A DNA stretch of 64,000 bases from Anaspis maculata (lineage: Eukaryota > Arthropoda > Insecta > Coleoptera > Scraptiidae): positions 130,079,050 through 130,143,049 of the forward strand of contig OX421961.1 of NCBI GenBank assembly GCA_949128115.1, read 5' to 3'. The position numbers were made by a program, and so were the translations under genes. How positions within the stretch are numbered: the first letter of the stretch is position 1; every line of letters begins with the position of its first letter. Positions 1 to 64,000 of this stretch are shown piece after piece. The notes beneath the pieces are model-generated. The model was given only the letters and a program-made list of their open reading frames with translations. It was not told the DNA's origin and made no database searches.

Positions 1-337
1 ACAAAACTAGAAGTTCCTTCCCTGTTGGAATTTCACAATATATTACACAGAACAAGTTACCCAAACATATTTATATTCAGTAAACTCTCTACTTACTGTG
101 ATCCAGAGTCAGACGAAGCTGAGATTGCCAACAGCGAAGGACTCGTTGAGGGAATGACTTGATCAGCTGGAGCATCCGTGGCTGGAGCCTCATCATGTAA
201 CTGAATCATTTCTGACTCAGTGGGAAGAGATTGCAGGTATTCTCTAACAGCAACAAGCTTGGGTACTTCACCTGGGGCAACAGTTATTGTAGCAGATGGA
301 GTTTGACTGCTTGTTGATGTTCCCGGCATAGCCTGAC

Positions 338-372
<35 letters not shown>

Positions 373-687
373 GGAACTTCGGGTCTCGGGGTGGGCAAAT
401 TGAGCGAGGGAATCACATTCGGCTTCAGTTTCTTCAGCATTCCGATATGCTCGAAGTCATCATTCAAGAAATGGTCCGAACAAACTCGCTGCTGAATTAT
501 TAATGTTTGTTCATCCCTGCCGATGGCCCGAAGCCACTCTACTTTGAGTCGTTTTGAAAACCTAAAATGATTCTTTTGTAATAAATGAAAAATTAAGGTA
601 AAAACATCGAACTTACACATGATAGGTTATGCCGGGCTTTTTTCGTTTGTCGCTATTTTTGCAACCCAGCACAAAGCACGACGGCAT
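1..687 (-). CDS. THAP-domain zinc-finger protein, three exons, 3' end outside the window
   Basis: Proposed exons, all minus strand, are 687-617, 561-97 and 21-1 (continuing left). The start at 687-685 gives MPSCFVLGCKNSDKRK. Joining exons 1 and 2 completes a C2CH THAP zinc finger: Cys4, Cys9, Trp33, Cys51 and His54 (VCSDHF), then the hydrophobic motif VIPSL near residue 75. THAP domains are site-specific DNA-binding modules in nuclear proteins, many derived from P-element-like transposases. After the domain come a poly-threonine run and a Ser/Thr/Pro-rich stretch with no recognised fold. Exon 2 would stop at 95-93, but a perfect GTAAGT donor overlaps that stop, and an acceptor (TTCCAACAG) at 30-22 restores an open frame, so the gene probably continues. 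Introns are 55 and 75 bp. It faces away from the zinc-finger gene to the right. The domain call is firm; exon 3 is inferred. Confidence 0.82.
22..96 (-). other. Probable intron 2 of the THAP gene (75 bp)
   Basis: On the minus strand a perfect GTAAGT donor (96-91) overlaps the apparent TAA stop (95-93), and a CCAACAG acceptor ends at 22. Splicing keeps the frame open to the window edge. If it is not spliced, the protein ends at the TAA. Confidence 0.55.
337..373. repeat. (TTG)n microsatellite encoding poly-threonine in the THAP gene
   Basis: Roughly a dozen TTG/GTT trinucleotides in a row lie inside THAP exon 2. On the coding (minus) strand they read as ACA repeats, giving an uninterrupted threonine tract of about 11 residues. 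Trinucleotide runs of this kind vary in length without breaking the frame. Confidence 0.9.
562..616 (-). other. Intron 1 of the THAP gene (55 bp)
   Basis: On the minus strand the intron begins GTAAGT (616-611) and ends ATTTTAG (through 562). Removing it joins ...ITYHV to FSKRLKVEW, the normal continuation between the first Cys pair and the conserved Trp of a THAP finger. An ORF starting inside this intron would give a false N-terminus without the first two zinc-binding cysteines. Confidence 0.85.
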
Positions 688-1163
688 TGTCAATTCTCAC
701 TATACACTATAAAGTCTTTTTGTCCGACAGAAACACTTAAAGACGCCAAGAAAACTTTGCACAAAGAAATTGATCAACCACAATAACAATGCTATCACAA
801 TGACAATTGACATTTGGCAATCAAAGTGACAGTCAGGGGTGACAATTATTCGCAGCTTTGCCAACCAACAAGAATTAAAGTTACTAAAAATTAGCACAGT
901 ATGGCGACCAACATGCTTTTGACAAAAATCGTGGTGGGGGTATATTGGGATTGGCTATCCAGCTCGGACATTAGTGACGTTCCTGCTGACATTTACTTGT
1001 CATTTTCTGCCGCCTCTTTCCATAGCCTCTTTCTTGGCGGTCATTCACTGGGATGGGTTGTGTTGGACCTACTCAGTGCCTGTTCTCCCTCTCTGCGCAA
1101 ATGCTGAATGCAATCGTATGATGATTAGCTAGAAAGACGTATATTGTTCATCTTCATCACAAA
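688..1163. promoter_or_regulatory. Divergent intergenic region between the THAP and zinc-finger genes
   Basis: This interval of about 476 bp separates two start codons that point away from each other (THAP at 687 minus, zinc finger at 1164 plus). It must hold both 5' leaders and probably a shared or back-to-back promoter. I see no convincing TATA box. The small ORFs here (700-897 minus, 901-1107 plus) have no recognisable domain and are more likely leader or intergenic sequence. Confidence 0.5.
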
Positions 1164-3123
1164 ATGTAAGTTGCTAATGAATGTCTTGAATAGCTCATTT
1201 CATATCAAAGTCCCATTTCTGTGCTATTTTAGGTTAGAATTACCCGAAATGGTTGACACGTACAACTGTACGCGATGCTCTCATCGGACCGAATCCGCCT
1301 TCCAGCTTACCCACCACGTCCAGAGGAACCACAAAAACGTTTATGCGGCCGAACTGTTCCATGCCATTGTCGAACCCGAGCAGTTCCCTTGCATCTGCTG
1401 CAACTTCAAATGCTATCATCAGTTCGAATTGTACGAACATTGCAAACAAGTACATAGTCTAGGGACGACCGAGAACAACGAAAATGAGACGTTCCGTGAA
1501 GAAATTAATAGATATCCGTGTGACTACTGCCGATACAAGTCGGATTCGAGTTTATCTCTAGTAAAGCATCAGGATTTATGTGGAATAGGGTCGACGGGGG
1601 AATCACATCAACAAACAACAGGAGAGGTCGAAGACATGGAGGAGTCGCCAGATTTGGATAGGGCTGGTGCAAGAAGAACCATCCGAGATATTGGAGTGAA
1701 GGAAATGAACATATTGACACATGATTCGAGTGGAAAAATCGACGAGTATGATCACAATCATTGTTCAAACCGAGCTAAAGAAAAGTCTTCTTTCAACTGG
1801 TTTCAGTGCAACCATTGTTCGTACCGAGCTAAATTGAAGTCAAATTTGAAAAGGCACATGTTGACACATTCTGGGAATGAGGAAATCAACTGGTTCCGTT
1901 GTGAGCATTGTTCGTACCGAGCTAAACGAAAGTCACATTTGAAAATTCACATGTTGAAACATACTGCGAATGAAGAAATCAACTGGTTCCAGTGCAACCA
2001 TTGTTCGTTCCGAACTAAATACAAGAATTCTTTGAAACTACACATGGTGAAATATACTGCGGATGAAGAAATCGAGAAAGAAAACTGGTTCCAGTGCAAC
2101 AATTGTTCGTACCAGGCTGAAGTAAAGTCTACTTTGAAAAAGCACATGTTGATACATTCCGGGAATGGAGAAATCAACTGGTTTCAGTGCAACAATTGTT
2201 CGTACCGTTCTAAACAGAAGTCACATTTGAAAAGGCACATGTTGACACATTCTGGGAATGAGGAAATCAACTGGTTCCAATGTAACCATTGTTCGTACCG
2301 AGCTAAACGAAAGTCGCATTTGAAAATTCACCTGTTGAAACATACTGCGAATGAAGAAATCAACTGGTTCCAGTGCAACCATTGTTCGTTCCGAACTAAA
2401 CACAAGAATTCTTTGGAACTACACATGGTGAAACATACTGCGGATGAAGAAATCGAGAAAGAAATCAACTGGTTCCAGTGCAACAATTGTTCGTACCAGG
2501 CTAAAGTTAAGTCTACTTTGAAAAGGCACATGTTGATACATTCTGAGAATGAAGATATCAACTGGTTTCAGTGCAACAATTGCTCGTACCGTACTAAACA
2601 GAAGTCATATTTGAAAAGGCACATGTTGACACATTCTGGGAATGAGGAAATCAACTGGTTCCGTTGTAAGCATTGTTCGTACCGAGCTAAACGAAAGTCA
2701 CATTTGGAAATTCACATGTTGAAACATACTGCAGATGAAGAAATCGAGTGGTTCCAGTGCGATCATTGTTCGTTCCGAACTAAACACAAAAATTCTTTGA
2801 AACTACACATGGTGAAACATACTGCGGATGAAGAAATCAACTGGTTCCAGTGCAACAATTGTTCGTACCAGGCTAAAGTAAAGTCTACTTTGAAAAGGCA
2901 CATGTTGAGACATTCTGAGAATGAAGAAATCAACTGGTTTCAGTGCAACAATTGTTCGTACCGTTCTAAACAGAAGTCACATGTGAAAAGGCACATGTTG
3001 ACATATTCTGGGAATGAGGAAATCAACTGGTTCCATTGCAACCATTGTTCGTACCGAGCTAAACGAAAGTCACATTTGAAAATACACATGGTAAAACATA
3101 CTGCGAATGAAGAAATCGAGTAA
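1164..3123 (+). CDS. Poly-C2H2 zinc-finger protein (about 18 fingers), intron-split start codon
   Basis: Proposed CDS is 1164-1165 joined to 1233-3123, 630 residues. The AT at 1164-1165 is followed by a GTAAGT donor (1166). The acceptor CTATTTTAG ends at 1232, and the next base G completes an ATG in frame with LELPEMVD. The internal ATG at 1249 is a fallback start (624 aa). Two classical C2H2 fingers lie near residues 13-36 and 53-76, then a C2HC-like finger near 124, then a degenerate half finger. From 1798 on come 14 near-identical fingers of form WFQCNHCSYRAKRKSHLKIH, with linkers such as TANEEIN instead of the usual TGEKP. Finger types cycle in a period of four. Two fingers end in Tyr instead of the last His (ends MVKY and MLTY). 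Likely a nuclear DNA-binding protein; the target is unknown. It ends at a TAA that replaces a linker Lys codon. Confidence 0.8.
1166..1232 (+). other. Intron of the zinc-finger gene, splits the ATG
   Basis: A 67-bp interval begins GTAAGT and ends TTTTAG. The flanking bases AAAAT and GTTAGAA join to make an ATG that is in frame with the zinc-finger ORF. Reading through it instead gives an unlikely hydrophobic leader, which supports the intron. Confidence 0.65.
1882..3110 (+). repeat. Coding tandem repeat: four-finger block repeated about three times
   Basis: Fingers follow the order A (SYRAKRKSHLKIH), B (SFRTKHKNSLKLH), C (SYQAKVKSTLKRH), D (SYRSKQKSHLKRH), then A again, with a DNA period of about 370-390 bp. 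Block length differs because some B-to-C linkers carry an extra KE (EEIEKEIN). A D-like finger precedes the first block and a final A finger ends the array. This pattern indicates unequal exchange in units of four fingers, not one. Confidence 0.85.
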
Positions 3124-3330
3124 GAAATCGACTGGTTCCAGTGCAATCATTGTTCGTACCGAGCTAAAATGAAGCCGCATTTAAAAACACAGAATCATGA
3201 TGACACATGCTGCAAATTAAGAAATCCTCCAAATCGCAAGATTACTCTCTTGTTTTTCCATGAACAAAATGTAGCGATCCATCAAGTGAGCCCTGAAGAT
3301 CTCCGAAATGAAACGTACTTTTTTTAATAT
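3124..3330 (+). pseudogene. Read-through remnant: a degenerate nineteenth finger after the stop
   Basis: Directly after the TAA at 3121-3123 the same frame continues EIDWFQCNHCSYRAKMKPHL, so one more finger was once coded. Its third ligand is Gln where the others have His and the spacing is then lost, so it could not bind zinc normally. The frame stays open to about 3324 without further similarity. The remainder of this stretch up to the LTR is featureless. Confidence 0.7.
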
Positions 3331-3687
3331 TGTCACGATAAGGGTTCGCTCTTATCGCGGGGTTGAAGGTCTACCAGGTTGGGGGCGTACGTAGCTTTCA
3401 GATGAAGAGGCAAAGGTCCATATCACATGGCTTATTTACATAATATGTACAATCCTTAACTCTAGTTTTCTACTTACACATTCGTACTGTAGGGTGCTAG
3501 GCCGGAGCTGGGCCCTGGACCTTAGCACCTTAACTCTGCACTCACTGATGATCACTCACCATCTCTCGGTTACTCGACCACTACTCTCACTGTCTGTGTT
3601 CTCATCCGTCCATTTATACAGCTCTGCTCGACCTACTTGCACTGCACGTGACAACTCCGCCGGCCCTTATGTTTCGCCCTCGAAACA
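3331..3687 (-). mobile_element. LTR of a Ty3/Gypsy-type retrotransposon, minus orientation
   Basis: Read on the minus strand, the segment starts TGTTTCGAGGGCGAAACA at 3687 and ends CCTTATCGTGACA at 3331, giving TGT...ACA ends and a 357-bp length. A TATAAAT box lies about 70 bp in. Near the 3' end is a small hairpin (CGATAAG/CTTATCG, 3336-3357), and another imperfect hairpin lies at about 3493-3531 (GGTGCTAGG/CCTTAGCACC). Protease and gag remnants to the right have the same orientation, so this would be the 3' LTR. I found no matching right-hand LTR and no target-site duplication, so the element is incomplete. Confidence 0.55.
3611..3620 (-). promoter_or_regulatory. TATA box within the LTR
   Basis: The minus strand reads TGTATAAATG about 70 bp inside the proposed U3, where LTR promoters usually sit. 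The position agrees with the LTR boundaries proposed from the TG/CA ends. Confidence 0.45.
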
Positions 3688-4110
3688 TAGTTGGTCCATC
3701 TATTTTTTGGAGTTTGAGTCGTGCAAAGTTGTAAAAGTCTTTCGTTCGCCTCTCATTCACTCTTGAATCCTCTCATACGATCTTGCATGCATCTTGAATT
3801 ATCCCATTTTACAATATAAGATGATCCCTCTACATTTATATAATTTAAATTAAGTTATCCCAATAATAAATAAATAAAACAACAATAACGATGAATATTA
3901 TTGCAAATGCTTTGAGGGTGAGAATTTTGCTTTGCATCGTAATTCATTCACTTCAAGCGGTTTCGCTTTCCGGAGGTGTCAGTGTTTTTGAAACGTGTGC
4001 ACTTTTTGATTGAGGTAGGTAAGTAGTTTGTTTTGTTTACTTTTCAGTCATTAACACGTGAGTTTTGAATGGTCCACTTCCATTTTTCTTCACTGTGTTT
4101 TTGTAGATAG
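3688..4110. other. Unassigned AT-rich sequence between LTR and protease remnant
   Basis: No gene or coding similarity is visible. If the flanking LTR and protease fragment belong to one element, this is where the end of pol should lie, but reverse transcriptase and integrase are absent, so most of pol has been deleted. An AATAAATAAATAAA run at about 3865 could serve as a polyadenylation signal on the plus strand. Confidence 0.5.
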
Positions 4111-4114
4111 GGCT

Positions 4115-4560
4115 TTACCATCCCGTCCATGTTGGGGGATCTAAGGCCTTGACGTCGTTAGCGTCGTCTTGGTCGCTCGGGCTCTGGTCCAGGATACCTA
4201 CCCCTTTGAACAAATCTTCATTTACTTCAATTAATTTATGGATATTATTGTTGGTAACTGCATCAATTTTTGCCACTAAATTTAGTGTTGTGAAAGTAGG
4301 GAGGCCTAAAATTGGTTGTGTGTCTGAATCTAGAACAAAAGATCGTATCAAATACGGTGATTTACGACAATGACACTTTAACTGACTTGTGCCTATTACA
4401 TTCAAATTATTACCTGTGTCCCGTGTATGACTTCGAAGTTGTTGTAGTTTTCTTCAGAACTTCCTCCTTATTTTCAATTGGTTTAAATAATTTTTGGGTA
4501 TTATATTACACATCGCTCCAGTGTCAAGTTTAAATCTGAGATTGGTACCCTCACCCCCGG
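4115..4560 (-). pseudogene. Broken Ty3/Gypsy aspartic protease fragment
   Basis: The minus strand carries the retropepsin active site LDTGAMCNIIP (Asp-Thr-Gly-Ala codons at 4525-4514). About 40 codons later in the same frame comes the distal protease motif VLDSDTQPILGLPTF, the flap-distal ILGL segment of Gypsy proteases. An in-frame TGA lies between them, and the intervening residues fit another frame better, so at least one nonsense or frameshift event has occurred. In life the enzyme would process Gag-Pol. Nothing after it resembles reverse transcriptase. It shares orientation with the LTR at 3331-3687 and the gag remnant at 6470-6890. It is not functional. Confidence 0.72.
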
Positions 4561-4882
4561 TTGCAAGAAACTAAAATTTGCTCCGTCGCAAATTAGCTTC
4601 GGTACCAAACTCGGTATCAAATGGTAGGCTATTTGTAGGCGTGAAAAAAGGAGTGTCTAGAGTGACGACTGACATAATGTGTCAAACAAAAAATTGAATA
4701 AAATGTGGGAATGGAAAGCTGAGCTGATATTGTGAGTGAGAAAAGCACTGGTGTGCCTAATTCAAACCGAGTATACGTTTGGGTTTACATTTTGTGCTCA
4801 TAAATAGAGAATTTTGGCTGATGGGTGCAGGCAATCAGTTATACAGGTTTGTTTGTATGAGGACATTTGAAACAGTTAAAGT
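4561..4882. other. Unassigned interval
   Basis: AT-rich sequence between the protease remnant and the first Harbinger remnant. I see no coding similarity, inverted repeats or promoter here. Confidence 0.4.
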
Positions 4883-5167
4883 CTAGCTGTCAAGAGTCAA
4901 GCAAATTTTGAGAGTGGAAATGGTGCGCGGAAAGAAATACACCGAAGAAGATAGCTCTAGGTCTTCAACTCCGATGAGATCCACGATCCGCAACACATTG
5001 TCCTTCGTGAACCTATATCGCTCCTTGAACTCCTTGTCGTTGTAAAACTCGAAGAGGTTTTTCCGCTCAGCATTTACACGACGAACTGCACCTGCAACGT
5101 CTTGCTCTTCTTCAGAAGAGGAAAACTCGGAGACTTCCGAAAATTCAGAAAGCGCCGAGTCAGACAT
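4883..5167 (-). pseudogene. PIF/Harbinger (HARBI1-like) transposase, N-terminal fragment
   Basis: The 94-residue minus-strand ORF starts MSDSALSEF, passes an acidic Ser/Glu stretch (SSSEEEQDV) and reaches LFEFYNDKEFKERYRF followed by TKDNVLRIVDLI. This matches the conserved N-terminal part of HARBI1-like nucleases, in which a Phe-Arg-rich segment precedes the DDE catalytic core. The DDE residues are absent: after residue 70 the sequence loses similarity and stops. The start is supported by a decayed paralogue at 6060-6165 that aligns to the same point. A transposase relic. Confidence 0.6.
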
Positions 5168-5194
5168 TTTAGATACGCATACAGCGTGACATAT

Positions 5195-5290
5195 TGTGAC
5201 GGCCCGGTCAGAGGGGGCCCGGTCAACAACAAACCGTCCACCACACGTTTCGATCCGGTTAACTCTTTATTGCAGTTGCCGAGTCGTGGG
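5195..5290 (-). mobile_element. Possible 3' end of a second LTR (minus orientation)
   Basis: The minus strand reads GCAATAAAGAGTTAACC (an AATAAA polyadenylation signal), and about 75 bp later ends in GGGCCGTCACA, resembling the R-U5 end of a Ty3/Gypsy LTR. It contains a direct repeat of GCCCGGTCA, 17 bp apart. The other LTR boundary cannot be placed. It interrupts sequence shared by the two Harbinger remnants, which suggests an insertion. Confidence 0.35.
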
Positions 5291-5960
5291 TCGTGTTGGA
5301 ACCTGATGAGCAAGGGACCTAAACTACCTAAATGTGCACATCTAAGGGTTAAGGCAAGAGACAATAAGACAAGAGAAAATAGGCAGCCATTTTCAGTGTG
5401 TGAGGTCTATTTTTGTACCAAAGAAAAACTTGACAAATCCAGAATTCAGTTTCATTTCTTTCTCTCAATTTTTTTGCTGTTGCTCATGCCAACGACTCCT
5501 GCAGTATTTCCTGTCGTCAAAAGCTGAGCTGGAGCTGTACTGAATCAGCATTGGATATCACCTTGACACATGCTTGATACAGTGTCACTAGCGGCCCAAA
5601 ATTGTTCAAGTTTCGTCACGGGATCACAGTCGCAGTACTCCTGTAACTCATCGTTGTCACCGAAGCACTCATACTTTGACTGAGCAATACTTTGCAATAA
5701 AGAGCTCCGCGTTCTTGGTGTAAACAACAGCTTTGTTTCCGCCGTACAGGTACAGGGCTCGTGGAGGCACCCAGCAAGTGTTCGCAATTTCAGTCGGTAA
5801 CTCCCATCGCCTGAACCTGGAATTGTTGATCGACATAATAGCATTTACGGAGGCAGTTTGTCATATTCACCTGATCGACAGCCTGTGCATGGATTTATGC
5901 CTTAATTCGGTGCAATGATTTGCATATTATTCTTCAAAACTCGAAGAAATAAATAATGCT
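5291..5960. other. Unassigned interval with an unrecognised minus-strand ORF (5545-5844)
   Basis: The ORF at 5545-5844 is 99 residues and Cys-rich (HEPCTCTAETK, EYCDCDPVTK), but I recognise no domain. Neighbouring frames also show short open stretches, so it may be another decayed transposon fragment. No promoter, splice pattern or paralogue in this window supports it as a gene. Confidence 0.35.
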
Positions 5961-6059
5961 GTTAACCTCTGAAATTCCTGACGCTTCTTTGACTTTGACA
6001 GCCCGCGACGCAAGGTAGGTACATCTTATCTACGAGACGGTTTTTTTTTTGATCGGCAA

Positions 6060-6175
6060 TGACACAACGAACTTCATCTTCTACTTCTTGTTCTTCTTCA
6101 GAAGAATAAAAATCGGAGACGTGGGAAAATTCAAAATAAAGTGTCGAATCAGACCTTTTAGCGCTTTTAGGTACG
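6060..6175 (-). pseudogene. Second Harbinger N-terminal remnant, start codon lost
   Basis: The minus strand reads KRSDSTLYFEFSHVSDF then YSSEEEQEVEDEVRCV, clearly paralogous to the protein at 4883-5167 (MSDSALSEFSEVSEF, SSSEEEQDV, VRRV). Where the other copy has ATG this one has AGG, so the start codon is gone. Similarity ends before the YNDKEF motif, at a run of ten or so A residues on the coding strand. It is a relic of the same family. Confidence 0.55.
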
Positions 6176-6469
6176 TGCATACGCATAAAAAGATGCAAGT
6201 AGTTCAAATGCGTGATAACCTTAGCCACAGCCTGTTTGCTACCTCGTTTGATACCCTGTTCCTGCAACCCGATTCAATTTGCTACGTCGCAAAATTAGAT
6301 ACCACGTTCGTGCAACCGGGCATTAACGTTTAACATGGTATGCCATTCATTATTACCTTGTGACTTACCATTATTTACATTATCAATCGAACCTATGTAC
6401 AAACAGACGAATTTCTGATTTGCTTCTTCTAGAGTATTTACATTATTTCTATTTACATTTTTTCTATTT

Positions 6470-6890
6470 ACATTATCTCTTGATCTGCACATCTGTGCGA
6501 AATGATTTCTTGATTTACAGGCGCTGCATGTCTTACCAAATGCCGGACATCTGTTGACGGGATGGTTTTTACCGCATCTGTTAAACCATTGATAAAATTG
6601 TTCGGTTGGATTCGGGCGTCTCGCACTTGCCGTCCCTCAGGTCGTCCTCTCTGTCTTACGGCATCGATGTCTGCGAACGCGTTGTTTACATTTTGTGCGC
6701 TCATCATTTCGTTATGTTCTCTGGAATTTTCTAGAACTTGGCACAGCTTTATGGTGTGTCTTCCAATTTTTCGGTCTCTTCTTGTTGCAGCAGTTTTTCT
6801 CGAATGTCTCTGGGTCGTACCCCACAGATGATCATGGTTTGAATCAATTGGTCATTTAGCTCTACAAACTTGCATTTGAGGCTTTATCTT
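6470..6890 (-). pseudogene. Ty3/Gypsy Gag remnant: capsid end and zinc knuckles
   Basis: Reading the minus strand from right to left, about 6890-6770 encodes KFVELNDQLIQTMIICGVRP then RDIREKLLQQ, the conserved C-terminal capsid motif of Gypsy Gag. Stops and shifts follow. At about 6575-6475 come two nucleocapsid CCHC-type knuckles with core CPAFGKTCSACKSRNHFAQM. These bind the RNA genome in living elements. Several stops and frame changes separate the two parts. The order gag (right), protease (left), LTR (far left) on one strand fits a single old element, later invaded by Harbinger and other DNA. The parts may instead come from different insertions. Confidence 0.68.
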
Positions 6891-6954
6891 GTAACGATCG
6901 CCCCCTTTTGTTCCTCCCCTACGTTGTGTATTTTGACCCTTTTGTTTCCCGTTA

Positions 6955-8330
6955 ATCAATATAATAATAGTAATAATAATAGTAATTTATTGCTCTTTCA
7001 ACTTAATTACAAGTTTTTGAGCAAGAAGCTCGAAAAAAAATAAAAAATAAAACAGACCAAACCAAATACAACACCACTAATAAAGTAAATAATTCAAAAT
7101 ATTAAGTAACTCTTTCCCCACGTCCAATTATTCTGAAAATTATTCTGAAAATCCCAGATGAGAAGAGCTGAAAGGTCACCACTCGCTAAGAACAGAGGAC
7201 CTGAGTCGCAGACAACGAGACAGATATCGGTACACGGCCTTTACCACCCTCAAGTCGGTGGTTGTCATAACCTGAATCACATCCCTCTGCCATCCAGAAA
7301 ATTCATGTCTGAACTCCCTGTATAATGGACAGACAAACAGGATATGTTCCAGAGTTTCCCTGCAGTTCTTGTTGCACAAGGTGCATATCGTTCCCGCTTC
7401 AATACCGTACGTAATTCCTCCAAAGAACAATTTCATGTTTGAATCAAGAGAAGTTCTAAGCTGCATGTAAAGTCTCTTAAGGTGGAAGGGGATATTCTCC
7501 TCATATAAATTAAATGGTTTGTTTATAAAGTTAATGTACTTATAGCTTGGGTTGTTTATTGACATTAGTATATTATTCCAGTCTGCGTCTCTTGTGGCCG
7601 TCTCTACCCTTGACAGGACAGAAGAAAGTTCCTCGTTGCTGAGACCGAGCAATCCCCGACATTCTTGTTCTATTCCCAAAGACTTCAAAATACCTAAAAC
7701 CCGGCTAAGCCAATTGAATTTTTCGTCTGCTTTCGCATTGTGAAGCCAAGAAAGTCTACGCAGCGCTCTCAAGGGTAATCTTGTCTCAGGCATTTTGGAA
7801 ACTTTTTGTATATATGACAATATTTCCTTTATCAAGACAACTATTACTCTATGCACATCGATTTCCACCCTAACAATGCTACTGGCTGTGTTTTGCTTCA
7901 GATAAAAAAGCTTCTTGAAGAAACCGAGCTGCAGTCTTTCAAGTTCCGACGCGTGTGCTAAACCCCAGGTGGTGACGCAATACGTAAAGGTGGGAACCAA
8001 AATACTGCGATATAGTTTATTGATGCATCTCCAATCCGTAATGTTATTTTTGACGATAATTCTTCTGATAGTTCCTCCTGTGATATTGCTCTAGGTAATT
8101 ATTGATTTCACATGTTCGTTAAATGAGCCGTTAAAATTAAAAGTTACTCCCAAGTATTGATATCTGTTTACAACTTCAATGATCTTGCTTTCAAATGTAA
8201 AAGTATATTGTTTTGATTTTGCTCCTCCGTTAATCAATATACCCCTTTCTTTGTTGACAAACCTCGGTTCTCCCTTCGAGAGGACCAAATTAATCCCTTT
8301 TCCACATAGAAACAAACAATTCAAATCACA
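6955..8330 (-). mobile_element. 5'-truncated non-LTR retrotransposon (LINE)
   Basis: The element contains the end of a reverse transcriptase, a C-terminal CCHC-type knuckle, a 3' untranslated tract and a terminal low-complexity tail. On the minus strand the tail follows an AATAAA and consists of repeated TTA/CTA triplets (about 6961-6990 on plus), as common at insect LINE 3' ends. Coding similarity stops abruptly near 8330, the expected result of incomplete target-primed reverse transcription. I could not define a target-site duplication. Confidence 0.75.
7176..8324 (-). pseudogene. LINE ORF2 C-terminal part with one in-frame stop
   Basis: Two minus-strand segments, 8324-8094 and 8090-7176, lie in the same frame and are separated by a single TAG at 8093-8091. 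The first carries the RT thumb motif VVNRYQYLGVTFNFNGSFNE. The second has LYRSILVPTFTYCVTTWG and, near its C-terminus, the Cys-His motif CTLCNKNCRETLEHILFVCP typical of LINE ORF2 proteins. RT catalytic FADD and palm motifs and any endonuclease domain are missing because of the 5' truncation. The remainder is unusually intact for a relic, suggesting a fairly recent insertion. Clade assignment (Jockey, I or R1 group) is not possible by eye. Confidence 0.75.
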
Positions 8331-9285
8331 AGGACCTTTATTTTATTTGATTAAATATGAACAAACATGAGTCTTTTGCTTCAGGTGAATCTTATTGTCT
8401 GATTCTTCATTCCACCGCCTAATTGAATTAGATTTGTAACAAATACAATGTAATCTCTGGAATACGTCATTGCCTTCTTCAGCAATAGTTTACACAATTT
8501 TAATTACATTTCGAACAGCATGGCGAATTCATTATTTGTGGAGTTCCCCTGTTGGAGGGTTATTAATCGAAAGAGTGACAATTGGAATGTTCACAGTTGC
8601 ATAATTCCCAGTTTTGTCGGTTCCCACTTATCGTCAGAATGTCGTCAGTTTTACATCATGCCTTTCAACTAGAGAATTAGTGGAGGGTTCATTTACAGGT
8701 ATTATTTGCAAGAAATAACTTTGTTGATAACTGTTTGTTGAAGCCCTTTCAATAGACTTTTCGGAGAGAACTTTATTCCAGATCATGTATCAGGTAGCTT
8801 CAAATGACTTGGCTTTTCAGGTTTTGTGTGGGGGAATTTCTCGCGCTTTTCGTTTCTTAATTTCCGCAATTTTCCGCTCTTATTTTCTACCGCTTCGCGA
8901 GGGTGGCAGCCAGGTTCCGGAGCTTTATTGACCACGAACATCTTTCCAGACGGTTCGGGTAAGTCCGTCCTGTCGTTAACTACCTGTTGATTAACCCTTT
9001 TGGTCAGGTAATTGTTGCTATTGTTTAGCATTGTTCCATGGTGACATCTCACCCGGTTCTTTGTGAAGACAGCGTCAGTTCAGTAGGCTCCGGACATCAC
9101 GTAGGAGTTGCTGGTTTGTTCCGCAATGCCGCACCTGACTTTAACCCTTTCTTATTCGCGTCTAACTCTCACTTCTAATTCTCACTTTTTCTGAACTTAG
9201 GATTTCAACGCACTGACTAAAGCTTATACTTAAAAGCCGGGTAATAAGTGTTATCCCTGAGATCTCCAACAAAAAACCCATCGAA
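8331..9285. other. Unassigned interval with an unrecognised minus-strand ORF (8783-9052)
   Basis: The 89-residue ORF at 8783-9052 is basic (ends near REKFPHTKPEKPSHLKLPD) and matches no family I recognise. It may be a retroelement fragment, but I see no diagnostic motif. The rest of the interval shows no coding similarity, inverted repeat or splice structure. Confidence 0.35.
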
Positions 9286-9540
9286 TAGGGTGATTGCATG
9301 TAGAGAGAGTTTATGGCAAAATGTCAATTGTGTCATTGTCATCTGACAAGTTTCATCCATGTCGGAGTCAAAGTCAACCGGACTAACCTCACTCAATACT
9401 GTCGTTTTCACGTGTTTTGCTCACATACTGGTTTGTTCGCCGTTTACAAGATCGAGACTGTGATTTCTGATCATTTTCACAATGCCTTACACCTCTGCCT
9501 GCCGCTGATCAGGTGAACGAATTTCATGCAATCACCCTAT
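9286..9540. mobile_element. Small TA-flanked inverted-repeat element (MITE-like)
   Basis: A perfect 17-bp inverted repeat, AATAGGGTGATTGCATG at 9284-9300 and its reverse complement at 9525-9541, bounds about 250 bp. If TA is the target duplication, the element is TA-GGGTGATTGCATG...CATGCAATCACCC-TA, which fits Tc1/mariner-type non-autonomous elements. There is no transposase coding inside; small ORFs overlapping it are spurious. Confidence 0.55.
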
Positions 9541-9541
9541 T

Positions 9542-9915
9542 GACACAGAATCATACTGCAGGCCGGTGCCGAATTTCTTGTTCTTGGAATAAAAAACGGG
9601 GATCTTGTTGAATCGGTAGCTCCAGCACGCGTCGTGTCTTCCTTTTTTTCGTACAGAGATAAAGCGAGGTTTACACAAAAACTTCACATTGACATTACAC
9701 AGGTTTTGTAACCAAAACGTGCTCACACATAAATAACCAAACAATTAAAGCTTTACACACAAATAAATGAAGACTGGGGTTTTCCGGAAGCGGTTGGGTG
9801 TTGGGTGTGCGAGCTTTTTTCTGCAGGCTGATCCAAGACGTTTTTGGAAAACCTGATGGTGAGCGCAATCCGCTCCTTTTCTTGATTGTTCAGCTTCTTG
9901 AGCCCCCGTCGTTCC
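9542..9915. other. Unassigned interval
   Basis: No gene or repeat structure could be supported between the inverted-repeat element and the TATA box at 9916. A plus-strand ORF opening at 9798 runs into the downstream reading frame, but its first 66 codons lie upstream of and across the TATA box and show no family features. Confidence 0.4.
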
Positions 9916-9923
9916 TATATAAA
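9916..9923 (+). promoter_or_regulatory. Strong TATA box (TATATAAA)
   Basis: A canonical TATATAAA stands 73 bp upstream of an ATG at 9996 that opens a plus-strand reading frame. Transcription would be expected to start near 9945-9950. It could be the promoter of the fragment that follows or a chance AT-rich match. Confidence 0.4.
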
Positions 9924-9995
9924 CAATTCATTTCAATTTACACGCTTTTCTGGCTATCAACACCACATTTGGAGGTTAATTCCAAATTCCAACAC

Positions 9996-10352
9996 ATGCC
10001 TGCGGCCAGCTCGAAGGGAGGGCAACCGCCACCTGATAACCTTGCACCTCCGGGATCTCGAAAGAAAGAGAACGAACCATCAAGAAACAAAATCGACCAT
10101 TTGTTGACAACAGAATCACAAAACTTCATCAGGACCATACACCAATTCTCTCCCATTCTTTTACCGGCAGTGACCGGCACCGGACTCACTAAGCGAAGAA
10201 GTCAAACAACTCGAAACAACACACTGCAGAGACGAAGAACTGAAGATCAAAATTCAAGCTCTCAAGTTCAAGATCGAAGCAGTCATAGCCATTGTTACGG
10301 GTTTTTGCTGTGAGGTGGCGATAAGGCGTATATGCGAAAAAGAGCGAAATAA
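9996..10352 (+). pseudogene. Frameshifted ORF with predicted coiled coil, possible ORF1 N-terminus
   Basis: From the ATG at 9996 the frame reads MPAASSKGGQPPPDN and then a charged stretch to about 10190. From there a different plus frame, ending at a TGA about 10350, reads LSEEVKQLETTHCRDEE followed by LKIKIQALKFKIEA, a heptad-like coiled coil. A frameshift near 10165-10190 is therefore likely. Low-complexity start plus coiled coil would fit the N-terminal part of a LINE gag-like ORF1, and a gag-like C-terminus lies on the same strand at 10,990-11,545. The gap of about 640 bp between them has no matching coding sequence, so the link is tentative. Confidence 0.35.
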
Positions 10353-10980
10353 AATTTGATAAGGCATTCAGCGCCGAGCCTCCGAGAAACCAGATGCATG
10401 CTCGGGTGAAGAAAAGTGTAGTAAGGGCAGGCACTCTGTTATATCGACTGTGGTCGGATTCGCCTTTTCTGAACCCTCAGGGAAACGTCGATTTTGTTTT
10501 GGAAAGAAGAAAGTCAAAGTTTGGCAACGGCGTTTCCTTAATAATTTATTCTTGTGAAGATTTGTGGGCACACTGGATTATTATCTCGGAGGTATGAGTA
10601 TCCGCACGTTTTATATTTTTGTTGCAAGTTGAATCTCCTTTTAGGCTCTTTCCTCCAGATTTAAATTTTGACTCTAGAAGCAGGCTGCTCTAGCCTCCCG
10701 TGGGCCTCTGCACGAATATTAATACAATACCTGAACGTTGCCGTCGCCGCCTATTGGAACTGCTGTACCTACCATTACCGTCATCTTTAATAAAGACAAT
10801 CATACTGCAAGATTTGGACTTTTCCTTCGCGGCCTTTTAGTGGTTCTGGCAGCGCCATCGAGGAGGGTAAATCACTTGGCGCCCGGACGCCAATCACCGC
10901 CTATGGACCACGACCAATTGAGCTAGCTGGTGCACCACTCCTCTACCACCCCGCTCTTGGCGACGAGGATTCAGGGTGGT
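10353..10980. other. Unassigned interval
   Basis: Several short ORFs on both strands overlap each other and none shows a domain. There is no splice pattern or inverted repeat I can support. It may be decayed middle ORF1 sequence. Confidence 0.35.
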
Positions 10981-10989
10981 AACACCATA

Positions 10990-11545
10990 AACAAAAAATG
11001 CACATACACCTCCAATGCCGAAGGTCCTTTCACAGTGATAGTCGAAAGCACAAAGAGAAAGATGGAGCCATTCACCCAATGGATTTGGGTAAATTGTTCC
11101 ACACACTTAAGACCAAGGTATTAGAAAAATTGGTAGAATAGGAGCGAATCGTGTAGGAATAGAGTTCGACACATCAGTGCAGGCCAATGACTTTTTTATG
11201 AATGAAGACTTTCTTAATAAAGGCTTCAAAACTTCCATCCGCCAAAAGCTACATGTCATCAAGATGAATTGTCAGAGATGTAGGACTATCCATAACACCT
11301 GAAGACTTTGAGAAGTTAACCGACAAGAAAAAGGCGGAGACAGGCAAGTGTCCTATCTACCGTCCAGGACTGTGTCAGCGACTTTTGACAGCAGAATTCC
11401 ACCAAACGAAATCAAAATGTTCTACACCATCAACACAGTACTACCGCACGTGAATCCAGTCATGCAATGTTATAAATGCCTGAGATTTGGGCTTGGACAA
11501 GGACAATGCATGCAGTGGAATGCATGTCTTTACTATAAAGAATAG
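10990..11545 (+). pseudogene. Gag-like ORF1 of a non-LTR element, multiply frameshifted
   Basis: Consecutive plus-strand frames carry the parts of an insect gag-like protein in the right order: NAEGPFTVIVEST, then HPMDLGKLFHTLKTKV, then ANRVGIEFDTSVQANDF, then VSYLPSRTVSATFDSRIPP, then PVMQCYKCLRFGLGQGQC. The last is a C-x2-C-x4-H-x4-C zinc knuckle in which the His has become Leu; a second knuckle begins CLYY and lacks its second Cys. At least two frameshifts and a stop interrupt it. Such proteins coat the element RNA. No endonuclease or RT follows, so this is an isolated ORF1 relic unrelated in orientation to the minus-strand LINE at 6955-8330. Confidence 0.68.
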
Positions 11546-11749
11546 TATATTACATACCGGCCTGGAGGCTCTAGCCCGAATCTGGAATGATGTATTTACC
11601 GTCGAGAGTATGTAGGTATACTATTTTACTCATGTACTCAGCTTACTGTAATGTAATGTAATCAGTAAATACTGATTAACACATTTATTGTTTGGTTGGA
11701 TGCATATTTTGAAATTTCCCTTCTAAAGCTACCATTTCTTCACTTCTCG

Positions 11750-11781
11750 GGAGGTCGGCAAGGGGTCACTTCCCGACCTCC
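11750..11781. other. Perfect 9-bp stem-loop
   Basis: GGAGGTCGG (11750-11758) and its exact reverse complement CCGACCTCC (11773-11781) enclose a 14-nt spacer. No role is evident. It could be a remnant inverted repeat or a structured RNA end. The surrounding 11,546-11,822 stretch holds nothing else I can identify. Confidence 0.5.
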
Positions 11782-11824
11782 TACTAGGTATGTAATGAAT
11801 CAATTATTATAGTGGTTGTAAGTA

Positions 11825-12642
11825 GGGGAGACCGGGGCTCAGTGGCCATAGGGGCACAGTGGTCTTGGCTTGATATTTTCAATTGAATTATGAGGATTGT
11901 AACGCCATCCACTGAGCTTATAGATAATAACCGTCTACAGGTTCCTACATCATCGGCTTTTCCTCAGTCAAACCGTTTTTCTCAAATTCTATATAGTCTG
12001 ATTATGGTGGTCTGAGTAAAAAACTGGTAAGCGACAAATTTGCTCTTATAATTATCATTTCATAATATTCATCAATGTGATTTACCTCGTTACAATCTCT
12101 ATAGTTTTGTTGAGACGATACACTTGAAATTATTGATTCCTGTAATAAGTGCTCATTCTACCTGTTAAAACTTGGTTGAGGTTACAGTTGGGGCACAATG
12201 GACACCTTACTTCTGGGGCACTATGACCACTGTTTTTTCTAATCCTACCAATAGAAAGCGGTGGCCATTGTGCCCCAGAACAAATTGTGCAAGCTCTCTA
12301 ATGAGAGTGATCCGGTTACTACTGGCAGCACTGCCAGAGATTGAATCGCTCATTGAAATTCAGCATCAATCTGGACTCACTCAATGTATGCTGAGCTGTG
12401 TCCGCAGTGCCCCTGTTACGTGGCCACTGTACCCCGCATAGGGGGCACAGTGGCCATTTTTGATTTTTTTTTCTAAATTAGAATAACTGTTCAGTTTTCA
12501 ACATTTTTACTACCCTAAAAATGTAATAGTATGAATAAAATGTCAAATTTTCGAATGCACTATTCATCTTTTCCATATGCAGGAAAATTTTGTTTTTACG
12601 GGGGTTTTTCGAAAAATGTGACCACTGTGCCCCGGTCTCCCC
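11825..12642. mobile_element. Non-autonomous TIR element, 818 bp, with repeated subterminal motif
   Basis: Ends are GGGGAGACCGGGGCTCAGTGG on the left (first 20 bases decisive) and the reverse complement of GGGGAGACCGGGGCACAGTGG on the right, each flanked by TA (11823-11824 and 12643-12644). That fits a TA target duplication as in Tc1/mariner-like elements. Inside, variants of GGGGCACAGTGGCCA recur at about 11833, 11850, 12189, 12214 and 12437 (plus) and about 12262, 12420 and 12619 (minus). The only long ORF (12172-12441) is made of these repeats and is not a transposase. Confidence 0.72.
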
Positions 12643-12650
12643 TAAACACT

Positions 12651-13733
12651 TACCGGATGATCATTTGAAAACTATCCACCTGCAATAACTCCCGATTCCT
12701 AGTGAATATTTTTTGGAGCAAAAACAGGTTGATTTTTATATCAAGGGGGACATTCAAGACATACATTGACAAATTTCTATATTCACCCCCCTCGCCCCCA
12801 CTCACCCCAACTTTGAAATTTCAAATGACACCACCTACCTTGCGATACATCAAATTGAAGGAAATTGAATTTTCTTTCTGAAAAAAATATTTTCAGAATT
12901 TTTAACCCCTCCCCCTTCTCCCTAAAAATGCTCTGACTGTCCCATTTCATATTCTGGACCCCTCATTTTTTTCTCAATTTAGCCGGCGTCAACCTAGATA
13001 GCATCGAAGAAGAAAATTTTCGGTGGAAAAAGTGCTACCCAAATTCACCCCTTTGCTCTCCCCCCTTTCAACTCCCAAATTTAACAAAACACCACCTACT
13101 TTGTGATACATGAAATCAAAGGAAATTGAATTCTCTTTCCGAAAAGAATTTTTTTGAAATTTTTACCCCTCCTCCAATAAATTGGTCATTTGGAGTATTC
13201 TAGGAGGGAGATGGGGGGGCTTTGAAAATTGTGAAAAAATCTTTTTCCGGAAGAGAATTCAATTTCCTTCAATTTGATGTATTACAAAGTGGGTATTGAC
13301 ATTTTAAATTTTTAAGGTCAGGTGGGGGGAGTGTAGGGGTAAATTTGGGTGCCACTTTTTCATAGAAAATTTTCTCTTTTGATGCTGTGCTGGATGACGT
13401 TTATTGTATTGAGGGGAAATGGAGGTCAAGAATATTAACTTGGACACTTAGAGCATTTTAGGAAAAACAGGGGGTGGGGTCTAAAAATTTCAAAATATTT
13501 ATTTAGGAGGAAAATTTTAATCTCTTCAATTTGATGTATCGCAAGGTAGGTAGTGTCATTTGAAATTTCAAAGTTGGAGTGAGTGGGGGCGAGGGGGCTT
13601 GAGATAAAAATTCTCCAATGTATGTTTTGGATGTCCCCCTCGATATAAAAATCGACCTGTTTTTGCTCAAAGACATTTGCACTAGGAATCGGGAGATATT
13701 GCAGGTGGATAGTTTTCAAATGATCACCCGGTA
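12651..13733. mobile_element. Foldback structure with long inverted-repeat arms of about 540 bp
   Basis: TACCGGATGATCATTTGAAA at the left end is matched by its near-exact reverse complement at 13714-13733, and the match continues inwards for hundreds of bases with modest divergence to a centre near 13,190-13,200. Each arm is itself a direct duplication: the motif ACACCACCTAC with the following GATACAT and GGAAATTGAATT occurs at 12828 and 13089 (offset 261) and inverted near 13290 and 13550. The order is therefore two forward units then two inverted units. There is no credible coding region. The right end touches the first satellite monomer directly. Confidence 0.75.
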
Positions 13734-13740
13734 TTTGTGT

Positions 13741-13920
13741 TCGTTCGTCAGATGTTGCGTTTGGAACAAGTAGCTGCCCACATAAAAAGTGGTGACCGAT
13801 CGTTTCAAAAGTCACGTGGGTTGGGGCCTGAAGTCACGTGGGTTGAAGCCTGAAGTCACGTGGGTAAAAACCTGAACTTTTTGGATAACAATTGTGTCTT
13901 TAGTTTTTTTATATTTGTGT
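13741..13920 (+). repeat. First complete satellite monomer (180 bp, diverged)
   Basis: The first monomer from TTCGTTCG-type landmark to the next is 180 bp and has three 22-bp units. It carries private changes (GCCCACATAAAAAG where later copies have GCCAACATCAAAAG, and TTGGGGCC), consistent with an array edge that escapes homogenisation. Confidence 0.85.
13810..13875 (+). repeat. Example of the 22-bp CACGTG subrepeat, three tandem units
   Basis: Each unit begins GTCACGTGGG, continues TTGAAG and ends CCTGAA, 22 bp in all. Variants seen through the array include GTAACGTGGG and GTCATGTGGG (E-box destroyed), GTCACGTGAG, ATCACGTGGG and GTCACGTGGA. The final unit of a monomer usually reads TTAAAACC or TTCAAACC and leads into the AT-rich spacer. 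Confidence 0.93.
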
Positions 13921-16900
13921 TCGTTCGTCAGTTGTTGCGTTTGGAACAAGTAGCTGCCAACTCCAAAAGTGGTGACCGATCATTTTAAAAGTCACGTGGG
14001 TTGAAGCCTGAAGTCACGTGGGTTGAGGCCTGAAGTCACGTGGGTTAAAACCTGAACTTTTTGGATAACAATTGTGTCTTTAGTTTATTGATATTTGTGT
14101 TCGTTCGTCAGATGTTGCGTTTGGAACAAGTAGCTGCCAACTCCAAAAGTGGTGACCGATCGTTTCAAAAGTCACGTGGGTTGAAGCCTGGAGACACGTG
14201 GGTTGAAGCCTGAAGTCACGTGGGTTGAAGCCTGAACTTTTTGGATAACAATTGTGTCTTTTTTTTTGATATTTGTGTTCGTTCGTCAGATGTTGCGTTT
14301 GGAACAAGTAGCTGCCAACATCAAGAGTGGTGACCGATCGTTTTAAAAGTCACGTGGGTTGAAGCCTGAAGTCACGTGGGTTGGAGCCTGGAGTCACGTG
14401 GGTTCAAACCTGAACCTTTTGAATAACAATTTCGTCATTTTTTTTTGATATTTGTGTTCGTTCGTCGGATGTTGCGTTTGGAACAAGTAGCTGCCAACTC
14501 CAAAAGTGGTGACCGATCGTTTTAAAAGTCACGTGGGTTGAAGCCTGAAGTCACGTGGGTTGAAGTCTGAAGTCACGTGGGTTGAAGCCTGATGTCACGT
14601 GGGTTAAAACCTGAACTTTTTGGATAACAATTGTGTCTTTACTTCTATATTTGTGTTCGTTTGTCAGATGTTGCGTTTGGAACAAGTAGCTGCCAACTTC
14701 AAAAGTGGTGACCGATCGTTTTCAAAGTCACGTGGGTTGAAGCCTGAAGTAACGTGGGTTGAAGCCTGAAGTCACGTGGGTTAAAACCTGAACTTTTTGG
14801 ATAACAATTGTGTCTTTTCTTCTATATTTGTGTTCGTTCGTCAGATGTTGCGTTTGGAACAAGTAGCTGCCAACATCAGAAGTGGTGACCGATCGTTTCA
14901 AAAGTCACGTGGGTCGAAGCCTGAAGTCACGTGGGTTGGAGCCTGGAGTCACGTGGGTTCAAACCTGAACTTTTTGAATAACAATTTCGTCATTTTTTTT
15001 TTATATATGTGTTCGTTCGTCTGATGTTGCGTTTGGAACAAGTAGCTGCCAACTCCAAAAGTGGTGACCGATCGTTTTAAAAGTCACGTGGGTTGAAGCC
15101 TGGAGTCACGTGGGTTAAAACCTGGACTTTTTGGATAACAATTGTGTCTTTACTTCTATATTTGTGTTCGTTCGTCAGATGTTGCGTTTGGAACAAGTAG
15201 CTGCCAACATCAAAAGTGGTGACCGATCGTTTTAAAAGTCACGTGGGTTGAAGCCTGAAGTCACGTGGGTTGAAGCCTGAAGTCACGTGGGTTGAAACCT
15301 GAACTTTTTGGATAACAATTGTGTCTTTACTTCTATATTTGTGTTCGTTCGTCAGATGTTGCGTTTGGAACAAGTAGCTGCCAACATCAAAAGTGGTGAC
15401 CAATCGTTTTAAAAGTCACGTGGGTTGAAGCCTGAAGTCACGTGGGTTGGAGCCTGGAGTCACGTGGGTTCAAACCTGAAGTTTTTGGGTGACAATTGTG
15501 TCTTTTTTTCTATATTTGTGTTCGTTTGTCAGATGTTGCGTTTGGAAAGAGTAGCTGCCAACTTCAAAAGTGGTGACCGATCGTTTTAAAAGTCACGTGG
15601 GTTGAAGCCTGAAGTAACGTGGGTTGAAGCCTGGAGTCACGTGGGTTAAAACCTGAACTTTTTGGATGACAATTGTGTCTTTTCTTCTATATTTGTGTTC
15701 GTTCGTCAGATGTTGCGTTTGGAACAAGTAGCTGCCAACATCAGAAGTGGTGACCGATCGTTTCAAAAGTCACGTGGGTCGAAGCCTGAAGTCACGTGGG
15801 TTGAAGCCTGAAGTCACGTGGGTTGGAGCCTGGAGTCACGTGGGTTCAAACCTGAAGTTTTTGGGTAACAATTGTGTTTTTTTTCTATATTTTGTTCGTT
15901 CGTCAGATGTTGCGTTTGGAAAGAGTAGCTGCCAACTTCAAAAGTGGTGACCGATCGTTTCAAAAGTCACGTGGGTTGAAGCCTGGAGTCACGTGGGTTG
16001 GGGCCTGGAGTCACGTGGGCTCAAACCAGAACTTTTTGGATAACAATTGTGTCTTTTTTTCTTTATTTGTGTTCGTTCGTCAGATGTTGCGTTTGGAAAG
16101 AGAATCTAACAACTTCAAAAGTGGTGACCGATCGTTTTCAAAGTCACGTGGGTTGAAGCCTGAAGTAACGTGGGTTGGAGCCTGAAGTCACGTGGGTTAA
16201 AACCTGAACTTTTTGGATAACAATTGTGTCTTTTCTTCCATATTTGTGTTCGTTCGTCAGATGTTGCGTTTGGAACAAGTAGCTGCCAACATCAAAAGTG
16301 GTGACCGATCGTTTTAAAAGTCACGTGGGTTGAAGCCTGAAGTCACGTGGGTTGGAGCCTGGAGTCACGTGGGTTCAAACCTGAACTTTTTGAATAACAA
16401 TTCCGTCATTTTTGTTTTGATATTTGTGTTCGTTCGTCAGATGTTGCGTTTGGAACAAGTAGCTGCCATCTCCAAAAGTGGTGACCGATCGTTTTAAAAG
16501 TCACGTGGGTTGAAGCCTGGAGTCACGTGGGTTGAAGCCTGAAGTCACGTGGGTTGAAGCCTGAAATCACGTGGGTTAAAACCTGAACTTTTTGGATAAC
16601 AATTGTGTCTTTACTTCTATATTTGTGTTCGTTCGTCAGATGTTGCGTTTGGAACAAGTAGCTGCCAACATCAGAAGTGGTGACCGATCGTTTTAAAAGT
16701 CACGTGGGTCGAAGCCTGAAGTCACGTGGGTTGGAGCCTGGAGTCACGTGGGTTCAAACCTGAACTTTTTGAATAACAATTTCGTCATTTCTTTTGATAT
16801 TTGTTTTCGTTCGTCTGATGTTGCGTTTGGAACAAGTAGCTGCCAACTCCAAAAGTGGTGACCGATCGTTTTAAAAGTCACGTGGGTTGAAGCCTGAAGT

Positions 16901-17537
16901 CACGTGGGTTGAAGCCTGAAGTAACGTGGGTTGAAGCCTGGAGTCACGTGGGTTAAAACCTGAACTTTTTAGATAACAATTGTGTCTTTACTTCTATATT
17001 TGTGTTCGTTCGTCAGATGTTGCGTTTGGAACAAGTAGCTGCCAACATCAAAAGTGGTGACCGATCGTTTTAAAAGTCACGTGGGTTGAAGCCTGAAGTC
17101 ACGTGGGTTGGAGCCTGGAGTCACGTGGGTTCAAACCTGAAGTTTTTGGGTGACAATTGTGTATTTTTTTCTATATTTGTGTTCGTTCGTCAGATGTTGC
17201 GTTTGGAACAAGTAGCTGCCAACATCAGAAGTGGTGACCGATCGTTTTAAAAGTCACGTGGGTCGAAGCCTGAAGTCACGTGGGTTGGAGCCTGGAGTCA
17301 CGTGGGTTCAAACCTGAACTTTTTGAATAACAATTTCGTCATTTCTTTTGATATTTGTTTTCGTTCGTCTGATGTTGCGTTTGGAACAAGTAGCTGCCAA
17401 CTCCAAAAGTGGTGACCGATCGTTTTAAAAGTCACGTGGGTTGAAGCCTGAAGTCACGTGGGTTGAAGCCTGAAGTCACGTGGGTTAAAACCTGAACTTT
17501 TTGGATAACAATTGTGTCTTTACTTCTATATTTGTGT

Positions 17538-18646
17538 TCGTTCGTCAGATGTTGCGTTTGGAACAAGTAGCTGCCAACATCAAAAGTGGTGACCGATCGT
17601 TTTAAAAGTCACGTGGGTTGAAGCCTGAAGTCACGTGGGTTGGAGCCTGGAGTCACGTGGGTTCAAACCTGAACTTTTTGGATAACAATTGTGTTTTTTT
17701 TTTCTATATTTGTGTTCGTTCGTCAGATGTTGCGTTTGGAAAGAGTAGCTGCCAACTTCAAAAATGGTGACCGATCGTTTTCAAAGTCACGTGGGTTGAA
17801 GCCTGAAGTCACGTGAGTTGAAGCCTGAAGTCACGTGGGTTGAAGCCTGAAGTCACGTGGGTCAAAACCTGAACTTTTTGGATAACAATTGTGTCTTTTC
17901 TTTCATATTTGTGTTCGTTCGTCAGATGTTGCGTTTGGAACAAGTAGCTGCCAACATCAAAAGTGGTGACCGATCGTTTTAAAAGTCACGTGGGTTGAAG
18001 CCTGAAGTCACGTGGGTTGGAGCCTGGAGTCACGTGGGTTCAAACCTGAAGTTTTTGGGTGACAATTGTGTCTTTTTTTCTATATTTGTGTTCGTTTGTC
18101 AGATGTTGCGTTTGGAACAAGTAGCTGCCAACATCAAAAGTGGTGACCGATCGTTTTAAAAGTCACGTGGGTTGAAGCCTGAAGTCACGTGGGTTGGAGC
18201 CTGGAGTCACGTGGGTTCAAACCTGAACTTTTTGGATAACAATTGTGTTTTTTTTTTTCTATATTTGTGTTCGTTCGTCAGATGTTGCGTTTGGAAAGAG
18301 TAGCTGCCAACCTCAAAAATGGTGACCGATCGTTTTCAAAGTCACGTGGGTTGAAGCCTGAAGTCACGTGAGTTGAAGCCTGAAGTCACGTGGGTTGAAG
18401 CCTGAAGTCACGTGGGTCAAAACCTGAACTTTTTGGATAACAATTGTGTCTTTTCTTTCATATTTGTGTTCGTTCGTCAGATGTTGCGTTTGGAACAAGT
18501 AGCTGCCAACATCAAAAGTGGTGACCGATCGTTTTAAAAGTCACGTGGGTTGAAGCCTGAAGTCACGTGGGTTGGAGCCTGGAGTCACGTGGGTTCAAAC
18601 CTGAAGTTTTTGGGTGACAATTGCGTCTTTTTTCCTATATTTGTGT
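17538..18646 (+). repeat. Higher-order trimer, two tandem copies (about 554 bp each)
   Basis: Landmark spacings run 177, 198, 178 then 179, 199, 178 bp, so two trimers follow one another (17538-18090 and 18091-18646). The middle monomer of each carries AAAAATGGTGACC, an extra 22-bp unit with GTCACGTGAG, and follows a long T run. Confidence 0.85.
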
Positions 18647-19731
18647 TCGTTTGTCAGATGTTGCGTTTGGAAAGAGTAGCTGCCAACTTCAAAAGTGGTG
18701 ACCGATCGTTTTAAAAGTCACGTGGGTTGAAGCCTGAAGTCACGTGGGTTGGAGCCTGGAGTCACGTGGGTTCAAACCTGAAGTTTTTGGGTGACAATTG
18801 TGTCTTTTTTTCTATATTTGTGTTCGTTCGTCAGATGTTGCGTTTGGAACAAGTAGCTGCCAACATCAGAAGTGGTGACCGATCGTTTTAAAAGTCACGT
18901 GGGTCGAAGCCTGAAGTCACGTGGGTTGGAGCCTGGAGTCACGTGGGTTCAAACCTGAACTTTTTGAATAACAATTTCGTCATTTCTTTTGATATTTGTT
19001 TTCGTTCGTCTGATGTTGCGTTTGGAACAAGTAGCTGCCAACTCCAAAAGTGGTGACCGATCGTTTTAAAAGTCACGTGGGTTGAAGCCTGAAGTCACGT
19101 GGGTTGAAGCCTGAAGTAACGTGGGTTGAAGCCTGGAGTCACGTGGGTTAAAACCTGAACTTTTTAGATAACAATTGTGTCTTTACTTCTATATTTGTGT
19201 TCGTTCGTCAGATGTTGCGTTTGGAACAAGTAGCTGCCAACATCAAAAGTGGTGACCGATCGTTTTAAAAGTCACGTGGGTTGAAGCCTGAAGTCACGTG
19301 GGTTGGAGCCTGGAGTCACGTGGGTTCAAACCTGAAGTTTTTGGGTGACAATTGTGTCTTTTTTTCTATATTTGTGTTCGTTCGTCAGATGTTGCGTTTG
19401 GAACAAGTAGCTGCCAACATCAGAAGTGGTGACCGATCGTTTTAAAAGTCACGTGGGTCGAAGCCTGAAGTCACGTGGGTTGGAGCCTGGAGTCACGTGG
19501 GTTCAAACCTGAACTTTTTGAATAACAATTTCGTCATTTCTTTTGATATTTGTTTTCGTTCGTCTGATGTTGCGTTTGGAACAAGTAGCTGCCAACTCCA
19601 AAAGTGGTGACCGATCGTTTTAAAAGTCACGTGGGTTGAAGCCTGAAGTCACGTGGGTTGAAGCCTGAAGTCACGTGGGTTAAAACCTGAACTTTTTGGA
19701 TAACAATTGTGTCTTTACTTCTATATTTGTG

Positions 19732-20839
19732 TTCGTTCGTCAGATGTTGCGTTTGGAACAAGTAGCTGCCAACATCAAAAGTGGTGACCGATCGTTTTAA
19801 AAGTCACGTGGGTTGAAGCCTGAAGTCACGTGGGTTGGAGCCTGGAGTCACGTGGGTTCAAACCTGAACTTTTTGGATAACAATTGTGTTTTTTTTTTCT
19901 ATATTTGTGTTCGTTCGTCAGATGTTGCGTTTGGAAAGAGTAGCTGCCAACTTCAAAAATGGTGACCGATCGTTTTCAAAGTCACGTGGGTTGAAGCCTG
20001 AAGTCACGTGAGTTGAAGCCTGAAGTCACGTGGGTTGAAGCCTGAAGTCACGTGGGTCAAAACCTGAACTTTTTGGATAACAATTGTGTCTTTTCTTTCA
20101 TATTTGTGTTCGTTCGTCAGATGTTGCGTTTGGAACAAGTAGCTGCCAACATCAAAAGTGGTGACCGATCGTTTTAAAAGTCACGTGGGTTGAAGCCTGA
20201 AGTCACGTGGGTTGGAGCCTGGAGTCACGTGGGTTCAAACCTGAAGTTTTTGGGTGACAATTGTGTCTTTTTTTCTATATTTGTGTTCGTTTGTCAGATG
20301 TTGCGTTTGGAACAAGTAGCTGCCAACATCAAAAGTGGTGACCGATCGTTTTAAAAGTCACGTGGGTTGAAGCCTGAAGTCACGTGGGTTGGAGCCTGGA
20401 GTCACGTGGGTTCAAACCTGAACTTTTTGGATAACAATTGTGTTTTTTTTTTCTATATTTGTGTTCGTTCGTCAGATGTTGCGTTTGGAAAGAGTAGCTG
20501 CCAACTTCAAAAATGGTGACCGATCGTTTTCAAAGTCACGTGGGTTGAAGCCTGAAGTCACGTGAGTTGAAGCCTGAAGTCACGTGGGTTGAAGCCTGAA
20601 GTCACGTGGGTCAAAACCTGAACTTTTTGGATAACAATTGTGTCTTTTCTTTCATATTTGTGTTCGTTCGTCAGATGTTGCGTTTGGAACAAGTAGCTGC
20701 CAACATCAAAAGTGGTGACCGATCGTTTTAAAAGTCACGTGGGTTGAAGCCTGAAGTCACGTGGGTTGGAGCCTGGAGTCACGTGGGTTCAAACCTGAAG
20801 TTTTTGGGTGACAATTGCGTCTTTTTTTCTATATTTGTG
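19732..20839 (+). repeat. Second pair of 554-bp trimers
   Basis: Landmarks at 19732, 19910, 20109, 20286, 20464, 20663 and 20840 reproduce the 178-199-177 pattern twice. The pair lies 2,194 bp downstream of the pair at 17,538, giving a larger repeat of about 2.2 kb. Confidence 0.85.
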
Positions 20840-21016
20840 TTCGTTTGTCAGATGTTGCGTTTGGAAAGAGTAGCTGCCAACTTCAAAAGTGGTGACCGAT
20901 CGTTTTAAAAGTCACGTGGGTTGAAGCCTGAAGTCACGTGGGTTGGAGCCTGGAGTCACGTGGGTTCAAACCTGAAGTTTTTGGGTGACAATTGTGTCTT
21001 TTTTTCTATATTTGTG

Positions 21017-23550
21017 TTCGTTCGTCAGATGTTGCGTTTGGAACAAGTAGCTGCCAACATCAGAAGTGGTGACCGATCGTTTCAAAAGTCACGTGGATCG
21101 AAGCCTGAAGTCACGTGGGTTGAAGCCTGAAGTCACGTGGGTTGGAGCCTGGAGTCACGTGGGTTCAAACCTGAAGTTTTTGGGTAACAATTGTGTTTTT
21201 TTTCTATATTTTGTTCGTTCGTCAGATGTTGCGTTTGGAAAGAGTAGCTGCCAACTTCAAAAGTGGTGACCGATCGTTTCAAAAGTCACGTGGGTTGAAG
21301 CCTGGAGTCACGTGGGTTGGGGCCTGGAGTCACGTGGGCTCAAACCAGAACTTTTTGGATAACAATTGTGTCTTTTTTTCTTTATTTGTGTTCGTTCGTC
21401 AGATGTTGCGTTTGGAAAGAGAATCTAACAACTTCAAAAGTGGTGACCGATCGTTTTCAAAGTCACGTGGGTTGAAGCCTGAAGTAACGTGGGTTGGAGC
21501 CTGAAGTCACGTGGGTTGAAACCTGAACTTTTTGGATAACAATTGTGTCTTTTCTTCCATATTTGTGTTCGTTCGTCAGATGTTGCGTTTGGAACAAGTA
21601 GCTGCCAACATCAAAAGTGGTGACCGATCGTTTTAAAAGTCACGTGGGTTGAAGCCTGAAGTCACGTGAGTTGGAGCCTGGAGTCACGTGGGTTCAAACC
21701 TGAACTTTTTGAATAACAATTCCGTCATTTTTGTTTTGATATTTGTGTTCGTTCGTCAGATGTTGCGTTTGGAACAAGTAGCTGCCATCTCCAAAAGTGG
21801 TGACCGATCGTTTTGAAAGTCACGTGGGTTGAAGCCTGGAGTCACGTGGGTTGAAGCCTGAAGTCACGTGGGTTGAAGCCTGAAATCACGTGGGTTAAAA
21901 CCTGAACTTTTTGGATAACAATTGTGTCTTTACTTCTATATTTGTGTTCGTTCGTCAGATGTTGCGTTTGGAACAAGTAGCTGCCAACATCAAAAGTGGT
22001 GACCGATCGTTTTAAAAGTCACGTGGGTTGAAGCCTAAAGTCACGTGGGTTGGAGCCTGGAGTCACGTGGGTTCAAACCTGAAGTTTTTGGGTGACAATT
22101 GTGTCTTTTTTTCTATATTTGTGTTCGTTCGTCAGATGTTGCGTTTGGAACAAGTAGCTGCCAACATCAGAAGTGGTGACCGATCGTTTTAAGAGTCACG
22201 TGGGTCGAAGCCTGAAGTCACGTGGGTTGGAGCCTGGAGTCACGTGGGTTCAAACCTGAACTTTTTGAATAACAATTTCGTCATTTCTTTTGATATTTGT
22301 TTTCGTTCGTCTGATGTTGCGTTTGGAACAAGTAGCTGCCAACTCCAAAAGTGGTGACCGATCGTTTTAAAAGTCACGTGGGTTGAAGCCTGAAGTCACG
22401 TGGGTTGAAGCCTGAAGTCACGTGGGTTAAAACCTGAACTTTTTGGATAACAATTGTGTCTTTACTTCTATATTTGTGTTCGTTCGTCAGATGTTGCGTT
22501 TGGAACAAGTAGCTGCCAACATCAAAAGTGGTGACCGATCGTTTTAAAAGTCACGTGGGTTGAAGCCTGAAGTCACGTGGGTTGGAGCCTGGAGTCACGT
22601 GGGTTCAAACCTGAACTTTTTGGATAACAATTGTGTTTTTTTTCTTCTATATTTGTGTTCGTTCGTCAGATGTTGCGTTTGGAAAGAGTAGCTGCCAACT
22701 TCAAAAATGGTGACCGATCGTTTTCAAAGTCACGTGGGTTGAAGCCTGAAGTCACGTGAGTTGAAGCCTGAAGTCACGTGGGTTGAAGCCTGAAGTCACG
22801 TGGGTCAAAACCTGAACTTTTTGGATAACAATTGTGTCTTTTCTTTCATATTTGTGTTCGTTCGTCAGATGTTGCGTTTGGAACAAGTAGCTGCCAACAT
22901 CAAAAGTGGTGACCGATCGTTCTAAAAGTCACGTGGGTTGAAGCCTGAAGTCACGTGGGTTGGAGCCTGGAGTCACGTGGGTTCAAACCTGAACTTTTTG
23001 AATAACAATTTTGTCATTTTTGTTTTGATATTTGTGTTCGTTCGTCAGATGTTGCGTTTGGAACAAGTAGCTGCCATCTCCAAAAGTGGTGACCGATCGT
23101 TTTGAAAGTCACGTGGGTTGAAGCCTGGAGTCACGTGGGCTGAAGCCTGAAGTCACGTGGGTTGAAGCCTGAAATCACGTGGGTTAAAACCTGAACTTTC
23201 TGGATAACAATTGTGTCTTTACTTCTATATTTGTGTTCGTTCGTCAGATGTTACGTTTGGAACAAGTAGCTGCCAACATCAAAAGTGGTGACCGATCGTT
23301 TTAAAAGTCACGTGGGTTGAAGCTTGAAGTCACGTGGGTTGGAGCCTGGAGTCACGTGGGTTCAATCCTGAACTTTTTGGATAACAATTGTGTCTTTTTT
23401 TATATATTTGTGTTCGTTCGTCAGATGTTGCGTTTGGTAAGGGTAGCAGCCAACTTCAAAAATGGTGACCGATCGTTTTCAAAGTCACGTGGGTTGGAGC
23501 CTGAAGTCACGTGGGTTGAAACCTGAAGTCACGTGGGTTAAAACCTGAAC
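21017..23550 (+). repeat. Copy 1 of a block repeated about 6.7 kb downstream
   Basis: A distinctive monomer order (GTTTTTTTTCTATATTTTGTTCG short spacer; then AGAGAATCTAACAACTTC; later the GAAGCTTGAAG and GGTAAGGGTAGCAGCC variants) occurs here and again from about 27,734 to 30,270, with an offset of 6,715-6,717 bp. The same starting monomers also occur at about 15,700, 34,230, 46,860 and 53,550. Confidence 0.75.
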
Positions 23551-23949
23551 TTTTTGGATAACAAATTTGTCTTTTCTTCTATATTTGTGTTCGTTCGTCA
23601 GATGTTGCGTTTGGAACAAGTAGCTGCCAACATCAAAAGTGGTGACCGATCGTTTTAAGAGTCACGTGGGTTGAAGCCTGAAGTCACGTGGGTTGGAGCC
23701 TGGAGTCATGTGGGTTCAAACCTGAACTTTTTGGATAACAATGGTGTCTTTTCTTCTATATTTGTGTTCGTTCGTCAGATGTTGCGTTTGGAACAAGTAG
23801 CTGCCAACATCAGAAGTGGTGACCGATCGTTTTAAAAGTCACGTGGGTTCAAGCCTGAAGTCACGTGGGTTGGAGCCTGGAGTCACGTGGGTTCAAACCT
23901 GAACTTTTTGGATAACAATTGTGTCTTTTTTTCTATTATTGTGTTCGTT

Positions 23950-25900
23950 CGTCAGATGTTGCGTTTGGAGAGAGTAGCTGCCAACTTCAAAAGTGGTGAC
24001 CGATCGTTCTCAAAGTCACGTGGGTTGAAGCCTGAAGTCACGTGGGTTGAAGCCTGAAGTAACGTGGGTTGAAGCCTGAAGTCACGTGGGTTAAAACCTG
24101 AACTTTTTGGATAACAATTGTGTCTTTTCTTCTATATTTGTGTTCGTTCGTCAGATGTTGCGTTTGGAACAAGTAGCTGCCAACATCAGAAGTGGTGACC
24201 GATCGTTTTAAAAGTCACGTGGGTCGAAGCCTGAAGTCACGTGGGTTGGAGCCTGGAGTCACGTGGGTTCAAACCTGAATTTTTTGAATAACAATTTCGT
24301 CATTTTTTTTTTATATTTGTGTTCGTTCGTCAGATTTTGCGTTTGGAACAAGTAGCTGCCAACTCCAAAAGTGGTGACCGATCGTTTCAAAAATCACGTG
24401 GGTTGAAGCCTGAAGTCACGTGGGTTGAAGCCTGAAGTCACGTGGGTTAAAACCCGAACTTTTTGGATAAAAATTGTGTCTTTACTTCTATATTTGTGTA
24501 AGTTCGTCAGATGTTGCGTTTGGAACAAGTAGCTGCCAACATCAAAAGCGGTGACCGATCGTTTTAAAAGTCACGTGGGTTGATGCCTGAAGTCACGTGG
24601 GTTGAAGCCTGGAGTCACGTGGGTTCAAACCTGAACTTTTTGGGTAACAATTGTGTCTTTTTTTCTATATTTGTGTTCGTTCGTCAGATGTTGCGTTTGG
24701 AAAGAGTAGCTGCCAACTTCAAAAGTGGTGACCGATCGTTTTAAAAGTCACGTGGGTTGAAGCCTGAAGTAACGTGGGTTGAAGCCTGAAGTCACGTGGG
24801 TTAAAACCTGAACTTTTTGGATAACAATTGTGTCTTTTCTTCTATATTTGTGTTCGTTCGTCAGATGTTGCGTTTGGAACAAGTAGCTGCCAACATCAGA
24901 AGTGGTGACCGATCGTTTTAAAAGTCACGTGGGTCGAAGCCTGAAGTCACGTGGGTTGAAGCCTAAAGTCACGTGGATTGAAGCCTGAAGTCACGTGGGT
25001 TAAAACCTGAACTTTTTGGATAACAATTGTGTCTTTTCTTATAAATTTGTGTTCGTTCGTCAGATGTTGCGTTTGGAAAGAGTAGCTGCCAACTTCAAAA
25101 GTGGTGACCGATCGTTTTCAAAGTCACGTGGGTTGAAGCCTGAAGTAACGTGGGTTGAAGCCTGAAGTCACGTGGGTTAAAACCTGAACTTTTTGGATAA
25201 CAATTGTGTCTTTTCTTCTATATTTGTGTTCGTTCGTCAGATGTTGCGTTTGGAACAAGTAGCTGCCAACATCAGAAGTGGTGACCGATCGTTTCAAAAG
25301 TCACGTGGGTCGAAGCCTGAAGTCACGTGGGTTGGAGCCTGGAGTCACGTGGGTTCAAACCTGAACTTTTTGAATAACAATTTCGTCATTTTTTTTTGAT
25401 ATTTGTGTTCGTTCGTCTGATGTTGCGTTTGGAACAAGTAGCTGCCAACTCCAAAAGTGGTGACCGATCGTTTTAAAAGTCACGTGGGTTGAAGCCTGAA
25501 GTCACGTGGGTTAAAACCTGGACTTTTTGGATAACAATTGTGTCTTTACTTCTATATTGGTGTTCGTTCGTCAGATGTTGCGTTTGGAACAAGTAGCTGC
25601 CAACATCAAAAGTGGTGACCGATCGTTTTAAAAGTCACGTGGGTTGAAGCCTGAAGTCACGTGGGTTGAAGCCTGATGTCACGTGGGTTGAAACCTGAAC
25701 TTTTTGGATAACAATTGTGTCTTTACTTCTATATTTGTGTTCGTTCGTCAGATGTTGCGTTTGGAACAAGTAGCTGCCAACATCAAAAGTGGTGACCAAT
25801 CGTTTTAAAAGTCACGTGGGTTGAAGCCTGAAGTCACGTGGGTTGGAGCCTGGAGTCACGTGGGTTCAAACCAGAACTTTTTGGATAACAATTGTGTCTT
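23950..25900 (+). repeat. Block duplicated at about 47,250-49,200 (offset about 23.3 kb)
   Basis: The rare spacer TTTGTGTAAGTTCGTCAG occurs only at about 24,499 and 47,791, in the same monomer context. The offset is 23,292 before and 23,314 after a 22-bp unit that is present in the right copy only. Landmarks at 25,193 and 48,507 agree. Confidence 0.78.
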
Positions 25901-28900
25901 TTTTTCTTTATTTGTGTTCGTTCGTCAGATGTTGCGTTTGGAAAGAGAATCTAACAACTTCAAAAGTGGTGACCGATCGTTTTCAAAGTCACGTGGGTTG
26001 AAGCCTGAAGTAACGTGGGTTGGAGCCTGAAGTCACGTGGGTTAAAACCTGAACTTTTTGGATAACAATTGTGTCTTTTCTTCCATATTTGTGTTCGTTC
26101 GTCAGATGTTGCGTTTGGAACAAGTAGCTGCCAACATCAAAAGTGGTGACCGATCGTTTTAAAAGTCACGTGGGGTGAAGCCTGAAGTCACGTGGGTTGG
26201 AGCCTGGAGTCACGTGGGTTCAAACCTGAACTTTTTGAATAACAATTTCGTCATTTCTTTTGATATTTTTTTTCGTTCGTCTGATGTTGCGTTTGGAACA
26301 AGTAGCTGCCAACTCCAAAAGTGGTGACCGATCGTTTTGAAAGTCACGTGGGTTGAAGCCTGAAGTCACGTGGGTTGAAGCCTGAAGTAACGTGGGTTGA
26401 AGCCTGGAGTCACGTGGGTTAAAACCTGAACTTTTTAGATAACAATTGTGTCTTTACTTCTATATTTGTGTTCGTTCGTCAGATGTTGCGTTTGGAACAA
26501 GTAGCTGCCAACATCAAAAGTGGTGACCGATCGTTTTAAAAGTCACGTGGGTTGAAGCCTGAAGTCACGTGGGTTGGAGCCTGGAGTCACGTGGGTTCAA
26601 ACCTGAAGTTTTTGGGTGACAATTGTGTATTTTTTTCTATATTTGTGTTCGTTCGTCAGATGTTGCGTTTGGAACAAGTAGCTGCCAACATCAGAAGTGG
26701 TGACCGATCGTTTTAAAAGTCACGTGGGTCGAAGCCTGAAGTCACGTGGGTTGGAGCCTGGAGTCACGTGGGTTCAAACCTGAACTTTTTGAATAACAAT
26801 TTCGTCATTTCTTTTGATATTTGTTTTCGTTCGTCTGATGTTGCGTTTGGAACAAGTAGCTGCCAACTCCAAAAGTGGTGACCGATCGTTTCAAAAGTCA
26901 CGTGGGTTGAAGCCTGAAGTCACGTGGGTTGAAGCCTGAAGTCACGTGGGTTAAAACCTGAACTTTTTGGATAACAATTGTGTCTTTACTTCTATATTTG
27001 TGTTCGTTCGTCAGATGTTGCGTTTGGAACAAGTAGCTGCCAACATCAAAAGTGGTGACTGATCGTTTTAAAAGTCACGTGGGTTGAAGCCTGAAGTCAC
27101 GTGGGTTGGAGCCTGGAGTCACGTGGGTTCAAACCTGAACTTTTTGGATAACAATTGTGTTTTTTTTTTCTATATTTGTGTTCGTTCGTCAGATGTTGCG
27201 TTTGGAAAGAGTAGCTGCCAACTTCAAAAATGGTGACCGATCGTTTTCAAAGTCACGTGGGTTGAAGCCTGAAGTCACGTGAGTTGAAGCCTGAAGTCAC
27301 GTGGGTTGAAGCCTGAAGTCACGTGGGTCAAAACCTGAACTTTTTGGATAACAATTGTGTCTTTTCTTTCATATTTGTGTTCGTTCGTCAGATGTTGCGT
27401 TTGGAACAAGTAGCTGCCAACATCAAAAGTGGTGACCGATCGTTTTAAAAGTCACGTGGGTTGAAGCCTGAAGTCACGTGGGTTGGAGCCTGGAGTCACG
27501 TGGGTTCAAACCTGAAGTTTTTGGGTGACAATTGTGTCTTTTTTTCTATATTTGTGTTCGTTTGTCAGATGTTGCGTTTGGAAAGAGTAGCTGCCAACTT
27601 CAAAAGTGGTGACCGATCGTTTTAAAAGTCACGTGGGTTGAAGCCTGAAGTAACGTGGGTTGAAGCCTGGAGTCACGTGGGTTAAAACCTGAACTTTTTG
27701 GATGACAATTGTGTCTTTTCTTCTGTATTTGTGTTCGTTCGTCAGATGTTGCGTTTGGAACAAGTAGCTGCCAACATCAGAAGTGGTGACCGATCGTTTC
27801 AAAAGTCACGTGGGTCGAAGCCTGAAGTCACGTGGGTTGAAGCCTGGAGTCACGTGGGTTGGAGCCTGGAGTCACGTGGGTTCAAACCTGAAGTTTTTGG
27901 GTAACAATTGTGTTTTTTTTCTATATTTTGTTCGTTCGTCAGATGTTGCGTTTGGAAAGAGTAGCTGCCAACTTCAAAAGTGGTGACCGATCGTTTCAAA
28001 AGTCACGTGGGTTGAAGCCTAGAGTCACGTGGGTTGGGGCCTGGAGTCACGTGGGCTCAAACCAGAACTTTTTGGATAACAATTGTGTCTTTTTTTCTTT
28101 ATTTGTGTTCGTTCGTCAGATGTTGCGTTTGGAAAGAGAATCTAACAACTTCAAAAGTGGTGACCGATCGTTTTCAAAGTCACGTGGGTTGAAGCCTGAA
28201 GTAACGTGGGTTGGAGCCTGAAGTCACGTGGGTTAAAACCTGAACTTTTTGGATAACAATTGTGTCTTTTCTTCCATATTTGTGTTCGTTCGTCAGATGT
28301 TGCGTTTGGAACAAGTAGCTGCCAACATCAAAAGTGGTGACCGATCGTTTTAAAAGTCACGTGGGTTGAAGCCTGAAGTCACGTGAGTTGGAGCCTGGAG
28401 TCACGTGGGTTCAAACCTGAACTTTTTGAATAACAATTCCGTCATTTTTGTTTTGATATTTGTGTTCGTTCGTCAGATGTTGCGTTTGGAACAAGCAGCT
28501 GCCATCTCCAAAAGTGGTGACCGATCGTTTTAAAAGTCACGTGGGTTGAAGCCTGGAGTCACGTGGGTTGAAGCCTGAAGTCACGTGGGTTGAAGCCTGA
28601 AATCACGTGGGTTAAAACCTGAACTTTTTGGATAACAATTGTGTCTTTACTTCTATATTTGTGTTCGTTCGTCAGATGTTGCGTTTGGAACAAGTAGCTG
28701 CCAACATCAAAAGTGGTGACCGATCGTTGTGAAAGTCACGTGGGTTGAAGCCTGAAGTCACGTGGGTTGGAGCCTGGAGTCACGTGGGTTCAAACCTGAA
28801 GTTTTTGGGTGACAATTGTGTCTTTTTTTCTATATTTGTGTTCGTTCGTCAGATGTTGCGTTTGGAACAAGTAGCTGCCAACATCAGAAGTGGTGACCGA

Positions 28901-29399
28901 TCGTTTTAAAAGTCACGTGGGTCGAAGCCTGAAGTCACGTGGGTTGGAGCCTGGAGTCACGTGGGTTCAAACCTGAACTTTTTGAATAACAATTTCGTCA
29001 TTTCTTTTGATATTTGTTTTCGTTCGTCTGATGTTGCGTTTGGAACAAGTAGCTGCCAACTCCAAAAGTGGTGACCGATCGTTTTCAAAGTCACGTGGGT
29101 TGAAGCCTGAAGTCACGTGGGTTGGGGCCTGAAGTCACGTGGGTTAAAACCTGAACTTTTTGGATAACAATTGTGTCTTTACTTCTATATTTGTGTTCGT
29201 TCGTCAGATGTTGCGTTTGGAACAAGTAGCTGCCAACATCAAAAGTGGTGACCGATCGTTTTAAAAGTCACGTGGGTTGAAGCCTGAAGTCACGTGGGTT
29301 GGAGCCTGGAGTCACGTGGGTTCAAACCTGAACTTTTTGGATAACAATTGTGTTTTTTTTTTCTATATTTGTGTTCGTTCGTCAGATGTTGCGTTTGGA

Positions 29400-31650
29400 A
29401 AGAGTAGCTGCCAACTTCAAAAATGGTGACCGATCGTTTTCAAAGTCACGTGGGTTGAAGCCTGAAGTCACGTGAGTTGAAGCCTGAAGTCACGTGGGTT
29501 GAAGCCTGAAGTCACGTGGGTCAAAACCTGAACTTTTTGGATAACAATTGTGTCTTTTCTTTCATATTTGTGTTCGTTCGTCAGATGTTGCGTTTGGAAC
29601 AAGTAGCTGCCAACATCAAAAGTGGTGACCGATCGTTTTAAAAGTCACGTGGGTTGAAGCCTGAAGTCACGTGGGTTGGAGCCTGGAGTCACGTGGGTTC
29701 AAACCTGAACTTTTTGAATAACAATTTTGTCATTTTTTTTTGATATTTGTGTTCGTTCGTCAGATGTTGCGTTTGGAACAAGTAGCTGCCATCTCCAAAA
29801 GTGGTGACCGATCGTTTTGAAAGTCACGTGGGTTGAAGCCTGGAGTCACGTGGGCTGAAGCCTGAAGTCACGTGGGTTGAAGCCTGAAATCACGTGGGTT
29901 AAAACCTGAACTTTCTGGATAACAATTGTGTCTTTACTTCTATATTTGTGTTCGTTCGTCAGATGTTACGTTTGGAACAAGTAGCTGCCAACATCAAAAG
30001 TGGTGACCGATCGTTTTAAAAGTCACGTGGGTTGAAGCTTGAAGTCACGTGGGTTGGAGCCTGGAGTCACGTGGGTTCAATCCTGAACTTTTTGGATAAC
30101 AATTGTGTCTTTTTTATATATTTGTGTTCGTTCGTCAGATGTTGCGTTTGGTAAGGGTAGCAGCCAACTTCAAAAATGGTGACCGATCGTTTTCAAAGTC
30201 ACGTGGGTTGGAGCCTGAAGTCACGTGGGTTGAAACCTGAAGTCACGTGGGTTAAAACCTGAACTTTTTGGATAACAAATTTGTCTTTTCTTCTATATTT
30301 GTGTTCGTTCGTCAGATGTTGCGTTTGGAACAAGTAGCTGCCAACATCAGAAGTGGTGACCGATCGTTTTAAAAGTCACGTGGGTTCAAGCCTGAAGTCA
30401 CGTGGGTTGGAGCCTGGAGTCACGTGGGTTCAAACCTGAACTTTTTGGATAACAATTGTGTCTTTTTTTCTATATTTGTGTTCGTTCGTCAGATGTTGCG
30501 TTTGGAGAGAGTAGCTGCCAACTTCAAAAGTGGTGACCGATCGTTCTCAAAGTCACGTGGGTTGGAGCCTGAAGTCACGTGGGTTGAAGCCTGAAGTAAC
30601 GTGGGTTGAAGCCTGAAGTCACGTGGGTTAAAACCTGAACTTTTTGGATAACAATTGTGTCTTTTCTTCTATATTTGTGTTCGTTCGTATGATGTTGCGT
30701 TTGGAACAAGTAGCTGCCAACATCAGAAGTGGTGACCGATCGTTTTAAAAGTCACGTGGGTCGAAGCCTGAAGTCACGTGGGTTGGAGCCTGGAGTCACG
30801 TGGGTTAAAACCTGAATTTTTTGAATAACAATTTCGTCATTTTTTTTTATATTTGTGTTCGTTCGTCAGATTTTGCGTTTGGAACAAGTAGCTGCCAACT
30901 CCAAAAGTGGTGACCGATCGTTTTAAAAATCACGTGGGTTGAAGCCTGAAGTCACGTGGGTTGAAGCCTGAAGTCACGTGGGTTAAAACCCGAACTTTTT
31001 GGATAAAAATTGTGTCTTTACTTCTATATTTGTGTTCGTTCGTCAGATGTTGCGTTTGGAACAAGTAGCTGCCAACATCAGAAGTGGTGACCGATCGTTT
31101 CAAAAGTCACGTGGGTCGAAGCCTGAAGTCACGTGGGTTGGAGCCTGGAGTCACGTGGGTTCAAACCTGAACTTTTTGAATAACAATTTCGTCATTTTTT
31201 TTTGATATTTGTGTTCGTTCGTCTGATGTTGCGTTTGGAACAAGTAGCTGCCAACTCCAAAAGTGGTGGCCGATCGTTTTAAAAGTCACGTGGGTTGAAG
31301 CCTGAAGTCACGTGGGTTAAAACCTGGACTTTTTGGATAACAATTGTGTCTTTACTTCTATATTGGTGTTCGTTCGTCAGATGTTGCGTTTGGAACAAGT
31401 AGCTGCCAACATCAAAAGTGGTGACCGATCGTTTTAAAAGTCACGTGGGTTGAAGCCTGAAGTCACGTGGGTTGAAGCCTGATGTCACGTGGGTTGAAAC
31501 CTGAACTTTTTGGATAACAATTGTGTCTTTACTTCTATATTTGTGTTCGTTCGTCAGATGTTGCGTTTGGAGCAAGTAGCTGCCAACATCAAAAGTGGTG
31601 ACCAATCGTTTTAAAAGTCACGTGGGTTGAAGCCTGAAGTCACGTGGGTT
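29400..31650 (+). repeat. Block duplicated at 49,260-51,510 (offset 19,857)
   Basis: The order of rare variants, including a TTTTTTATATATTTGTG spacer, GGTAAGGGTAGCAGCC, GTTCGTATGATG and the AGATTTTGCG monomer, is the same in both places. Example landmarks are 29,404 with 49,261 and 30,999 with 50,856. Confidence 0.8.
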
Positions 31651-34600
31651 GGAGCCTGGAGTCACGTGGGTTCAAACCTGAACTTTTTGAATAACAATTT
31701 CGTCATTTCTTTTGATATTTTTTTTCGTTCGTCTGATGTTGCGTTTGGAACAAGTAGCTGCCAACTCCAAAAGTGGTGACCGATCGTTTTAAAAGTCACG
31801 TGGGTTGAAGCCTGGAGTCACGTGGGTTGAAGCCTGAAGTCACGTGGGTTAAAACCTGAACTTTTTGGATAACAATTGTGTCTTTACTTCTATATTTGTG
31901 TTCGTTCGTCAGATGTTGCGTTTGGAACAAGTAGCTGCCAACATCAAAAGAGGTGACCGATCGTTTTAAAAGTCACGTGGGTTGAAGCCTGAAGTCACGT
32001 GGGTTGAAGCCTGATGTCACGTGGGTTGAAACCTGAACTTTTTGGATAACAATTGTGTCTTTACTTCTATATTTGTGTTCGTTCGTCAGATGTTGCGTTT
32101 GGAGCAAGTAGCTGCCAACATCAAAAGTGGTGACCAATCGTTTTAAAAGTCACGTGGGTTGAAGCCTGAAGTCACGTGGGTTGGAGCCTGGAGTCACGTG
32201 GGTTCAAACCTGAACTTTTTGAATAACAATTTCGTCATTTCTTTTGATATTTTTTTTCGTTCGTCTGATGTTGCGTTTGGAACAAGTAGCTGCCAACTCC
32301 AAAAGTGGTGACCGATCGTTTTAAAAGTCACGTGGGTTGAAGCCTGGAGTCACGTGGGTTGAAGCCTGAAGTCACGTGGGTTAAAACCTGAACTTTTTGG
32401 ATAACAATTGTGTCTTTACTTCTATATTTGTGTTCGTTCGTCTGATGTTGCGTTTGGAACAAGTAGCTGCCAACTCCAAAAGTGGTGACCGATCGTTTTA
32501 AAAGTCACGTGGGTTGAAGCCTGGAGTCACGTGGGTTGAAGCCTGAAGTCACGTGGGTTAAAACCTGAACTTTTTGGATAACAATTGTGTCTTTACTTCT
32601 ATATTTGTGTTCGTTCGTCAGATGTTGCGTTTGGAACAAGTAGCTGCCAACATCAAAAGTGGTGACCGATCGTTTTAAAAGTCACGTGGGTCGAAGCCTG
32701 AAGTCACGTGGGTTGGAGCCTGGAGTCACGTGGGTTCAAACCTGAACTTTTTGAATAACAATTTCGTCATTTCTTTTGATATTTTTTTTCGTTCGTCTGA
32801 TGTTGCGTTTGGAACAAGTAGCTGCCAACTCCAAAAGTGGTGACCGATCGTTTTAAAAGTCACGTGGGTTGAAGCCTGGAGTCACGTGGGTTGAAGCCTG
32901 AAGTCACGTGGGTTAAAACCTGAACTTTTTGGATAACAATTGTGTCTTTACTTCTATATTTGTGTTCGTTCGTCAGATGTTGCGTTTGGAACAAGTAGCT
33001 GCCAACATCAAAAGTGGTGACCGATCGTTTTAAAAGTCACGTGGGTTGAAGCCTGAAGTCACGTGGGTTGGAGCCTGGAGTCACGTGGGTTCAAACCTGA
33101 AGTTTTTGGGTGACAATTGTGTCTTTTTTTCTATATTTGTGTTCGTTCGTCAGATGTTGCGTTTGGAACAAGTAGCTGCCAACATCAGAAGTGGTGACCG
33201 ATCGTTTTAAAAGTCACGTGGGTCGAAGCCTGAAGTCACGTGGGTTGGAGCCTGGAGTCACGTGGGTTCAAACCTGAACTTTTTGAATAACAATTTCGTC
33301 ATTTCTTTTGATATTTGTTTTCGTTCGTCTGATGTTGCGTTTGGAACAAGTAGCTGCCAACTCCAAAAGTGGTGACCGATCGTTTTAAAAGTCACGTGGG
33401 TTGAAGCCTGGAGTCACGTGGGTTGAAGCCTGAAGTCACGTGGGTTAAAACCTGAACTTTTTGGATAACAATTGTGTCTTTACTTCTATATTTGTGTTCG
33501 TTCGTCAGATGTTGCGTTTGGAACAAGTAGCTGCCAACATCAAAAGTGGTGACCGATCGTTTTAAAAGTCACGTGGGTTAAAGCCTGAAGTCACGTGGGT
33601 TGGAGCCTGGAGTCACGTGGGTTCAAACCTGAACTTTTTGGATAACAATTGTGTTTTTTTTTTCTATATTTGTGTTCGTTCGTCAGATGTTGCGTTTGGA
33701 AAGAGTAGCTGCCAACTTCAAAAATGGTGACCGATCGTTTTCAAAGTCACGTGGGTTGAAGCCTGAAGTCACGTGAGTTGAAGCCTGAAGTCACGTGGGT
33801 TGAAGCCTGAAGTCACGTGGGTCAAAACCTGAACTTTTTGGATAACAATTGTGTCTTTTCTTTCATATTTGTGTTCGTTCGTCAGATGTTGCGTTTGGAA
33901 CAAGTAGCTGCCAACATCAAAAGTGGTGACCGATCGTTTTAAAAGTCACGTGGGTTGAAGCCTGAAGTCACGTGGGTTGGAGCCTGGAGTCACGTGGGTT
34001 CAAACCTGAAGTTTTTGGGTGACAATTGTGTCTTTTTTTCTATATTTGTGTTCGTTTGTCAGATGTTGCGTTTGGAAAGAGTAGCTGCCAACTTCAAAAG
34101 TGGTGACCGATCGTTTTAAAAGTCACGTGGGTTGAAGCCTGAAGTAACGTGGGTTGAAGCCTGGAGTCACGTGGGTTAAAAACTGAACTTTTTGGATGAC
34201 AATTGTGTCTTTTCTTCTGTATTTGTGTTCGTTCGTCAGATGTTGCGTTTGGAACAAGTAGCTGCCAACATCAGAAGTGGTGACCGATCGTTTCAAAAGT
34301 CACGTGGGTCGAAGCCTGAAGTCACGTGGGTTGAAGCCTGAAGTCACGTGGGTTGGAGCCTGGAGTCACGTGGGTTCAAACCTGAAGTTTTTGGGTAACA
34401 ATTGTGTTTTTTTCTATATTTTGTTCGTTCGTCAGATGTTGCGTTTGGAAAGAGTAGCTGCCAACTTCAAAAGTGGTGACCGATCGTTTCAAAAGTCACG
34501 TGGGTTGAAGCCTGGAGTCACGTGGGTTGGGGCCTGGAGTCACGTGGGCTCAAACCAGAACTTTTTGGATAACAATTGTGTCTTTTTTTCTTTATTTGTG

Positions 34601-35029
34601 TTCGTTCGTCAGATGTTGCGTTTGGAAAGAGAATCTAACAACTTCAAAAGTGGTGACCGATCGTTTTCAAAGTCACGTGGGTTGAAGCCTGAAGTAACGT
34701 GGGTTGGAGCCTGAAGTCACGTGGGTTAAAACCTGAACTTTTTGGATAACAATTGTGTCTTTTCTTCCATATTTGTGTTCGTTCGTCAGATGTTGCGTTT
34801 GGAACAAGTAGCTGCCAACATCAAAAGTGGTGACCGATCGTTTTAAAAGTCACGTGGGTTGAAGCCTGAAGTCACGTGAGTTGGAGCCTGGAGTCACGTG
34901 GGTTCAAACCTGAACTTTTTGAATAACAATTCCGTCATTTTTGTTTTGATATTTGTGTTCGTTCGTCAGATGTTGCGTTTGGAACAAGTAGCTGCCATCT
35001 CCAAAAGTGGTGACCGATCGTTTTAAAAG

Positions 35030-38000
35030 TCACGTGGGTTGAAGCCTGGAGTCACGTGGGTTGAAGCCTGAAGTCACGTGGGTTGAAGCCTGAAATCACG
35101 TGGGTTAAAACCTGAACTTTTTGGATAACAATTGTGTCTTTACTTCTATATTTGTGTTCGTTCGTCAGATGTTGCGTTTGGAACAAGTAGCTGCCAACAT
35201 CAAAAGTGGTGACCGATCGTTTTGAAAGTCACGTGGGTTGAAGCCTGAAGTCACGTGGGTTGGAGCCTGGAGTCACGTGGGTTCAAACCTGAAGTTTTTG
35301 GGTGACAATTGTGTCTTTTTTCCTATATTTGTGTTCGTTCGTCAGATGTTGCGTTTGGAACAAGTAGCTGCCAACATCAGAAGTGGTGACCGATCGTTTT
35401 AAAAGTCACGTGGGTCGAAGCCTGAAGTCACGTGGGTTGGAGCCTGGAGTCACGTGGGTTCAAACCTGAACTTTTTGAATAACAATTTCGTCATTTCTTT
35501 TGATATTTGTTTTCGTTCGTCTGATGTTGCGTTTGGAACAAGTAGCTGCCAACTCCAAAAGTGGTGACCGATCGTTTTAAAAGTCACGTGTGTTGAAGCC
35601 TGAAGTCACGTGGGTTGAAGCCTGAAGTCACGTGGGTTAAAACCTGAACTTTTTGGATAACAATTGTGTCTTTACTTCTATATTTGTGTTCGTTCGTCAG
35701 ATGTTGCGTTTGGAACAAGTAGCTGCCAACATCAAAAGTGGTGACCGATCGTTTTAAAAGTCACGTGGGTTGAAGCCTGAAGTCACGTGGGTTGGAGCCT
35801 GGAGTCACGTGGGTTCAAACCTGAACTTTTTGGATAACAATTGTGTTTTTTTTTTCTATATTTGTGTTCGTTCGTCAGATGTTGCGTTTGGAAAGAGTAG
35901 CTGCCAACTTCAAAAATGGTGACCGATCGTTTTCAAAGTCACGTGGGTTGAAGCCTGAAGTCACGTGAGTTGAAGCCTGAAGTCACGTGGGTTGAAGCCT
36001 GAAGTCACGTGGGTCAAAACCTGAACTTTTTGGATAACAATTGTGTCTTTTCTTTCATATTTGTGTTCGTTCGTCAGATGTTGCGTTTGGAACAAGTAGG
36101 TAGCTGCCAACATCAAAAGTGGTGACCGATCGTTTTAAAAGTCACGTGGGTTGAAGCCTGAAGTCACGTGGGTTGGAGCCTGGAGTCACGTGGGTTCAAA
36201 CCTGAACTTTTTGAATAACAATTTTGTCATTTTTGTTTTGATATTTGTGTTCGTTCGTCAGATGTTGCGTTTGGAACAAGTAGCTGCCATCTCCAAAAGT
36301 GGTGACCGATCGTTTTAAAAGTCACGTGGGTTGAAGCCAGGAGTCACGTGGGTTGGAGCCTGAAGTCACGTGGGTTGAAGCCTGAAATCACGTGGGTTAA
36401 AACCTGAACTTTCTGGATAACAATTGTGTCTTTACTTCTATATTTTTGTTCGTTCGTCAGATGTTACGTTTGGAACAAGTAGCTGCCAACATCAAAAGTG
36501 GTGACCGATCGTTTTAAAAGTCACGTGGGTTGAAGCTTGAAGTCACGTGGGTTGGAGCCTGGAGTCACGTGGGTTCAATCCTGAACTTTTTGGATAACAA
36601 TTGTGTCTTTTTTTCTATATTTGTGTTCGTTCGTCAGATGTTGCGTTTGGAGAGAGTAGCTGCCAACTTCAAAAGTGGTGACCGATCGTTCTCAAAGTCA
36701 CGTGGGTTGAAGCCTGAAGTCACGTGGGTTGAAGCCTGAAGTAACGTGGGTTGAAGCCTGAAGTCACGTGGGTTAAAACCTGAACTTTTTGGATAACAAT
36801 TGTGTCTTTTCTTCTATATTTGTGTTCGTTCGTCAGATGTTGCGTTTGGAACAAGTAGCTGCCAACATCAGAAGTGGTGACCGATCGTTTTAAAAGTCAC
36901 GTGGGTCGAAGCCTGAAGTCACGTGGGTTGGAGCCTGGAGTCACGTGGGTTCAAACCTGAATTTTTTGAATAACAATTTCGTCATTTTTTTTTTATATTT
37001 GTGTTCGTTCGTCAGATTTTGCGTTTGGAACAAGTAGCTGCCAACTCCAAAAGTGGTGACCGATCGTTTCAAAAATCACGTGGGTTGAAGCCTGAAGTCA
37101 CGTGGGTTGAAGCCTGAAGTCACGTGGGTTAAAACCCGAACTTTTTGGATAAAAATTGTGTCTTTACTTCTATATTTGTGTTCGTTCGTCAGATGTTGCG
37201 TTTGGAACAAGTAGCTGCCAACATCAAAAGCGGTGACCGATCGTTTTAAAAGTCACGTGGGTTGAAGCCTGAAGTCACGTGGGTTGAAGCCTGAAGTCAC
37301 GTGGGTTGAAGCCTGGAGTCACGTGGGTTCAAACCTGAAGTCACGTGGGTTAAAACCTGAACTTTTTGGGTAACAATTGTGTCTTTTTTTCTATATTTGT
37401 GTTCGTTCGTCAGATGTTGCGTTTGGAAAGAGTAGCTGCCAACTTCAAAAGTGGTGACCGATCGTTTTAAAAGTCACGTGGGTTGAAGCCTGAAGTAACG
37501 TGAGTTGAAGCCTGAAGTCACGTGGGTTAAAACCTGAACTTTTTGGATAACAATTGTGTCTTTTCTTCTATATTTGTGTTCGTTCGTCAGATGTTGCGTT
37601 TGGAACAAGTAGCTGCCAACATCAGAAGTGGTGACCGATCGTTTTAAAAGTCACGTGGGTCGAAGCCTGAAGTCACGTGGGTTGAAGCCTAAAGTCACGT
37701 GGATTGAAGCCTGAAGTCACGTGGGTTAAAACCTGAACTTTTTGGATAACAATTGTGTCTTTTTTTATAAATTTGTGTTCGTTCGTCAGATGTTGCGTTT
37801 GGAAAGAGTAGCTGCCAACTTCAAAAGTGGTGACCGATCGTTTTCAAAGTCACGTGGGTTGAAGTCTGAAGTAACGTGGGTTGAAGCCTGAAGTCACGTG
37901 GGTTAAAACCTGATCTTTTTGGATAACAATTGTGTCTTTTCTTCTATATTTGTGTTCGTTCGTCAGATGTTGCGTTTGGAACAAGTAGCTGCCAACATCA

Positions 38001-40175
38001 GAAGTGGTGACCGATCGTTTCAAAAGTCACGTGGGTTGAAGCCTGAAGTCACGTGGGTTAAAACCTGGACTTTTTGGATAACAATTGTGTCTTTACTTCT
38101 ATATTGGTGTTCGTTCGTCAGATGTTGCGTTTGGAACAAGTAGCTGCCAACATCAAAAGTGGTAACCGATCGTTTTAAAAGTCACGTGGGTTGAAGCCTG
38201 AAGTCACGTGGGTTAAAACCTGGACTTTTTGGATAACAATTGTGTCTTTACTTCTATATTGGTGTTCGTTCGTCAGATGTTGCGTTTGGAACAAGTAGCT
38301 GCCAACATCAAAAGTGGTGACCGATCGTTTTAAAAGTCACGTGGGTTGAAGCCTGAAGTCACGTGGGTTGAAGCCTGATGTCACGTGGGTTGAAACCTGA
38401 ACTTTTTGGATAACAATTGTGTCTTTACTTCTATATTTGTGTTCGTTCGTCAGATGTTGCGTTTGGAACAAGTAGCTGCCAACATCAAAAGTGGTGACCA
38501 ATCGTTTTAAAAGTCACGTGGGTTGAAGCCTGAAGTCACGTGGGTTGGAGCCTGGAGTCACGTGGGTTCAAACCTGAACTTTTTGGGTGACAATTGTGTC
38601 TTTTTTTCTATATTTGTGTTCGTTCGTCAGATGTTGCGTTTGGAAAGAGTAGCTGCCAACTTCAAAAGTGGTGACCGATCGTTTTAAAGGTCACGTGGGT
38701 TGAAGCCTGAAGTAACGTGGGTTGAAGCCTGGAGTCACGTGGGTTAAAACCTGAACTTTTTGGATGACAATTGTGTCTTTTCTTCTATATTTGTGTTCGT
38801 TCGTCAGATGTTGCGTTTGGAACAAGTAGCTGCCAACATCAAAAGTGGTGACCGATCGTTTTAAAAGTCACGTGGGTTGAAGCTTGAAGTCACGTGGGTT
38901 GGAGCCTGGAGTCACGTGGGTTCAATCCTGAACTTTTTGGATAACAATTGTGTCTTTTTTTATATATTTGTGATCGTTCGTCAGATGTTGCGTTTGGTAA
39001 GGGTAGCTGCCAACTTCAAAAATGGTGACCGATCGTTTTCAAAGTCACGTGGGTTGGAGCCTGAAGTCACGTGGGTTGAAACCTGAAGTCACGTGGGTTA
39101 AAACCTGAACTTTTTGGATAACAAATTTGTCTTTTCTTCTATATTTGTGTTCGTTCGTCAGATGTTGCGTTTGGAACAAGTAGCTGCCAACATCAAAAGT
39201 GGTGACCGATCGTTTTAAGAGTCACGTGGGTTGAAGCCTGAAGTCACGTGGGTTGGAGCCTGGAGTCATGTGGGTTCAAACCTGAACTTTTTGGATAACA
39301 ATGGTGTCTTTTCTTCTATATTTGTGTTCGTTCGTCAGATGTTGCGTTTGGAACAAGTAGCTGCCAACATCAAAAGTGGTGACCGATCGTTTTAAAAGTC
39401 ACGTGGGTTCAAGCCTGAAGTAACGTGGGTTGGAGCCTGGAGTCACGTGGGTTCAAACCTGAACTTTTTGGATAACAATTGTGTCTTTTTTTCTATATTT
39501 GTGTTCGTTCGTCAGATGTTGCGTTTGGAGAGAGTAGCTGCCAACTTCAAAAGTGGTGACCGATCGTTCTCAAAGTCACGTGGGTTGAAGCCTGAAGTCA
39601 CGTGGGTTGAAGCCTGAAGTCACGTGGGTTGAAGCCTGAAGTAACGTGGGTTGGAGCCTGGAGTCACGTGGGTTCAAACCTGAATTTTTTGAATAACAAT
39701 TTCGTCATTTTTTTTTTATATTTGTGTTCGTTCGTCAGATTTTGCGTTTGGAACAAGTAGCTGCCAACTCCAAAAGTGGTGACCGATCGTTTTAAAAATC
39801 ACGTGGGTTGAAGCCTGAAGTCACGTGGGTTGAAGCCTGAAGTCACGTGGGTTAAAACCCGAACTTTTTGGATAAAAATTGTGTCTTTACTTCTATATTT
39901 GTGTTCGTTCGTCAGATGTTGCGTTTGGAACAAGTAGCTGCCAACATCAAAAGCGGTGACCGATCGTTTTAAAAGTCACGTGGGTTGAAGCCTGAAGTCA
40001 CGTGGGTTGAAGCCTGGAGTCACGTGGGTTCAAACCTGAAGTCACGTGAGTTAAAACCTGAACTTTTTGGGTAACAATTGTGTCTTTTTTTCTATATTTG
40101 TGTTCGTTCGTCAGATGTTGCGTTTGGAAAGAGTAGCTGCCAACTTCAAAAGTGGTGACCGATCGTTTTAAAAGT
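35030..40175 (+). repeat. First copy of a 5.1-kb tandem block
   Basis: Landmarks at 36,530, 37,919 and 38,877 recur 5,141 bp later (41,671, 43,060, 44,018). Upstream of the 4-bp insertion at 36,096 the offset is 5,145. The junction with the second copy lies near 40,155-40,190, where a GGAAAGAGTAGC monomer switches to the downstream part of the GCCATCTCC monomer type. Confidence 0.8.
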
Positions 40176-43100
40176 CACGTGGGTTGAAGCCTGGAGTCAC
40201 GTGGGTTGAAGCCTGAAGTCACGTGGGTTGAAGCCTGAAATCACGTGGGTTAAAACCTGAACTTTTTGGATAACAATTGTGTCTTTACTTCTATATTTGT
40301 GTTCGTTCGTCAGATGTTGCGTTTGGAACAAGTAGCTGCCAACATCAAAAGTGGTGACCGATCGTTTTGAAAGTCACGTGGGTTGAAGCCTGAAGTCACG
40401 TGGGTTGGAGCCTGGAGTCACGTGGGTTCAAACCTGAAGTTTTTGGGTGACAATTGTGTCTTTTTTTCTATATTTGTGTTCGTTCGTCAGATGTTGCGTT
40501 TGGAACAAGTAGCTGCCAACATCAGAAGTGGTGACCGATCGTTTTAAAAGTCACGTGGGTCGAAGCCTGAAGTCACGTGGGTTGGAGCCTGGAGTCACGT
40601 GGGTTCAAACCTGAACTTTTTGAATAACAATTTCGTCATTTCTTTTGATATTTGTTTTCGTTCGTCTGATGTTGCGTTTGGAACAAGTAGCTGCCAACTC
40701 CAAAAGTGGTGACCGATCGTTTTAAAAGTCACGTGGGTTGAAGCCTGAAGTCACGTGGGTTGAAGCCTGAAGTCACGTGGGTTGAAACCTGAACTTTTTG
40801 GATAACAATTGTGTCTTTACTTCTATATTTGTGTTCGTTCGTCAGATGTTGCGTTTGGAACAAGTAGCTGCCAACATCAAAAGTGGTGACCGATCGTTTT
40901 AAAAGTCACGTGGGTTGAAGCCTGAAGTCACGTGGGTTGGAGCCTGGAGTCACGTGGGTTCAAACCTGAACTTTTTGGATAACAATTGTGTTTTTTTTTT
41001 CTATATTTGTGTTCGTTCGTCAGATGTTGCGTTTGGAAAGAGTAGCTGCCAACTTCAAAAATGGTGACCGATCGTTTTCAAAGTCACGTGGGTTGAAGCC
41101 TGAAGTCACGTGAGTTGAAGCCTGAAGTCACGTGGGTTGAAGCCTGAAGTCACGTGGGTCAAAACCTGAACTTTTTGGATAACAATTGTGTCTTTTCTTT
41201 CATATTTGTGTTCGTTCGTCAGATGTTGCGTTTGGAACAAGTAGCTGCCAACATCAAAAGTGGTGACCGATCGTTTTAAAAGTCACGTGGGTTGAAGCCT
41301 GAAGTCACGTGGGTTGGAGCCTGGAGTCACGTGGGTTCAAACCTGAACTTTTTGAATAACAATTTTGTCATTTTTGTTTTGATATTTGTGTTCGTTCGTC
41401 AGATGTTGCGTTTGGAACAAGTAGCTGCCATCTCCAAAAGTGGTGACCGATCGTTTTAAAAGTCACGTGGGTTGAAGCCTGGAGTCACGTGGGTTGGAGC
41501 CTGAAGTCACGTGGGTTGAAGCCTGAAATCACGTGGGTTAAAACCTGAACTTTCTGGATAACAATTGTGTCTTTACTTCTATATTTTTGTTCGTTCGTCA
41601 GATGTTACGTTTGGAACAAGTAGCTGCCAACATCAAAAGTGGTGACCGATCGTTTTAAAAGTCACGTGGGTTGAAGCTTGAAGTCACGTGGGTTGGAGCC
41701 TGGAGTCACGTGGGTTCAATCCTGAACTTTTTGGATAACAATTGTGTCTTTTTTTCTATATTTGTGTTCGTTCGTCAGATGTTGCGTTTGGAGAGAGTAG
41801 CTGCCAACTTCAAAAGTGGTGACCGATCGTTCTCAAAGTCACGTGGGTTGAAGCCTGAAGTCACGTGGGTTGAAGCCTGAAGTAACGTGGGTTGAAGCCT
41901 GAAGTCACGTGGGTTAAAACCTGAACTTTTTGGATAACAATTGTGTCTTTTCTTCTATATTTGTGTTCGTTCGTCAGATGTTGCGTTTGGAACAAGTAGC
42001 TGCCAACATCAGAAGTGGTGACCGATCGTTTTAAAAGTCACGTGGGTCGAAGCCTGAAGTCACGTGGGTTGGAGCCTGGAGTCACGTGGGTTCAAACCTG
42101 AATTTTTTGAATAACAATTTCGTCATTTTTTTTTTATATTTGTGTTCGTTCGTCAGATTTTGCGTTTGGAACAAGTAGCTGCCAACTCCAAAAGTGGTGA
42201 CCGATCGTTTCAAAAATCACGTGGGTTGAAGCCTGAAGTCACGTGGGTTGAAGCCTGAAGTCACGTGGGTTAAAACCCGAACTTTTTGGATGAAAATTGT
42301 GTCTTTACTTCTATATTTGTGTTCGTTCGTCAGATGTTGCGTTTGGAACAAGTAGCTGCCAACATCAAAAGCGGTGACCGATCGTTTTAAAAGTCACGTG
42401 GGTTGAAGCCTGAAGTCACGTGGGTTGAAGCCTGAAGTCACGTGGGTTGAAGCCTGGAGTCACGTGGGTTCAAACCTGAAGTCACGTGGGTTAAAACCTG
42501 AACTTTTTGGGTAACAATTGTGTCTTTTTTTCTATATTTGTGTTCGTTCGTCAGATGTTGCGTTTGGAAAGAGTAGCTGCCAACTTCAAAAGTGGTGACC
42601 GATCGTTTTAAAAGTCACGTGGGTTGAAGCCTGAAGTAACGTGGGTTGAAGCCTGAAGTCACGTGGGTTAAAACCTGAACTTTTTGGATAACAATTGTGT
42701 CTTTTCTTCTATATTTGTGTTCGTTCGTCAGATGTTGCGTTTGGAACAAGTAGCTGCCAACATCAGAAGTGGTGACCGATCGTTTTAAAAGTCACGTGGG
42801 TCGAAGCCTGAAGTCACGTGGGTTGAAGCCTAAAGTCACGTGGATTGAAGCCTGAAGTCACGTGGGTTAAAACCTGAACTTTTTGGATAACAATTGTGTC
42901 TTTTTTTATAAATTTGTGTTCGTTCGTCAGATGTTGCGTTTGGAAAGAGTAGCTGCCAACTTCAAAAGTGGTGACCGATCGTTCTCAAAGTCACGTGGGT
43001 TGAAGTCTGAAGTAACGTGGGTTGAAGCCTGAAGTCACGTGGGTTAAAACCTGAACTTTTTGGATAACAATTGTGTCTTTTCTTCTATATTTGTGTTCGT

Positions 43101-45320
43101 TCGTCAGATGTTGCGTTTGGAACAAGTAGCTGCCAACATCAGAAGTGGTGACCGATCGTTTCAAAAGTCACGTGGGTTGAAGCCTGAAGTCACGTGGGTT
43201 AAAACCTGGACTTTTTGGATAACAATTGTGTCTTTACTTCTATATTGGTGTTCGTTCGTCAGATGTTGCGTTTGGAACAAGTAGCTGCCAACATCAAAAG
43301 TGGTAACCGATCGTTTTAAAAGTCACGTGGGTTGAAGCCTGAAGTCACGTGGGTTAAAACCTGGACTTTTTGGATAACAATTGTGTCTTTACTTCTATAT
43401 TGGTGTTCGTTCGTCAGATGTTGCGTTTGGAACAAGTAGCTGCCAACATCAAAAGTGGTGACCGATCGTTTTAAAAGTCACGTGGGTTGAAGCCTGAAGT
43501 CACGTGGGTTGAAGCCTGATGTCACGTGGGTTGAAACCTGAACTTTTTGGATAACAATTGTGTCTTTACTTCTATATTTGTGTTCGTTCGTCAGATGTTG
43601 CGTTTGGAACAAGTAGCTGCCAACATCAAAAGTGGTGACCAATCGTTTTGAAAGTCACGTGGGTTGAAGCCTGAAGTCACGTGGGTTGGAGCCTGGAGTC
43701 ACGTGGGTTCAAACCTGAACTTTTTGGGTGACAATTGTGTCTTTTTTTCTATATTTGTGTTCGTTCGTCAGATGTTGCGTTTGGAAAGAGTAGCTGCCAA
43801 CTTCAAAAGTGGTGACCGATCGTTTTAAAGGTCACGTGGGTTGAAGCCTGAAGTAACGTGGGTTGAAGCCTGGAGTCACGTGGGTTAAAACCTGAACTTT
43901 TTGGATGACAATTGTGTCTTTTCTTCTATATTTGTGTTCGTTCGTCAGATGTTGCGTTTGGAACAAGTAGCTGCCAACATCAAAAGTGGTGACCGATCGT
44001 TTTAAAAGTCACGTGGGTTGAAGCTTGAAGTCACGTGGGTTGGAGCCTGGAGTCACGTGGGTTCAATCCTGAACTTTTTGGATAACAATTGTGTCTTTTT
44101 TTATATATTTGTGATCGTTCGTCAGATGTTGCGTTTGGTAAGGGTAGCTGCCAACTTCAAAAATGGTGACCGATCGTTTTCAAAGTCACGTGGGTTGGAG
44201 CCTGAAGTCACGTGGGTTGAAACCTGAAGTCACGTGGGTTAAAACCTGAACTTTTTGGATAACAAATTTGTCTTTTCTTCTATATTTGTGTTCGTTCGTC
44301 AGATGTTGCGTTTGGAACAAGTAGCTGCCAACATCAAAAGTGGTGACCGATCGTTTTAAGAGTCACGTGGGTTGAAGCCTGAAGTCACGTGGGTTGGAGC
44401 CTGGAGTCATGTGGGTTCAAACCTGAACTTTTTGGATAACAATGGTGTCTTTTCTTCTATATTTGTGTTCGTTCGTCAGATGTTGCGTTTGGAACAAGTA
44501 GCTGCCAACATCAAAAGTGGTGACCGATCGTTTTAAAAGTCACGTGGGCTCAAGCCTGAAGTCACGTGGGTTGGAGCCTGGAGTCACGTGGGTTCAAACC
44601 TGAACTTTTTGGATAACAATTGTGTCTTTTTTTCTATATTTGTGTTCGTTCGTCAGATGTTGCGTTTGGAGAGAGTAGCTGCCAACTTCAAAAGTGGTGA
44701 CCGATCGTTCTCAAAGTCACGTGGGTTGAAGCCTGAAGTCACGTGGGTTGAAGCCTGAAGTAACGTGGGTTGGAGCCTGGAGTCACGTGGGTTCAAACCT
44801 GAATTTTTTGAATAACAATTTCGTCATTTTTTTTTTATATTTGTGTTCGTTCGTCAGATTTTGCGTTTGGAACAAGTAGCTGCCAACTCCAAAAGTGGTG
44901 ACCGATCGTTTCAAAAATCACGTGGGTTGAAGCCTGAAGTCACGTGGGTTGAAGCCTGAAGTCACGTGGGTTAAAACCCGAACTTTTTGGATAAAAATTG
45001 TGTCTTTACTTCTATATTTGTGTTCGTTCGTCAGATGTTGCGTTTGGAACAAGTAGCTGCCAACATCAAAAGCGGTGACCGATCGTTTTAAAAGTCACGT
45101 GGGTTGAAGCCTGAAGTCACGTGGGTTGAAGCCTGGAGTCACGTGGGTTCAAACCTGAAGTCACGTGAGTTAAAACCTGAACTTTTTGGGTAACAATTGT
45201 GTCTTTTTTTCTATATTTGTGTTCGTTCGTCAGATGTTGCGTTTGGAAAGAGTAGCTGCCAACTTCAAAAGTGGTGACCGATCGTTTTAAAAGTCACGTG
45301 GGTTGAAGCCTGAAGTAACG
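40176..45320 (+). repeat. Second copy of the 5.1-kb tandem block
   Basis: Repeats the monomer order of 35,030-40,175 with few changes, including one lost 22-bp unit (offset falls to 5,119 near 44,770). The same pair, with the second copy shortened to a 4,587-bp offset, is seen at 55,854-62,997. Confidence 0.8.
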
Positions 45321-48300
45321 TGGGTTGAAGCCTGAAGTCACGTGGGTTAAAACCTGAACTTTTTGGATAACAATTGTGTCTTTTCTTCTATATTTGTGTT
45401 CGTTCGTCAGATGTTGCGTTTGGAACAAGTAGCTGCCAACATCAGAAGTGGTGACCGATCGTTTCAAAAGTCACGTGGGTCGAAGCCTGAAGTCACGTGG
45501 GTTGGAGCCTGGAGTCACGTGGGTTCAAACCTGAACTTTTTGAATAACAATTTCGTCATTTTTTTTTGATATTTGTGTTCGTTCGTCTGATGTTGCGTTT
45601 GGAACAAGTAGCTGCCAACTCCAAAAGTGGTGACCGATCGTTTTAAAAATCACGTGGGTTGAAGCCTGAAGTCACGTGGGTTGAAGCCTGAAGTCACGTG
45701 GGTTAAAACCCGAACTTTTTGGATAAAAATTGTGTCTTTACTTCTATATTTGTGTTCGTTCGTCAGATGTTGCGTTTGGAACAAGTAGCTGCCAACATCA
45801 AAAGCGGTGACCGATTGTTTTAAAAGTCACGTGGGTTGAAGCCTGAAGTCACGTGGGTTGAAGCCTGGAGTCACGTGGGTTCAAACCTGAAGTCACGTGA
45901 GTTAAATCCTGAACTTTTTGGGTAACAATTGTGTCTTTTTTTCTATATTTGTGTTCGTTCGTCAGATGTTGCGTTTGGAAAGAGTAGCTGCCAACTTTAA
46001 AAGTGGTGACCGATCGTTTTAAAAGTCACGTGGGTTGAAGCCTGAAGTAACGTGGGTTGAAGCCTGAAGTCACGTGGGTTGAAACCTGAACTTTTTGGAT
46101 AACAATTGTGTCTTTTCTTCTATATTTGTGTTCGTTCGTCAGATGTTGCGTTTGGAACAAGTAGCTGCCAACATCAGAAGTGGTGACCGATCGTTTTAAA
46201 AGTCACGTGGGTCGAAGCCTGAAGTCACGTGGGTTGAAGCCTAAAGTCACGTGGATTGAAGCCTGAAGTCACGTGGGTTAAAACCTGAACTTTTTGGATA
46301 ACAATTGTGTCTTTTCTTATAAATTTGTGTTCGTTCGTCAGTTGTTGCGTTTGGAAAGAGTAGCTGCCAACTTCAAAAGTGGTGACCGATCGTTTTAAAA
46401 GTCACGTGGGTTGAAGCCTGAAGTCACGTGGGTTGAAGCCTGATGTCACGTGGGTTGAAACCTGAACTTTTTGGATAACAATTGTGTCTTTACTTCTATA
46501 TTTGTGTTCGTTCGTCAGATGTTGCGTTTGGAACAAGTAGCTGCCAACATCAAAAGTGGTGACCAATCGTTTTAAAAGTCACGTGGGTTGAAGCCTGAAG
46601 TCACGTGGGTTGGAGCCTGGAGTCACGTGGGTTCAAACCTGAAGTTTTTGGGTGACAATTGTGTCTTTTTTTCTATATTTGTGTTCGTTCGTCAGATGTT
46701 GCGTTTGGAAAGAGTAGCTGCCAACTTCAAAAGTGGTGACCGATCGTTTTAAAGGTCACGTGGGTTAAAGCCTGAAGTAACGTGGGTTGAAGCCTGGAGT
46801 CACGTGGGTTAAAACCTGAACTTTTTGGATGACAATTGTGTCTTTTCTTCTATATTTGTGTTCGTTCGTCAGATGTTGCGTTTGGAACAAGTAGCTGCCA
46901 ACATCAGAAGTGGTGACCGATCGTTTCAAAAGTCACGTGGGTCGAAGCCTGAAGTCACGTGGGTTGAAGCCTGAAGTCACGTGGGTTGGAGCCTGGAGTC
47001 ACGTGGGTTCAAACCTGAAGTTTTTGGGTAACAATTGTGTTTTTTTTTCTATATTTTGTTCGTTCGTCAGATGTTGCGTTCGGAAAGAGTAGCTGCCAAC
47101 TTCAAAAGTGGTGACCGATCGTTTCAAAAGTCACGTGGGTTGAAGCCTGGAGTCACGTGGGTTGGGGCCTGGAGTCACGTGGGCTCAAACCAGAACTTTT
47201 TGGATAACAATTGTGTCTTTTTTTCTTTATTTGTGTTCGTTCGTCAGATGTTGCGTTTGGAAAGAGAATCTAACAACTTCAAAAGTGGTGACCGATCGTT
47301 CTCAAAGTCACGTGGGTTGAAGCCTGAAGTCACGTGGGTTGAAGCCTGAAGTAACGTGGGTTGAAGCCTGAAGTCACGTGGGTTAAAACCTGAACTTTTT
47401 GGATAACAATTGTGTCTTTTCTTCTATATTTGTGTTCGTTCGTCAGATGTTGCGTTTGGAACAAGTAGCTGCCAACATCAGAAGTGGTGACCGATCGTTT
47501 TAAAAGTCACGTGGGTCGAAGCCTGAAGTCACGTGGGTTGGAGCCTGGAGTCACGTGGGTTCAAACCTGAATTTTTTGAATAACAATTTCGTCATTTTTT
47601 TTTTATATTTGTGTTCGTTCGTCAGATTTTGCGTTTGGAACAAGTAGCTGCCAACTCCAAAAGTGGTGACCGATCGTTTCAAAAATCACGTGGGTTGAAG
47701 CCTGAAGTCACGTGGGTTGAAGCCTGAAGTCACGTGGGTTAAAACCCGAACTTTTTGGATAAAAATTGTGTCTTTACTTCTATATTTGTGTAAGTTCGTC
47801 AGATGTTGCGTTTGGAACAAGTAGCTGCCAACATCAAAAGCGGTGACCGATCGTTTTAAAAGTCACGTGGGTTGATGCCTGAAGTCACGTGGGTTGAAGC
47901 CTGGAGTCACGTGGGTTCAAACCTGAAGTCACGTGGGTTAAAACCTGAACTTTTTGGGTAACAATTGTGTCTTTTTTTCTATATTTGTGTTCGTTCGTCA
48001 GATGTTGCGTTTGGAAAGAGTAGCTGCCAACTTCAAAAGTGGTGACCGATCGTTTTAAAAGTCACGTGGGTTGAAGCCTGAAGTAACGTGGGTTGAAGCC
48101 TGAAGTCACGTGGGTTAAAACCTGAACTTTTTGGATAACAATTGTGTCTTTTCTTCTATATTTGTGTTCGTTCGTCAGATGTTGCGTTTGGAACAAGTAG
48201 CTGCCAACATCAGAAGTGGTGACCGATCGTTTTAAAAGTCACGTGGGTCGAAGCCTGAAGTCACGTGGGTTGAAGCCTAAAGTCACGTGGATTGAAGCCT

Positions 48301-51300
48301 GAAGTCACGTGGGTTAAAACCTGAACTTTTTGGATAACAATTGTGTCTTTTCTTATAAATTTGTGTTCGTTCGTCAGATGTTGCGTTTGGAAAGAGTAGC
48401 TGCCAACTTCAAAAGTGGTGACCGATCGTTTTCAAAGTCACGTGGGTTGAAGCCTGAAGTAACGTGGGTTGAAGCCTGAAGTCACGTGGGTTAAAACCTG
48501 AACTTTTTGGATAACAATTGTGTCTTTTCTTCTATATTTGTGTTCGTTCGTCAGATGTTGCGTTTGGAACAAGTAGCTGCCAACATCAGAAGTGGTGACC
48601 GATCGTTTCAAAAGTCACGTGGGTCGAAGCCTGAAGTCACGTGGGTTGGAGCCTGGAGTCACGTGGGTTCAAACCTGAACTTTTTGAATAACAATTTCGT
48701 CATTTTTTTTTGATATTTGTGTTCGTTCGTCTGATGTTGCGTTTGGAACAAGTAGCTGCCAACTCCAAAAGTGGTGACCGATCGTTTTAAAAGTCACGTG
48801 GGTTGAAGCCTGAAGTCACGTGGGTTAAAACCTGGACTTTTTGGATAACAATTGTGTCTTTACTTCTATATTGGTGTTCGTTCGTCAGATGTTGCGTTTG
48901 GAACAAGTAGCTGCCAACATCAAAAGTGGTGACCGATCGTTTTAAAAGTCACGTGGGTTGAAGCCTGAAGTCACGTGGGTTGAAGCCTGATGTCACGTGG
49001 GTTGAAACCTGAACTTTTTGGATAACAATTGTGTCTTTACTTCTATATTTGTGTTCGTTCGTCAGATGTTGCGTTTGGAACAAGTAGCTGCCAACATCAA
49101 AAGTGGTGACCAATCGTTTTAAAAGTCACGTGGGTTGAAGCCTGAAGTCACGTGGGTTGGAGCCTGGAGTCACGTGGGTTCAAACCAGAACTTTTTGGAT
49201 AACAATTGTGTCTTTTTTTCTTTATTTGTGTTCGTTCGTCAGATGTTGCGTTTGGAAAGAGTAGCTGCCAACTTCAAAAATGGTGACCGATCGTTTTCAA
49301 AGTCACGTGGGTTGAAGCCTGAAGTCACGTGAGTTGAAGCCTGAAGTCACGTGGGTTGAAGCCTGAAGTCACGTGGGTCAAAACCTGAACTTTTTGGATA
49401 ACAATTGTGTCTTTTCTTTCATATTTGTGTTCGTTCGTCAGATGTTGCGTTTGGAACAAGTAGCTGCCAACATCAAAAGTGGTGACCGATCGTTTTAAAA
49501 GTCACGTGGGTTGAAGCCTGAAGTCACGTGGGTTGGAGCCTGGAGTCACGTGGGTTCAAACCTGAACTTTTTGAATAACAATTTTGTCATTTTTTTTTGA
49601 TATTTGTGTTCGTTCGTCAGATGTTGCGTTTGGAACAAGTAGCTGCCATCTCCAAAAGTGGTGACCGATCGTTTTGAAAGTCACGTGGGTTGAAGCCTGG
49701 AGTCACGTGGGCTGAAGCCTGAAGTCACGTGGGTTGAAGCCTGAAATCACGTGGGTTAAAACCTGAACTTTCTGGATAACAATTGTGTCTTTACTTCTAT
49801 ATTTGTGTTCGTTCGTCAGATGTTACGTTTGGAACAAGTAGCTGCCAACATCAAAAGTGGTGACCGATCGTTTTAAAAGTCACGTGGGTTGAAGCTTGAA
49901 GTCACGTGGGTTGGAGCCTGGAGTCACGTGGGTTCAATCCTGAACTTTTTGGATAACAATTGTGTCTTTTTTATATATTTGTGTTCGTTCGTCAGATGTT
50001 GCGTTTGGTAAGGGTAGCAGCCAACTTCAAAAATGGTGACCGATCGTTTTCAAAGTCACGTGGGTTGGAGCCTGAAGTCACGTGGGTTGAAACCTGAAGT
50101 CACGTGGGTTAAAACCTGAACTTTTTGGATAACAAATTTGTCTTTTCTTCTATATTTGTGTTCGTTCGTCAGATGTTGCGTTTGGAACAAGTAGCTGCCA
50201 ACATCAGAAGTGGTGACCGATCGTTTTAAAAGTCACGTGGGTTCAAGCCTGAAGTCACGTGGGTTGGAGCCTGGAGTCACGTGGGTTCAAACCTGAACTT
50301 TTTGGATAACAATTGTGTCTTTTTTTCTATATTTGTGTTCGTTCGTCAGATGTTGCGTTTGGAGAGAGTAGCTGCCAACTTCAAAAGTGGTGACCGATCG
50401 TTCTCAAAGTCACGTGGGTTGGAGCCTGAAGTCACGTGGGTTGAAGCCTGAAGTAACGTGGGTTGAAGCCTGAAGTCACGTGGGTTAAAACCTGAACTTT
50501 TTGGATAACAATTGTGTCTTTTCTTCTATATTTGTGTTCGTTCGTATGATGTTGCGTTTGGAACAAGTAGCTGCCAACATCAGAAGTGGTGACCGATCGT
50601 TTTAAAAGTCACGTGGGTCGAAGCCTGAAGTCACGTGGGTTGGAGCCTGGAGTCACGTGGGTTAAAACCTGAATTTTTTGAATAACAATTTCGTCATTTT
50701 TTTTTATATTTGTGTTCGTTCGTCAGATTTTGCGTTTGGAACAAGTAGCTGCCAACTCCAAAAGTGGTGACCGATCGTTTTAAAAATCACGTGGGTTGAA
50801 GCCTGAAGTCACGTGGGTTGAAGCCTGAAGTCACGTGGGTTAAAACCCGAACTTTTTGGATAAAAATTGTGTCTTTACTTCTATATTTGTGTTCGTTCGT
50901 CAGACGTTGCGTTTGGAACAAGTAGCTGCCAACATCAGAAGTGGTGACCGATCGTTTCAAAAGTCACGTGGGTCGAAGCCTGAAGTCACGTGGGTTGGAG
51001 CCTGGAGTCACGTGGGTTCAAACCTGAACTTTTTGAATAACAATTTCGTCATTTTTTTTTGATATTTGTGTTCGTTCGTCTGATGTTGCGTTTGGAACAA
51101 GTAGCTGCCAACTCCAAAAGTGGTGACCGATCGTTTTAAAAGTCACGTGGGTTGAAGCCTGAAGTCACGTGGGTTAAAACCTGGACTTTTTGGATAACAA
51201 TTGTGTCTTTACTTCTATATTGGTGTTCGTTCGTCAGATGTTGCGTTTGGAACAAGTAGCTGCCAACATCAAAAGTGGTGACCGATCGTTTTAAAAGTCA

Positions 51301-51984
51301 CGTGGGTTGAAGCCTGAAGTCACGTGGGTTGAAGCCTGATGTCACGTGGGTTGAAACCTGAACTTTTTGGATAACAATTGTGTCTTTACTTCTATATTTG
51401 TGTTCGTTCGTCAGATGTTGCGTTTGGAGCAAGTAGCTGCCAACATCAAAAGTGGTGACCAATCGTTTTAAAAGTCACGTGGGTTGAAGCCTGAAGTCAC
51501 GTGGGTTGGAGCCTGGAGTCACGTGGGTTCAAACCAGAACTTTTTGGATAACAATTGTGTCTTTTTTTCTTTATTTGTGTTCGTTCGTCAGATGTTGCGT
51601 TTGGAAAGAGAATCTAACAACTTCAAAAGTGGTGACCGATCGTTTTCAAAGTCACGTGGGTTGAAGCCTGAAGTAACGTGGGTTGGAGCCTGAAGTCACG
51701 TGGGTTAAAACCTGAACTTTTTGGATAACAATTGTGTCTTTTCTTCCATATTTGTGTTCGTTCGTCAGATGTTGCGTTTGGAACAAGTAGCTGCCAACAT
51801 CAAAAGTGGTGACCGATCGTTTTGAAAGTCACGTGGGTTGAAGCCTGAAGTCACGTGGGTTGGAGCCTGGAGTCACGTGGGTTCAAACCTGAAGTTTTTG
51901 GGTGACAATTGTGTCTTTTTTTCTATATTTGTGTTCGTTCGTCAGATGTTGCGTTTGGAACAAGTAGCTGCCAACATCAGAAGT

Positions 51985-54900
51985 GGTGACCGATCGTTTT
52001 AAAAGTCACGTGGGTCGAAGCCTGAAGTCACGTGGGTTGGAGCCTGGAGTCACGTGGGTTCAAACCTGAACTTTTTGAATAACAATTTCGTCATTTCTTT
52101 TGATATTTTTTTTCGTTCGTCTGATGTTGCGTTTGGAACAAGTAGCTGCCAACTCCAAAAGTGGTGACCGATCGTTTTAAAAGTCACGTGGGTTGAAGCC
52201 TGGAGTCACGTGGGTTGAAGCCTGAAGTCACGTGGGTTAAAACCTGAACTTTTTGGATAACAATTGTGTCTTTACTTCTATATTTGTGTTCGTTCGTCAG
52301 ATGTTGCGTTTGGAACAAGTAGCTGCCAACATCAAAAGTGGTGACCGATCGTTTTAAAAGTCACGTGGGTTGAAGCCTGAAGTCACGTGGGTTGGAGCCT
52401 GGAGTCACGTGGGTTCAAACCTGAAGTTTTTGGGTGACAATTGTGTCTTTTTTTCTATATTTGTGTTCGTTCGTCAGATGTTGCGTTTGGAACAAGTAGC
52501 TGCCAACATCAGAAGTGGTGACCGATCGTTTTAAAAGTCACGTGGGTCGAAGCCTGAAGTCACGTGGGTTGGAGCCTGGAGTCACGTGGGTTCAAACCTG
52601 AACTTTTTGAATAACAATTTCGTCATTTCTTTTGATATTTGTTTTCGTTCGTCTGATGTTGCGTTTGGAACAAGTAGCTGCCAACTCCAAAAGTGGTGAC
52701 CGATCGTTTTAAAAGTCACGTGGGTTGAAGCCTGGAGTCACGTGGGTTGAAGCCTGAAGTCACGTGGGTTAAAACCTGAACTTTTTGGATAACAATTGTG
52801 TCTTTACTTCTATATTTGTGTTCGTTCGTCAGATGTTGCGTTTGGAACAAGTAGCTGCCAACATCAAAAGTGGTGACCGATCGTTTTAAAAGTCACGTGG
52901 GTTAAAGCCTGAAGTCACGTGGGTTGGAGCCTGGAGTCACGTGGGTTCAAACCTGAACTTTTTGGATAACAATTGTGTTTTTTTTTTCTATATTTGTGTT
53001 CGTTCGTCAGATGTTGCGTTTGGAAAGAGTAGCTGCCAACTTCAAAAATGGTGACCGATCGTTTTCAAAGTCACGTGGGTTGAAGCCTGAAGTCACGTGA
53101 GTTGAAGCCTGAAGTCACGTGGGTTGAAGCCTGAAGTCACGTGGGTCAAAACCTGAACTTTTTGGATAACAATTGTGTCTTTTCTTTCATATTTGTGTTC
53201 GTTCGTCAGATGTTGCGTTTGGAACAAGTAGCTGCCAACATCAAAAGTGGTGACCGATCGTTTTAAAAGTCACGTGGGTTGAAGCCTGAAGTCACGTGGG
53301 TTGGAGCCTGGAGTCACGTGGGTTCAAACCTGAAGTTTTTGGGTGACAATTGTGTCTTTTTTTCTATATTTGTGTTCGTTTGTCAGATGTTGCGTTTGGA
53401 AAGAGTAGCTGCCAACTTCAAAAGTGGTGACCGATCGTTTTAAAAGTCACGTGGGTTGAAGCCTGAAGTAACGTGGGTTGAAGCCTGGAGTCACGTGGGT
53501 TAAAAACTGAACTTTTTGGATGACAATTGTGTCTTTTCTTCTGTATTTGTGTTCGTTCGTCAGATGTTGCGTTTGGAACAAGTAGCTGCCAACATCAGAA
53601 GTGGTGACCGATCGTTTCAAAAGTCACGTGGGTCGAAGCCTGAAGTCACGTGGGTTGAAGCCTGAAGTCACGTGGGTTGGAGCCTGGAGTCACGTGGGTT
53701 CAAACCTGAAGTTTTTGGGTAACAATTGTGTTTTTTTCTATATTTTGTTCGTTCGTCAGATGTTGCGTTTGGAAAGAGTAGCTGCCAACTTCAAAAGTGG
53801 TGACCGATCGTTTCAAAAGTCACGTGGGTTGAAGCCTGGAGTCACGTGGGTTGGGGCCTGGAGTCACGTGGGCTCAAACCAGAACTTTTTGGATAACAAT
53901 TGTGTCTTTTTTTCTTTATTTGTGTTCGTTCGTCAGATGTTGCGTTTGGAAAGAGAATCTAACAACTTCAAAAGTGGTGACCGATCGTTTTCAAAGTCAC
54001 GTGGGTTGAAGCCTGAAGTAACGTGGGTTGGAGCCTGAAGTCACGTGGGTTAAAACCTGAACTTTTTGGATAACAATTGTGTCTTTTCTTCCATATTTGT
54101 GTTCGTTCGTCAGATGTTGCGTTTGGAACAAGTAGCTGCCAACATCAAAAGTGGTGACCGATCGTTTTAAAAGTCACGTGGGTTGAAGCCTGAAGTCACG
54201 TGAGTTGGAGCCTGGAGTCACGTGGGTTCAAACCTGAACTTTTTGAATAACAATTCCGTCATTTTTGTTTTGATATTTGTGTTCGTTCGTCAGATGTTGC
54301 GTTTGGAACAAGTAGCTGCCATCTCCAAAAGTGGTGACCGATCGTTTTAAAAGTCACGTGGGTTGAAGCCTGGAGTCACGTGGGTTGAAGCCTGAAGTCA
54401 CGTGGGTTGAAGCCTGAAATCACGTGGGTTAAAACCTGAACTTTTTGGATAACAATTGTGTCTTTACTTCTATATTTGTGTTCGTTCGTCAGATGTTGCG
54501 TTTGGAACAAGTAGCTGCCAACATCAAAAGTGGTGACCGATCGTTTTGAAAGTCACGTGGGTTGAAGCCTGAAGTCACGTGGGTTGGAGCCTGGAGTCAC
54601 GTGGGTTCAAACCTGAAGTTTTTGGGTGACAATTGTGTCTTTTTTCCTATATTTGTGTTCGTTCGTCAGATGTTGCGTTTGGAACAAGTAGCTGCCAACA
54701 TCAGAAGTGGTGACCGATCGTTTTAAAAGTCACGTGGGTCGAAGCCTGAAGTCACGTGGGTTGGAGCCTGGAGTCACGTGGGTTCAAACCTGAACTTTTT
54801 GAATAACAATTTCGTCATTTCTTTTGATATTTGTTTTCGTTCGTCTGATGTTGCGTTTGGAACAAGTAGCTGCCAACTCCAAAAGTGGTGACCGATCGTT

Positions 54901-57900
54901 TTAAAAGTCACGTGTGTTGAAGCCTGAAGTCACGTGGGTTAAAGCCTGAAGTCACGTGGGTTAAAACCTGAACTTTTTGGATAACAATTGTGTCTTTACT
55001 TCTATATTTGTGTTCGTTCGTCAGATGTTGCGTTTGGAACAAGTAGCTGCCAACATCAAAAGTGGTGACCGATCGTTTTAAAAGTCACGTGGGTTGAAGC
55101 CTGAAGTCACGTGGGTTGGAGCCTGGAGTCACGTGGGTTCAAACCTGAACTTTTTGGATAACAATTGTGTTTTTTTTTTCTATATTTGTGTTCGTTCGTC
55201 AGATGTTGCGTTTGGAAAGAGTAGCTGCCAACTTCAAAAATGGTGACCGATCGTTTTCAAAGTCACGTGGGTTGAAGCCTGAAGTCACGTGAGTTGAAGC
55301 CTGAAGTCACGTGGGTTGAAGCCTGAAGTCACGTGGGTCAAAACCTGAACTTTTTGGATAACAATTGTGTCTTTTCTTTCATATTTGTGTTCGTTCGTCA
55401 GATGTTGCGTTTGGAACAAGTAGGTAGCTGCCAACATCAAAAGTGGTGACCGATCGTTTTAAAAGTCACGTGGGTTGAAGCCTGAAGTCACGTGGGTTGG
55501 AGCCTGGAGTCACGTGGGTTCAAACCTGAACTTTTTGAATAACAATTTTGTCATTTTTGTTTTGATATTTGTGTTCGTTCGTCAGATGTTGCGTTTGGAA
55601 CAAGTAGCTGCCATCTCCAAAAGTGGTGACCGATCGTTTTAAAAGTCACGTGGGTTGAAGCCTGGAGTCACGTGGGTTGGAGCCTGAAGTCACGTGGGTT
55701 GAAGCCTGAAATCACGTGGGTTAAAACCTGAACTTTCTGGATAACAATTGTGTCTTTACTTCTATATTTTTGTCCGTTCGTCAGATGTTACGTTTGGAAC
55801 AAGTAGCTGCCAACATCAAAAGTGGTGACCGATCGTTTTAAAAGTGACGTGGGTTGAAGCTTGAAGTCACGTGGGTTGGAGCCTGGAGTCACGTGGGTTC
55901 AATCCTGAACTTTTTGGATAACAATTGTGTCTTTTTTTCTATATTTGTGTTCGTTCGTCAGATGTTGCGTTTGGAGAGAGTAGCTGCCAACTTCAAAAGT
56001 GGTGACCGATCGTTCTCAAAGTCACGTGGGTTGAAGCCTGAAGTCACGTGGGTTGAAGCCTGAAGTAACGTGGGTTGAAGCCTGAAGTCACGTGGGTTAA
56101 AACCTGAACTTTTTGGATAACAATTGTGTCTTTTCTTCTATATTTGTGTTCGTTCGTCAGATGTTGCGTTTGGAACAAGTAGCTGCCAACATCAGAAGTG
56201 GTGACCGATCGTTTTAAAAGTCACGTGGGTCGAAGCCTGAAGTCACGTGGGTTGGAGCCTGGAGTCACGTGGGTTCAAACCTGAATTTTTTGAATAACAA
56301 TTTCGTCATTTTTTTTTTATATTTGTGTTCGTTCGTCAGATTTTGCGTTTGGAACAAGTAGCTGCCAACTCCAAAAGTGGTGACCGATCGTTTCAAAAAT
56401 CACGTGGGTTGAAGCCTGAAGTCACGTGGGTTGAAGCCTGAAGTCACGTGGGTTAAAACCCGAACTTTTTGGATAAAAATTGTGTCTTTACTTCTATATT
56501 TGTGTTCGTTCGTCAGATGTTGCGTTTGGAACAAGTAGCTGCCAACATCAAAAGCGGTGACCGATCGTTTTAAAAGTCACGTGGGTTGAAGCCTGAAGTC
56601 ACGTGGGTTGAAGCCTGAAGTCACGTGGGTTGAAGCCTGGAGTCACGTGGGTTCAAACCTGAAGTCACGTGGGTTAAAACCTGAACTTTTTGGGTAACAA
56701 TTGTGTCTTTTTTTCTATATTTGTGTTCGTTCGTCAGATGTTGCGTTTGGAAAGAGTAGCTGCCAACTTCAAAAGTGGTGACCGATCGTTTTAAAAGTCA
56801 CGTGGGTTGAAGCCTGAAGTAACGTGAGTTGAAGCCTGAAGTCACGTGGGTTAAAACCTGAACTTTTTGGATAACAATTGTGTCTTTTCTTCTATATTTG
56901 TGTTCGTTCGTCAGATGTTGCGTTTGGAACAAGTAGCTGCCAACATCAGAAGTGGTGACCGATCGTTTTAAAAGTCACGTGGGTCGAAGCCTGAAGTCAC
57001 GTGGGTTGAAGCCTAAAGTCACGTGGATTGAAGCCTGAAGTCACGTGGGTTAAAACCTGAACTTTTTGGATAACAATTGTGTCTTTTTTTATAAATTTGT
57101 GTTCGTTCGTCAGATGTTGCGTTTGGAAAGAGTAGCTGCCAACTTCAAAAGTGGTGACCGATCGTTTTCAAAGTCACGTGGGTTGAAGTCTGAAGTAACG
57201 TGGGTTGAAGCCTGAAGTCACGTGGGTTAAAACCTGAACTTTTTGGATAACAATTGTGTCTTTTCTTCTATATTTGTGTTCGTTCGTCAGATGTTGCGTT
57301 TGGAACAAGTAGCTGCCAACATCAGAAGTGGTGACCGATCGTTTCAAAAGTCACGCGGGTTGAAGCCTGAAGTCACGTGGGTTAAAACCTGGACTTTTTG
57401 GATAACAATTGTGTCTTTACTTCTATATTGGTGTTCGTTCGTCAGATGTTGCGTTTGGAACAAGTAGCTGCCAACATCAAAAGTGGTAACCGATCGTTTT
57501 AAAAGTCACGTGGGTTGAAGCCTGAAGTCACGTGGGTTAAAACCTGGACTTTTTGGATAACAATTGTGTCTTTACTTCTATATTGGTGTTCGTTCGTCAG
57601 ATGTTGCGTTTGGAACAAGTAGCTGCCAACATCAAAAGTGGTGACCGATCGTTTTAAAAGTCACGTGGGTTGAAGCCTGAAGTCACGTGGGTTGAAGCCT
57701 GATGTCACGTGGGTTGAAACCTGAACTTTTTGGATAACAATTGTGTCTTTACTTCTATATTTGTGTTCGTTCGTCAGATGTTGCGTTTGGAACAAGTAGC
57801 TGCCAACATCAAAAGTGGTGACCAATCGTTTTAAAAGTCACGTGGGTTGAAGCCTGAAGTCACGTGGGTTGGAGCCTGGAGTCACGTGGGTTCAAACCTG

Positions 57901-60900
57901 AACTTTTTGGGTGACAATTGTGTCTTTTTTTCTATATTTGTGTTCGTTCGTCAGATGTTGCGTTTGGAAAGAGTAGCTGCCAACTTCAAAAGTGGTGACC
58001 GATCGTTTTAAAGGTCACGTGGGTTGAAGCCTGAAGTAACGTGGGTTGAAGCCTGGAGTCACGTGGGTTAAAACCTGAACTTTTTGGATGACAATTGTGT
58101 CTTTTCTTCTATATTTGTGTTCGTTCGTCAGATGTTGCGTTTGGAACAAGTAGCTGCCAACATCAAAAGTGGTGACCGATCGTTTTAAAAGTCACGTGGG
58201 TTGAAGCTTGAAGTCACGTGGGTTGGAGCCTGGAGTCACGTGGGTTCAATCCTGAACTTTTTGGATAACAATTGTGTCTTTTTTTATATATTTGTGATCG
58301 TTCGTCAGATGTTGCGTTTGGTAAGGGTAGCTGCCAACTTCAAAAATGGTGACCGATCGTTTTCAAAGTCACGTGGGTTGGAGCCTGAAGTCACGTGGGT
58401 TGAAACCTGAAGTCACGTGGGTTAAAACCTGAACTTTTTGGATAACAAATTTGTCTTTTCTTCTATATTTGTGTTCGTTCGTCAGATGTTGCGTTTGGAA
58501 CAAGTAGCTGCCAACATCAAAAGTGGTGACCGATCGTTTTAAGAGTCACGTGGGTTGAAGCCTGAAGTCACGTGGGTTGGAGCCTGGAGTCATGTGGGTT
58601 CAAACCTGAACTTTTTGGATAACAATGGTGTCTTTTCTTCTATATTTGTGTTCGTTCGTCAGATGTTGCGTTTGGAACAAGTAGCTGCCAACATCAAAAG
58701 TGGTGACCGATCGTTTTAAAAGTCACGTGGGTTCAAGCCTGAAGTAACGTGGGTTGGAGCCTGGAGTCACGTGGGTTCAAACCTGAACTTTTTGGATAAC
58801 AATTGTGTCTTTTTTTCTATATTTGTGTTCGTTCGTCAGATGTTGCGTTTGGAGAGAGTAGCTGCCAACTTCAAAAGTGGTGACCGATCGTTCTCAAAGT
58901 CACGTGGGTTGAAGCCTGAAGTCACGTGGGTTGAAGCCTGAAGTAACGTGGGTTGGAGCCTGGAGTCACGTGGGTTCAAACCTGAATTTTTTGAATAACA
59001 ATTTCGTCATTTTTTTTTTATATTTGTGTTCGTTCGTCAGATTTTGCGTTTGGAACAAGTAGCTGCCAACTCCAAAAGTGGTGACCGATCGTTTTAAAAA
59101 TCACGTGGGTTGAAGCCTGAAGTCACGTGGGTTGAAGCCTGAAGTCACGTGGGTTAAAACCCGAACTTTTTGGATAAAAATTGTGTCTTTACTTCTATAT
59201 TTGTGTTCGTTCGTCAGATGTTGCGTTTGGAACAAGTAGCTGCCAACATCAAAAGCGGTGACCGATCGTTTTAAAAGTCACGTGGGTTGAAGCCTGAAGT
59301 CACGTGGGTTGAAGCCTGGAGTCACGTGGGTTCAAACCTGAAGTCACGTGAGTTAAAACCTGAACTTTTTGGGTAACAATTGTGTCTTTTTTTCTATATT
59401 TGTGTTCGTTCGTCAGATGTTGCGTTTGGAAAGAGTAGCTGCCAACTTCAAAAGTGGTGACCGATCGTTTTAAAAGTCACGTGGGTTGAAGCCTGGAGTC
59501 ACGTGGGTTGAAGCCTGAAGTCACGTGGGTTGAAGCCTGAAGTCACGTGGGTTAAAACCTGAACTTTTTGGATAACAATTGTGTCTTTACTTCTATATTT
59601 GTGTTCGTTCGTCAGATGTTGCGTTTGGAACAAGTAGCTGCCAACATCAAAAGTGGTGACCGATCGTTTTAAAAGTCACGTGGGTTGAAGCCTGAAGTCA
59701 CGTGGGTTGGAGCCTGGAGTCACGTGGGTTCAAACCTGAACTTTTTGGATAACAATTGTGTTTTTTTTTTCTATATTTGTGTTCGTTCGTCAGATGTTGC
59801 GTTTGGAAAGAGTAGCTGCCAACTTCAAAAATGGTGACCGATCGTTTTCAAAGTCACGTGGGTTGAAGCCTGAAGTCACGTGAGTTGAAGCCTGAAGTCA
59901 CGTGGGTTGAAGCCTGAAGTCACGTGGGTCAAAACCTGAACTTTTTGGATAACAATTGTGTCTTTTCTTTCATATTTGTGTTCGTTCGTCAGATGTTGCG
60001 TTTGGAACAAGTAGCTGCCAACATCAAAAGTGGTGACCGATCGTTTTAAAAGTCACGTGGGTTGAAGCCTGAAGTCACGTGGGTTGGAGCCTGGAGTCAC
60101 GTGGGTTCAAACCTGAACTTTTTGAATAACAATTTTGTCATTTTTGTTTTGATATTTGTGTTCGTTCGTCAGATGTTGCGTTTGGAACAAGTAGCTGCCA
60201 TCTCCAAAAGTGGTGACCGATCGTTTTAAAAGTCACGTGGGTTGAAGCCTGGAGTCACGTGGGTTGGAGCCTGAAGTCACGTGGGTTGAAGCCTGAAATC
60301 ACGTGGGTTAAAACCTGAACTTTCTGGATAACAATTGTGTCTTTACTTCTATATTTTTGTTCGTTCGTCAGATGTTACGTTTGGAACAAGTAGCTGCCAA
60401 CATCAAAAGTGGTGACCGATCGTTTTAAAAGTCACGTGGGTTGAAGCTTGAAGTCACGTGGGTTGGAGCCTGGAGTCACGTGGGTTCAATCCTGAACTTT
60501 TTGGATAACAATTGTGTCTTTTTTTCTATATTTGTGTTCGTTCGTCAGATGTTGCGTTTGGAGAGAGTAGCTGCCAACTTCAAAAGTGGTGACCGATCGT
60601 TCTCAAAGTCACGTGGGTTGAAGCCTGAAGTCACGTGGGTTGAAGCCTGAAGTAACGTGGGTTGAAGCCTGAAGTCACGTGGGTTAAAACCTGAACTTTT
60701 TGGATAACAATTGTGTCTTTTCTTCTATATTTGTGTTCGTTTGTCAGATGTTGCGTTTGGAACAAGTAGCTGCCAACATCAGAAGTGGTGACCGATCGTT
60801 TTAAAAGTCACGTGGGTCGAAGCCTGAAGTCACGTGGGTTGGAGCCTGGAGTCACGTGGGTTCAAACCTGAATTTTTTGAATAACAATTTCGTCATTTTT

Positions 60901-63900
60901 TTTTTATATTTGTGTTCGTTCGTCAGATTTTGCGTTTGGAACAAGTAGCTGCCAACTCCAAAAGTGGTGACCGATCGTTTCAAAAATCACGTGGGTTGAA
61001 GCCTGAAGTCACGTGGGTTGAAGCCTGAAGTCACGTGGGTTAAAACCCGAACTTTTTGGATAAAAATTGTGTCTTTACTTCTATATTTGTGTTCGTTCGT
61101 CAGATGTTGCGTTTGGAACAAGTAGCTGCCAACATCAAAAGCGGTGACCGATCGTTTTAAAAGTCACGTGGGTTGAAGCCTGAAGTCACGTGGGTTGAAG
61201 CCTGAAGTCACGTGGGTTGAAGCCTGGAGTCACGTGGGTTCAAACCTGAAGTCACGTGGGTTAAAACCTGAACTTTTTGGGTAACAATTGTGTCTTTTTT
61301 TCTATATTTGTGTTCGTTCGTCAGATGTTGCGTTTGGAAAGAGTAGCTGCCAACTTCAAAAGTGGTGACCGATCGTTTTAAAAGTCACGTGGGTTGAAGC
61401 CTGAAGTAACGTGGGTTGAAGCCTGAAGTCACGTGGGTTAAAACCTGAACTTTTTGGATAACAATTGTGTCTTTTCTTCTATATTTGTGTTCGTTCGTCA
61501 GATGTTGCGTTTGGAACAAGTAGCTGCCAACATCAGAAGTGGTGACCGATCGTTTTAAAAGTCACGTGGGTCGAAGCCTGAAGTCACGTGGGTTGAAGCC
61601 TAAAGTCACGTGGATTGAAGCCTGAAGTCACGTGGGTTAAAACCTGAACTTTTTGGATAACAATTGTGTCTTTTTTTATAAATTTGTGTTCGTTCGTCAG
61701 ATGTTGCGTTTGGAAAGAGTAGCTGCCAACTTCAAAAGTGGTGACCGATCGTTCTCAAAGTCACGTGGGTTGAAGTCTGAAGTAACGTGGGTTGAAGCCT
61801 GAAGTCACGTGGGTTAAAACCTGAACTTTTTGGATAACAATTGTGTCTTTTCTTCTATATTTGTGTTCGTTCGTCAGATGTTGCGTTTGGAACAAGTAGC
61901 TGCCAACATCAGAAGTGGTGACCGATCGTTTCAAAAGTCACGTGGGTTGAAGCCTGAAGTCACGTGGGTTAAAACCTGGACTTTTTGGATAACAATTGTG
62001 TCTTTACTTCTATATTGGTGTTCGTTCGTCAGATGTTGCGTTTGGAACAAGTAGCTGCCAACATCAAAAGTGGTAACCGATCGTTTTAAAAGTCACGTGG
62101 GTTGAAGCCTGAAGTCACGTGGGTTAAAACCTGGACTTTTTGGATAACAATTGTGTCTTTACTTCTATATTGGTGTTCGTTCGTCAGATGTTGCGTTTGG
62201 AACAAGTAGCTGCCAACATCAAAAGTGGTGACCGATCGTTTTAAAAGTCACGTGGGTTGAAGCCTGAAGTCACGTGGGTTGAAGCCTGATGTCACGTGGG
62301 TTGAAACCTGAACTTTTTGGATAACAATTGTGTCTTTACTTCTATATTTGTGTTCGTTCGTCAGATGTTGCGTTTGGAACAAGTAGCTGCCAACATCAAA
62401 AGTGGTGACCAATCGTTTTGAAAGTCACGTGGGTTGAAGCCTGAAGTCACGTGGGTTGGAGCCTGGAGTCACGTGGGTTCAAACCTGAACTTTTTGGGTG
62501 ACAATTGTGTCTTTTTTTCTATATTTGTGTTCGTTCGTCAGATGTTGCGTTTGGAAAGAGTAGCTGCCAACTTCAAAAGTGGTGACCGATCGTTTTAAAG
62601 GTCACGTGGGTTGAAGCCTGAAGTAACGTGGGTTGAAGCCTGGAGTCACGTGGGTTAAAACCTGAACTTTTTGGATGACAATTGTGTCTTTTCTTCTATA
62701 TTTGTGTTCGTTCGTCAGATGTTGCGTTTGGAACAAGTAGCTGCCAACATCAAAAGTGGTGACCGATCGTTTTAAAAGTCACGTGGGTTGAAGCTTGAAG
62801 TCACGTGGGTTGGAGCCTGGAGTCACGTGGGTTCAATCCTGAACTTTTTGGATAACAATTGTGTCTTTTTTTATATATTTGTGATCGTTCGTCAGATGTT
62901 GCGTTTGGTAAGGGTAGCTGCCAACTTCAAAAATGGTGACCGATCGTTTTCAAAGTCACGTGGGTTGGAGCCTGAAGTCACGTGGGTTGAAACCTGAAGT
63001 CACGTGGGTTAAAACCTGAACTTTTTGGATAACAAATTTGTCTCTTCTTCTATATTTGTGTTCGTTCGTCAGATGTTGCGTTTGGAACAAGTAGCTGCCA
63101 ACATCAAAAGTGGTGACCGATCGTTTTAAGAGTCACGTGGGTTGAAGCCTGAAGTCACGTGGGTTGGAGCCTGGAGTCATGTGGGTTCAAACCTGAACTT
63201 TTTGGATAACAATGGTGTCTTTTCTTCTATATTTGTGTTCGTTCGTCAGATGTTGCGTTTGGAACAAGTAGCTGCCAACATCAAAAGTGGTGACCGATCG
63301 TTTCAAAAATCACGTGGGTTGAAGCCTGAAGTCACGTGGGTTGGAGCCTGAAGTCACGTGGGTTAAAACCCGAACTTTTTGGATAAAAATTGTGTCTTTA
63401 CTTCTATATTTGTGTTCGTTCGTCAGATGTTGCGTTTGGAACAAGTAGCTGCCAACATCAAAAGCGGTGACCGATCGTTTTAAAAGTCACGTGGGTTGAA
63501 GCCTGAAGTCACGTGGGTTGAAGCCTGGAGTCACGTGGGTTCAAACCTGAAGTCACGTGAGTTAAAACCTGAACTTTTTGGGTAACAATTGTGTCTTTTT
63601 TTCTATATTTGTGTTCGTTCGTCAGATGTTGCGTTTGGAAAGAGTAGCTGCCAACTTCAAAAGTGGTGACCGATCGTTTTAAAAGTCACGTGGGTTGAAG
63701 CCTGAAGTAACGTGGGTTGAAGCCTGAAGTCACGTGGGTTAAAACCTGAACTTTTTGGATAACAATTGTGTCTTTTCTTCTATATTTGTGTTCGTTCGTC
63801 AGATGTTGCGTTTGGAACAAGTAGCTGCCAACATCAGAAGTGGTGACCGATCGTTTCAAAAGTCACGTGGGTCGAAGCCTGAAGTCACGTGGGTTGGAGC

Positions 63901-64000
63901 CTGGAGTCACGTGGGTTCAAACCTGAACTTTTTGAATAACAATTTCGTCATTTTTTTTCGATATTTGTGTTCGTTCGTCTGATGTTGCGTTTGGAACAAG
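51985..64000 (+). repeat. Right copy of the 19.3-kb-offset duplication, cut by the window edge
   Basis: This copy matches 32,660-45,600 in monomer order with sparse substitutions (for example TTTTTGTCCGTTCG near 55,770 against TTTTTGTTCGTTCG near 36,447, and a GTGACGTGGG at about 55,845). It lacks a 554-bp trimer present near 40.4-41.0 kb and a 378-bp pair of monomers present near 44.5-44.9 kb. Confidence 0.85.

Follow-up and report, generated by a model that had tools for sequence, protein, structure and literature searches.

Why does a satellite of the false flower beetle Anaspis maculata carry the E-box palindrome CACGTG in nearly all of its 22-bp units: because a DNA-binding protein holds it there, or because amplification copied a site that happened to be present? 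We addressed this question in a window of 64,000 bases (C1:130,079,050–130,143,049, the whole stretch of DNA analyzed; contig C1 measures 141.8 Mb in an assembly of 757,842,296 bases and 50 contigs), in the rest of the C1 block to which the array belongs, and in samples taken near chromosome ends.

Structure and homogeneity of the array

A single tandem array occupies the + strand from position 13732 to the window end at 64000 and is part of a block of about 557 kb; the preliminary description had placed its start at 13734, two bases too late, and was correct that it runs to the window end. Within the window, 277 anchor matches delimited 276 full monomers, each composed of a 111-bp backbone and two to five 22-bp units. 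The commonest monomer length was 177 bp (134 of 276), 53 of 276 were 199 bp long, and the remaining lengths were mostly a few bases off 155, 177, or 199 bp. The monomer head measured 72 bp in 274 of the 276 and 76 bp in the other two, and the tail, which contains a T-rich run, measured 36 to 42 bp, with small length changes occurring there. The first full monomer (13738..13917, + strand; 180 bp) consists of a 72-bp head, three 22-bp units, and a tail, and its cluster of three units (13810..13875, + strand), of the AGTCACGTGGGTTGAAGCCTGA type, has E-boxes at 13813, 13835, and 13857.

The two to five tandem units per monomer given in the preliminary description were found again on counting: three units in 197 monomers, four in 61, two in 13, and five in 5. 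Adjacent units were spaced by 22 bp in 610 of 610 cases. Among the 886 units of the window array, 831 held CACGTG, 48 AACGTG, 5 CATGTG, and one each GACGTG and CACGCG. The fixed sequence context ascribed to CACGTG was likewise present, as the exact sequence GTCACGTGGG surrounded 771 of the 831 sites, and the octamer GTCACGTG (for example at 13811..13818, + strand) occurred 804 times on the + strand of the array. The final unit of each cluster bore a distinct signature, mainly TTAAAACC or TTCAAACC.

The array is a long head-to-tail series of non-coding monomers, as in satellite DNA, and other identities were rejected. A coding array was discarded because the longest stop-free run in it was only 150 aa, and an rDNA spacer or RNA gene cluster because Rfam gave no match in or beside the array (0 in the window and 0 in the loci L042, L043, L039, L084, and L087). 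A centromeric satellite of the CENP-B-box type was discarded because the box, NTTCGNNNNANNCGGGN, was absent at two or fewer mismatches from both strands of the doubled consensus. A strongly folding satellite was also rejected: single-strand fold-back of one monomer with DNA parameters gave a z of +0.60 against shuffles, with 140 of 200 shuffles folding equally well or better. Derivation of the backbone from decayed 22-bp units was rejected as well, the best matches being 10 (forward) and 11 (reverse) of 22 positions versus shuffled means of 10.7 and 10.4. Counts of exact repeat pieces in viral contigs were 0 and 0, and an RT-like fragment had no homologue at E 0.001.

The window contained just 127 distinct monomers among its 276, and runs of 8 to 38 monomers recurred at lags of 2.2 to 32.5 kb (each monomer with three or fewer edits); the copies are therefore not independent. 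This is recent multi-kb segmental amplification within the window array, and the amplification has also multiplied a variant that lacks the E-box, AACGTG (48 of 886 units).

The left edge of the array directly adjoins a MITE-like inverted-repeat element of 1.08 kb (12653..13731, no strand assigned), whose inverted arms of 315 nt are 82% complementary and whose termini read CCGG, with TA flanking each side. Among 40 places scored from 6,775 first-look genome candidates, 36 spanned nearly the whole element, and all scored places were on C1, C3, C4, C5, C6, C7, or C9. Near full-length copies thus occur elsewhere in the genome, and the array edge falls at an insertion of a common MITE-like kind. 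When 40 of the 276 monomers were used to look for remnants of the satellite to the left of the array, the best match had E 0.007 over 25 bases.

Abundance and chromosomal position

The window array held 831 CACGTG in 50,269 bases (16.5 per kb) versus 4 in the first 13,731 bases, in agreement with the hundreds of perfect E-boxes reported in the preliminary description. The enrichment that it had proposed to measure against a shuffled control and the rest of the genome was strong on both counts: the window contained 835 CACGTG, whereas 100 dinucleotide shuffles averaged 22.5 and never exceeded 36, and the genome contained 492,341 versus 99,141 in the reversed control. For GTCACGTG, the corresponding genome-wide counts were 384,826 and 12,026. 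The density of CACGTG was similar in the samples of the C1 block (16.4 per kb) and of the subtelomeric arrays (15.5 per kb). Perfect sites at high density, in excess of control, are what a satellite bound by a bHLH protein would show. The excess of CACGTG over control corresponds to a satellite size of 24.0 or 25.4 Mb, and the count of the 20-mer GTCACGTGGGTTGAAGCCTG (128,007 genome-wide) to 21.6 or 34.9 Mb; arrays differ in their density of this 20-mer, which spans 0.33 to 6.6 per kb. As estimated from the excess over control, the satellite would make up about 3% of the genome and hold about four fifths of all perfect CACGTG. By the same measure, about four perfect CACGTG would lie in the satellite for each one outside it, and its share of the GTCACGTG octamers would be about 97%.

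The block that includes the window continues to about C1:130,649,300 (last anchor at 130,649,316). Stretches sampled from 130.09 to 130.65 Mb were satellite on the same strand, about 15.5 kb near 130.625–130.640 Mb was without anchors, and stretches at 130.70, 130.80, 131.0, and 135.0 Mb contained no satellite. This large block is interstitial, about 11 Mb from the C1 end; the samples from contig interiors came from just a few places.

Chromosome ends of eight large contigs were sampled with 400-base stretches, of which 18 lay close to left ends and 22 close to right ends or at them. The satellite was present in 11 of the 18 left-end samples (C1, C2, C4, C5, C7, and C9) and in 10 of the 22 right-end samples (C1, C3, C4, C5, and C6). 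Samples from five ends contained none of it: C3 left (two samples), C6 left (one), C2 right (three), C7 right (two), and C9 right (two). The initial 700 bases of each large contig were likewise free of it (0 of 8). In total, 11 of 16 chromosome ends carried it, and each of the eight large contigs had at least one such end. With arrays near the ends of many chromosomes, the satellite is subtelomeric. Its polarity was + in 10 of 11 satellite-bearing left-end samples and − in 10 of 10 right-end samples; the exceptions were C5, which is − at 60 kb, and the C1 left end (locus L039), in which an inversion junction separates an outer − half from an inner + half. The repeat (TCAGG)n or its complement was found at 6 of the 16 contig ends read (left ends of C5 and C9; right ends of C1, C4, C7, and C9), and the last 400 bases of C1 were telomere-like. 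Judged by its length, contig C9 is the X. The nad2 of contig C50 (16,310 bases) had its nearest matches in Scraptia (77%) and Anaspis (72%). The arrays at chromosome ends would have been kept homogeneous by unequal exchange and segmental amplification, both within arrays and between those of different ends.

Possible constraint on the octamer relative to its unit

Minor alleles were the least frequent in the E-box. When the first, middle, and last units of the window monomers were combined, the E-box was the lowest six-column phase, with 4 minor alleles versus 5 to 21 elsewhere, and Fisher tests of the E-box against the rest of the unit gave p values of 0.0006 for all alleles and 0.002 for alleles of 15 or fewer copies. 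The same test restricted to rare alleles was not significant (p = 0.16 for three or fewer copies, and 0.27).

Changes counted along spanning trees pointed in the same direction in the window and in two larger sets. For 78 distinct three-unit monomers of the window, the E-box accounted for 2, 4, and 5 changes at three limits versus 7.4, 15.4, and 21.0 (p = 0.047, 0.009, and 0.001; 0.067 at the tightest limit against window triples), and its phase ranked 1, 1, and 3 of 22, the third rank being at the widest limit. In the C1 block, for which sources did not overlap and 795 of 802 monomers were kept (300 distinct three-unit monomers), the E-box had 6, 12, 28, and 37 changes versus 19.1, 29.6, 56.9, and 69.4 in 18 random other columns (p = 0.010, 0.004, 0.005, and 0.008; against triples of 6-base windows, 0.030, 0.004, 0.009, and 0.022), and its phase ranked first of 22 at all four limits. 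In the subtelomeric set, drawn from five 6-kb stretches and L039 (158 of 159 monomers; 114 distinct three-unit monomers), 3, 12, 13, and 13 changes stood against 10.3, 37.1, 49.5, and 56.8 (p = 0.022, 0.002, and 0.0001, and 0 of 50,000 draws as low), with phase ranks of 2 at the tightest limit and then 1, 1, and 1 of 22.

The low-change block, with bounds set after looking, was AGTCACGTG; the GGG that follows it was excluded. Its events per column numbered 6.9 versus 15.5 in the C1 block (p = 0.003) and 2.7 versus 12.2 in the subtelomeric set (p = 0.00015). We rejected the telomere pentamer TCAGG within the unit as a constrained element, since its columns changed often in the subtelomeric set. 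Across 22 samples from different places, the mean divergence was 1.8% in the E-box columns and 9.4% in the other unit columns, or 5.8% when the class-variable columns 13, 14, 16, and 21, which were picked, were left out. The preliminary description had named, as one finding that would refute its reading, relatives whose homologous satellite has lost CACGTG but retains the remainder of the monomer. Within this genome, the diverged subtelomeric copies kept it, with CACGTG in 136 of 151 units in the 22 samples and in 449 of 486 units of the subtelomeric set, plus 14 units read one base off.

Genome-wide, given intact flanks, CACGTG was intact in 128,007 of 135,400 cases (94.5%) and the tail palindrome CAATTG of the same monomer in 54,194 of 63,118 (85.9%). 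The backbone control GCGTTT, hand-picked as was CAATTG, was intact in 50,743 of 54,487 cases (93.1%), close to the value for the E-box. Among 177 windows of the monomer, the copy-weighted, flank-conditioned ranks of the three E-boxes were 1, 20, and 113 for the array analyzed here and 2, 98, and 119 for the remaining C1 block; in the subtelomeric samples, a single E-box was scored and ranked 14 among 101. Several backbone windows were 100% intact in this test. The low ranks probably arose because variants such as AACGTG were amplified. Since parts of the backbone are equally well kept, conservation within the monomer is not peculiar to the E-box, and because monomers are linked by conversion, the spanning-tree changes are not independent of one another. 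Tests that count events favor maintenance of the site against the mutational background, whereas the copy-weighted test and one control window gave a mixed picture. At the level of the unit, the tests of alleles and trees support the view that the octamer changes less often than its surroundings.

Proposed binding, alternatives, and candidate factors

We read the lower rate of change in the octamer as constraint by a DNA-binding protein. The explanation that we tentatively prefer, although we would not put it at even chances, is that this major subtelomeric satellite carries a constrained USF-type site and may serve as a binding platform or sink for a bHLH-ZIP dimer of the USF or MITF/TFE type. 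The 22-bp spacing is about two helix turns and places successive octamers near the same face of the helix, and such a dimer would bind the octamers of each monomer from near that face. Binding would turn the blocks at chromosome ends into a large sink or platform for the factor, and the bound dimer would restrain change in the octamer.

Almost as likely is a passive satellite, which we consider a serious possibility that also falls somewhat short of even odds: an ancestral 22-bp unit happened to hold CACGTG, amplification and homogenization copied it hundreds of thousands of times, and the arrays lie in silent chromatin without consequential binding. The multi-kb segmental amplification, with its 127 distinct monomers among 276 and its long duplicated runs, is what such a history would produce, and the equally invariant backbone windows, the 93.1% intactness of GCGTTT, and the amplification of the E-box-less AACGTG also fit it. 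It accounts less well for the fact that inferred changes per column are fewer in AGTCACGTG than elsewhere in the same unit, by a factor of about two in the C1 block and of nearly five in the subtelomeric set, or that the E-box phase was the lowest of 22 at seven of eight limits across both sets. In the human genome, Myc-Max occupancy tracks Pol II better than it tracks CACGTG (PMC4242493), so closed chromatin could leave nearly all of the satellite sites empty.

It is improbable that the E-box cluster acts as a promoter from which the satellite is transcribed, with a bHLH factor starting an RNA that, itself or as small RNAs, maintains subtelomeric chromatin. Clusters with an E-box every 22 bp ahead of a T-rich tail are compatible with it, and satellite RNA driven by HSF1 is reportedly a precedent, but the longest stop-free run of 150 aa and the lack of Rfam matches in the window speak against it. 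Satellites are known to spread through recombination. Retention of the octamer by a non-bHLH cause, either another DNA-binding protein or a recombination-promoting motif that drives its own homogenization, is likewise improbable, for although AGTCACGTG is asymmetric and wider than the E-box, it holds the GT-flanked E-box that USF prefers (PMC8431614), and the consensus had no CENP-B-box-like match at two or fewer mismatches.

If a USF- or MITF/TFE-type dimer does bind the octamers, the satellite would, by analogy, work like those that hold transcription-factor sites, such as alpha satellite with C/EBPalpha. The Cbf1 homodimer of budding yeast is a bHLH-ZIP protein, and the consensus of its element CDEI, RTCACRTG, fits GTCACGTG. 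CDEI is a short chromosomal element bound by a dimer, as the octamer would be under the binding explanation; unlike the octamer, CDEI occurs as one site per point centromere and not in a satellite, whereas the beetle arrays sampled lie at chromosome ends (PMC13079627). A more far-reaching reading, which seems to us unlikely, is that chromosome ends with several hundred thousand sites of the USF type in each haploid genome have made a general bHLH-ZIP factor a structural protein of subtelomeres, as happened to Cbf1 at yeast centromeres, and that subtelomere length sets the free level of this factor. Alpha satellite as a C/EBPalpha sink (Liu et al. 2007, as presented in PMC12085094) shares with our satellite the presence of transcription-factor sites and there is able to sequester the factor; it differs in the factor, in being centromeric, and in that experiments are reported to show the sequestration. 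In Drosophila, a sequence-specific DNA-binding protein, Kipferl, and satellites compete for the chromatin factor Rhino, which offers a further likeness; Kipferl is, by contrast, a zinc-finger protein whose GRGGN motif is absent from the AT-rich Drosophila satellites (PMC9531945). Tandem arrays near chromosome ends are also reported for the subtelomeric satellite DNA of the beetle Henosepilachna argus (Mora et al. 2017, as cited in PMC13192020). Among the papers returned by literature searches on satellite DNA with CACGTG, or with an E-box in insects, we met no report of an E-box cluster in a beetle subtelomeric satellite, and a search for satellite DNA of Anaspis returned no paper.

Because perfect CACGTG, by excess over control, are about four times as numerous in the satellite as elsewhere, they are a burden that any bHLH factor reading GTCACGTG has to deal with: the arrays may be compacted, the level of the factor may be raised, or the bound ends may be put to use. 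A basic regulator could then be affected when individuals or species differ in the length of their subtelomeres. Such a coupling between satellite and factor is directly testable in two relatives whose assembled genomes differ in size, A. frontalis (808.55 Mb) and A. regimbarti (457.61 Mb).

The site context is GT-CACGTG-GG, with GT on one side only. According to a review (PMC8431614), USF, unlike MYC-MAX, prefers a 5′ GT flank, and a 5′ T distinguishes the sites of Cbf1 from those of Pho4 and the sites of Max from those of Myc; dimers of the USF or MITF type, or Max homodimers, therefore fit the site better than Myc-Max. The reading of the preliminary description is partly supported: the E-box satellite is strongly enriched over shuffles and over the genome, and its core is the least changed phase of the unit in two array sets. 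The GT flank narrows the list of bHLH candidates, with Myc-Max fitting less; sequestration of such a factor, or its recruitment to heterochromatin, would be a putative consequence. Genome-wide, 52 HLH exon matches exceeded the family cut-off. Among 20 small stretches taken from these places, one encodes a USF-like exon with its best PDB matches to USF2 (8ia3, E 6.5e-22) and USF (1an4, E 8.6e-21), which also matched Cbf1 chains weakly (E 3e-4), and another encodes a MITF-like exon that matched MITF at E 3.4e-20; suitable proteins thus exist in the genome. The 52 matches gave no sign of a corresponding bHLH expansion, which we rejected because this number is not known to be unusual. By eye, the stretches L118, L130, and L135 appeared to be further HLH candidates of the E-box type.

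Sequence bordering the array on its left

The left edge of the satellite array coincides exactly with a MITE-like element (window 12653-13731), which has inverted arms of 315 nt and is flanked by TA on each side. The element recurs at 90–98% identity in at least 39 further genomic places, spread over seven of the eight large contigs. Adjoining it is a second element (window 11823-12644) with short inverted ends, TAGGGGAGACCGGGGC.

Farther left, an open frame of 659 aa lies on the plus strand (window 1144-3123), with 13 matched C2H2 stretches arranged as 93-bp tandem repeats; its best eight homologues are all beetle proteins. Two fragments lie on the minus strand: one with a THAP domain (window 93-620) and one resembling a reverse transcriptase (window 7176-8090), in which the zf-RVT match fell below the cut-off and for which a homologue search at E 0.001 with the portion 7176-8000 found none.

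The telomere pentamer within the 22-bp unit

Read on its minus strand, the 22-bp unit of the satellite contains TCAGG, the telomere pentamer, in an orientation that matches the telomere's own at right ends. The TCAGG columns of the unit are not conserved.

The satellite elsewhere on C1 and at contig starts

The interstitial satellite block on contig C1 (OX421961.1) includes about 15.5 kb (C1:130,624,605-130,640,183) in which no satellite anchor matched. Near the left end of C1, an inversion junction lies within the satellite at about 58.4 kb; the stretch read around it is on the minus strand in its outer half and on the plus strand in its inner half. In C1:386-25157, on the way from the beginning of the contig to the satellite, CACGTG recurs every 2,251–2,252 bases, a period of 2.25 kb. 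The start of C2 shares translated pieces with that of C1, and the start of C11 resembles that of C2. In the unplaced contig C10 (298 kb), satellite is present from the very start.
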